A program made the translations under genes and the position numbers. Below, piece after piece: positions 1 to 37,912 of a stretch of 37,912 bases of DNA (positions are counted from its first letter, which is position 1; the number at the start of each line of letters is the position of its first letter). The notes beneath the pieces are model-generated. The model was not told the DNA's origin and did no database searches. It was given only the letters and a program-made list of their open reading frames with translations. The stretch comes from a virus, in IMG/VR virus record IMGVR_UViG_3300002835_000483, positions 1 to 37,912 of that record; one strand, written 5' to 3'.

Positions 1-9
1 TCTTCTAAC

Positions 10-2652
10 ATGTCTACAACATTGGTTCCTGGAGGTCGTTATTTTTTTGATTCACAAGCGCTATTCAATAACATATCTCAAAATAGCATAAATCTATCTA
101 GAATGTTTGAAATTTCTAGAGAAATTGAAAGATTAGATTCTGGCTTTTTTGAAATTATTTCAAATTTTGGATTTTTGCCGATAGATGACAGCATGTTTGA
201 GACCATGAAAAATGACAGTTCTCAAAAACCTTCATTTACATCCTTCAATCCAGCAACTTTTGCTAAAAATATTCTTAATGTTCTTGTCGATGGAGAAGGA
301 AACTCTAAAACATATGATTTTGCCGATAGAGAATCAGATCTTGAGATATTTGCTCAAAAAGACAGGGGAATAGTTGCTATTTTAGCAAAAGCTGGAGAGA
401 ACAGCAATTTTGGTAGAGAACTAAGAGCTTCTCTATTAATTTCTTTGATTGAATTAGTGGAAGATTCTGTTAACGCAGGTAATAATGATGAAAATCTACA
501 GTTGCTCTTAATTAATGAATCAAAAAACGTTCCTCCGGAATTATTGTCTCAAATAATAGCAGACCGCATCGCATTTTCGTCTCTTTTTAACGTGAACTTG
601 AATGATTACAATGATATCTTTAAAAATCTTACAGAAAAAACTCTTAAAATATCGTTGGTAGCAAATTACGAAAGCAAAAATATAATCAACAGAATTCCTT
701 GCAAATATGATAACTCAGCAGATTTGGGAAATTCTCTAAGAAATAACAAACTTTTTCTTTCAATCGTTAACATAATAAAAGATATTAAGGATGCATTCTC
801 TAACTATGCAACTTCAAGTTCTACTAACAGTACTATTTTTTCTGAATTAAACATTAACACTATAATTGTGTTGGCTTTTACTGTTATCTGCTCTTTAGTT
901 AAGAAATTTTCCGACAACAATTTAGTTGCGACAAATGCATTTCAAGATTTTTTAACGCCATATTCAAAGACTATAAATCCTGTAAAAACCTCAAGCGGCG
1001 GAATAATAGGATCAGCTCTTGGATTTGAATCAGTTGAATTAAATGGCTTTTTTTCATTAACTCCTGAAAATAGAAAATACTTTACAAGCATAGGAGCTTC
1101 TTTCTACGAACTTGTTGTGTACGTTGATTCTGCACCAACAAATCATTCTATAGGCCAGCAAGAAATCATCTCTATAATTGAAGATGAAATGAAAACTTTA
1201 ACTTCAATGATGTTTTCCGTGGCCAATTTTTTGGATACGCTGAATGGAAAAATTCAAACTATATACAACACGATTAACAAATTCAATAAAGAAGCAATAG
1301 CTTATTTGTTAGGATATCTGGAAACGACTGAAAAGTTGTCAATTTTGATGAGAGAACAACAACTTATGATGTTGCTATCATCAGTGGAAGACGTCTACCA
1401 GAACTTTCAAACTTTTACTGAAAACTTTTCGACAGAAGAAACAGATCCTGATATGATCTTGGCGACCAAGTATCTTAAAAGCTTGCATTATTCTCCACAA
1501 ATGGTATCAGTTTTACAAAGATTCTTTTCAGACGCAGAATTCACTGAGACAAAAGGATATAACAAAAAAATTGCCACAATCGGAATTCCTCAAGGGTTGC
1601 TTAAAGGGTTGTTAAAAAATCCTTTAATGGCTGATAGCAATAAGCATAATGATATTATAAAGATCTTAATCTATAAGATAGACATCTTTAACAGTGATAT
1701 TGTGTATAAACCAAAAGAATTTTTGTTCGAAGCATCTAGATTCCCGACACGAGTTTATTCATCAGTAAAGCCAATCAATACAAATGTGAGAGGAATTAGC
1801 GACATAGCTAATGCAATTCCAACTAGAAATTATTCTTTATTTACAAGCTTGAACTTGATAGACACAGGAGCATCTACGTATTGGGACGATAAAACCAGCT
1901 CTTTTGGAGAAGAATATAATTTTCTAACAGCAAGAGAAAAAAATGAAATTATAGAAAATCATATAACTAGTTTTCTTCTAGAAAATTACATAAAAATCTT
2001 GACCGGGTTTGACGTTGGTGATGTTCAATTTAATCTATCGAATACAGAAGCAGATGCTCTTGCTGAAGCTGGTAATTCAACTAACGATGATGTAACTAAG
2101 AATTTGCAAAGTTCTACTTCGACCACTAAAGATTCTAAATCTTCTAACTCTTTATCTAAAGGATTAGGAAATGCAGGAAAATCTGTTTTAAATTCTTCTG
2201 GTCTCAATAAGATACCGAAGATAAAGAATGAAGCTTTAAAAAATTTGATAGTTGCAGATGTTTTGATTCCAAGACAAGATTTGTATATTAAGAACTTGGT
2301 TCAGCCTAAAAAATTTGATAGAGTCTTTAACATTATATTTGATCCTGAGTTTGAAATAGATTATGAAAAATCAACATCAACCCAAAGTAGTTCTTCTAAA
2401 TTAGAATTTTTAATAAAAACTGCAAAATCTATTAAACAAAAAAGTAATCCCAATGTCTATGTTGATGTAGATAAATCTTTTGAAAATCCATCCCTAGACG
2501 CTTTTTTTGCGGTCGTAGAAACTCATGCAGAGCCTTTTGTTGCGGATCCAAAATTGTTAACTTCAATTCAAAAGAGCGAAAATGCGCAGGAATCAGCAAG
2601 AAAGCAACAAGACAAAAAATCCATAACGAAAAAAAGCGTTGGTAAGCTATAA
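10..2652 (+). CDS. Large hypothetical virion protein (possible tail/neck/baseplate component)
   Basis: This 880-residue protein matches no family I can name. It is mostly polar, with long helical stretches and a Ser/Thr/Lys-rich region at about residues 680-735 that looks like a flexible linker. No signal peptide or membrane segment is visible. It leads a run of large co-directional virion genes, 12 nt before the next one, so a structural role is inferred from context. The three codons before the ATG at 10 are also open, so the true start could lie left of the window. Codons are A/T-ending, like its neighbours. Confidence 0.6.
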   Translation: MSTTLVPGGRYFFDSQALFNNISQNSINLSRMFEISREIERLDSGFFEIISNFGFLPIDDSMFETMKNDSSQKPSFTSFNPATFAKNILNVLVDGEGNSKTYDFADRESDLEIFAQKDRGIVAILAKAGENSNFGRELRASLLISLIELVEDSVNAGNNDENLQLLLINESKNVPPELLSQIIADRIAFSSLFNVNLNDYNDIFKNLTEKTLKISLVANYESKNIINRIPCKYDNSADLGNSLRNNKLFLSIVNIIKDIKDAFSNYATSSSTNSTIFSELNINTIIVLAFTVICSLVKKFSDNNLVATNAFQDFLTPYSKTINPVKTSSGGIIGSALGFESVELNGFFSLTPENRKYFTSIGASFYELVVYVDSAPTNHSIGQQEIISIIEDEMKTLTSMMFSVANFLDTLNGKIQTIYNTINKFNKEAIAYLLGYLETTEKLSILMREQQLMMLLSSVEDVYQNFQTFTENFSTEETDPDMILATKYLKSLHYSPQMVSVLQRFFSDAEFTETKGYNKKIATIGIPQGLLKGLLKNPLMADSNKHNDIIKILIYKIDIFNSDIVYKPKEFLFEASRFPTRVYSSVKPINTNVRGISDIANAIPTRNYSLFTSLNLIDTGASTYWDDKTSSFGEEYNFLTAREKNEIIENHITSFLLENYIKILTGFDVGDVQFNLSNTEADALAEAGNSTNDDVTKNLQSSTSTTKDSKSSNSLSKGLGNAGKSVLNSSGLNKIPKIKNEALKNLIVADVLIPRQDLYIKNLVQPKKFDRVFNIIFDPEFEIDYEKSTSTQSSSSKLEFLIKTAKSIKQKSNPNVYVDVDKSFENPSLDAFFAVVETHAEPFVADPKLLTSIQKSENAQESARKQQDKKSITKKSVGKL

Positions 2653-2664
2653 AGAGAAACGAAC

Positions 2665-4494
2665 ATGGGAATAAAATCAATACCGACAAGAATCATCTAT
2701 TCAGTAGACGTACCTGAAGTCACTGAGTTGAAGACAGAATTTGTTTACAATTATTATGTTCCTAATGAAGCTGTCAGAGACAAAGATATCTTAACCGATG
2801 ACGCGATAAAAAATATGAATTTATCGCAAAATATCATCTCTAAACCACGTACTGAGTTAGCAGAATCTTATTTGGATTATGGTAGCAGAAAATTCCCAAG
2901 GTACGTAAAAATTACATTCAAAGGTCCTAAAAAGATACCTTACATAGAATCTGGAGAAGAGAATGACATAATTGCTCAAAATTTTGACAAGATTGTGTCA
3001 GAAAGTCAGTTTGCTACCAGCTATTACACTGCTGTAAATTTAAAAAATAATGAAATAGACAAACAGACTGCTTCGATTTTTAAAAATGCTTCAATGCTGC
3101 TTCATGATACTGAAGAAATTGATTCTTCAAAGTCTGTACAATCTGTAAAAAATTTGGTGGGAAGTTCTAATGAAAAAGTAGTAGGAAATGTGCTAAGCCA
3201 GCAAGAATACATTTCCAACACTATCTATAAAAAAAATGATGGTAAAAAAACAATAAACAACTACTTGAATAGTTTAAAGAATGTTTCGACCAACATGCAG
3301 ATTAGTAATAATTTGTTATACGACTTGGTTCAAAGAGCATCCAATGATTCATTGAATTTAAACAAGGACTCTTTTAAAAAATTAAAAAATTCGGTTGGTA
3401 ATAAAAGGAATAACAACAGTAATTTTGACCTGACCGAAGATGAATTTAAGACGAACGTACAATATATCAACGTAGTATCCTCAGCAGATGATGCGAATGT
3501 TCCAACGACATACAAGCTTGTTGGTTATGTTATAGAAAAAACAGAAATCTTCCCCGATGGAACCCAAAGAGATTTTAATCCAATTATTATAGAGGATCCA
3601 AGATCAACTAGCTATGCAGATTTTGATGTACGGTATGGTACTGTCTACATTTATCAAGTTAAATCAATAATGGAAGCAACCTTTGCCGCTGTCGATAATG
3701 TCGGACTAGGCATATCGATGATCAGCTCTTTGATCAGTTCAAAACCCGTGATTTCTTATGTAGAAACGACAGAGGATATAGCTCCCCCTCCGCCTACGGG
3801 ATTAAAGTTTGTTTGGGATTTTGATAGGATAAATCCTGTGACCGCAGAATTTGATCATATCTCAAACGGTACCATACCCGGAACTGGTATTAGAGGAAGT
3901 TTGTTAATTTATTGGTCATTTCCAGTAAATTCGCAGATGGACATCAAAAAATTTCAAGTATTTAGACGAAAAAGTTTAGAACACCCATTTGAGTTATTAA
4001 AAGTTTTTGACTTTAACGATGCGTCCATCAAATTTCCAGATGATGAAAAAAAGATTGATCAAAAGTTAGTAGAAGTAGTCACACCAAATCCAGAATCTTC
4101 TTATTACGATGATGATTTCTTCAAAAATTCGGAGTACATTTACGCAGTCGCATCTGTAGATGCTCATGGAATTAGTTCTAATTATTCTGAACAGTTTCAA
4201 GTGAAATTTGATCAATATGCAAATAAGCTAATAATAAGATTAGTTTCTACTCAAAATGCGCCTAAGAGTTATCCTAACATGTATCTTGAAAAAGATCTAT
4301 TTTTGGATTCAGTAAAAACAAGCAACAAAAATACGATGCATGTTTATTTCACACCAACCTGTTATTCAGTCAATAATGATAACGTCAAAACTGATGTCAT
4401 TGTGACAGAAAATGGAAGATATAAAATAAATTTTATAAACATAGAGAATCAAGCTTCTACGCAACTCACTATTAACTTGAAAGATTTTCGATAG
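2665..4494 (+). CDS. Virion structural protein with fibronectin-III-like region
   Basis: The 609-residue protein has a C-terminal half that reads like a fibronectin type III or similar beta-sandwich module. A proline-rich hinge (PPPPTGLKF, about residue 373) is followed by a long strand-rich segment with IYWSFP and FQVFRRK and then a Y-I-Y-A-V-A-S-V-D-A-H-G strand near residue 495, the usual FN3 pattern. The N-terminal 350 residues are unrecognised. It starts 12 nt after the preceding gene and lies within the virion run, so it is probably a tail or baseplate component. The FN3 call rests on pattern recognition only. Confidence 0.6.
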   Translation: MGIKSIPTRIIYSVDVPEVTELKTEFVYNYYVPNEAVRDKDILTDDAIKNMNLSQNIISKPRTELAESYLDYGSRKFPRYVKITFKGPKKIPYIESGEENDIIAQNFDKIVSESQFATSYYTAVNLKNNEIDKQTASIFKNASMLLHDTEEIDSSKSVQSVKNLVGSSNEKVVGNVLSQQEYISNTIYKKNDGKKTINNYLNSLKNVSTNMQISNNLLYDLVQRASNDSLNLNKDSFKKLKNSVGNKRNNNSNFDLTEDEFKTNVQYINVVSSADDANVPTTYKLVGYVIEKTEIFPDGTQRDFNPIIIEDPRSTSYADFDVRYGTVYIYQVKSIMEATFAAVDNVGLGISMISSLISSKPVISYVETTEDIAPPPPTGLKFVWDFDRINPVTAEFDHISNGTIPGTGIRGSLLIYWSFPVNSQMDIKKFQVFRRKSLEHPFELLKVFDFNDASIKFPDDEKKIDQKLVEVVTPNPESSYYDDDFFKNSEYIYAVASVDAHGISSNYSEQFQVKFDQYANKLIIRLVSTQNAPKSYPNMYLEKDLFLDSVKTSNKNTMHVYFTPTCYSVNNDNVKTDVIVTENGRYKINFINIENQASTQLTINLKDFR

Positions 4495-4576
4495 GCGTTA
4501 ATCAATTCTTGGCAAATAAAGGAAAGCAATATTTAACTAACTAATACTTACGTGTAGATTTAAGAGTAGAGGAATT

Positions 4577-5296
4577 ATGGGTTTTCTTGATCATTCGACC
4601 AATAACATCATCCTTGATGCCGTTTTAACAGACACGGGCCGACAATTTTTGTCAAGAAATAATGGCGATTTTACTTTAACTAAGTTCGCTCTGGGAGATG
4701 ATGAAGTAAACTACAGCATTATACAAAAATATGGTAGAACGGTAGGCAGAGAAAAAATCGAAAAAAACACTCCTATTTTTGAAGCATTAACGAATCAAGC
4801 TCATTCTCAGAAATATAGGCTCATAAGCGTGTCTAATCCTAATTTGGTTAGATTACCTAGCTTCACATACACAGGAGATGCAGCTTCATCTGGGGGTGTT
4901 ATAACTTTATACACTGTGTCTACTTCTGGAAAAGCTACATCTTCTAAGGTTAATTTAGAACAGACAGTGCTGAATGAGACGTTAATTGACGTCGAATTGA
5001 GAGATCAAACTTTTATTGTTGACGTACCAAACTTGTTCTTGTTGGTAGATTCTGGTAACAAATCTCCGAACAATATAGACAATCAGCAAAGAGCATATTA
5101 CACTCTTACCAAATCAGGAACTAATAGCACGGCTGGATCTACTTTAATGTTTACTGTTAATGCAAAATCTTTAACGCAAACTGTATTTGACGTGTATGGA
5201 ACAGGCACGCAAAAAAATACAATAAAGACCTATGTCCGCGTGACAGGTATGCAATCAGGCGCTGTGAAAGACATAGCCGTTGAACTCAAACGTTGA
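4577..5296 (+). CDS. Virion structural protein with tail-fibre-type N-terminus
   Basis: The 239-residue protein starts with ILDAVLTDTGRQFLSRNNG followed by FTLTKFALGDDEV. This 'L-T-x-x-G-R ... F-A-L-G-D' pattern is common at the N-terminus of phage tail-associated and baseplate-associated proteins. The rest is strand-rich and Thr/Ser-rich, as in small virion proteins. An AGAGGA Shine-Dalgarno sits just upstream of the ATG. The 82-nt gap before it is one of the larger ones in this cluster and could carry a promoter, but I see no convincing box. Exact role unknown. Confidence 0.6.
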   Translation: MGFLDHSTNNIILDAVLTDTGRQFLSRNNGDFTLTKFALGDDEVNYSIIQKYGRTVGREKIEKNTPIFEALTNQAHSQKYRLISVSNPNLVRLPSFTYTGDAASSGGVITLYTVSTSGKATSSKVNLEQTVLNETLIDVELRDQTFIVDVPNLFLLVDSGNKSPNNIDNQQRAYYTLTKSGTNSTAGSTLMFTVNAKSLTQTVFDVYGTGTQKNTIKTYVRVTGMQSGAVKDIAVELKR

Positions 5297-5308
5297 AAAA
5301 AGAAATAT

Positions 5309-6517
5309 ATGGCCACCTATAAAAACTTAGATCCATCAGACGTAAAAACTGCTCGTTCTTTTTTAAGTCAATTGATTGACGTAATTCAAGAAGACATCAG
5401 CGGATCAACTTCAAGAAGAAAATATCAAGTTTTCGTAACTGGAGGTGTTGGTCCTGGAATTACATCTTCGTTATTTCAAACCGTCTATGATCAAGATTTT
5501 ACGTTACAAACGGCTAACCCTGTTTTTGACTGCACTGTTGGAATTTATCCCAACTCTGATATTACTTCGTCTTCTTTGTCGTCAGTAGACTCCGCAGGAA
5601 AAGAAATTTTTCCTTCATCTTCATTGATGATGAGAGAAAAACTTGACAACTATCGTCAGTTTGCGCAGCTTCTATTAGGAGATGCTAATTCTCAGTTTGT
5701 TGCTCCGTATGGATCAGTTAGTGCGAATGATAAAATTGATGCCGCATTCTTTATAGCATTTAAGAGATTATTCGCTCGTGATGCGATAAAGAGAGAATCA
5801 TTTGCAATGAGATTCTTTCAATCAGCTTCTCTTTGCAGATACGACGGAGCTCCTAACATCCCTAATCTTTATAAAACATCAGAGATTGGAATGTCAATTT
5901 ACACTGATATCGGAGCTTCTACCAACAAACTAACTGAGTTTGGTGGTCAACTAGGCAACATAGTTGATGCCGCTGACACGAATAGAACTGTCGGTCTGCT
6001 GTTCTATGACAGAGGAATTGCCGTGATGGATCTAGAAAAGATCACATCAGCTAGCCAATTCGTGTCTGGAAATATTGACGCCATGTCTCCAACAGGATTG
6101 GCCGTGTTAGGTGGACCTGGGACTGAAACATCAGGAATCTCTAAGTTTATTCCTGACTTTATAGTTTCAGCTTCTATTGACAACGTAGTAGACCACATTT
6201 GTGCCACCAGGTTTAGTTCGGGATCGCAGACGGCAATTACTTTTCAAAACACGACAAATATTAACAGCACGTTAGTCTTTTGCAGAGCAGCGGCTGATGA
6301 GTTCAACTATTCTTCGAATCCTACTTTTACAGATTCACAAAACAGAATAGTTGTAATTGATTCGGGGCAAGAAGACACGCAACAGACTTTCACTTTCGTG
6401 ACGTCGGTTGGACTTTATGATCCGAATGATAACTTGCTCGCAGTTGCTAAGTTAAGTAGACCAGTAGAGAAGAGTCCAGAAAGAGACTTGACCTTTAGAG
6501 TACGTCTAGATTTCTGA
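5309..6517 (+). CDS. Virion structural protein (402 aa) with the C-terminal strand module shared with its neighbour
   Basis: No named family recognised. The protein ends with VGLYDPNDNLLAVAKLSRPV followed about 14 residues later by FRVRLDF at the stop. The following 831-residue protein ends with a comparable arrangement (NVIMKTQLAQPI then FRVKYDW), so the two appear to share a C-terminal beta-rich module. Its start is 12 nt after the preceding stop, with only a weak Shine-Dalgarno (AAGAAA). It is probably part of the tail or baseplate; this is inference from gene order and the shared ending. Confidence 0.6.
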   Translation: MATYKNLDPSDVKTARSFLSQLIDVIQEDISGSTSRRKYQVFVTGGVGPGITSSLFQTVYDQDFTLQTANPVFDCTVGIYPNSDITSSSLSSVDSAGKEIFPSSSLMMREKLDNYRQFAQLLLGDANSQFVAPYGSVSANDKIDAAFFIAFKRLFARDAIKRESFAMRFFQSASLCRYDGAPNIPNLYKTSEIGMSIYTDIGASTNKLTEFGGQLGNIVDAADTNRTVGLLFYDRGIAVMDLEKITSASQFVSGNIDAMSPTGLAVLGGPGTETSGISKFIPDFIVSASIDNVVDHICATRFSSGSQTAITFQNTTNINSTLVFCRAAADEFNYSSNPTFTDSQNRIVVIDSGQEDTQQTFTFVTSVGLYDPNDNLLAVAKLSRPVEKSPERDLTFRVRLDF

Positions 6518-6539
6518 TCCTTAACGAGTTGAAGCGTGA

Positions 6540-9035
6540 ATGTCAATATACAAAGTAAACCCGACCGACTTTCAAAGCATCACTGTCGCCACTAATCCTA
6601 GTAGATATTATTCTTCAAGCTCAAGTGGCGTCACGGGATCCGTTCACGTTTTTGCGCGCAGATCGAAAATAGAAAAAGAGACAGCGCCTTTATCTTCCTT
6701 CATTGAAGCGACGCACAATGACGTTGACATCGCTTCGACGATACAAGGAATAAAGCAGCAGATAAAAAGTAAAAAGAATTCGACGACAGGCTCGATAGAT
6801 GTAAAAAATGCAGTCGAATCTTTTTTAAATTTCGTAAATGATCAGGGCGTATCTGCAAAGAAGAAAAAAGTTCTTGACGTAATAAGATTCACACCTTCTT
6901 TTAACTTCACTTCGAACACAGTGCGAAAGATGGTGATAAAAGAGAACTTATCTTCTTATTACAGAGGTGCATACCCATCATCTCACTGGGCTTATGTTAA
7001 CTATAATTCTTTAAATTTTTTTTCTTCTTCCGGTATCCCATCTTCATCGGTCCTGTTGTACCCCAACTATGACAATGGGACAATCCATGAAGGTTACTCC
7101 TACGGCGCTTACATGCCAAGTGGAGCCATCAGTTTTGATTTTTACATAAATCCCAGATATAACAATATAGATGAAGGATTTAAAGCAGGAACCATTTTTC
7201 ATCTGTCATCAACGTATGCGTTGTCTTTGGTGTCAGGTAGCTTAAAAGATGGTCGAGGACGACCCCTGGGGTTTAAGATGCTGTTACAGCTAAGTCACAG
7301 TGCCGATATTCCTCCATCAATTGCCACGCAAGGTTCTTACCCAAATAATTTAGTATTTGAGTCTCAGGACAATGCATTGACATTTAATAAATGGCACCAC
7401 GTAGTCGTTAGGTGGGGTACAAGCGAAATTAATGCAGGTACAGGTTCGTTCAATGTTGACGGAGTTGACAAGGGTTACTTTGTAGTTCCTTCCGGAACAA
7501 TAGCTCCGTTGGTATTTCCAGACAACGGAACTGATCCAACAAATCCAGATGTTTTGTGCATCGGAAATTATTACGAAGGAAGTAATAGTGGATTTAATAC
7601 TCTTAAAAGTTTTTTTGCAAGAGACACGTCTAACAGAGAAGGTCTGTTAGAACTAGATCCAGCGACGGGCGTAGATGAACCTGACAAATATGCTTTTAAT
7701 CACCCTCTTAGAGCAGAGGTCCATGATTTATCAATAAAAAACTACTATATGTCAGAAGCCGACTTACAAGTTTCTAGCTCGATAGGTCCTTCAAGCATTG
7801 ATTCTAGAGTGGCTTTTTATGTTCCTCCTTTCTTTGTCGAAGCAACGCCTGTTAGAAAATTCGTAAATACGTGGGGAGGAATACTACAAACTCCTTTTAT
7901 TGAAGTCGATGGAACCACGGCTGATCCATTCAACATTGCAATGGCATTTGGTGTGGCAGGCCATTACATCAACACTGAAAACTTTTTAAAAGATTTTGCC
8001 ACCAACAACTTTCCTAGGCAACATCACCTTTCAGCATCAGCATTAAACAGCACAACGACAGCTAGATCAGCGAATGAATTTCTTTACGATCAACCCATGG
8101 TCAGAAAAAGAAACTTGTTGATCACGCCGTGTGATGATGGAAATTTCTATCCTGATTACGATTTGCTTAAAAATGAAGAATTGCAAAACCTCTATTCAGA
8201 TGATTTAGATAACTTCACTCCTGGATTTATCAGCCTTAATAACATGCTTTTGACATCTTCATTAGTGTTTAACACCTCTTTTGAAGATTCTGAATCTACT
8301 AATAAAGCAGAAAAAGACCCAGATTTCTTCATAAAAGAGACGATCGGCGTCACGCCTGAAAATCCCGCTTCGTCTGGTGGGCCTGCTTACAAGAATTATT
8401 TGAGAAATACCAACAAAGCAATTTATGCAGGACAATCAGGACAAGGTCTTCAAGAAAATGCTCCATTGACGATATATCAAAGAACAGGAGATTCTAGCTC
8501 TAATCAAGTAACTTTCTTTGATATCAGCAATCTGTACTATGGGATGAGTATTTTACCCGGCAGTTTCATGATAAAAGATGTTTCTCTTTCAGGCTCTAAC
8601 GGAGAAATGAAGATTACCATTAGAGACAACGGCAACGGAGGATTGTATAGAGCAGATAGCGATTCACCTACTTGCAAGTGGAATACTGTGGGAACCATTT
8701 ATTACAATGAAGGAATCATTGCAATAAAGAGTCCGCATTTGTATTTCTTTGGTAAGGAAAACTTTGAAGTTTCATTTAAAGGTGAACAAAACATTCACGT
8801 TTTGAAGTTAGACATGTCAGCACCAGTCAATCATTTAAATTCATCTTCAAATCCCACATTCGTGAAGGTTCCATCCACGCTGAATCCTAATGAATATGAC
8901 TCTGACTTTGTGTATATTTCAGGCATAAATTTTCATGATGATAATCTAAACGTGATCATGAAAACTCAGCTTGCACAGCCCATCATGAAACGACACTCTG
9001 ACAAGATAGCTTTCAGAGTGAAATACGATTGGTAA
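6540..9035 (+). CDS. Large virion protein with LamG/concanavalin-like domain
   Basis: The 831-residue protein contains a segment at roughly residues 195-310 that reads like a LamG/concanavalin-A-like jelly roll: AISFDFYINPRYN, a later FKMLLQLS strand, then NKWHHVVVRWGTSEI, the typical 'W-H-H-V-x-x-x-W' core strand, and a F-N-V-D-G strand. Such domains commonly bind glycans, which would suit a surface-exposed virion protein. The C-terminus (NVIMKTQLAQPI ... FRVKYDW) resembles that of the preceding 402-residue protein. The N-terminal 60 residues are Ser/Thr-rich. Host-surface binding is inference. Confidence 0.6.
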   Translation: MSIYKVNPTDFQSITVATNPSRYYSSSSSGVTGSVHVFARRSKIEKETAPLSSFIEATHNDVDIASTIQGIKQQIKSKKNSTTGSIDVKNAVESFLNFVNDQGVSAKKKKVLDVIRFTPSFNFTSNTVRKMVIKENLSSYYRGAYPSSHWAYVNYNSLNFFSSSGIPSSSVLLYPNYDNGTIHEGYSYGAYMPSGAISFDFYINPRYNNIDEGFKAGTIFHLSSTYALSLVSGSLKDGRGRPLGFKMLLQLSHSADIPPSIATQGSYPNNLVFESQDNALTFNKWHHVVVRWGTSEINAGTGSFNVDGVDKGYFVVPSGTIAPLVFPDNGTDPTNPDVLCIGNYYEGSNSGFNTLKSFFARDTSNREGLLELDPATGVDEPDKYAFNHPLRAEVHDLSIKNYYMSEADLQVSSSIGPSSIDSRVAFYVPPFFVEATPVRKFVNTWGGILQTPFIEVDGTTADPFNIAMAFGVAGHYINTENFLKDFATNNFPRQHHLSASALNSTTTARSANEFLYDQPMVRKRNLLITPCDDGNFYPDYDLLKNEELQNLYSDDLDNFTPGFISLNNMLLTSSLVFNTSFEDSESTNKAEKDPDFFIKETIGVTPENPASSGGPAYKNYLRNTNKAIYAGQSGQGLQENAPLTIYQRTGDSSSNQVTFFDISNLYYGMSILPGSFMIKDVSLSGSNGEMKITIRDNGNGGLYRADSDSPTCKWNTVGTIYYNEGIIAIKSPHLYFFGKENFEVSFKGEQNIHVLKLDMSAPVNHLNSSSNPTFVKVPSTLNPNEYDSDFVYISGINFHDDNLNVIMKTQLAQPIMKRHSDKIAFRVKYDW

Positions 9036-9047
9036 CAGATCTAGTTC

Positions 9048-9440
9048 ATGACAGTAAAAAAGAGAAAGAAAAAAGGAAGGTATCATAGAGGTACTCATAA
9101 TTCTCCTCTAGCTGGCGAGTGTAAGTTTCGTTCAGGATGGGAGCAAAAGTACATGGAGTATTTAGATGCTGACCCAAACGTAGAATCTTGGTCTTACGAA
9201 AAGATCGTTATCAAATACATCTCTAATAAGTCTTCAGGAAAAATTCGAAAGTACTATCCTGATTTTTTTGTGAAGATGAAAAATGGCGATCTACTCGTCG
9301 TGGAGATCAAACAAAAAAGGAAGTTAGATTCCTCGGCCGTCAAGAAAAAATCGGCAGCGGCACAACAGTGGTGCATGATCAACAATGCCTCTTTCTTAAT
9401 TCTTACTGAATTAGAATTAAAAGATATGGGAATCTTATAA
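9048..9440 (+). CDS. T4 gp4-like head completion nuclease (TnsA-like fold)
   Basis: The 130-residue protein has the features of the T4 gp4 (gp50/65) head-completion family, which shares the TnsA/restriction-endonuclease core. FRSGWEQKYMEYLD (residues 27-40) carries the conserved F-R-S-x-W-E; then P-N-V-E-S-W-S-Y-E, IKYIS, YYPDFFV (about 70-75) and VVEIKQK (about 84-90) supply the E...PD...ExK nuclease residues. In T4, gp4 acts on the filled head before tail joining. The N-terminus is very basic. It sits between virion genes and DNA-metabolism genes. Its start is 12 nt after the preceding stop, with a weak ribosome site. Confidence 0.8.
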   Translation: MTVKKRKKKGRYHRGTHNSPLAGECKFRSGWEQKYMEYLDADPNVESWSYEKIVIKYISNKSSGKIRKYYPDFFVKMKNGDLLVVEIKQKRKLDSSAVKKKSAAAQQWCMINNASFLILTELELKDMGIL

Positions 9441-9480
9441 AAAGATTTTACCTGATGTCACCTGATGATGATAATCAGAT

Positions 9481-10038
9481 GTGTCAAAAATTGTTTTAGG
9501 TCTTGACGTTTCAACTTCAGTAACAGGTGTTTGCGTTATAGATAAAGATGTTCAACCTGATGACAAAGGTTCTCACATCCTTCTCCTCGACAAAGTAGAG
9601 TTCAAGAAGTGTAAAACGTTTTGGGAGAAGTCTGATGTTATTGAATCAGTTTTGTCAGACATATTCCATCGACAGAAACTAACACCAGTCGTATTCGCTC
9701 TTGAGGAACCGTTGTTAGGATTTCAAAAAGGAATGTCATCAGCAACAACCATCACCACCCTCATGAGGTTTAACGGTATAGTTTCTTATATCGGTAGAAG
9801 AATATTTCAGGTCGATCCAACCTACATCTCATCCTCGCACGCCAGAAAATTATGCGGAATAAAGATGCAGCGTACGTCCATCGCCGGAATGAATGGCAAG
9901 GAACAAGTCTTCAAACACATGTCTGAAAATGATTTGAAGCATGTTGATTGGCCAAAGAAAAAAAATGGTCAACCTATTGATGCATCAAGAGACATGACGG
10001 ATGCATATGTGATTGCAAGAGCAGCCAGCCTCATGTGA
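9481..10038 (+). CDS. RuvC-like Holliday junction resolvase
   Basis: The 185-residue protein has the RNase H-like RuvC pattern: GLDVSTSVTGVCVID with the first acidic residue at D9, FALEEPL with E75/E76, and a C-terminal helix DASRDMTDAYVIA with D171 and D174. These four acidic positions are the expected metal ligands. The likely role is cleaving branched DNA before or during packaging and recombination, a job T4 gives to endonuclease VII. The start is GTG at 9481; an overlapping upstream ATG is in another frame and stops quickly. It is followed closely by the primase gene. Confidence 0.8.
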   Translation: MSKIVLGLDVSTSVTGVCVIDKDVQPDDKGSHILLLDKVEFKKCKTFWEKSDVIESVLSDIFHRQKLTPVVFALEEPLLGFQKGMSSATTITTLMRFNGIVSYIGRRIFQVDPTYISSSHARKLCGIKMQRTSIAGMNGKEQVFKHMSENDLKHVDWPKKKNGQPIDASRDMTDAYVIARAASLM

Positions 10039-10070
10039 ACAACTCGCCTAGAATGTGTTACGGTTGAACC

Positions 10071-11054
10071 GTGGCCATTCGTTCGGTCTCTGATAGCATT
10101 AATTTTTTTGAATCTGTTTTTGGTAAGGGACGTATATCTTCCAACGGCATCAACTTTGATGTTCGTTGTCCAATATGCGCCTCGGCAGATCCAACGAAAA
10201 AGAAACTTTCTATTCGCACTGACACCACCGCAAATCATTGTTGGGTTTGTGGGTGGAAATCTCGTACCGTAATTCCCCTAATAAGAAAATTTGGAACGCA
10301 AAATCAACTAGCAGAATTCAAAGAGTTGTTTGGGCTATTTGACAACTCTTTTCAGCTAGTGACTGGTGAAAAAGAAGAAAAACAAAAGCTCGAACTTCCA
10401 AAAGATTTTAGGCTTTTGACGTTAGCAAATAGTATGGATCCTGACGTAAAGGCCGCCTGGCGCTATGTGTACTCTCGAGGACTTACTGACAGAGATGCTT
10501 GGTACTTCAAACTAGGAGTTTCTGATGAGCCTAGATGGAAGAGAAGAATCATCATGCCTTCATTTGACGCGCAAGGAAATTTAAATTTTTTTGTAGCTAG
10601 AGCGATCGATAAGGACAAAAAGCCAAAGTATGATAGCCCAGACGTAGATAAAAATCCTATCGTCTTTAACGATCTAAACATAGATTGGTCAAAGAGATTG
10701 GTGCTAGTAGAAGGTTCATTCGATCTAGTAAAGTGCCCAGAAAACTCTACTGCAATATTAGGATCGGATCTTGACGAGAGACACGAAATCTTTAATAAAA
10801 TCTTACTACACAACACACCAATTGCATTATCTTTAGACGGAGACATGTGGGACAAAAAGACTCCTAAAATAGCGAAAAAGTTGCAGGAATATAATATAGA
10901 CGTCATCGTAGTCGATGTTCGTCCATGGGGAGACCCAGGTAGCATGTCTAAAATTGAATTTGAAGAAGCATTAAAAGAAGCAAAACCAATGAGCTGGGAT
11001 GATAACTTTAGTAGAAAGTTAAAAAAAGCTACTGCAGTAAGTTTTGCATTTTAG
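10071..11054 (+). CDS. DNA primase (zinc ribbon plus TOPRIM)
   Basis: The 327-residue protein starts with a zinc-ribbon-type segment: VRCPIC (C33, C36) and HCWVCGW (C57, C60). A TOPRIM-like segment follows: LVLVEGSFDLVK (E about 214) and later ALSLDGDMW (D about 256 and 258). Length and order match T4 gp61-type and other phage DnaG-like primases, which make RNA primers for lagging-strand synthesis. The start is GTG at 10071. A short inverted repeat (10060-10072, ACGGT/ACCGT with a 3-nt loop) overlaps the start codon and may reduce its accessibility. No helicase or polymerase gene is in the window. Confidence 0.8.
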   Translation: MAIRSVSDSINFFESVFGKGRISSNGINFDVRCPICASADPTKKKLSIRTDTTANHCWVCGWKSRTVIPLIRKFGTQNQLAEFKELFGLFDNSFQLVTGEKEEKQKLELPKDFRLLTLANSMDPDVKAAWRYVYSRGLTDRDAWYFKLGVSDEPRWKRRIIMPSFDAQGNLNFFVARAIDKDKKPKYDSPDVDKNPIVFNDLNIDWSKRLVLVEGSFDLVKCPENSTAILGSDLDERHEIFNKILLHNTPIALSLDGDMWDKKTPKIAKKLQEYNIDVIVVDVRPWGDPGSMSKIEFEEALKEAKPMSWDDNFSRKLKKATAVSFAF

Positions 11055-11069
11055 TGATAATTAGTTATT

Positions 11070-11984
11070 GTGAGAAAGTACGTAATTACAGAAGCTAGGA
11101 TTAGAGAAATAATCCAAGAAGAAATAGCAATTCAACAGCTCCTTGAAGAAGGATTTTTAGATTCTGCTAAAGATGCAATAAAAAAATTGTCAGTTGCAGT
11201 TACTAATAGATTTAAGGAAGCGGCAAACGAGTGGGCAAACGTTATCTCTGAAAAGATAAACATGATGCAGACGATCCCTCCAGAGATATTGACAATCGTC
11301 AATGCACTCAAAGAAGGAATGAAGTCGACAGGAGAATCAATAGAGTTAGATGAAACATTAAAGCTAGCTCAGTCTCTCGGTAAAGAAAATCCTCTTGCTT
11401 CTGCTGAAGAAGAATTATCTGGTCCTATCTACGCAAAAGCAAAAGAATTAAAAGAAATGTATGTTGTATTGTCCGATAATTCTTACGTCGAACAAAGAAA
11501 AAACTTACATGAAGCAGGAATAATAGCTGGCGTAGGAGTAGGATTAGCGATCATCGGAGGTTTACCTTTGTTATTTAAAGGCTTAACTAAGTTGGCTGTC
11601 TATTTGAAAGCTGAAAAATTAGCTTCAATCTTTGAAAAAGCTGAACATGTTACTCACGCTTTTGAGCAAAAATTTATAAAATTTGTAATCCCTAGCAAAC
11701 TTTCGTATTTCGTATATAAGTTTTTAGCTGAAAAAGGATTTCACACGGCTGGCGAAAAAGAAGTTTTATCTTACGAAAGATATAAATCTTCGAAGTCAGA
11801 ACAAAAAACAGCAGAATTAATCTATAAGGCTTTATTGATATATTTTGCTTTTCAAGGATTAGCAGGCGCGCTTAAAGCTGGTGCATCATTGTTAGGATTC
11901 GTTGAGGGAACTGCAACAACAGTGAAAGGTATCGAACTAGCAAAAGGATTTGCTGACGTTCGAAAAATTGTCAGCGGAGCATGA
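11070..11984 (+). CDS. Hypothetical protein with putative capsid-targeting N-terminus and two hydrophobic segments
   Basis: The 304-residue protein starts (GTG) with MRKYVITEARIREIIQEEI, a variant of the M-K-x-T-x3-L-R-x-I-I-x-x-E signature found on six other proteins in this window. I-Q-E within it fits the (L/I)-x-E cleavage rule of T4 gp21-type prohead proteases. Hydrophobic stretches lie near residues 151-172 (IIAGVGVGLAIIGGLPLLF) and 250-275 (LLIYFAFQGLAGALKAGASL). It lies oddly between primase and recombination genes. A role as an internal head protein, possibly ejected with DNA and membrane-active, is inference only. Confidence 0.6.
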   Translation: MRKYVITEARIREIIQEEIAIQQLLEEGFLDSAKDAIKKLSVAVTNRFKEAANEWANVISEKINMMQTIPPEILTIVNALKEGMKSTGESIELDETLKLAQSLGKENPLASAEEELSGPIYAKAKELKEMYVVLSDNSYVEQRKNLHEAGIIAGVGVGLAIIGGLPLLFKGLTKLAVYLKAEKLASIFEKAEHVTHAFEQKFIKFVIPSKLSYFVYKFLAEKGFHTAGEKEVLSYERYKSSKSEQKTAELIYKALLIYFAFQGLAGALKAGASLLGFVEGTATTVKGIELAKGFADVRKIVSGA

Positions 11985-12022
11985 GATATGAACATACGCA
12001 TTATCTACGTTACATTTAGATA

Positions 12023-15000
12023 ATGCTACGAATTGCGCATACAGCAGACGTGCACTGGCGTGGGCTTAGTCGACATGATGAATATCGAGAGATATTTTCT
12101 GCTTTTATAAATGACTGTAAGAAGAGCCGCGTCGACCACATCTTCATTGGTGGTGATATCTTTCATACAAAAACATCAGGAATTTCTCCTGAATACATCA
12201 ACCAACTAACGTGGTGGCTAAATGCCATGTCTGAAGTTGCAGTGGTGCACATCATATTGGGTAACCATGATGGTAACCTAACTAATCTTTCTAGGCAAGA
12301 CGCAGTTTCTCCGATTGTTGATGCAATGAAAAATGATCGGATAAAGCTCTACAAGAAAAGTGGTACTTACGAATTTTCTCCTGGATACAATTGGTGTGTT
12401 TTTAGTCTCTTTGACGAAGAAGGTTGGAAAGATGTAAAACCAGTCCCAGGAATGATCAACATCGCGTGTTTCCATGGATCAGTAAGAGGATGCGTAACGG
12501 AAACAGGATGGGACATAACAGAAGGCATCAGCACTGATTTTTTCAATGAATATGACTTTGTATTTCTAGGTGACATACACAAACGACAAATGTTAGCCTA
12601 CAGAGATGGAAAGCCTTGGATAGGATTTCCAGGTACACCCATTCAGCAAAACTACGCAGAAGAGTTAGATCATGGATATTTGCTTTGGGATATTGGTTCA
12701 GCATCCAACTGGGATGTTAAGTTTTGTCAACTTCCTAATGTTAAGCCTTACGTAACGATTGATTGGCAAGAGAATCATGAAAAGTTAATCAACGAAGCTT
12801 TGCTTTATCCAAAGCAGTCAAGATTTCGTATTAGATCTAACGTACCAATGTCACAAGGTGACATTCAGACGATTTCTAATCAACTGAAAACTACATTTCA
12901 AGCAACGGAAGTTACTTTTAAAACAGACTGTAAAGTAGAGACGAAAAAAATCTCAACGTCAGATGTTGTAATAGAGAAATCTGATATTAGATCTAATGAA
13001 GTGATCTTATCTCTTTTGCGTTCTTATGCAAAAGAAAACAAGTATTCTAACGTAAACTGGGAAGCGGTAGAAAATGATGTAAAAAAGTATCTTTCTTTGG
13101 TCACAACGACGGATGATTTAGCTAGAGGATCTTCATGGTCTCTTAAACAGTTGAAATGGGATAACATTTTTGCTTATGGCGAAGGCAATGAGATAGATTT
13201 TTCAAACTTGAATGGAATAGTAGGAATTTTTGGTCCCAACAGGATTGGAAAATCTTCGATTATAGGCACAATCATGTATTCTTTATTCAACACGACCGAT
13301 AGAGGATCCATGAAGAACATTTACGTTTGTAACGTAAGAAAGCCTTACTGTTCATCCAGGGCAATATTTGAACATAACGGTAAATCTTATGTTGTAGAAA
13401 GGCAAACGACAAAACAGCTGAATAAAAAAGGCGGAGTAAGTGCTTCAACAGCTCTTAACCTTTTTAAGATTAATGACGATGAAGCAGAAGATCTAGGCGG
13501 CGAGCAAAGAACAGACACTGAAAAGATCATTAGATCGTTGTTAGGATCTCCTGATGACTTCTTGCTGACTTCTTTTTCTGCGCAAGGAGAAACCAACGCA
13601 TTCATTGCATTATCATCAGCCAAAAGAAGATCATTGTTGTCTAGATTTCTAGATTTAGATGTCTTTGATAAAATGTACGAAAATTGCAACAAAGAGCTAA
13701 ATGGATTTAAAGCAAGGTTAAAGAATTACCCAGAAAAAGATTGGGATGCCTTGAAGAAACAAGGAGAAGATCTTTGTATAGACCTTCAAAAAAAGATTGA
13801 AGATCTGCAGATCAAAATATCTGATACTCAAAATTTGCTAACGGACGTCAAGTACAAACTGTCTTTGCATAAAGATCTAAAGCCAGTAACAAAAATTCAG
13901 CTTGAAGCTCAAGAGAAAAAAGTTTCTTCGCTAGAAAAGCAAGCGCAAGAATGCTCTTCTTATATCGATTCATTAAAAGCAGAAATATCATCTTTAACTT
14001 CAAAACTTGAAACTGTCAATTCTTTTATTGAAAGTGAAGACATTGATGAACTTAAAACCAAACTTACCGCAATAGATTCTATCGAAAAATCTATCACAAG
14101 TCTAAAACATTCTTACGAGTTAGAAACTGCTACTTTAAAACAACAACAAAAATCTCTTGCGTTGTTGGATGAAGTCCCTTGTGGTGATGAATACCCCACG
14201 TGCAAATTCATCAAAGATGCTCACTTAGATAAGTCAAAATTTCAAAATCAAAAAGAAAAAGAAGCCAATATAAAAGCATCTCTTGACAAGGCAATCAACT
14301 CTTTAAATTTGTTAGATAAAAATTCCATAATTTCAAAAATCTCTAAATATGAAAAAGCTGTTGGTTTATTGTCTAACATCAAATTGGAAATCTCTAAGAA
14401 AGAAACAGAAATTGAAAAGTGCAAATCTTCCTGCGAGATTTGTTTAGAGAACTTAAAAGAAGCAAAGACCAAGTTAGTTGACATTCAAAAGGCTTTAAAA
14501 AATAATGAAAATTATGAGGTTGTTGCCTTACGTTCAAAATTAGAAGAATTATCTAGTATTGCTAGAGATCATGACGATGAAAAGATACGATTAGCGACTC
14601 AGCATGGAAGAGCTTTATCTGATCTAGAAAAATTGAAATCTGAAAAAGATTCTAGAGAGAGTTTGATTCGTGAGATGAAATCGACGGAAATGATATGCGA
14701 TGCCTTTTCAAAAAAAGGTCTTCCTTTAATGATCACGAAAACTCAGCTTCCTGTCATCAATCAAGAGATTTCAAAAATCTTACAAGGTATCGTAGATTTT
14801 ACAGTAGAACTTGAAAATGATGATGAAACAGACTCTACGGAAATATACATCAACTATGGAGACAGCAGGAGGATAATTGAGTTATGTTCAGGAATGGAAA
14901 AAACCATCTCATCAATTGCAATTAGAGTAGCCTTAGTTAATATTTCAACTCTTCCAAAATTGGATATGTTTATAATTGACGAAGGATTTGGAACGTTAGA

Positions 15001-15160
15001 CGAATCTGGAGTGGAAGCATGTAGTAGATTGCTCAATAGCCTGAAGAGGTATTTTAAGACAATTTTGATGATTACCCATGTGGATGGAATAAAAGATATG
15101 GCAGATCATATTATCGAAATAACCAAGCAAGAAAAAGATTCCAAGGTGGTTGTCACATGA
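12023..15160 (+). CDS. Fused Mre11/SbcD-Rad50/SbcC (T4 gp47-gp46) recombination nuclease
   Basis: One 1045-residue polypeptide holds both subunits of the Mre11-Rad50 complex. The N-terminal ~365 residues are a metallophosphoesterase: TADVHW (D9, H11), GGDIFH (43-48), GNHDG (80-84), FHGS (H151), GDIH (183-186). From about 372 a Rad50-type ATPase begins: Walker A GPNRIGKS (about 404-411), a Q-G-E loop near 521, long coiled coils (about 570-715 and 735-885), signature CSGMEK (about 954) and Walker B with D-loop FIIDEGFGTLDE (about 982). The coil apex carries PCGDEYPTC (about 719-727), a CX6C hook rather than the usual CXXC. In T4 these are separate genes, 47 then 46, the same order as here. It processes DNA ends for recombination-dependent replication. 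Confidence 0.9.
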   Translation: MLRIAHTADVHWRGLSRHDEYREIFSAFINDCKKSRVDHIFIGGDIFHTKTSGISPEYINQLTWWLNAMSEVAVVHIILGNHDGNLTNLSRQDAVSPIVDAMKNDRIKLYKKSGTYEFSPGYNWCVFSLFDEEGWKDVKPVPGMINIACFHGSVRGCVTETGWDITEGISTDFFNEYDFVFLGDIHKRQMLAYRDGKPWIGFPGTPIQQNYAEELDHGYLLWDIGSASNWDVKFCQLPNVKPYVTIDWQENHEKLINEALLYPKQSRFRIRSNVPMSQGDIQTISNQLKTTFQATEVTFKTDCKVETKKISTSDVVIEKSDIRSNEVILSLLRSYAKENKYSNVNWEAVENDVKKYLSLVTTTDDLARGSSWSLKQLKWDNIFAYGEGNEIDFSNLNGIVGIFGPNRIGKSSIIGTIMYSLFNTTDRGSMKNIYVCNVRKPYCSSRAIFEHNGKSYVVERQTTKQLNKKGGVSASTALNLFKINDDEAEDLGGEQRTDTEKIIRSLLGSPDDFLLTSFSAQGETNAFIALSSAKRRSLLSRFLDLDVFDKMYENCNKELNGFKARLKNYPEKDWDALKKQGEDLCIDLQKKIEDLQIKISDTQNLLTDVKYKLSLHKDLKPVTKIQLEAQEKKVSSLEKQAQECSSYIDSLKAEISSLTSKLETVNSFIESEDIDELKTKLTAIDSIEKSITSLKHSYELETATLKQQQKSLALLDEVPCGDEYPTCKFIKDAHLDKSKFQNQKEKEANIKASLDKAINSLNLLDKNSIISKISKYEKAVGLLSNIKLEISKKETEIEKCKSSCEICLENLKEAKTKLVDIQKALKNNENYEVVALRSKLEELSSIARDHDDEKIRLATQHGRALSDLEKLKSEKDSRESLIREMKSTEMICDAFSKKGLPLMITKTQLPVINQEISKILQGIVDFTVELENDDETDSTEIYINYGDSRRIIELCSGMEKTISSIAIRVALVNISTLPKLDMFIIDEGFGTLDESGVEACSRLLNSLKRYFKTILMITHVDGIKDMADHIIEITKQEKDSKVVVT

Positions 15161-15450
15161 CGTGGAAAGATTATTCGCACGAAAGATTGATTAAAGAATG
15201 TTCAGGTTACTACGTGATCAAACCAAAAATTGCAAGAGAAATTGTACCATTGATTTGTCCAGTCTGCGAATGTATTTTTAGATCTTCAGAAGATGAAAAA
15301 TCTTATAAAAGCTTTGGATGCTGTGAAAGCTGTGAGACGTTATGGGCAAGACCCAACCAAGAAAAATGGAAAAATGGGTGGAGACCTGAAAAAGAGATTG
15401 TTCTTTTGAAAGCAGAACAAAAAAAGTTAGATATTCATTTAGAATTTTAA
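15157..15450 (+). CDS. Small zinc-ribbon protein
   Basis: The 97-residue protein carries LICPVC (two cysteines) and, about 20 residues on, CCESC, together a four-cysteine zinc ribbon. A Trp-rich segment (LWARPNQEKWKNGWRPE) follows. Its ATG overlaps the TGA of the Mre11-Rad50 gene (ATGA), so the two are probably translationally coupled and functionally linked. Binding nucleic acid or a partner protein is plausible, but I cannot assign a function. Confidence 0.65.
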   Translation: MTWKDYSHERLIKECSGYYVIKPKIAREIVPLICPVCECIFRSSEDEKSYKSFGCCESCETLWARPNQEKWKNGWRPEKEIVLLKAEQKKLDIHLEF

Positions 15451-15492
15451 ATGTGATGATACATAGTTATCTTTGTTTTTGAAGAGGAAAAA

Positions 15493-15873
15493 ATGGCTGA
15501 TATTGATCTTAGTTCTCTTGGAGAAGCAATCGATACATCATGGGGTAGATCTTCCATGCCTTTGACTTCAGGTTTTTCAGCAAAAATGTCGCTTGCTGGT
15601 CAAAATCAACTTCACTTGGTTTATCAGACTGTGATTAACTTTGCTTCAGAGCGAGAAATGCTTAGAGTAAAATTATTTGAGTCTGAGCAAGCTGTAAAAA
15701 ATGTGAAATCGATAGTTGATAACGTTAAAAGCAAATATAAAGATCTGTCTGGACAGTCTTTAAAAGTTAAAGAAGTTTCTTCAGGCGAATCTGTTGAAAT
15801 AATTGGTCTTAATGTTCACAATCCAAAAAGAACTGCTTTGTACAGAAGAAAGTGTATATTTGAACTAGCATAA
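15493..15873 (+). CDS. Hypothetical protein preceding the large terminase (possible small terminase)
   Basis: The 126-residue protein has a central helical, coiled-coil-like stretch (about residues 55-90, SEREMLRVKLFESEQAV and onward) and a basic C-terminus. Its stop overlaps the start of the large terminase gene (TAATG). In T4 the small terminase gp16 lies directly before gp17 and has a central oligomerisation coil, so position and shape suit a small terminase. I see no clear N-terminal helix-turn-helix, so the identification stays tentative. A GAAGAGGAAAAA Shine-Dalgarno precedes the ATG. Confidence 0.55.
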   Translation: MADIDLSSLGEAIDTSWGRSSMPLTSGFSAKMSLAGQNQLHLVYQTVINFASEREMLRVKLFESEQAVKNVKSIVDNVKSKYKDLSGQSLKVKEVSSGESVEIIGLNVHNPKRTALYRRKCIFELA

Positions 15874-17516
15874 TGTCTGAAAAAACGTTAACAAAACAGC
15901 AACAAGTCAACGAGATAATTCGTTGTGGTAAAGATCCGTCGTATTTTATAAAGCACTACGCAAGAATCCAGCATCCATTAAAAGGCACGATTCCATTTGA
16001 GTTGTATCCTTTTCAAGATGAATGCTTAGAAAACTTTCAAAAGCATAGATTTAACATTGTGCTAAAATCCAGACAGCTGGGTTTATCAACGGTTTCAGCT
16101 GCATATGCCACTTGGTTAGCTATTTTTTACAAAGATAAAAACGTATTAGTTATTGCAACAAAACTTGCTACTGCTCAGAACTTTATTAAGAAAGTAGCTG
16201 TTTTACTACAATCTTTGCCAAAATGGCTTTTGATGCCCAAGTTTGAGCCATCAAAGCAACAAATATCTTTTAGCAATGGATCTCAGATAAAGGCTGTACC
16301 TACGTCGGAAGATGCAGGCCGTTCTGAAGCTCTATCTTTGCTAATTGTAGACGAGTGTGCATTTATTAGAGATTTTGACACGATATGGACAGGTCTCTAT
16401 CCCACGCTTACGACAGGTGGTAACGCTATTCTAATTTCTTCTCCTAATGGAGTAGGTGGTTTATATTACAGATTATGGGTTGAAGCAGAAGCTGGGGCTA
16501 ACGAATTTAATCCGATAAGACTTCCGTGGACTGTTCACCCAGAGCACGATGAAGTTTGGTTTACAAAAGAAACTAGAAATCTACCAAAAAGAAAAGTTAG
16601 TCAAGAATATCTTTGCGATTTTATCACGTCTGGAGATACGTTCTTACAGTCAGAAGATCTAGAAGATTTAAGATCCAAAATATCTCCTCCTATTGAAAAA
16701 TCAGGATTTGATAGAAACGTTTGGATATGGGATCACCCTTCACCAGAAAAATCATATGTAATTTCTGCAGATGTTGCTAGAGGCGATGCATCAGATTATT
16801 CTGCGTTTCATGTAATAGATCAATCTGCTTGTGAGATTGTAGCAGAATACATGGGTAAAATACCTCCAGAAAAGTTTGCAGAGTTATTGGCTGAATGGGG
16901 TAAAAAATATAATAATGCTTTCATCTGTCCAGAGAATAACACATTTGGATATTTCGTGAATGTTAAGCTTAGAGACTCCGGATATCCACGATTGTATTAC
17001 CACAACAATAAAGGTGATCCGTTTTCTTACTCTTCAGTAGATCCTTCAGAACTACCAGGATTCCCAACGAATCAAAAAACGAGAGTTCAAGTTTTAACAA
17101 AGCTTGAAGAACTTATAAGAAATAAGGTTTTAAGGTGCCATTCTCAACGCCTGTACGATCAACTTCAGGCTTTTATTTGGAATGGTAATAAGCCTATGGC
17201 TTCTAAAGATAGTCATGATGATTTAATCATGAGTCTTGCTATTGGTGCGTGGCTAGTTGAAGACGGAAGTGGTGCTAATGAATCTGCTATGGCTATGGCA
17301 TATGCTATGCTAAAAGCGACGGGTATCTCTAGAAGAGAATTAAATGAAATTCCTAATGGCCCTAATTCAGCTAGTCCATACATCAGTCCTTCATTAAGAG
17401 CTTCAACTGGAATTAATCCTCAAAATGTGTATAAATTGCGAGAACCAACCGACGTTAAACATGTCAACGCTAATTCTGATCCACTAATTGCAGATTTATC
17501 TTGGTTGTATCGTTGA
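15873..17516 (+). CDS. Terminase large subunit (T4 gp17-like packaging ATPase/nuclease)
   Basis: The 547-residue protein has the two-domain terminase layout. ATPase: KSRQLGLST (residues 65-73, Walker A region), then LLIVDECAF (156-164, Walker B with catalytic Glu) and LISSPNG (coupling motif, about 187-193). Nuclease: VISADVARGDASDYS (D300 region), ICPENNTFG (about 351-359) and DSHDDLIMSLAIGAW near 450 give the RNase H-like acidic triad. The Walker A has Leu where T4 has the GK lysine (SRQLGLST against SRQLGKTT), with Lys65/Arg67 available upstream, a deviation I recall from other phage terminases. It cuts and translocates DNA into the prohead through the portal. Confidence 0.92.
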   Translation: MSEKTLTKQQQVNEIIRCGKDPSYFIKHYARIQHPLKGTIPFELYPFQDECLENFQKHRFNIVLKSRQLGLSTVSAAYATWLAIFYKDKNVLVIATKLATAQNFIKKVAVLLQSLPKWLLMPKFEPSKQQISFSNGSQIKAVPTSEDAGRSEALSLLIVDECAFIRDFDTIWTGLYPTLTTGGNAILISSPNGVGGLYYRLWVEAEAGANEFNPIRLPWTVHPEHDEVWFTKETRNLPKRKVSQEYLCDFITSGDTFLQSEDLEDLRSKISPPIEKSGFDRNVWIWDHPSPEKSYVISADVARGDASDYSAFHVIDQSACEIVAEYMGKIPPEKFAELLAEWGKKYNNAFICPENNTFGYFVNVKLRDSGYPRLYYHNNKGDPFSYSSVDPSELPGFPTNQKTRVQVLTKLEELIRNKVLRCHSQRLYDQLQAFIWNGNKPMASKDSHDDLIMSLAIGAWLVEDGSGANESAMAMAYAMLKATGISRRELNEIPNGPNSASPYISPSLRASTGINPQNVYKLREPTDVKHVNANSDPLIADLSWLYR

Positions 17517-17562
17517 AGCGTAATAAATATTTGACATTACTGTTACGATAAAAGAGACTAAT

Positions 17563-17871
17563 ATGCCAAAAAAGTTAAATTCTGTTGAACTTCATGCAAA
17601 AATTTTGCTACAAAAAGAAGCACTAATGGAAGGAGTGGATTCTTCAGGGGTAAAATCTTTAATTTCTTCTGCAGCAGATTTATATGAAGAAATCATAGAT
17701 TTCGAACAGAATGCAACCGCCGATGCTATTAATGCATTGACTCCTCATTTAAAAAACGTGAAGGACACTCTTGAAAAAATGATAGAGAATCCTACAAGCT
17801 ACGTGCCACAATCAACAACAATGGCCGAAAAGCAAAGAGTAACTTTTAAACCAACTAAAGATGTTGATTGA
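17563..17871 (+). CDS. Hypothetical small helical protein between terminase and portal genes
   Basis: The 102-residue protein is largely helical and acidic in the middle, with a Ser/Thr/Lys-rich tail. I do not recognise the family. It sits between the large terminase and portal genes, where T4 has tail sheath and tube genes, but it is far too small for either. Upstream, AATAAATA at about 17522-17529 is one mismatch from the T4 late promoter consensus TATAAATA, and an AAGAGA-like ribosome site precedes the ATG. Confidence 0.6.
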   Translation: MPKKLNSVELHAKILLQKEALMEGVDSSGVKSLISSAADLYEEIIDFEQNATADAINALTPHLKNVKDTLEKMIENPTSYVPQSTTMAEKQRVTFKPTKDVD

Positions 17872-17929
17872 AGAATTTATTACCCAAGATAACTCTATAG
17901 TAATATATTCATACGTAGGGTTATAGAAC

Positions 17930-19918
17930 GTGGCAAAAGAAGAAAAAAATTTATTTCAGCGTCTTACTCGCTTATTTAAAAGCGGTCCTGTAGTCAAGAG
18001 AAAGATTCGGACATTAGACACTACAATAGCGGTTGCTGACAAAGCTAAATCGTCAGCGGCCTTGTTGTTTCAGCGTTCAATGTCTCCCACTTATTCTACT
18101 ATAACTGCAAATTCTTATAACTTGTCAGAACGTTTGATGAGATATCAAGATTTTGCAGAGATGGAATATACGCCTGAAATTGCTGCGGCGCTCGATATCT
18201 ACGCCGACGAAACATGCGCGCAAGATGAAAAGGGTAGAGTACTTCACATTTATTCAGATAACGAAAAAATAAAACAGATATTAGAAGATCTATTCTACAA
18301 CACTCTAAATGTAGAATTTAACTTACGTTCATGGGCTAGAAATTTGGTTAAGTATGGAGACTTCTTTCTCTATAATGATGTATCTCCCACGCAAGGAGTT
18401 ATCAACGCATTCCCAATTCCAGTAAACGAAATTGAAAGAGAAGAAAATTACGATAGAGAAGATCCATTTGCAGTAAGATATCGTTGGACGACTATGGGAA
18501 ATAGAACATTAGAAAATTGGGAAATTTCTCATTTTAGGTACATCGGAAATGACATGTTTCTACCTTATGGATCTTCAGTCATAGAAGCCGCCAGAAGAAT
18601 CTGGCGTCAACTAATTCTTCTTGAAGACGCTATGCTTGTGTATAGAGTTGTCCGCGCACCAGAACGTCGTGTATTTTACGTAGACGTTGCGAATATTCCG
18701 GCCGAGAACGTTCCAATGTACGTTGAAGAACAAAGAAAGAACCTTAGAACTAATCAAGTTGTTGATAGGAACACAGGTAGGGTCGATCTAAGATATTCTC
18801 CTTTGAGTGTAGAAGATGATTATTTCATTCCAGTGAGAGGCGGAGAAAGCGGAACAAAGATTGACACCTTGGCAGGTGGTCAAAATGCAGCTTCGGTTGA
18901 AGATGTAGCTTACATTCAAAAAAAGCTATTTGCCGCATTAAAAATTCCAAGAGCTTATTTGGGATATGATGAAATGTTGTCTTCAAAAGCTACATTAGCT
19001 CAAGAAGATATCAGATTTTCTAGAACGATAAATGTGGTTCAAAAGACGATTGTTTCTGAACTTAATAAGTTGGCGATTATACATCTTTATGCAAATGGAT
19101 TTGACAACGAAGATTTACAAAACTTTACTTTACGTCTTTCTAACCCTTCGACTGTTGCCCAACAACAGAAGCTAGAACTCTGGAGATCAAAGTTTGAAAT
19201 AGGTGGTGCTTTACCTGAAGGAATGGGAAGCAAAAGATTTATTCAAAAAGAAATTTGGGGATTGAATGACGAACAAATTCTTGCAATCAATGAACAAAGA
19301 AAGCAAGAAAAGATCATTGATGCTGAAGTAGAAGCTGCTAAACCTGAAGGTGAAGAAGAAGCGCCTGCTGGTGGCGAAGAAGAAGCAGGCGGAGGTGAAG
19401 AAGAAGCGCCTGCTGGAGAAGAAGCAGGAGGCGAAGAAGAAGAAGCAGGCGGCGGAGGAGGCGGATTATTTGCAGGAGATAAACCTTCAGATGATGCATC
19501 TCCTGATGCAAAGTTGCTATTATCGGTAGATGAACCCGAACAAATGCCAAATTTATACGAAAAAGACAAGCTACCCATAAAGAAATCAAATAAGACTAAA
19601 TACAGCAATAAAAAAGCGCAGTATGATAGTTCTAGAAGAAAAAAATGGCAACTACATGAACCAGATTTCGTAAAAATGACGTCAACTCATCAAGCGTTGA
19701 ATGACCCGTATGATACGAAGTGGTTAAAAAACCAATTTAAAGATCCATTAGGATTATCAGAGTCGATAAACGAAACTTATCACGTGACAAGTCTTCCTCC
19801 TGATGTAATGTCTTCTCTAAAAAAGATGACAGTAGCTTTGAAGATTCAAAAAAATAAAGAAGGATTATTAACAGAATCTAACGAGGAAGCGGCTTTAGAT
19901 CTTGACATCGAAGACTGA
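17930..19918 (+). CDS. Portal protein (T4 gp20-like)
   Basis: The 662-residue protein reads as a T4-type portal: the N-terminal third has YTPEIAAALDIYADETCAQD and WARNLVKYGDFFLYND, followed by the W-R-Q-L-I-L-L-E-D-A-M-L-V-Y-R-V-V-R-A-P-E-R-R-V-F-Y-V-D segment and KIPRAYLGYDE, all typical of gp20 relatives. The portal forms the dodecameric DNA gate and initiates head assembly. The start is GTG at 17930. An unusual Glu/Gly/Ala-rich insertion lies near residues 470-515 (nucleotides about 19340-19470), made of imperfect repeats such as GEEEAPAGGEEEAGGG. It makes the protein longer than T4 gp20 (524 aa). The C-terminal ~150 residues are basic and variable. Confidence 0.92.
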   Translation: MAKEEKNLFQRLTRLFKSGPVVKRKIRTLDTTIAVADKAKSSAALLFQRSMSPTYSTITANSYNLSERLMRYQDFAEMEYTPEIAAALDIYADETCAQDEKGRVLHIYSDNEKIKQILEDLFYNTLNVEFNLRSWARNLVKYGDFFLYNDVSPTQGVINAFPIPVNEIEREENYDREDPFAVRYRWTTMGNRTLENWEISHFRYIGNDMFLPYGSSVIEAARRIWRQLILLEDAMLVYRVVRAPERRVFYVDVANIPAENVPMYVEEQRKNLRTNQVVDRNTGRVDLRYSPLSVEDDYFIPVRGGESGTKIDTLAGGQNAASVEDVAYIQKKLFAALKIPRAYLGYDEMLSSKATLAQEDIRFSRTINVVQKTIVSELNKLAIIHLYANGFDNEDLQNFTLRLSNPSTVAQQQKLELWRSKFEIGGALPEGMGSKRFIQKEIWGLNDEQILAINEQRKQEKIIDAEVEAAKPEGEEEAPAGGEEEAGGGEEEAPAGEEAGGEEEEAGGGGGGLFAGDKPSDDASPDAKLLLSVDEPEQMPNLYEKDKLPIKKSNKTKYSNKKAQYDSSRRKKWQLHEPDFVKMTSTHQALNDPYDTKWLKNQFKDPLGLSESINETYHVTSLPPDVMSSLKKMTVALKIQKNKEGLLTESNEEAALDLDIED

Positions 19919-19969
19919 AAGTATATCTATTCATTAGAGTAATTCAACTGTTGAAAGGAATTGACCAGA

Positions 19970-20830
19970 ATGTCATCCTCACATAATAAAAAAAGAAATA
20001 CTGGATTAATTTACGAGTTTCTAATTAAAACCATATCAAAAGCGCTCGTAGAAAATAACAAACCTCAATCATCAAAAGCGCTTAAAATCATTAAGCAAAA
20101 TTTCAAATCTGGTACTGAGTTATATAGAGAATTTAGACTCATAAATGCTTTAATGAAAACTACAGTTGGATCAGAATCAATTGCTGCTTCAATAATTTTT
20201 GAAGCAAAAAACGCTGCTAGAAGTCATGATATGCATGAATTAGACAGAGAAAAATCAATTTTAATTAGGAGTATAAACCACCAATTAAAAGACGATAATT
20301 TTTATGACCAGCATATCAATGAATACAAGATGTTTGCAACAATACAGAATTTGCTCAACAGTTGGAGGAACCCTAATTCTGACTTGCAAAAAACAGCTGA
20401 ATATGAAGAAGCATTGATGAAGTGGCTTGTTTCTCCAAAGAGTCAGTTGCAAGAAGAAAAGGTCAACGAAAACTCAGTAGGAACGAATCGTCTTCTTATG
20501 AAAGTCATGATGAAGAAGTTAAGCGAAAAATACGATGGAGCTCTTACGTCTGATCAAAAATCTCTTATCAAAGCTTATGCTTTTGCTACAGCCAATGACG
20601 ACAGCTCTACGATCTTAAAAAAATTGAGTGAAATAAGAGAAAGATTATTGGAATCTATCAATGATTATCTGGAGTCAAAAGAATCTTCAAAGTATTTGAA
20701 CACTAAATTATTAGAAGTAAAGAATAAGTTGTTCGAACCGTTAAATGAAGTTAACGATTCCACTATTTCTGAATACATGTTATACGCAAAGTTAGTTGAT
20801 GAACTAACTTCAGGAGGGTCAAATGTCTGA
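19970..20830 (+). CDS. Hypothetical prohead-region protein between portal and protease genes
   Basis: The 286-residue, strongly helical protein lies where T4 has prohead core genes 67 and 68, so a core or head-assembly role is likely from position, though I do not recognise the sequence. An in-frame TTG at 19961 is possible, but the AAAGGA Shine-Dalgarno at 19954-19959 is one base from it and about 10 nt from the ATG at 19970, so the ATG is preferred. Its last 8 nt overlap the protease gene, suggesting coupled translation. The N-terminus is basic (SSSHNKKRN). Confidence 0.6.
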   Translation: MSSSHNKKRNTGLIYEFLIKTISKALVENNKPQSSKALKIIKQNFKSGTELYREFRLINALMKTTVGSESIAASIIFEAKNAARSHDMHELDREKSILIRSINHQLKDDNFYDQHINEYKMFATIQNLLNSWRNPNSDLQKTAEYEEALMKWLVSPKSQLQEEKVNENSVGTNRLLMKVMMKKLSEKYDGALTSDQKSLIKAYAFATANDDSSTILKKLSEIRERLLESINDYLESKESSKYLNTKLLEVKNKLFEPLNEVNDSTISEYMLYAKLVDELTSGGSNV

Positions 20831-21431
20831 CTTGAAACTCTTAAATTCTTATGAAATATTTGATTATTCTTCTGAAACTATAAAAGAGTCCAGAGAAAAG
20901 AACGATGGAAAAATCTTGATGAAAGGTATTCTGCAAAAAGCAGATACCTTGAATCAAAATGGCAGAATCTACCCGAAAAATATTCTAGAAAGAGAAATAA
21001 GAAACTATCAAAAGTTTATAGCTGAAAATAGAGCTTTAGGAGAGTTAGATCATCCTGATTCTTCAGTGGTAAATTTAAAAAATGTTTCTCATATAGTTCG
21101 TGAAGCATACTTAGACGGAGATGTCGTCTATGGAAGCGTGGAAATTCTAGACACCCCTTCTGGTAAGATACTACAATCCTTAGTCGAAAGCGGAGTAAAA
21201 TTAGGAATATCATCTAGAGGAGTTGGTTCTACAAAAAAGCAAGGCGATTATCAGATAGTTCAAGATGATTTTCAATTGATCTGTTGGGACTATGTTTCTG
21301 AACCATCAACACCAGGTGCGTTCATGATGGCAGAAGGAAAAACAATAAATCCCTCTGAGGTAAGAGGAATTTTTAATCGTTCTGACAGAATCAATAGAAT
21401 TATTAATGATATTTTATCTACAAAGAAGTAA
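20823..21431 (+). CDS. Prohead core protease (T4 gp21-like)
   Basis: The 202-residue protein carries the herpesvirus/T4-type prohead protease signature: NGRIYPKNIL (47-56), GELDHPDSSVVNLKNVSH with catalytic His about 77, and KLGISSRGVGS with the nucleophile Ser at about 130-131. Family members cut scaffold, capsid and internal proteins after (L/I)-x-E during head maturation. It overlaps the preceding gene by 8 nt and has a GGAGG ribosome site inside it. Candidate substrates nearby include the scaffold, the capsid N-terminus and the proteins with the MKxT leader. Confidence 0.9.
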   Translation: MSDLKLLNSYEIFDYSSETIKESREKNDGKILMKGILQKADTLNQNGRIYPKNILEREIRNYQKFIAENRALGELDHPDSSVVNLKNVSHIVREAYLDGDVVYGSVEILDTPSGKILQSLVESGVKLGISSRGVGSTKKQGDYQIVQDDFQLICWDYVSEPSTPGAFMMAEGKTINPSEVRGIFNRSDRINRIINDILSTKK

Positions 21432-21461
21432 TATTGTAAGGGTCAAAAAGGAAGCAGCCAT

Positions 21462-21887
21462 ATGAAAATGACTCGTAATGAACTGAAAGATCTAGTGAAA
21501 GAATGTCTTGTGGAAATTTTATCCGAAGGCATGGGAAATTCCACAAAATTAAAAGAGTCATTCGCTTTTCAAGAAAAAAAAGTGCATAAAAAACCTGCTG
21601 ATATGATTTCTTATGGCCAAAGAAATCAGATAATGGATAAGAAAAGAATAAGCGAAGTCATAAAGACAGAGTCTAAAGGTGATCCTATTCTTGCTGCAAT
21701 TTTAGCTGACACAGCTTCAACTACACTACCAAACATGTTAATGAATGAAGGTCACAATCACACACCACAACCGGTTGGTTCTGTAGAAAGAATCGTAGCT
21801 TCTACAAATCCAGAAGAACTATTTGGGGATGAAGCAGCGTCGAAATGGGCAGCGCTAGCGTTTATGGACACATCAAAGAAATTTTGA
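21462..21887 (+). CDS. Putative internal head protein with targeting-type N-terminus (141 aa)
   Basis: Starts MKMTRNELKDLVKECLVEIL, a variant of the shared M-K-x-T leader; L-V-E and L-S-E further on fit (L/I)-x-E cleavage. The C-terminus (AASKWAALAFMDTSKKF) loosely recalls the E-R-W-x-x-L-A-G-I motif that ends the scaffold and the 265-residue protein. It lies directly between protease and scaffold genes, so co-assembly in the prohead is likely. No enzymatic motif is visible. An AAGGAA ribosome site sits about 8 nt before the ATG. Confidence 0.65.
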   Translation: MKMTRNELKDLVKECLVEILSEGMGNSTKLKESFAFQEKKVHKKPADMISYGQRNQIMDKKRISEVIKTESKGDPILAAILADTASTTLPNMLMNEGHNHTPQPVGSVERIVASTNPEELFGDEAASKWAALAFMDTSKKF

Positions 21888-21944
21888 TGTTTTAAAATAG
21901 ATTAGAATACTTAGCCTATATATTTGCACGAAAGGTGTCTTTTT

Positions 21945-22181
21945 ATGAAACTAACATCGAATTTGTTGAAGAGAATCATCATGCAAGAGGTCGCAAAATT
22001 TAAGGCAGAACGTAGCACAGAAGATGCAGCAAAAGATGCCGAAGAAGTAGATGCTGATGAATTTGCAGATACTATTGAGAATCCTCATAATTATTACAAG
22101 GCACTTGGTCTTGAAGAAGCTAGATTAGTGAAACGTTTAGAGAAAATTCGTGAAGCAAAAAGAGCTCTTCGAAACAAGTGA
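21945..22181 (+). CDS. Small putative internal head protein (78 aa) with targeting-type N-terminus
   Basis: Reading from the ATG at 21945 gives MKLTSNLLKRIIMQEVAKF, a clear copy of the shared leader. A TTG 21 nt upstream is in frame, but the GAAAGG Shine-Dalgarno at 21930-21935 and the leader itself fix the start at 21945. The middle is acidic (Asp/Glu/Ala), and the C-terminal third is a charged helix ending in basic residues (KRALRNK). Located in the head module before the scaffold. Function unknown beyond a likely prohead role. Confidence 0.65.
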   Translation: MKLTSNLLKRIIMQEVAKFKAERSTEDAAKDAEEVDADEFADTIENPHNYYKALGLEEARLVKRLEKIREAKRALRNK

Positions 22182-22208
22182 CCTTACTTAATCTTTAAGG
22201 AGGAAATT

Positions 22209-22703
22209 ATGCCTGGACAAGGGAAATACACGGTGTACGCACCGGAATCGAACGCAAAAAATAATTTAATGAGCAAGCTGTATCCAGAATCCCCGACAGC
22301 AAATTTTGTTGGAAAAGAAAATGAGTATAGAGCAGCTGTCGTTAGCACAGGCAATGCATATCTAGCTCCTTCTTCAACGACAGGCGACGCATTCTTTGGT
22401 CCCAAGGTAAGTCTTAACTACGAAAATTCTCCAGATATATTAGCAGGTGCTGATGGCGCTTGGAAAAATCCTGGAGACCCTGCTAATTCTTTTACACCAG
22501 ATCTTTCATCACCTGGACCTGGAAAGACGGATGGCGTCGACAAGTCCGCAGATCCTGGAATAAAGGCAGTCGATGTTAAACCAAACTATGTCCCTGGAGG
22601 TCCTGCAACTGGCACTCGTTCACCAGCACAATACGCTAAGAAAATTGGATCTTTGATGCTGAATGGTGCCACCAAAATGGGAACCTCTGATTCATCAACA
22701 TGA
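22209..22703 (+). CDS. Hypothetical Gly/Pro/Ser-rich head-region protein
   Basis: The 164-residue protein is rich in Gly, Pro, Ser and Asn, with little predicted helix and no recognised domain; it lacks the MKxT leader. A strong AAGGAGGAAATT Shine-Dalgarno suggests high expression. It sits between small head proteins and the scaffold, so it may be a virion or assembly protein. The central part (Pro-Gly-Asp-Pro, Ser-Pro-Gly-Pro) looks disordered. Confidence 0.6.
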   Translation: MPGQGKYTVYAPESNAKNNLMSKLYPESPTANFVGKENEYRAAVVSTGNAYLAPSSTTGDAFFGPKVSLNYENSPDILAGADGAWKNPGDPANSFTPDLSSPGPGKTDGVDKSADPGIKAVDVKPNYVPGGPATGTRSPAQYAKKIGSLMLNGATKMGTSDSST

Positions 22704-22731
22704 CAATAATTGAAATGGAGAATTTTTGAAA

Positions 22732-24630
22732 ATGTCTAAACAGCTCTACGAAGAAGCAATAGCAGACGTAAAAAAACTAAAAGAAATAGCTGAAGATAAC
22801 GCTAAAAGAGCAGTTATCGAGGCAGTTGCTCCACGAATTCGTGAGCTGATAGAAAAAGAGTTATTGGAAGAATCCTCCGCAGACATGTCTGCGGAGGATG
22901 ATCATGATGATAAAAATCATGATAAAATATTGACAGATGATCCTACTAAAAAAGGACCTGAAGCTAAAAATAACGAAATGTCCATGTCAATTGGCGAATT
23001 AACCTCAGAAGAAGATGAGAAAAAAGTTGAAGAGGACCAAACCGCTTCCGAGGTAACGCTTGAAGATGTCATGGAGATAATCGCGTCGAAGAGCAAGAAC
23101 GAAACGCTCCGCGAATTTGAAGAAAAGTTACGCTATGTCGAAAAGATGATCGATTCGTTATCATCAATTGAACAAAGCATGAAAGAATCAAAAAGCTTTG
23201 AAAACAAAGTCTCTTCTCTTGAAGAAACGATCTCAGAGCTTTATGAACATGCAAACACGCGTATCGTAAGTTCAACTCAAAAGTTGAGCTGTAACCTTAA
23301 AATACAGAATTGCTTAAAAAAACTAGAAAAGCTTCAGGAGATTAAAATGAAGAAGAGAAATGGTCGTTTGGATGAAGAAACAATTAGCATTGAATTAACA
23401 GGAGTTCCTGACGACGTCGACCTCGAGAGCCTTGGAGTCAATTTGGTCTCCGGAGGCGGCGAAGAGGAAGACGAAGAAGCAGGCGAAGACATGGAAGACC
23501 TCGGTGGCGAGGAAGAGGGTGGCGATGACATGGAAGACCTCGGCGGAGATGACGAAGAAGGCGCTGAGGACGAAGAAGACATGGAAGAAATGTCTATGCC
23601 TAATATGCCGACGACAGAATCTCGTCGTCTCAACGATAATTTGATTGTCGAGATCGACGAAGGCATGTTACGTCGTGAAATTGCACGCATGAAGGCTATT
23701 CGTGAAGAGGCAGTTCCTTCAACCAAGGGAGAAGCCCCTGGATCAGATGAGTTTGACGACTTCGGCGACGCCGAAGAAGAAGGCGAGCCTCTTGAGATGA
23801 CATTGAGTGAAGTCGACGAAGCTAGCATGACGGATGAGACCTACGAAGCCTATGGCGTAGAGGGTGAAGCAGCTAAAAGAACTGATTCATTAACAAAGCC
23901 TTCAGGAGCTGAGCAGCCAAATGTCCAGTCTGATTCTCCAGTCAATGAAGCTGACGAAGATGAAGAGGGAGCTGAAAACCCTGCCGACGAAGCAGCTAAG
24001 TGTGAGTCAATCCGTCGTCAGATGGTCGCAGAGCTAAAGCTTCAAGAGTCTCTCCGTGCAAGAGCTCGCGGCGCAGCACGCCTTTATGAGGCATCTAAAG
24101 CAAAGTTCAACAAGACCCGCACACTTTCTGAACGCAAGGAAATTGCTCGTCATGGAGATGCTCACAAGGCAGCCTACACGGGATTCGCAAAGCGTTACAA
24201 CGAATCTGTTAAACGATTCAACAAACTTTCAGAGGCGCTTGCTGAAGCAAAGCGTCCAAGCAACGTTCGCTCTAATAGCAACGTGAAACCTGGTGCGAGC
24301 GCAGGCGATGTTCAGCTCCGCAACAAGTTGGCAGAAACGAATCTGCTCAACGCCAAGCTCATGTTCACGAACAAGCTTCTTCAATCAGAAGCCTTAACCT
24401 CGCGCCAGAAATCGCAGGTTATTGCGCAGCTCGATGAAGCAGCCACGCTCCGCGAAGTGAAGCTTGTATATGAGAGCCTCGCCAAGACATTGGCAGCTCC
24501 GCGTAAGCCTGTAACAGAAGGTCGCGTTCTTGGATCTTCTTCTCAGGCAACACGTTCGGCTTCGGCACAACCCCTCAACGAGGGTTATGAAGCAGAGCGT
24601 TGGGCAAAGCTCGCAGGCATAGCTAAGTGA
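22732..24630 (+). CDS. Prohead core scaffold protein (T4 gp22-like, enlarged)
   Basis: The 632-residue protein sits between protease and capsid genes, the place of T4 gene 22, and is highly charged and helical like scaffolds. It is more than twice the length of T4 gp22 (about 270 aa). An acidic repeat region near residues 240-285 has two copies of D/E-D-M-E-D-L-G-G. The extreme C-terminus is AERWAKLAGIAK, also seen on the 265-residue protein downstream. A TTG at 22726 is in frame, but the GGAG at 22717-22720 fits the ATG at 22732 better. Codons change from A/T-ending to C/G-ending about 300-400 nt into the gene. Assignment rests on position and composition. Confidence 0.8.
   Translation: MSKQLYEEAIADVKKLKEIAEDNAKRAVIEAVAPRIRELIEKELLEESSADMSAEDDHDDKNHDKILTDDPTKKGPEAKNNEMSMSIGELTSEEDEKKVEEDQTASEVTLEDVMEIIASKSKNETLREFEEKLRYVEKMIDSLSSIEQSMKESKSFENKVSSLEETISELYEHANTRIVSSTQKLSCNLKIQNCLKKLEKLQEIKMKKRNGRLDEETISIELTGVPDDVDLESLGVNLVSGGGEEEDEEAGEDMEDLGGEEEGGDDMEDLGGDDEEGAEDEEDMEEMSMPNMPTTESRRLNDNLIVEIDEGMLRREIARMKAIREEAVPSTKGEAPGSDEFDDFGDAEEEGEPLEMTLSEVDEASMTDETYEAYGVEGEAAKRTDSLTKPSGAEQPNVQSDSPVNEADEDEEGAENPADEAAKCESIRRQMVAELKLQESLRARARGAARLYEASKAKFNKTRTLSERKEIARHGDAHKAAYTGFAKRYNESVKRFNKLSEALAEAKRPSNVRSNSNVKPGASAGDVQLRNKLAETNLLNAKLMFTNKLLQSEALTSRQKSQVIAQLDEAATLREVKLVYESLAKTLAAPRKPVTEGRVLGSSSQATRSASAQPLNEGYEAERWAKLAGIAK
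22872..22899. repeat. 28-bp perfect palindrome inside the scaffold gene
   Basis: Positions 22872-22899 are perfectly self-complementary; the half-site is ATCCTCCGCAGACA. As RNA it could form a 12-bp stem with a 4-nt loop. The right arm contains GGAGG followed at once by ATG codons in another frame, which open only an 11-codon reading frame. It encodes part of an Asp/Ser/Glu-rich stretch, where codon choice is free enough that perfect symmetry was not forced. Confidence 0.85.
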
Positions 24631-24683
24631 TGCTTGAGGGCATGTAGATTAATCTTTCAATTTGTTTATAGGAGAATATAAGA

Positions 24684-26570
24684 ATGAAATCTTTTACAAT
24701 TGATCAGCTTGCACAGGGCATCAAAGAGCGTCACGTAGGCGCCGAGCGTGCCCGTCTTACAGAGAAGTGGAGCCGCACAGGCCTCCTCCGTGGCCTCGAT
24801 GGCACACGTCGCGAAGTAATGGCACAGCTTCTTGAGAACCAGGCAGCACAGGTCCTCAAGGAGAGCAACAGCCTCTCAACAGGCGGCGGCAACGTGACAT
24901 CCAGCGGACAGATCCAGGGCTTCACAAACATCGCATTCCCAATCGTCCGCCGCGTATTCGGCGGTCTCGTTTCAAACGAGCTCGTTTCGATCCAGCCAAT
25001 GAGCCTCCCCTCAGGTCTCATCTTCTACCTCGATTACACATACGGTACGAACGTTGGACAGGCAGTAGGAGCATCAGGAGAGTCGACCTATACAAGAGGT
25101 CAATCAATCTACAACAACCCAACAGGCAGAGGGGTTCAAAGCGGATCACTCGCGACGGGTGGTATGTATGATCTTGTCGGAGCAGGTTACTCAAAAGTAA
25201 CTGGTTCACTTCAGACATTCGACTTCTCAGCAGGCACGGTCTACTCAGGTTCATACAAGGGAGTTGACGGACTCACCTGGTCAAACGGTGCAACCGTTGC
25301 AACGTTAGCTGACTTCAGCGGCTCGAACGCACGTCTCATGGATTTTGATTCGCAGGTTCAGAATTCTATCGAAGCCAATCAGCTCGATGCGCTCTTCGTT
25401 TACGTTCCTACGACGGCATTCACCGCAGCAGGAGCAGACCTCCTCTCGGCTGAACAGGTCGCGGTATTCAGCGGATTCGGAGCAAACGCAACAGCATGGG
25501 GCGAGACATTCCAAGGAGGAACAGGCGTACTCAACCTCCGTAGACTCACGAAGCGCGGCACTCTCACGGGTGGCGGTACATCAGCACATACATTCACTCC
25601 TGATGCATTGAATGGTAACTATCTCCAATTCGTTATCAAGGGAGCAAATGGATTGTCAGTTCTCACTTCAGGCGCTGGACGAGTCACCTTCTCGAAGGCA
25701 GCTTCACTCGAAGTCGCTTCGACTGGTGCAACTCTCACAGTACCTTCATTCGAGTCTGACTTCGGAGCAACACCAGCACCAGCAATCCCAGAGATCGACA
25801 TCAAGATCGAGTCGATTGCAATCACAGCAACAACCCGCAAGCTCCGTGCTCGCTGGTCACCAGAGCTCGCACAGGACCTCAACGCCTACCACAGCATGGA
25901 CGCAGAGGTTGAGCTCACCTCGATCCTCTCGGAGCAGATCGCCCTCGAGATCGACCGCGAGATCCTCAACGACCTCGTCACACAGGCCAACGGCGCCAAC
26001 TACTACTGGTCACGCGCTCCTGGTAAGTTCGTCAACAAGACAACAGGACAGCCTGTAACACTCGCCTCAAGCCTCTCAATCGGACCACAATTCACCGGTA
26101 CGGTTCGCGAGTGGTATGAGACGCTCGTTGAGACAGTCATCGACGTTGCCAACACGATCCACCGCAAGACACTCCGCGGATCAGCAAACTTCATGGTCAC
26201 AGGACCAGACGTTGCAACAATCCTCGAGAGCTCGGTCCTCTACAAGCCCAAGTTCTCGATCGACGGTGAAGGTCAGGTCGGCAGCCCCTTCACAATCGGT
26301 GCAGAGGCAATCGGCACGGTCAGCAACCGCTTCACGGTCTACAAGGATCCTTACTTCCCACGTAACAAGATCCTCGTCGGTTACAAGGGTGGCAGCTACC
26401 TCGAGACAGGCTACGTATACGCACCATACGTTCCACTCATCGTGACACCAACAATCTTCGCACCAGAGGACTTCACACCACGTAAGGGCGTGATGACCCG
26501 CTACGGTAAGAAGATGGTCCGTTCGGACTTCTACGGAACGGTCACGGTTCTCGACATGAACATCATCTGA
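24684..26570 (+). CDS. Major capsid protein (T4 gp23-like, HK97 fold)
   Basis: The 628-residue protein follows the scaffold gene. Its N-terminus parallels T4 gp23: LTEKWSRTGLLRGLDG (25-40) and MAQLLENQAAQVLKE (46-60) match the gp23 K-W-x-x-L-L-E-G and I-F-E-N-Q elements, then IAFPIVRRVFGGLVSNELVS and VSIQPMSLPSG correspond to the start of the mature shell protein. L58-K59-E60 fits the (L/I)-x-E rule, so maturation after E60 is likely, close to the T4 cut after residue 65. The middle (about 150-370) is an insertion-rich region compared with T4 (521 aa). Codons are strongly C/G-ending, unlike the AT-rich upstream genes, as expected for a highly expressed gene adapted to the host. AGGAGAA ribosome site; terminator downstream. 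Confidence 0.93.
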   Translation: MKSFTIDQLAQGIKERHVGAERARLTEKWSRTGLLRGLDGTRREVMAQLLENQAAQVLKESNSLSTGGGNVTSSGQIQGFTNIAFPIVRRVFGGLVSNELVSIQPMSLPSGLIFYLDYTYGTNVGQAVGASGESTYTRGQSIYNNPTGRGVQSGSLATGGMYDLVGAGYSKVTGSLQTFDFSAGTVYSGSYKGVDGLTWSNGATVATLADFSGSNARLMDFDSQVQNSIEANQLDALFVYVPTTAFTAAGADLLSAEQVAVFSGFGANATAWGETFQGGTGVLNLRRLTKRGTLTGGGTSAHTFTPDALNGNYLQFVIKGANGLSVLTSGAGRVTFSKAASLEVASTGATLTVPSFESDFGATPAPAIPEIDIKIESIAITATTRKLRARWSPELAQDLNAYHSMDAEVELTSILSEQIALEIDREILNDLVTQANGANYYWSRAPGKFVNKTTGQPVTLASSLSIGPQFTGTVREWYETLVETVIDVANTIHRKTLRGSANFMVTGPDVATILESSVLYKPKFSIDGEGQVGSPFTIGAEAIGTVSNRFTVYKDPYFPRNKILVGYKGGSYLETGYVYAPYVPLIVTPTIFAPEDFTPRKGVMTRYGKKMVRSDFYGTVTVLDMNII

Positions 26571-26593
26571 AGTAAAATTTAGATGTATGTAAC

Positions 26594-26630
26594 AAAGGCC
26601 ACCGAAAGGTGGCCTTTGACATTTAATTTT
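26594..26630 (+). terminator. Intrinsic terminator after the capsid gene
   Basis: AAAGGCCACC and GGTGGCCTTT (26594-26617) form a perfect 10-bp stem closed by a GAAA tetraloop. The following GACATTTAATTTT is U-rich but not a clean run. It lies 24 nt past the capsid stop and would end the head operon transcript. Confidence 0.85.
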
Positions 26631-26661
26631 GCTTAAATTTTAATTGATTGATCGAGAGATC

Positions 26662-26669
26662 TATAATTA
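26662..26669 (+). promoter_or_regulatory. Candidate late-type promoter box TATAATTA
   Basis: TATAATTA is one mismatch from the T4 late promoter box TATAAATA and also contains a sigma-70-like TATAAT. It lies after the capsid terminator and 27 nt before the next ATG, where a new promoter is needed. No good -35 hexamer is present at 16-18 nt, which favours a late-type box over a host promoter. Confidence 0.4.
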
Positions 26670-26696
26670 TCAAAGTTTTAGAAAGAGACTCTATCC

Positions 26697-27494
26697 ATGA
26701 AGTTAACGAAATCAAGACTTAGAGAACTAGTTGTAGAAGAAATATCACAACAAACTAAAAAAACCGAGTTAACAAAAGAAGGTTTTTTTGACACGATAAA
26801 AAGCGCTTTTAGTGGAAAAAAAGAAGAACCTAAAGAAGAAATCTTACCAGCAGTCAAGTCTTTTGAAGAGTTTGAAAAAATATGTAACGATAGACAGCAA
26901 CAGTACGAAAAAGCTGTAAATGCTCATTTTAAGGACTTTTCAACACAAGTCCGTAGCGGTATAAGAATAGACTTAACTCCTCAAGGAAGAGTATCTTTGA
27001 CGCGTGTTTTACCCAAGAGTGATGCTGTGTACGCAATTGGGTTTGGGGAAAGTTTTAAAGGGTTGTTAGCACCTAAAAATTTCATGGATGATAATCCGCC
27101 TTCTTCTGTCTCTGGATATGATAAAAATTACGAACCAAAAACCGTATATGGATGGGCTAACTTTTATGAAAAAACTGGGAAGTTGGAAGCAGCTCAATCT
27201 ATTGGTAAAACATTTGTTGATTTTTGGAACGAGTGTGTAGATTCATTTCAAGCAATTCATGCTAAAAAACAAAAAAGAGAAGGCGTGACAGAAGCATTGG
27301 GAGAAAAGATGCAAGAAAAAATCTCTTTGAACATGGAACAGCCCTCAAGCACTATCTTGAAATATGCGGGAGGTGAAAGAAGCGCGCCATTAGTAGTCAT
27401 AAAATTAAATTCAGAGACAAAAAAAGAATCTCTTCACAATGATGGAAATATAATTGTTGAGCGTTGGCAGCGTCTTGCAGGAATCGTAAAGTAA
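26697..27494 (+). CDS. Putative internal head protein (265 aa) with both shared terminal motifs
   Basis: Starts MKLTKSRLRELVVEEISQ, the shared leader, and ends NIIVERWQRLAGIVK, almost the same ending as the scaffold (AERWAKLAGIAK). The interior has no recognised enzyme motif; a Lys/Glu-rich stretch (about 40-60) follows the leader. It is flanked by terminators on both sides and so is probably its own transcription unit. Having one motif at each end makes it the best candidate for a head-interior protein that docks on the scaffold or capsid. Function is inferred from the termini only. Confidence 0.7.
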   Translation: MKLTKSRLRELVVEEISQQTKKTELTKEGFFDTIKSAFSGKKEEPKEEILPAVKSFEEFEKICNDRQQQYEKAVNAHFKDFSTQVRSGIRIDLTPQGRVSLTRVLPKSDAVYAIGFGESFKGLLAPKNFMDDNPPSSVSGYDKNYEPKTVYGWANFYEKTGKLEAAQSIGKTFVDFWNECVDSFQAIHAKKQKREGVTEALGEKMQEKISLNMEQPSSTILKYAGGERSAPLVVIKLNSETKKESLHNDGNIIVERWQRLAGIVK

Positions 27495-27516
27495 AACCTA
27501 AGATTCAAATGCACTT

Positions 27517-27544
27517 TTCAAAAGCCTCGGAAGAGGCTTTTGAA
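27517..27544 (+). terminator. Intrinsic terminator-like hairpin
   Basis: TTCAAAAGCCTC and GAGGCTTTTGAA form a perfect 12-bp stem with a GGAA tetraloop, 22 nt after the stop of the 265-residue gene. The 3' arm contains CTTTT but no long U tract follows. It could work in either direction; only the upstream gene points at it. Confidence 0.75.
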
Positions 27545-27605
27545 GTATATCATAATGTGAGGATGACGCGTGATAATCTATGAATAATTCTTATAGTTAT
27601 TGGTC

Positions 27606-28007
27606 ATGCAAGATTGGATAATTATTCTAGGGGTGGTTCCCTTCATCATAGGGATGTGTGGTCAGGTAGTTCGTAACATCATCCTTGGAAACAAGAGGCG
27701 AGAATCTGATGGGCACGTCGGATGGAGAAGAATCTACTGGGCAACCTTACCTCTTCACGCCCTAGCTGTGGGAGCAGGAGTCGGATTGATCGGATACGAA
27801 TATGGTTTGCCCGTGCCAATCGCATTTGGAAAGACGCTAGCGGGATCGATACTAGCTTACACGCTTTCAGGCGGCGTGTCTGTTGTTGGGTATGACGCAA
27901 TCGTTAAGACTCTGCGCAGGATGTTAGAGACCTACAAGGGTCCCGCGGTCGAATCGCAAAGACGAACATCTGACCCACAGAACTCGTTGAATGATAGAAC
28001 GGGATAA
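27606..28007 (+). CDS. Small membrane protein (three hydrophobic segments), possible holin
   Basis: The 133-residue protein has hydrophobic segments at about residues 3-21, 46-66 and 72-93 (WIIILGVVPFIIGMCGQVV; LPLHALAVGAGVGLIGYEYG; a Gly/Ala/Ser-rich third), then a charged, polar tail. Size and topology would suit a holin, but no lysin is adjacent, so this is only one option. An in-frame TTG lies 6 nt upstream; neither start has a clear Shine-Dalgarno. Base composition is higher in GC than the left-hand genes. Confidence 0.6.
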   Translation: MQDWIIILGVVPFIIGMCGQVVRNIILGNKRRESDGHVGWRRIYWATLPLHALAVGAGVGLIGYEYGLPVPIAFGKTLAGSILAYTLSGGVSVVGYDAIVKTLRRMLETYKGPAVESQRRTSDPQNSLNDRTG

Positions 28008-28034
28008 GAGTTCCGCACGCGTTTGTATAATACT

Positions 28035-28382
28035 ATGATGGTTCAACGTAGGTTTAGAAATCAAGAGAAATTAAAGAAGAATGAGTGTGAGATTTGCAGG
28101 TACAACAATCCCGCAGCTCTTAACATTCATCACATAATTCCTCGTAGAGATCCTAGATCAACGAACAACAACTACAATCTCAGCGTCGTGTGTCATGTCT
28201 GTCACGATTTAATTCATGCAGGGCAAATAACGATCATCGGCGTCTACGACTCGACCGAAGGCCGCAAGTTGATGTGGTTCAAGGAAGGACAAGAACCACC
28301 GTTAGAAAAACAATTTTGGAAAATAAAAGATAACCCGTTGGTCGTTATGAAGATTAAATCAGAGTCTTCAGATGCATCCTGA
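28035..28382 (+). CDS. HNH endonuclease
   Basis: The ~115-residue protein has the HNH/treble-clef pattern: CEIC near the N-terminus, LNIHHIIPRRDP with the HH pair, NNNYNLSVVC with the central Asn, and CHVCHDLIHAG with the second Cys pair and final His. This is a nicking or double-strand DNA nuclease family often found as free-standing homing enzymes in phages, and also as packaging nucleases. ATG codons at 28035 and 28038 are both possible. TATAAT lies five bases upstream and there is no Shine-Dalgarno. Its 3' end overlaps the convergent kinase-like gene by 29 nt. Confidence 0.75.
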   Translation: MMVQRRFRNQEKLKKNECEICRYNNPAALNIHHIIPRRDPRSTNNNYNLSVVCHVCHDLIHAGQITIIGVYDSTEGRKLMWFKEGQEPPLEKQFWKIKDNPLVVMKIKSESSDAS

Positions 28383-29592
28383 TGAGGCTTCTGAGTTGAG
28401 ATCGTCCTACAGATTCCTGCAACGTCAAGATCCCGTCCAGCCCGTTGAGAAGAGAATCTTTCAAAGAAGAATCTGAGATTTTTTCAATGAGTCCGACGAC
28501 CTTGTCGTACTGGTCTCGCAACGTTTTAGAAGCAGAACGTATGTCAAACTTTGACAATCCCTTGTCGGGATCGTAGGAAAAGATAGAACGAGGAAGAGGT
28601 TCAACCAATCCTCTCACGTAGAGAAGCAACGCTGTTTCTTCAGGATACGAAGATAATTGTAAAGCATCCTTGGCAAACTCCTCATTTTGAGATCGTCTAG
28701 ATTCAATAGAGGAGGTTCTAGAAGATTCTTTTTCGGCTTTGGCTTGCTTGGCCTGCTCTGATCCAGCAAATATTAGACCAGAACCTGTGCTCTTATAATA
28801 GCTCTTGCTGATTGACTTTGTTAATCCAGCGTCCAATAACTTGATGTTATCGCCATCCACACCCCAAGAATCAGGCTTGTATAGATCTCCTGTGTTTATC
28901 TCAGAATACCTTGTGACAAGTTTTGCAAAGGATCCAAGGAATTCATCAGTCAACATTTTGTCCAATCCAGTCGACTGAAGCTGAGAAGTCACATTAGCTG
29001 CTTGCTTCATTGCAGCACCTTGAGGAACTGCAACCTTTGTGGCATCAGGATCAACCTGCGCATTAGGAGCCTTTTTTGTTGCGGCAGAAGTGGGGGCTGC
29101 TGGTGGTGGAGGGGCCTTAGGAGTTTTTCCTGAAGCCGCGTCGCTTGCTGCTTGCTTCAATGCTGATCTAACCATCTGCCATTCTTTAGAAAATCCCGGG
29201 ATTGTCAGGGGTTTGACCTTCTGCGAAACTATCCACAAGTATCCGTCATGATCCGTGAAATCGCTAGCACTAAGCACAGGAACGACTATATCGCTCACTT
29301 CAGAGTCATTTCCTGCTGTGGCCTCAATTCCATTCTGCGCGAAGCCTGCTTCATTAAGAGCAACCTTAATAACTTCATCTCCGTGAATGACTGCCAATCT
29401 AGAAGAACCCATATCAGGAGATCCACCAGCAGTGTATGCCATGACTTGATCTATGAAATTATCAAGAGCTTGTTTCTTATCTCCACCAGAATCTTTTAAG
29501 ATGTCTTCGTATAAAGAATCGAATAACTTCCCTAGTCCAGAAGCCTTCTTCATTTCTACGAGCGGACGACGATTGGTTCTCTTGTTCTTCAT
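28354..29592 (-). CDS. Protein-kinase-like fold protein with Ala/Pro linker
   Basis: About 412 residues from the ATG at 29592 (a TTG 30 nt upstream is in frame). The N-terminal part looks like a kinase N-lobe: SSRLAVIHGDEVIKVALNE with the lysine of the V-x-K strand, then G-I-E, then a hinge-like strand YLWIVSQKVKPLT. After an Ala/Pro-rich linker (PKAPPPPAAPTSAATKK) comes DSWGVDGDNIKLLDAGLTK, resembling the metal-binding D-x-G strand. No HRD-type catalytic loop is visible, so it may be a pseudokinase or an atypical kinase. I recall similar 'V-x-K-x-A-x-N-x-x-G-x-A-Q-N' proteins in other large myophages. The C-terminus (VGRSQLRSLIRMHLKTLI) loosely echoes the MKxT leader. Substrate unknown. Confidence 0.6.
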   Translation of the reverse strand: MKNKRTNRRPLVEMKKASGLGKLFDSLYEDILKDSGGDKKQALDNFIDQVMAYTAGGSPDMGSSRLAVIHGDEVIKVALNEAGFAQNGIEATAGNDSEVSDIVVPVLSASDFTDHDGYLWIVSQKVKPLTIPGFSKEWQMVRSALKQAASDAASGKTPKAPPPPAAPTSAATKKAPNAQVDPDATKVAVPQGAAMKQAANVTSQLQSTGLDKMLTDEFLGSFAKLVTRYSEINTGDLYKPDSWGVDGDNIKLLDAGLTKSISKSYYKSTGSGLIFAGSEQAKQAKAEKESSRTSSIESRRSQNEEFAKDALQLSSYPEETALLLYVRGLVEPLPRSIFSYDPDKGLSKFDIRSASKTLRDQYDKVVGLIEKISDSSLKDSLLNGLDGILTLQESVGRSQLRSLIRMHLKTLI

Positions 29593-29666
29593 TTCGAATC
29601 TTAAATATAATCTTTTTTGCAAACTATCGTGGTTAATTACATAGATATATTACCGAAGGACCCAAC

Positions 29667-29993
29667 ATGAAATTAACAGAACGTCAGCTACGCAAGATCA
29701 TACTAGAAGAAATAAAGAACATTCACGAAGCAGGAGAAGTCGAAGGACCTATAGATCAATTACGCACCAAACTTCAAAAGTTAGCCCCCGAAGCGAATGC
29801 AACAAAACTAGCTTCGGCAATAAAAGACGTGGCAAAATCTAAAGATGCAGCTGCTGCTATAAGCGACGAAAAACTTATCGACAAGATGGAAAGACAAGCG
29901 TTAGGAACGGCTTTCTTAAAGATCATAATATCTGATCCAGGAGATATCCAGTCTATCATTGGGTTAATAAAACAGATTAAAACAGGTTCTTGA
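29667..29993 (+). CDS. Small putative internal head protein (108 aa) with targeting-type N-terminus
   Basis: Starts MKLTERQLRKIILEEIKN, one of the cleanest copies of the shared leader; I-L-E fits the (L/I)-x-E cleavage rule. The rest is a small helical protein, Ala/Lys/Ile-rich, with no recognised domain. It is a lone plus-strand gene between minus-strand genes, divergent from the kinase-like gene (75 nt between starts). GAAGGA precedes the ATG by about 8 nt, and TAGATATATT about 25 nt upstream is AT-rich enough to hold a promoter. Confidence 0.7.
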   Translation: MKLTERQLRKIILEEIKNIHEAGEVEGPIDQLRTKLQKLAPEANATKLASAIKDVAKSKDAAAAISDEKLIDKMERQALGTAFLKIIISDPGDIQSIIGLIKQIKTGS

Positions 29994-29994
29994 T

Positions 29995-30189
29995 TTAATT
30001 GACCTTTGAAAATCTATACCAGGTCTTGTTCTCATCGTGCAATCTAACTTTAGATTGTCCGTGAAATCCCCAATCAAGATTGATGATCCAATCAAAAGAG
30101 GTAGTATCCCAACAAACAGATGCTACCTTTGCTTCTTGTAGCATTCCATAAACGACGATTCTTTCGCCAATTTCAGGTAAAGAGTTCAT
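29995..30189 (-). CDS. Small hypothetical beta-rich protein (64 aa)
   Basis: A compact, strand-rich sequence with many aromatics (FDWIINLDWGFHGQSKVRLHD) that looks like a real small domain, SH3-like in character. I recall similar short proteins in other phages but cannot name a function. Its ATG follows directly on the U-run of a terminator hairpin behind the tRNA-Glu gene, so it has no ordinary Shine-Dalgarno. It ends one base from the convergent 108-residue gene. Confidence 0.55.
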   Translation of the reverse strand: MNSLPEIGERIVVYGMLQEAKVASVCWDTTSFDWIINLDWGFHGQSKVRLHDENKTWYRFSKVN

Positions 30190-30191
30190 AA

Positions 30192-30220
30192 TAAAAAAGC
30201 CATCTATAAAAGATGGCTTT
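30192..30220 (-). terminator. Intrinsic terminator behind tRNA-Glu
   Basis: On the minus strand AAAGCCATCT and AGATGGCTTT pair in a 10-bp stem with a 5-nt loop, followed by TTTTTTATT counted from the stem end. It lies 4 nt past the tRNA 3' end, a classic position. It also runs straight into the ATG of the 64-residue gene. Confidence 0.85.
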
Positions 30221-30223
30221 CAG

Positions 30224-30295
30224 CGATCCCAGGGGGAATTGAACCCCCGCAAGCGCCTTGAAAGGGCACTGTCCTAACCTCTAGACGATGGGACC
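30224..30295 (-). tRNA. tRNA-Glu (anticodon UUC)
   Basis: Reading the minus strand, the 72-nt sequence folds as a cloverleaf. Acceptor GGTCCCA pairs with TGGGATC (one G-U), the D-arm has CGTCTAGAGG as in E. coli tRNA-Glu, the anticodon stem GTGCC/GGCGC closes loop CTTTCAA with anticodon TTC, and the T-arm is GGGGG-TTCAATT-CCCCC. CCA is not encoded. It decodes GAA and GAG; GAA is very frequent in the AT-rich genes here. Confidence 0.95.
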
Positions 30296-30298
30296 ATT

Positions 30299-30329
30299 AT
30301 GGGACTACTTATAATACAAGCAGTCCCAT
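30299..30329. terminator. Hairpin between lipoprotein and tRNA genes
   Basis: Arms at 30299-30310 and 30318-30329 form a 12-bp stem containing one G-U pair and a 7-nt loop. It lies 10 nt past the lipoprotein stop and 4 nt before the tRNA 5' end on the minus strand. No clean U-run follows, so it could be a terminator or a processing signal for tRNA release. Confidence 0.5.
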
Positions 30330-30338
30330 TTGTTCAAA

Positions 30339-30560
30339 TCACTTTGCAGCTGGTGTTGCACTGACTGCGGCGCTTGGAGCAACCACAGGTGCAGCTGACT
30401 CGACAACAGTTGCCGCCGTTGCAGGAGCTGCAGAAGCAGCAGGCTCTGCCGAAACTGCAACATCAGCCGTGGCTGTAGCGGATGCAGCTGGTGCTGGTGC
30501 GTCGGTTGATGCACATGCGACGAGACAAACTGAAGCGATAACGAATACAAACTTTGACAT
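30339..30560 (-). CDS. Small Ala/Pro-rich lipoprotein
   Basis: From the ATG at 30560 the 73-residue product starts MSKFVFVIASVCLVACASTD: a short basic n-region, hydrophobic core and lipobox LVAC, with the lipidated Cys at 16. The mature part is almost entirely Ala, Pro, Val, Ser and Thr. Ala at +2 suggests outer-membrane sorting in a Gram-negative host. An upstream in-frame start at 30614 is unlikely because AGGAG sits at the right distance before 30560. It could be an Rz1-like outer spanin or a superinfection-exclusion lipoprotein; no matching inner spanin was identified. Confidence 0.75.
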   Translation of the reverse strand: MSKFVFVIASVCLVACASTDAPAPAASATATADVAVSAEPAASAAPATAATVVESAAPVVAPSAAVSATPAAK

Positions 30561-30629
30561 TTTATATAATCTCCTGTAAGAGGCTGTGTTCAATTGTGAT
30601 ACAACCCGTGACATAACTATAAGGTAAAT

Positions 30630-31967
30630 TCAAACTATGTTTAAGAATTTTTGACCGACCTCAGCAATTTTAGGATCGACATCGTTGATGCTTCTCTCGC
30701 GGATAAAGACAGGAAATCTGACTTTTCCGTCCTTCGTCAATCCATTCGACGTGGAAGGTTCAGGTTGACCTTCTAGCTCAACCACTTTTCCAATCCATGA
30801 GTCAGGATCCATTCCGATCTCAGCTTTTAATGCGTCGGTGAAACCTCCACCCACACGTGTGATGATCCCGTTTGGCATCATGACCTCAAATCCACCCCAC
30901 AGACCTTCTCTCTTTGAACCTCTGTTTCCCATGTAGTGACCGACAATCATACCTTCATAGGTGGCAATCGGCTTCATCTTTTTAACTGAGTTAGATCTCT
31001 TAAACGAATAAAGAGCCGAGAGATCCTTGATCATGATTCCTTCGAATCCGCTTTCTAGATTTTTTGAATAAAAATCCAATAGTTCACCTGAATCATTAAC
31101 GGTGATGCCTTTAACATGTGCCACCGAAGAGTTATTGACCTGCGAAACTAGTTCTTCGGTCAGTTCAACTCGAGTCAGCAGCTCCATCGAACTTTCTTGA
31201 TCGTGCCAATCAGAAAAAGGCATGGAATCGAACACATGAAACATGATGTTAGAATCATCCTTGCCTCGTTTGTGAGACATCACCACAGACGCAGATTCAT
31301 TCCAATCGGAACCCATCGCCTCACCATCCAAGACAAAGTTGTCCCATGGCGCGTCTTCGATCGCTTTCTTAATCTTCGGAAGCGTCTCTAGAACCGTACC
31401 ACTTCTGGTAAACATGGTGGCTAGACCATCTTTCTTCACGATGATGCATCGCAATCCGTCCAACTTAGGCTCAACGCGGACAGGATAGCTGATGCTGTCG
31501 TTGATGATGATTCCTGAATTAGGATCGAATCTCGTCTGCAAGCTCTCAGCTAACTGCACTGAAAACCCGACGATAGAATTCGGCCAAATCTTATTGACAG
31601 TGGTGGACTGCACACCACATCGTAAATTTTTCAATAAAATTCTGAGACACCACTTCTGTTGGTTTGCCGTCAAACGTGCAAAAAAAGAAACGACGGCATC
31701 TTTTGCAGCATTTCCTGTGATGTTGCGTTGAGCCAACGAATGATTTACGAAATCCAAAAAACTATCAATGACTTCATCATCATCATCTCCAACACCACAA
31801 GAAGAAGGCATCTTGAACTTGTTGACAAAAAAGTTCGTGTAAGGATCACCAACAGATACAAAAATCCTTTGCAAGAGTTGATTGTTACTATGAGTGTCCA
31901 ACAACTCTTCTTTAAAGATTCGAGAATTGTTAGACTCTAGAGATTCAAGAATGTCGATGACTGTCAT
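30630..31967 (-). CDS. ATP-dependent DNA ligase (T4 gp30-like)
   Basis: The 445-residue protein has the nucleotidyltransferase motifs in order: motif I EPKLDGLR with the adenylated Lys about 168, then MFTRSG, motif III FVLDGEAMG, motif IV GFEGIMIKD and motif V VKKMKPI, followed by an OB-fold region (GGFEVMMPNG). The N-terminal ~160 residues match the helical domain of T4-type ligases. It seals nicks during replication, repair and recombination. The ATG at 31967 lacks a strong Shine-Dalgarno; a GGTTA-ATA-TAACC hairpin lies just upstream of it. Confidence 0.92.
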   Translation of the reverse strand: MTVIDILESLESNNSRIFKEELLDTHSNNQLLQRIFVSVGDPYTNFFVNKFKMPSSCGVGDDDDEVIDSFLDFVNHSLAQRNITGNAAKDAVVSFFARLTANQQKWCLRILLKNLRCGVQSTTVNKIWPNSIVGFSVQLAESLQTRFDPNSGIIINDSISYPVRVEPKLDGLRCIIVKKDGLATMFTRSGTVLETLPKIKKAIEDAPWDNFVLDGEAMGSDWNESASVVMSHKRGKDDSNIMFHVFDSMPFSDWHDQESSMELLTRVELTEELVSQVNNSSVAHVKGITVNDSGELLDFYSKNLESGFEGIMIKDLSALYSFKRSNSVKKMKPIATYEGMIVGHYMGNRGSKREGLWGGFEVMMPNGIITRVGGGFTDALKAEIGMDPDSWIGKVVELEGQPEPSTSNGLTKDGKVRFPVFIRERSINDVDPKIAEVGQKFLNIV

Positions 31968-32020
31968 TATGAGGTTATATTAACCAACCCTACTCACAGA
32001 TTTCACAGTTTTCTTGACAA

Positions 32021-32037
32021 GAATCTAACCTAGATTC
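32021..32037. other. Short hairpin between ligase and upstream small gene
   Basis: GAATCTA and TAGATTC form a perfect 7-bp stem with a 3-nt loop, within the 81-nt gap between the 84-residue gene and the ligase start. There is no U tract, so it may be a weak terminator, an operator or part of the ligase leader. Confidence 0.45.
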
Positions 32038-32048
32038 ATTCGAGTTTC

Positions 32049-32303
32049 TCAAAACTTGTAGTTTTTTCTGAAATCTATCTTTAGCTCTTCGATCACTCCG
32101 TCGATCTTAGCGATCGCAACTTTCAGTTCAGAATCAGGATTCTTTTCTAGAACGCTCCTACACGTCTGTACTGCGTCGGTCAAAATTGAAGCATTGTTAA
32201 TCAACTTAAAAGCAATTTTTTGCTTTTCGAACGACCAATCATTCTGCTTTTCGCTCACTTTATTACTATTGATCTTTTCTACTTCGTATACGACTCGTCT
32301 CAT
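32049..32303 (-). CDS. Hypothetical small helical protein (84 aa)
   Basis: No recognised family. The sequence is charged and helical, with a coiled-coil-like C-terminal half. A GTG at 32315 is in frame, but AGGTGAA at 32311-32317 fits the ATG at 32303 with about 9 nt spacing, so that start is chosen. It begins close to the end of the 142-residue gene, in the same operon as the sigma factor. Confidence 0.5.
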   Translation of the reverse strand: MRRVVYEVEKINSNKVSEKQNDWSFEKQKIAFKLINNASILTDAVQTCRSVLEKNPDSELKVAIAKIDGVIEELKIDFRKNYKF

Positions 32304-32315
32304 CTTTGTTTTCAC

Positions 32316-32744
32316 CTACTTTTTTAACTTCTTCTTCTGGTAATTCTTCGTTTCTGATGTTGGGTCTAGCTTGGATGCATCTCCATCTTCATCTTCGACG
32401 AGAGAAAGATTTTCTTGAGACAGAACGTCTTCATACGCGGTAGTTGGAGGAATAGCTGCAAAAACCTCGTTCAAATTTTCTTTCTCACCAGTCGCCTCTG
32501 CAACGACATCTAACGGAGGAACAACAACGACGCCTGCCGTTGGATCAGAAACGTACGAAGGAATGCATAAATTGAATGCTTCGAAACCAGGAGTCACAAC
32601 ACCTAATCTATTGCAAGTCTCTTCAAGAACGCTGTAGGTGGTGATACCTCTCTCAATCAAAAACTTTTTTAACGTGGTCTTTCTGCGACGAAGAAGATCT
32701 TCTAGTCTGATCAAAGACTTCTTTTGATACTTAGTTGCTTTCAT
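32316..32744 (-). CDS. Hypothetical protein (142 aa) in the sigma operon
   Basis: The N-terminal 50 residues are basic and helical (KKSLIRLEDLLRRRKTTLKK) and read FLIERGITTYSVLEETCNRL, which resembles a small DNA-binding or adaptor domain. The C-terminal half is acidic and low in complexity, ending in a Lys tail. Function unknown. Its start overlaps the end of the HTH gene by 14 nt, so expression is coupled to it. Confidence 0.6.
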   Translation of the reverse strand: MKATKYQKKSLIRLEDLLRRRKTTLKKFLIERGITTYSVLEETCNRLGVVTPGFEAFNLCIPSYVSDPTAGVVVVPPLDVVAEATGEKENLNEVFAAIPPTTAYEDVLSQENLSLVEDEDGDASKLDPTSETKNYQKKKLKK

Positions 32745-33039
32745 TTTTCACCAATTTTCTATGAGACTCTAGATCTTGTAACAAGTCAGAGATTCCACTT
32801 TGGAACAACGGAGATTTCGAAATCATCTCAGCTGATTCAGAATCGACGTGAATGTTATGCTGATCTGCTATTGCATCAACAAACTTGCGCATGACTCGAA
32901 GTACGTAATTCCTCGCTGAGGAATGGTTCATTTTATACCCAAGCTCTGTCATTGTATCCGCAATATCACGATAATTAACACCATTATCGTCAATTGTTGC
33001 GTACCCACCAACAAATTTGCTACCTTTTTTCATTGTCAT
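32731..33039 (-). CDS. Sigma region-4-like helix-turn-helix protein
   Basis: From the ATG at 33039 the protein is about 102 residues. NYRDIADTMTELGYKMNHSS followed by ARNYVLRVMRKFVDAI matches the layout of sigma-70 region 4.2: a first helix like 'L-x-E-I-A-x-x-x', a turn, then a recognition helix like 'R-x-R-I-R-Q-I-x-x-x-A-L-R-K-L'. Three in-frame ATGs (33045, 33039, 33033) are present; AGGA at 33049-33052 gives 33039 the best spacing. It overlaps the membrane-protein gene by 20 nt and lies two genes after a sigma factor lacking this helix. It may supply promoter recognition or, like T4 gp33, a region-4 function in trans. Confidence 0.7.
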   Translation of the reverse strand: MTMKKGSKFVGGYATIDDNGVNYRDIADTMTELGYKMNHSSARNYVLRVMRKFVDAIADQHNIHVDSESAEMISKSPLFQSGISDLLQDLESHRKLVKNESN

Positions 33040-33280
33040 TGTCATTTTTCCTATGAAATGTCTCGCCCCTAGAATGAGGTACCATTGATGGACCAAATCT
33101 GGTCGTCTGCAAGTATCGCAATCTTGAATTTAAGTTCCGTTCGACCAGCAGATCTTCTTTTACGTCTTCTTCCTCCTCAATTTCATCAGATTTCTTGTCA
33201 CGGATCAACATGTACAAACTAACAAAAGAAGTGACCAGATTGATCGAACATAGGACAAGAATCAGACTTTCGCTGGTCAC
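33020..33280 (-). CDS. Small single-pass membrane protein (86 aa)
   Basis: Starts GTG at 33280, overlapping the sigma stop (GTGA). The N-terminus SLILVLCSINLVTSFVSLYM is a hydrophobic segment, followed by an acidic region (EIEEEEDVKED) and a basic tail. GGGAGAAGG just upstream, inside the sigma gene, is a strong ribosome site. Function unknown; it is sandwiched between the sigma and HTH genes. Confidence 0.6.
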   Translation of the reverse strand: MTSESLILVLCSINLVTSFVSLYMLIRDKKSDEIEEEEDVKEDLLVERNLNSRLRYLQTTRFGPSMVPHSRGETFHRKNDNDNEKR

Positions 33281-34110
33281 GTGAGACCTTCTCCCATTGA
33301 GATCTTCTCAACTTGCTCTTGAGTGATCTTATAAGATTCATCGCTCAACACGTCGTCGACCAGCCCGAACCGTAACCTCAAAATCGCAGCTTCCTTTGGA
33401 GAAAGGCCCACGATGACTCGTTGAGCCAACTCTAACATTTGCTTGGAAGAAAAAATCTCGAGTGGATCTGACGTAGGATCCGCCTCAATCTTATCTTCAA
33501 TCGTGTCAGCATCTGGATCTGAGGACAGAGGTTGATCAAGCGAAATAATCGATCGACCACTGATCCTCATCGCGTTGAAGATTGCATCTGAAGTGCCTGT
33601 CAACTCCTTCAACTCTTCAGGAGTTGGCTCACATCCCATCGCGTTCCTGTATTCTTCGGCGGCTGTCAACAACTTCTTTTGAGTATTCACGGCATGCGCG
33701 GACATTCTGATGACCCGCTTCTGCTTCAGGATGTGTTGACCAATCGCTTGCCTAACCCACCAGGTCGCGTAGGTTGAGAACCTAAATCCCTTCTTCCAAT
33801 CAAACTTCTCAATCGCTCTCATCAACCCCATGTTGCCTTCTTGAATGATGTCTTCGAGAGGCATGCTGTGGTTCTTGTACTGCTTCGCCACATAAACGAC
33901 CAAACGAAGATTGGTCTCGATCAACTTTTTCTTCGCGAGAGGCGCGTCAAGACCCCCTGCTTCGAGGACCTTAAAGAGCTCCATCATCTGCTCATGCGAA
34001 AGCTGTTGATGGTTCTTTAGAGAAGAAAAGTAGCGATTCATTGAATCGCCGCCGAAGGCTGACTCTCGAGAGTTTTCTCGAGAAATTGTGCCTTGAGAAC
34101 TCAAATTCAA
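33277..34110 (-). CDS. Sigma-70 family factor lacking the region 4 recognition helix
   Basis: The 277-residue protein has region 1.2/2 (LRLVVYVAKQYKN, LEDIIQEGNMGLMRAIEKFD, FRFSTYATWWVRQAI, about 68-123), region 3 (about 135-215) and region 4.1 (LSPKEAAILRLRFGL). It then ends ITQEQVEKISMGEGLT, stopping where the recognition helix of region 4.2 should begin. The start is TTG at 34110, overlapping the previous TGA and preceded by GGAGGAGG. It probably redirects host RNA polymerase to phage promoters, as T4 gp55 does, which also lacks region 4. A separate region-4-like gene follows two genes later. Confidence 0.9.
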   Translation of the reverse strand: MNLSSQGTISRENSRESAFGGDSMNRYFSSLKNHQQLSHEQMMELFKVLEAGGLDAPLAKKKLIETNLRLVVYVAKQYKNHSMPLEDIIQEGNMGLMRAIEKFDWKKGFRFSTYATWWVRQAIGQHILKQKRVIRMSAHAVNTQKKLLTAAEEYRNAMGCEPTPEELKELTGTSDAIFNAMRISGRSIISLDQPLSSDPDADTIEDKIEADPTSDPLEIFSSKQMLELAQRVIVGLSPKEAAILRLRFGLVDDVLSDESYKITQEQVEKISMGEGLT

Positions 34111-34388
34111 TCCTCCTCCGTGACGGAAACAGTCGAAACATACTTTGCGTGGGCCTCACGACGAGCTGTTCGAATCTGCAGCTCTCGCTGTACATAACAC
34201 ATCTCAACCTCCCATGCTGAAGGATTCAACCCATGACTATTCACCCTAGAGATGGAATCCGTCAGCGATCGCTGCATGTTGTTCAATGAATCGTCATCGA
34301 TGACAGCCAACTCATCGAACGTGTGCACCTGAGGAAAAGGAATCGGGGAATCAACGTTGATCTTGTTTGTCTTTGCTTTCTTTGCCAT
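34107..34388 (-). CDS. Hypothetical protein (93 aa) heading the sigma operon
   Basis: From the ATG at 34388 the product starts MAKKAKTNKIN and is a charged helical protein with no recognised domain. The in-frame start 42 nt upstream lacks a ribosome site; GTGAGAAAA before 34388 is weak but better placed. The stop overlaps the sigma TTG start (TTGA), so sigma translation is probably coupled to it. Confidence 0.55.
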   Translation of the reverse strand: MAKKAKTNKINVDSPIPFPQVHTFDELAVIDDDSLNNMQRSLTDSISRVNSHGLNPSAWEVEMCYVQRELQIRTARREAHAKYVSTVSVTEED

Positions 34389-34471
34389 TTTTTTTCTCAC
34401 TTTCGTGCGTTCATCAAATCCAGGGAACAAATTCTTTTTATACCATGCAACATTAACATTGCACTGGAAGA

Positions 34472-35407
34472 TTAAAGGGGCACATCAAATTTCTTAGGCA
34501 TCTCGAGGACAGCGAGATTTTTCATCTTCGCCTCCACCTCTAGATCCACTGCATCGCGCCGCAGGCGCTCGAGCTGCACCGCAGGAATATAATGGATCAT
34601 GTCGCTGTGCTTGCGCCGCTCGGTGAAAGATCCACCTTCCATGCCTGGCTCGGTATTGCTGATGTGTTGCAGGGGTTTCACACCCTTAGGCCACGTCTCA
34701 TCGGCTGCGTCCGCAGCCTCTGCGCCGTCCAATCCACCGTCGTTGAAAACATGATGATGCGAATCCCACACGATCGGCACACCCGTCTCCATCGACACCG
34801 GCAACAGATCCACCAACGAATAACACGTCTCGCAATTCTCCAGCGTCAATCGCGATCGACTAGCCTCCGGCAATGACCGAATCGCGTCGATCAACCTCGT
34901 CTGCCGATCCGCCTTACCACCATGCACGTTGATCGCAGCGTACGGACTCCGCGGCATCCCCATCGAATCAAACATCCACGCGTGATGCTCGAGCTCGACG
35001 ATCGCCTTCTCAACCACCGAGTCAGAATCCGACGACAACACGCAGAACTGACCCGGATGCGTCGTCAACCGAATACCACACTTCCGAGCCACCTCGCCAC
35101 ACAACGCCAGCTCGCCCCGCAAGGCATCGTTGTCCCACAACCTCCGAGGCACGCGATCGCTCAACGGAAACATGGCGCTTGACACGCGAAATAACCGCAC
35201 GCCACTCGCGGCCACCTTCCGCAACACGTCGCGTAACATTCGAGCGTTGTGAAGGTACAACGAACGAATCGCATCTTCGGAATACGCTCCTCGTTCGTAC
35301 CGACCCAACTGCAGCGTCTTCTCATCCAACTCGTTAATGACTTGCAACTTGCCACTCCGCGGCGCGGTCTCGCGCCGAATCCAATGGCAACAAACGCCTA
35401 ATGCCAT
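34472..35407 (-). CDS. uvsE: UV-damage endonuclease UvsE/UVDE-like
   Basis: The 311-residue protein matches UvsE along its length: the N-terminal GVCCHWI, FRVSSAMFPL, LTTHPGQFCVLSS, INVHGGK, LTLENCE and VWDSHHHVFND. These are TIM-barrel strands carrying the His, Glu and Asp metal ligands. UvsE nicks DNA 5' of pyrimidine dimers and other lesions, starting repair. T4 uses the unrelated DenV for this. The gene is markedly GC-rich (many CTC, GCG, CGC codons) against the AT-rich left side, so it may have come from a host. No strong Shine-Dalgarno is visible. Confidence 0.9.
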   Translation of the reverse strand: MALGVCCHWIRRETAPRSGKLQVINELDEKTLQLGRYERGAYSEDAIRSLYLHNARMLRDVLRKVAASGVRLFRVSSAMFPLSDRVPRRLWDNDALRGELALCGEVARKCGIRLTTHPGQFCVLSSDSDSVVEKAIVELEHHAWMFDSMGMPRSPYAAINVHGGKADRQTRLIDAIRSLPEASRSRLTLENCETCYSLVDLLPVSMETGVPIVWDSHHHVFNDGGLDGAEAADAADETWPKGVKPLQHISNTEPGMEGGSFTERRKHSDMIHYIPAVQLERLRRDAVDLEVEAKMKNLAVLEMPKKFDVPL

Positions 35408-35537
35408 AAGCTTGATTACTACCTTAATTCCTTAAGGTCACTTGTACAACAAGTCGGTGCCTCTATGCACCACAAAGCCCAAGAATCATTCTTCGATAAT
35501 TTATTGGTTTTCCACACACGACAATTTAAAAAGATTC
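35408..35537 (-). promoter_or_regulatory. Intergenic segment with two adjacent hairpins upstream of uvsE
   Basis: The 130-nt gap holds two neighbouring inverted repeats: ACTTGT-ACA-ACAAGT (about 35440-35454) and GGTGC-CTCTAT-GCACC (about 35457-35472). Near the uvsE start is a CCTTAA-type direct repeat (about 35422-35436). The hairpins may terminate the upstream 125-residue gene or form a regulatory leader for uvsE. I see no convincing -10/-35 pair. Confidence 0.4.
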
Positions 35538-35915
35538 TCAGACGCCACCAAAGGCGTCGTCCATCACGTCCATCATGGTACGGTCGTCACGAGAATCGCC
35601 TTTCAAAACGCTGACCTTGGGGCGCGCCCTCGAGGCTGCCCAGCGCACGACAACTTGGTCGGTCTCTCTTAGAGAGAGCTCCACGAACGCGCCCGTTTCA
35701 GGATCACTCAACCTGGAAAGGACGCCCTCACGAGTCTCATCCACATCAGGATTCGCGTCGTACACGAGAGCAGGATTTGACGCCGCCTCATCCGCCAAAA
35801 TGTCCATCGCAGGCTCTGCCGTGAGCCTCCACTGTCCCCCAGGCCCATCTCCTCCCGTCAGCGTCTCAAGTTCTTCTTTGATGATCTGTCTCAATCTCGG
35901 CAGCGTCAGCTTCAT
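35538..35915 (-). CDS. Putative internal head protein (125 aa) with targeting-type N-terminus
   Basis: Starts MKLTLPRLRQIIKEELETL, a clean shared leader with I-K-E as a possible prohead-protease site. The rest is an acidic alpha/beta protein (VELSLRETDQVVVRWAAS) with no recognised family. AGGAG lies about 6 nt before the ATG, and GATATATAT lies about 20-30 nt upstream, as it does near the 95-residue leader-bearing gene. It has GC-rich codons, so the leader is conserved despite the composition change. Confidence 0.7.
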   Translation of the reverse strand: MKLTLPRLRQIIKEELETLTGGDGPGGQWRLTAEPAMDILADEAASNPALVYDANPDVDETREGVLSRLSDPETGAFVELSLRETDQVVVRWAASRARPKVSVLKGDSRDDRTMMDVMDDAFGGV

Positions 35916-35958
35916 GTCGTCTCCTGTCTCAACACATATATATCACGCTACCTGACAT

Positions 35959-36063
35959 CTACCGAAAGAGCCGCCGCAACGGGGCCAACAAGGCTCCAAT
36001 GATCAACCGAAACACCGAAGCCACGAACATCCTCTCAAACATCTTACCATACCTCATACGCAT
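35959..36063 (-). CDS. Possible micro-protein (34 aa), basic with a short hydrophobic stretch
   Basis: A short frame encodes MRMRYGKMFERMFVASVFRL followed by IIGALLAPLRRLFR, an amphipathic/hydrophobic core flanked by arginines. GAGGTG lies 6 nt before the ATG, a good ribosome site. It could be a small membrane-active peptide. Short length leaves real doubt that it is a gene. Confidence 0.4.
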   Translation of the reverse strand: MRMRYGKMFERMFVASVFRLIIGALLAPLRRLFR

Positions 36064-36128
36064 CTCATCACCTCAGCCACCATGGTACGTCGCTCCAGAC
36101 GCGAAGAACAACGGTCATTTCGACGCAA

Positions 36129-36148
36129 AAAATTTCCCGAGAAATTTT
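36129..36148 (-). terminator. Intrinsic terminator-like hairpin (minus strand)
   Basis: AAAATTTC and GAAATTTT pair in an 8-bp stem with a TCGG loop on the minus strand, running into a U-run (TTTTTTGCG). It lies about 47 nt past the stop of the 60-residue gene. The AT-rich stem is weak. Confidence 0.5.
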
Positions 36149-36194
36149 CGAGCACCACAACAGCTCCAGAAAATCCGCGGAGCCGGAACTCAAT

Positions 36195-36377
36195 TCACAA
36201 CCTCTTTAGAAAGGCTATGTACTCGAAGTCAACCGTCCCGTCGTTGCACAGGAAGATTCCCTCATCCGGCTGTTCATCGAGATGATACAGGAACACCAAG
36301 ACTCGATCCAAGATCTCTCTCGGTGCCACGCCATCATCTTCGTAGACGCACAGATCTCCGGGGCTGAGCTTTAACAT
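36195..36377 (-). CDS. Hypothetical small protein (60 aa)
   Basis: Starts MLKLSPGDLCVYEDDG and continues with alternating hydrophobic strands, ending YIAFLKRL; it looks like a small SH3-like beta-barrel of the 'L-x-P-G-D-L' type often seen in phages. No named function. No clear Shine-Dalgarno precedes the ATG; an inverted repeat ACATGC/GCATGT (36374-36396) spans the start. Confidence 0.55.
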   Translation of the reverse strand: MLKLSPGDLCVYEDDGVAPREILDRVLVFLYHLDEQPDEGIFLCNDGTVDFEYIAFLKRL

Positions 36378-36616
36378 GCTTATAAATAGGCATGTGCCCC
36401 CACGAGCGTGGGTAAGGACCGCTTTAATCTCAAAATTTCTCGAGATTTGCGCGCGGGTTTAGCGCTCCCCGGCGGCCCCAAAAACTCCACAGAAAATGCC
36501 CCTTTTAGGGGCGGGGCCGGGGCCCCATTTTAGGGGCCTAAAGAGGGGCCTTTGAGGGGCCCTTGCAAGGGGGCGGCCCCTAGGCCCGTTTGCTCTCTCC
36601 ACAGGCCCCTTGTAGT
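36378..36616. other. GC-rich non-coding segment with GGGGCC repeats and a G-quadruplex motif
   Basis: No gene supported in these 239 nt. GGGGCC occurs at 36513, 36519, 36533, 36545 and 36556. Four G4 tracts (36508-36511, 36513-36516, 36519-36522, 36533-36536) with loops of 1, 2 and 10 nt give a G-quadruplex motif on the plus strand. Nested inverted repeats include GCCCC-TTTTA-GGGGC (36498-36512), GGCCCC-ATTTTA-GGGGCC and CCCTTGCAAGGG. CCCACG-AG-CGTGGG lies near 36390. It may be an origin, a replication/packaging landmark or a composite terminator; which one is unknown. Confidence 0.6.
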
Positions 36617-36715
36617 TCAACCTTGCAGCAGGCCCCACCACAGCACCCAGCCGATGATGATGCCGATGACCGCGCCTTCGAGGAAGGCTATGAGGTGTGA
36701 TCTGTTGAGGTTCAT
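36617..36715 (-). CDS. Single-pass membrane micro-protein (32 aa)
   Basis: MNLNRSHLIAFLEGAVIGII followed by IGWVLWWGLLQG is a short polar start and one strong transmembrane helix. GGAGG lies 8 nt before the ATG, inside the end of the upstream 95-residue gene, whose TGA is one base away (TGACATG). This is the pattern of translational coupling. Function unknown; candidates are a small holin-like, lysis-control or exclusion peptide. Confidence 0.6.
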   Translation of the reverse strand: MNLNRSHLIAFLEGAVIGIIIGWVLWWGLLQG

Positions 36716-36716
36716 G

Positions 36717-37004
36717 TCAGAACCTCCGCGTTGATCGTTCGTGGCGCGTCACCTTCGCCAATGTTTCCAGGACGTCGCCGCGTTTGACCATGGGTACCGC
36801 GTCGATGATGGCCTCGATGACCTGCGCCAGTTCTTTGGGGTCCGTGATCTGTGATAGTGCCTCGAGGACGCCGGGAGCGTCGTGCATTCGTCGAAGGGCG
36901 GTGGTGCCTGCGATGGTGTGTTCGTGTTTGCCGCGGACGTTCTTGAGGTCCTCGGCGATTGTTTCCTCGATGATGGTGCGCAGTTGTTCTGACGTTAGCT
37001 TCAT
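36717..37004 (-). CDS. Putative internal head protein (95 aa) with targeting-type N-terminus, GC-rich
   Basis: Starts MKLTSEQLRTIIEETIAEDL, a clear shared leader with I-E-E as a possible cleavage site. The remainder is a helical protein with no recognised family. The leader fixes the start at 37004, although the only GGAGG is 16 nt upstream and lies in a hairpin. Codons are strongly GC-rich, unlike leader-bearing genes near 22 and 29 kb. Confidence 0.7.
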   Translation of the reverse strand: MKLTSEQLRTIIEETIAEDLKNVRGKHEHTIAGTTALRRMHDAPGVLEALSQITDPKELAQVIEAIIDAVPMVKRGDVLETLAKVTRHERSTRRF

Positions 37005-37025
37005 GGAGGATATATATCATCCTCC
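37005..37025 (-). promoter_or_regulatory. Hairpin holding the ribosome-binding sequence, abutting a start codon
   Basis: On the minus strand GGAGGAT and ATCCTCC pair in a 7-bp stem with loop GATATAT, and the ATG of the 95-residue gene follows directly. The GGAGG is 16 nt from that ATG, too far for normal use and buried when folded. It could be a translational switch or a protein-binding operator. Confidence 0.5.
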
Positions 37026-37054
37026 TGTGCGTCAGCTGCTGATGAGGTGGAGCT

Positions 37055-37417
37055 TCACACTCCGCGGAGGATCCGGAAGAACTCCTTCGGCCCGTCGGGA
37101 CCGAGTACGAGGCGGAGGAGGGTGGGGAAGGCCGAGGTCTTCTCATTGAGCACCGCGGTCTTCTCCGCGATGTCGTCGAGGAGGGAGCTGCCCGTGGGGG
37201 GAGACATGTGAGTGCGGCCATCGGCGATGTCATCCGCGAAGGAGGTGAGACGTTTCGCCATGAGCCGAGAGCAGTCGGCGAGGTCACCACGGAGACGGTC
37301 GATCGTGTAGGCCGCCTCACGGAGTTCCAGGAAGTTGGCCTTGTCCATGTGTGCCTCGAGGCCGAGTGACTGGATGGTGGTGGCCAGGGTGGACTCGTAC
37401 TTGCCGGGGTTCTTCAT
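37055..37417 (-). CDS. Hypothetical GC-rich helical protein (120 aa)
   Basis: Starts MKNPGKYESTLATTIQSLG and is an all-helical, charged protein without recognised motifs. The ATG follows a 23-bp element by exactly 12 nt, the same spacing as the next gene upstream, and no other good Shine-Dalgarno is seen. Codon pattern is consistently GC3-rich, supporting it as a real gene. Probably one of a set of small, early-type accessory genes. Confidence 0.6.
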   Translation of the reverse strand: MKNPGKYESTLATTIQSLGLEAHMDKANFLELREAAYTIDRLRGDLADCSRLMAKRLTSFADDIADGRTHMSPPTGSSLLDDIAEKTAVLNEKTSAFPTLLRLVLGPDGPKEFFRILRGV

Positions 37418-37429
37418 GGTCTCAGTGTA

Positions 37430-37452
37430 CCCTTTCGAGGTGGAACTTTGCA
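37430..37452 (-). repeat. 23-bp upstream element, copy A
   Basis: Minus-strand TGCAAAGTTCC-A-CCTCGAAAGG-G; it matches copy B at 37665-37687 in 21 of 23 positions and ends 12 nt before the ATG at 37417. It may be a promoter, operator or translational element. A partial third match (GAACTTTACA) overlaps the stop of the 61-residue gene at about 37462-37471. Confidence 0.7.
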
Positions 37453-37466
37453 GCGCCGGATGAACT

Positions 37467-37652
37467 TTACACCCCCATCTCTTCGAGGGCGTCCTGTCGC
37501 AGGATGTCGGTCACCTCCTCGCGGAGGTCCTTCCGTGCCGCCAGCTCCCAGAGGGAGGCGGTGAGGTTGGTCTGCATCTCGTGGTCGATCTTCCCCGCGG
37601 TGAGGAGGTCGGTCACCTGGGCGATGAGCCCCGCGATGTGTTTGGCGTCCAT
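37467..37652 (-). CDS. Hypothetical GC-rich small protein (61 aa)
   Basis: Starts MDAKHIAGLIAQVTDLLTAG; an amphipathic helical protein with acidic C-terminus (ALEEMGV). No family recognised. Its ATG (ACCATG context) lies 12 nt after copy B of the 23-bp element. Codons are GC-rich like its neighbours. Confidence 0.55.
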   Translation of the reverse strand: MDAKHIAGLIAQVTDLLTAGKIDHEMQTNLTASLWELAARKDLREEVTDILRQDALEEMGV

Positions 37653-37664
37653 GGTTCTACCTTA

Positions 37665-37687
37665 TCCTTTCGAGGAGGAACTTTGCA
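37665..37687 (-). repeat. 23-bp upstream element, copy B
   Basis: Minus-strand TGCAAAGTTCC-T-CCTCGAAAGG-A, ending 12 nt before the ATG at 37652. Same spacing to the start codon as copy A, while the 12-nt spacers and the flanks differ, so the match is not just a recent duplication of a larger block. Confidence 0.7.
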
Positions 37688-37691
37688 CAGC

Positions 37692-37907
37692 TCAGCGGCT
37701 CTTTTCGAGCCGGTCCGCGAGGAGGCGGAGGTGGACCGGGTTGGTGAGGTCGTACCGGCGGCGGCCCACGGCACCGACCAGCTCGTCGATGGTGCGTTCA
37801 CCCGAGGCGAGGAGCTCCACGTCGTCGTCGGAGAGGAAGCAGACCGAGGTGCCCTCCGCGGAGGTGAAGGTCTCGCCGTCGTTGAGGAGGGTGATGATGT
37901 TCTTCAT
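37692..37907 (-). CDS. Hypothetical GC-rich small protein (71 aa)
   Basis: Starts MKNIITLLNDGETFTSAEGT and ends LLADRLEKSR; a mixed strand-helix sequence with no recognised family. The ATG is in an ACCATG context as in the next two genes. Only 5 nt of upstream sequence lie in the window, so whether it also has the 23-bp element cannot be seen. Confidence 0.55.
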   Translation of the reverse strand: MKNIITLLNDGETFTSAEGTSVCFLSDDDVELLASGERTIDELVGAVGRRRYDLTNPVHLRLLADRLEKSR

Positions 37908-37912
37908 GGTCC

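Follow-up and report, generated by a model that had tools for sequence, protein, structure and literature searches.

A leader shared by the N-termini of otherwise unrelated phage proteins, a probable capsid-targeting signal

Leader-bearing genes and head genes of the window

The window, i.e. the whole analyzed stretch of 37,912 nucleotides (IMG/VR virus record IMGVR_UViG_3300002835_000483), contains seven genes whose products had been described as sharing an N-terminal leader, and all seven reported gene starts were confirmed (Table 1). Genes are named here by their start positions, with (-) marking the minus strand. Five of the proteins carry a clear leader of the form MK(L/I)T-x3-L(R/K)-x-I-I-x-E-E, hereafter leader A: 21945 (MKLTSNLLKRIIMQE), 26697 (MKLTKSRLRELVVEE), 29667 (MKLTERQLRKIILEE), 35915(-) (MKLTLPRLRQIIKEE) and 37004(-) (MKLTSEQLRTIIEE). 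The forms found in 21462 (MKMTRNELKDLVKECL) and 11070 (VRKYVITEARIREIIQEE, shifted by three residues) are diverged, so that the claim of a common leader holds with five clear and two diverged copies. A looser scan of the window yielded no convincing eighth copy, and an exact DNA pattern of the leader matched four times, versus none for a reversed control. The remaining sequences had been thought unrelated, and BLASTP comparison of the seven bodies among each other indeed gave no match at E<0.1. The set had also been called a regulon, which is the wrong word, as nothing found bears on co-regulation.

Table 1. Features of the window related to the leader and to head assembly
Feature	Coordinates	Strand	Evidence
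304-aa protein, offset diverged leader (VRKYVITEARIREIIQEE...LLEE followed by G), GTG start	11070..11984	+	
S77 prohead protease (gp21-like), candidate leader-cutting enzyme	20823..21431	+	PF03420, E 2.4e-28; phrog_207, 4.1e-52
141-aa protein, diverged leader, LSE followed by G at residue 22, directly 3' of protease	21462..21887	+	
78-aa core-region protein, clear leader, between protease and scaffold	21945..22181	+	
gp22-like scaffold candidate, N-terminal helix RIRELIEKELL, C-terminal LNEGYEAERWAKLAGIAK	22726..24630	+	position before gp23, acidic sequence
Major capsid protein (gp23-like), LKE followed by S ending N-terminal arm	24684..26570	+	PF07068, 3.1e-76
265-aa protein, N-terminal leader and the scaffold's C-terminal tag (IIVERWQRLAGIVK)	26697..27494	+	
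108-aa protein, clear leader, ILE at 14, IHE followed by A at 21	29667..29993	+	
125-aa protein, clear leader, GC-rich minus-strand end	35538..35915	-	
95-aa protein, clear leader, IEE at 14, IAE at 18	36717..37004	-	

A gp21-type protease gene, which the preliminary description had also reported, was recognized by its S77 domain. The scaffold candidate showed no PHROG match and only sub-cutoff matches in Pfam. In relatives of the gp23-like protein, LKE followed by S or A was found in 32/32 distinct N-terminal arms.

The leader is often retained in homologues of the window proteins. It is present in 38 of the 40 matches of 21945 (including itself) and absent from two; the 16 matches of 21462, again including itself, comprise 14 with a leader-like N-terminus, one without and one cut off. 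One homologue of 11070 (locus L116, 52% identical) keeps SEARLRRIVQEE. A 76% identical homologue of 35915(-), in L527, has the leader, as does a 37.5% identical homologue of 37004(-) in L420; another homologue of the latter, in L316, lacks it.

Spread and conservation of the leader

The leader is not peculiar to the window contig and occurs across a large group of T4-like phages, most of them uncultured. At least 698 leader proteins from viral contigs fall into 504 body clusters, of which 409 contain a single protein, with up to 18 leaders in one record (113 kb). The protein core of the leader was encountered 51 times, 34 of them immediately after a Met, in 80 loci (0.96 Mb) selected solely by their capsid protein, and not once in 120 loci (1.05 Mb) selected by a neutral 15-mer. 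The reversed pattern had no match in the viral collection, whereas each of three leader patterns filled its whole listing there. Ten of 23 capsid-related records contain no exact-pattern leader, some of these possessing variants whose N-terminus is longer. None of the six isolates searched, T4 included (a 151,790-base mutant clone), has exact leader A. A tblastn search of isolates with the short leader A gave no match although LR756508 has nine copies, so such searches are insensitive.

The strict pattern was not found in GTDB contigs of cell genomes. A relaxed pattern revealed 11 stretches on eight contigs from six metagenome bins, among them a 305-kb contig, taken to be NHDW01000006.1, with 13 leaders, an S77 protease and gp23. 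Three of the six bins lack S77; we read the contigs as phage contigs within bins, though perhaps not in every case.

An association with head genes was apparent from the distribution of S77, which occurs in 8/14 leader records of 40-120 kb versus 1/13 random contigs of 42-122 kb (p=0.013). The former set represents 14 of 16 listed records of that size and omits the contig of L103, which is nearly identical to the window; two of the 14 (G026 and G048) also look near-identical; the random contigs are all those listed of at least 40 kb, and none of the 13 has the leader. Among listed leader records measuring 112 kb or more, S77 was identified in 19/22, a share favoured by three records found by capsid protein only (G004, G013 and LR756508); the other 19 include 16 with S77. 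The listed contig of L149 (112,058 bases) was left out by oversight from both sets of leader records, the large and the size-matched one. The three large records without S77 also lack gp23 and therefore may be fragments. When fragments are included, S77 is present in 15 and absent from 16 of 31 leader records.

The motif is N-terminal: in the 80 capsid-chosen loci 35/37 distinct core matches lie at most 12 residues from an upstream ATG, as do 732/766 over all loci collected, a set to which an ATG pattern contributed many members. With a Met-free profile, internal windows scored low (at most 9.3, the leader median being 38), apart from three at 17.9-22.1 that can be taken as N-termini if translation begins further downstream. 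Equal occurrence of the motif inside unrelated proteins, named beforehand as an outcome that would speak against a targeting role, was looked for and not seen. The leader is conserved at the protein level, since synonymous codons vary in relatives, where all six Leu codons and all six Arg codons are in use.

Protease-type sites, scaffold tag and exchanged leaders

Most copies had been stated to contain (L/I)-x-E, the sequence at which a gp21-type protease would cut. This was partly borne out: the site is found at canonical residue 14, offset allowed, in four of the seven window copies (11070, 29667, 35915 and 37004), and its occurrence is not uniform. In 26697 it is represented only by LRE at residue 10, and 21945 has no such site, its relatives showing IAE or IEE. 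Among 426 cluster representatives 407 have the residue-14 site, a conservation that is partly by construction because position 14 belongs to the search pattern. Downstream, within residues 16-40, (L/I)xE is present in 293/426 representatives, versus 116±8.6 in shuffled sequences and 89 in residues 51-75. As residues 16-24 and the leader may have a common origin, this enrichment does not amount to 426 independent events. Sites followed by A, G or S are found in 126 representatives (27±5 in shuffles, 12 in residues 51-75). Glu peaks at residues 21 and 22, and for Glu at 18-27 the next residue is A/G/S in 120/285 cases with L or I at P3 and in 88/346 otherwise (p=1.3e-5).

The tag RWxxLAG(I/L/M) is C-terminal in 44/44 scaffolds examined, i.e. 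those of the 80 capsid loci with enough upstream sequence; (L/I)xE is likewise present in all 44, which display 37 distinct tails. Ten complete non-scaffold ORFs with this tag were picked by eye from 21 (an automatic filter had missed 11 scaffolds). Six of them, belonging to four families, have leader A or a looser version at their N-terminus, one (L417) has the second leader class introduced below, and three have neither. Mimicry of the scaffold helix RIRELIEKELL by the leader was also considered and is regarded as a hint only, the resemblance being weak. The best window of the leader profile falls on this helix in 18/33 non-redundant scaffolds (equalled by 1/200 column-shuffled profiles), and the mean best score was reached by 2/200, these scaffolds being related to one another; an earlier profile of positions 4-22 gave no scaffold window above threshold.

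A second leader class, leader B (MKLIMENWRxFLNE), replaces leader A on some related bodies, while others have no leader. Such swaps were distinguished in four body families: a P-loop kinase, a ParB-like DGHHRW family, r123 and r203. One kinase body, 64% identical, bears a different leader of similar layout, and kinase relatives in isolates start at the domain, without a leader. The structure model of the kinase comprises a leader helix (residues 5-24), pLDDT below 50 at residues 17-23 and the domain from residue 26. A tblastn search of isolates with leader B returned 135 records; those listed belong to microviruses, at E 2-4, and are attributed to chance.

Recognizable enzyme or cofactor domains on leader-bearing bodies include DnaJ, an AAA_33 kinase and GNAT; many bodies are short. 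Their mean net charge is slightly negative (-0.037 per residue over 426 bodies), unlike that of the basic T4 internal proteins. Pfam and PHROG alignment scans covered 110 of 199 clusters and then 70 of 307 later ones, the longer being chosen. The 110 representatives matched 29 Pfam families at E≤0.01, each through a single member (25 of the families listed, mostly weak), and one PHROG family; the further 70 matched seven Pfam families at E≤0.001. For the DGHHRW family the best match in the viral library was a ParB/sulfiredoxin protein (E 3.2e-5), and a fold search of the PDB library gave nothing at E≤0.001. The motifs YRG, SSWS and QYE of L226:613-2358 resemble those of T4 Alt; an ADP-ribosyltransferase is not claimed, as no Pfam, PHROG or PDB support was obtained, and the sole related viral stretch found was the same contig.

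A putative targeting signal and its alternatives

The N-terminal position, the protease-type site, the association with head genes, the shared scaffold tag and the leader swaps favour the modular head-import reading proposed at the outset. The leader is most probably a modular T4-type capsid-targeting tag, carried by varied proteins and cut by the gp21-like protease. According to this reading, unrelated proteins would be joined to a gp22-like prohead core by an amphipathic helix formed by their first 14 to 22 residues (MKLTxxxLRxIIxEELxxxLxE). The S77 protease would then cleave behind (L/I)-x-E, at residue 14, at 21-22 or at both, so that the mature cargo stays in the head, from which some of it would probably be ejected with the DNA. 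Core binding, cleavage, presence in virions and ejection are predictions; string and topic searches among open-licence papers in PMC brought up neither virion proteomics nor cleavage data on any leader protein. If the predictions are right, a simple sequence rule would identify the head-packaged proteins of uncultured T4-like phages, which would likely reach the host as soon as infection begins. Hundreds of orphan proteins would become testable virion cargo, a first function class for many, phages would be seen to gain payload by tag swapping, and new packaging tags for protein delivery would be at hand.

The leader proteins might instead be building blocks of the prohead core, comparable to T4 gp67 and gp68, that the leader attaches to the scaffold and that are cut up and lost without serving as delivered cargo. 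The conservation of 21462 and 21945 inside the protease-scaffold cluster fits this idea, as do the many short bodies, slightly acidic on average; most bodies, however, are singletons and not conserved core genes, and the leader also occurs on DnaJ, AAA_33 kinase and GNAT domains, so we regard it as possible and rather unlikely. Docking to some other phage-made structure (a replication site, a membrane or a late transcription complex) would make sense of kinase and DnaJ cargo in the infected cell, and is made improbable by the C-terminal tag in common with the scaffold, the gp21-type site after the leader and the S77 association.

Two further explanations deny the leader a role as a protein signal. 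In some places, as observed in G032, leader genes lie side by side in arrays and their leaders are very similar, which could point to a functionless trace of recent gene duplication or a recombination hot spot, an account rendered very improbable by the retention of the leader on unrelated bodies, the varying synonymous codons and the differing leader on the 64% identical kinase body. We give hardly any credence to a DNA or RNA element, such as a late promoter or ribosome-binding context, overlapping the gene start, with the protein motif as its by-product: the motif is nearly always at or near ATG, but codons vary at conserved Leu, Arg, Ile and Thr positions, some orthologues have the motif a few residues past ATG, and tandem and C-terminal copies exist.

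The targeting reading can be widened to a two-ended head-loading address code, composed of interchangeable N-terminal leaders (A, B and lineage-specific ones) and the C-terminal RWxxLAG(I/L) tag, for which we see even chances. All leader classes would then follow Phi-x-x-Phi-(I/L)-x-E and any protein could join the virion by gaining a tag. Perhaps dozens of proteins would in that case be packaged and delivered by a single phage, and what the virions of uncultured phages contain as payload could be read off their sequences by means of the tags alone.

The closest counterpart considered, the capsid-targeting sequence (CTS) of T4 IPI-IPIII, is likewise a short N-terminal peptide on unrelated small proteins, ending in (L/I)-x-E, in a phage with a gp21 protease, a gp22 scaffold and gp23. 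T4 internal proteins are, according to a review, a highly diverse set with only the CTS conserved (PMC3012670, PMC9026906), in which residues 4 and 7 serve targeting and 8 and 10 processing (PMC9026906). The spacing Phi-x-x-Phi-(I/L)-x-E fits YQEFIAE of T4, LRQIIKE and WRKFLNE, a match of seven residues chosen after seeing both sequences. The leader pattern is absent from the T4 record; it agrees with the CTS (MKTYQEFIAE) in spacing only, over a length too short for a homology test. The leader differs in being longer (14-22 residues), in its sequence (MKLTxxxLRxIIxEE), in its number (up to 18 per record versus few copies in T4) and in being accompanied by a second interchangeable class and a C-terminal scaffold tag.

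The capsid targeting signal of P1 DarB is also N-terminal, spans more than 9 and at most 30 residues and suffices to package a reporter; the same paper reports no common sequence among Dar proteins (PMC9024508), whereas the leader is common to hundreds of proteins. N-terminal propeptides of SPN3US and phiKZ head proteins are cut by a prohead protease; they are mostly longer than 100 residues and follow an A-x-E (SPN3US) or S-x-E (phiKZ) rule, and the shared N-terminus noted there, of 15 identical residues, concerns two paralogues, gp53 and gp54 (PMC5694885). The isolated Flavobacterium phage immuto, with S77 and gp23, has MKKSQLR(E/Q)IIK-like N-termini, two residues shorter than leader A, on four proteins; open-licence PMC string and topic searches found no paper describing its tags. 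This phage differs in that it also possesses xFDLKKFLVEN and RMQxLAGIITES tags.

Leader A in the window

Seven proteins of the window, an IMG/VR virus record of 37,912 bases, had been described as sharing an N-terminal leader, here leader A [MK(L/I)T-x3-L(R/K)-x-I-I-x-E-E]; its best explanation, a probable one, is a T4-like capsid-targeting tag. Proteins carrying it would then be targeted to the capsid, cleaved and ejected. All seven leader starts are present, five of them clear and two (genes 21462 and 11070, named by start coordinate) diverged, and the bodies, i.e. the proteins minus the leader, are mutually unrelated, as the preliminary description suggested. The protease gene of T4 gp21 type (S77) that it reported was also found, among the head genes listed in the table. 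The exact leader DNA pattern matched the window four times and the reversed pattern gave no match.

Predicted T4-type head module of the window
Feature	Coordinates	Profile match
Terminase large subunit	15873-17516	
Portal	17930-19918	
S77 prohead protease	20823-21431	PF03420, E 2.4e-28
Scaffold candidate, acidic, 634 residues	22726-24630	
gp23-type capsid protein	24684-26570	PF07068, E 3.1e-76

The leader protein core occurred 51 times in 0.96 Mb (80 loci found by capsid protein alone) and was absent from 1.05 Mb (120 loci selected with a neutral 15-mer). Its proposed confinement to N-termini was borne out in the capsid-selected loci, where 35 of 37 distinct core matches lay at most 12 residues after an upstream ATG; for all gathered loci the count was 732/766, many of these loci having been selected with an ATG-containing pattern. 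Demanding Met at its exact position excluded 15 of the 47 matches in capsid-selected loci; each of the 15 lies no more than 47 codons after the preceding stop, and several are orthologues with a somewhat longer N-terminus. With a Met-less leader profile, nine above-threshold windows lay over 15 residues away from the first ATG. Three of them (scores 17.9-22.1) can be read as N-termini that begin at a downstream start; the remaining six reach at most 9.3, versus a leader median of 38. A few proteins carry a tandem leader pair or a C-terminal copy (e.g. L110:4233-4916, L156:7244-7867 and L223:12071-12829 on viral contigs). At the conserved Leu, Arg, Ile and Thr positions every synonymous codon is used, and the leader is conserved at the protein level.

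GC content rises at the minus-strand end of the window (34472-37912; 0.51-0.67 in genes there), which encodes a UvdE endonuclease (E 6.1e-49) and two leader genes, each with a relative elsewhere. A 1045-residue frame (12023-15160), matching SbcD-like and SbcC-like nuclease subunits (phrog_100, phrog_77), is predicted to be a fused gp47-gp46.

Distribution and association with head genes

Three leader patterns matched at least 118, 120 and 120 stretches of the viral collection, respectively, and the reversed pattern none. With a looser pattern, whose reversed controls were all empty, the 113-kb record G032 had the most copies (18); G003 had nine, G047 eight and the 484-kb phage LR756508 nine, and there were none in 10 of 23 capsid-related records and in 7 of 8 named phage records. 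The 698 leader proteins of the gathered loci, clustered after trimming of the first 24 residues, formed 504 clusters, 409 of them singletons. GTDB contigs yielded no strict match; a relaxed pattern found 11 stretches on 8 contigs from 6 metagenome bins, one contig carrying 13 leaders together with S77 and gp23.

S77 was detected in 8/14 leader records of 40-120 kb versus 1/13 random contigs of 42-122 kb (p=0.013), in 19/22 leader records of 112 kb or more (16/19 without those found by capsid protein only), and in 15/31 leader records with small fragments counted. The three S77-less records of at least 112 kb likewise lack gp23. Gene 21945 (78 residues) sits between protease and scaffold, and 38 of its 40 matches bear the leader, as do 14 of the 16 matches of 21462 by a loose pattern (window gene counted in both).

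Three head-gene observations concern other viral records. Within the S77 frame of the L157 contig (record G051, 9148-9588) there are two in-frame TGA codons, and this phage may therefore read TGA as an amino acid. LR756508 has two S77 segments in 576-residue frames (156507-158102). The 309-kb record G071 contains a broken second gp23-like stretch (16752-17807) and an intact capsid gene elsewhere.

Leader exchange, putative cargo and the scaffold tag

Another N-terminal class, leader B [MKL(L/I)(L/M/F)ENWRxF(L/V)xE], occurs on further unrelated proteins (loci L347, L352, L226, L442, L483 and others), near an ATG in 28/31 cases. The search for it covered 18 records, 12 of them chosen because their loci showed it, and 11 contained it.

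Related bodies can carry either leader. A P-loop kinase (AAA_33, E 2e-13), whose domain begins at residue 28, has leader A in L372, L335 and L345; in L347 leader B (MKLLLEGWRKYLNE) precedes a body 64% identical to the leader-A kinases, and the more distant L352 kinase starts with MKLIMENWNKFVNE. The kinases of Rhizobium phage RHph_I1_18 and Ruegeria phage RpAliso, which are distant relatives, are leaderless and start at the domain. A further family is ParB/sulfiredoxin-like by a fold match in the viral library (E 3.2e-5); its members L012 and L068 combine leader A with the C-terminal scaffold tag, and L226 and L177 start with leader B. The same A/B swap was seen in body families r123 (with L223) and r203 (with L146). 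Upstream of 590 body matches, self-matches counted, were leader A (556), a B-type start (5) or neither (29), several of the last apparently being incomplete, having a diverged leader or extending far upstream. The kinase structure model shows the leader as a helix of its own (residues 5-24, weakest at 17-23), and in the ParB-like model (mean pLDDT 59) disordered linkers join leader and C-terminal tag to a confident core.

Few bodies have recognisable domains: DnaJ (E 1.1e-14, residues 18-80), the AAA_33 kinase, GNAT (E 1.9e-6), DUF5824 (E 1.1e-8) and a weak exonuclease match (E 0.0043). The mostly unrecognised remainder resembles in its diversity the T-even internal proteins, described in an excerpt of PMC3012670 as conserved in the capsid-targeting sequence (CTS) only. 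The 582-residue protein L226:613-2358 carries the leader twice, and its YRG/SSWS/QYE pattern resembles that of ADP-ribosyltransferases, T4 Alt among them; databases gave no support for this reading.

In all 44 gp22-like scaffolds examined among relatives (37 distinct tails), the C-terminus consists of (L/I)-x-E-(G/S/N/A) and, after a short spacer, RWxxLAG(I/L/M). A loose form of this tag ends 85 distinct of 30,334 reading frames, nearly all scaffolds or scaffold pieces. Ten complete non-scaffold frames were selected by reading through the list: six, from four families, start with leader A or its loose form (window 26697, L012, L068, L140, L431, L432), L417 with leader B, and three (the L028 fragment, L409, L490) with neither, the loose-leader base rate being 604/8,963 in a set itself leader-enriched. 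In the window the tag, as RWxxLAG(I/L), ends both the scaffold candidate (22726-24630) and protein 26697-27494.

Predicted cleavage and comparison with T4

The gp21 cleavage rule is given as L/I-X-E in section 2.5 of PMC9026906, and LKE|(S/A) closes the arm of the capsid protein in 32/32 distinct relatives. Glu of (L/I)xE stands at leader residue 14 in 407 of 426 cluster representatives, a count partly built in, as the position belonged to the search pattern. Outside the pattern, 293 representatives have a further (L/I)xE at residues 16-40, versus 116±8.6 when residues are shuffled within each protein and 89 for residues 51-75, with Glu 21 and 22 predominating; in 126 the next residue is A, G or S, versus 27±5 and 12, respectively. 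A small residue follows Glu in 120/285 cases with L or I at P3 versus 88/346 otherwise (p=1.3e-5). Since residues 16-24 of the representatives may share the leader's ancestry, we claim no independent origins of the site; the further (L/I)xE points instead to a longer, conserved leader that terminates in a putative site.

Passages of PMC9026906 assign residues 4 and 7 of the T4 signal to targeting, and 8 and 10 to processing. T4 YQEFIAE, leader A LRQIIKE and leader B WRKFLNE have the same spacing, Phi-x-x-Phi-(I/L)-x-E; noticed post hoc, this agreement in spacing is a lead and no test of homology. A search for repeated N-termini in a T4 mutant clone returned six pairs, including MKTYQEFIAE/MKTFKEFIKE, the former being the CTS of a T4 internal protein, and a MELITELFD pair. 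The concept of a capsid-targeting tag is already known; searches of the open-licence PMC literature turned up no account of this leader sequence or of how widely it occurs, nor of leader B, the exchange of leaders or the tag that ends the scaffold.

The isolates ranked best by the window capsid protein are distant, with 34.6% identity for Microcystis phage Mel-JY01 and 42.6% for Flavobacterium phage immuto. The repeated-N-terminus search gave none in S-SM1 and other N-termini in Mel-JY01. Immuto combines N-termini resembling MKKSQLR(E/Q)IIK with two other tags, one of which, RMQxLAGIITES, is an N-terminal form of the scaffold tag.
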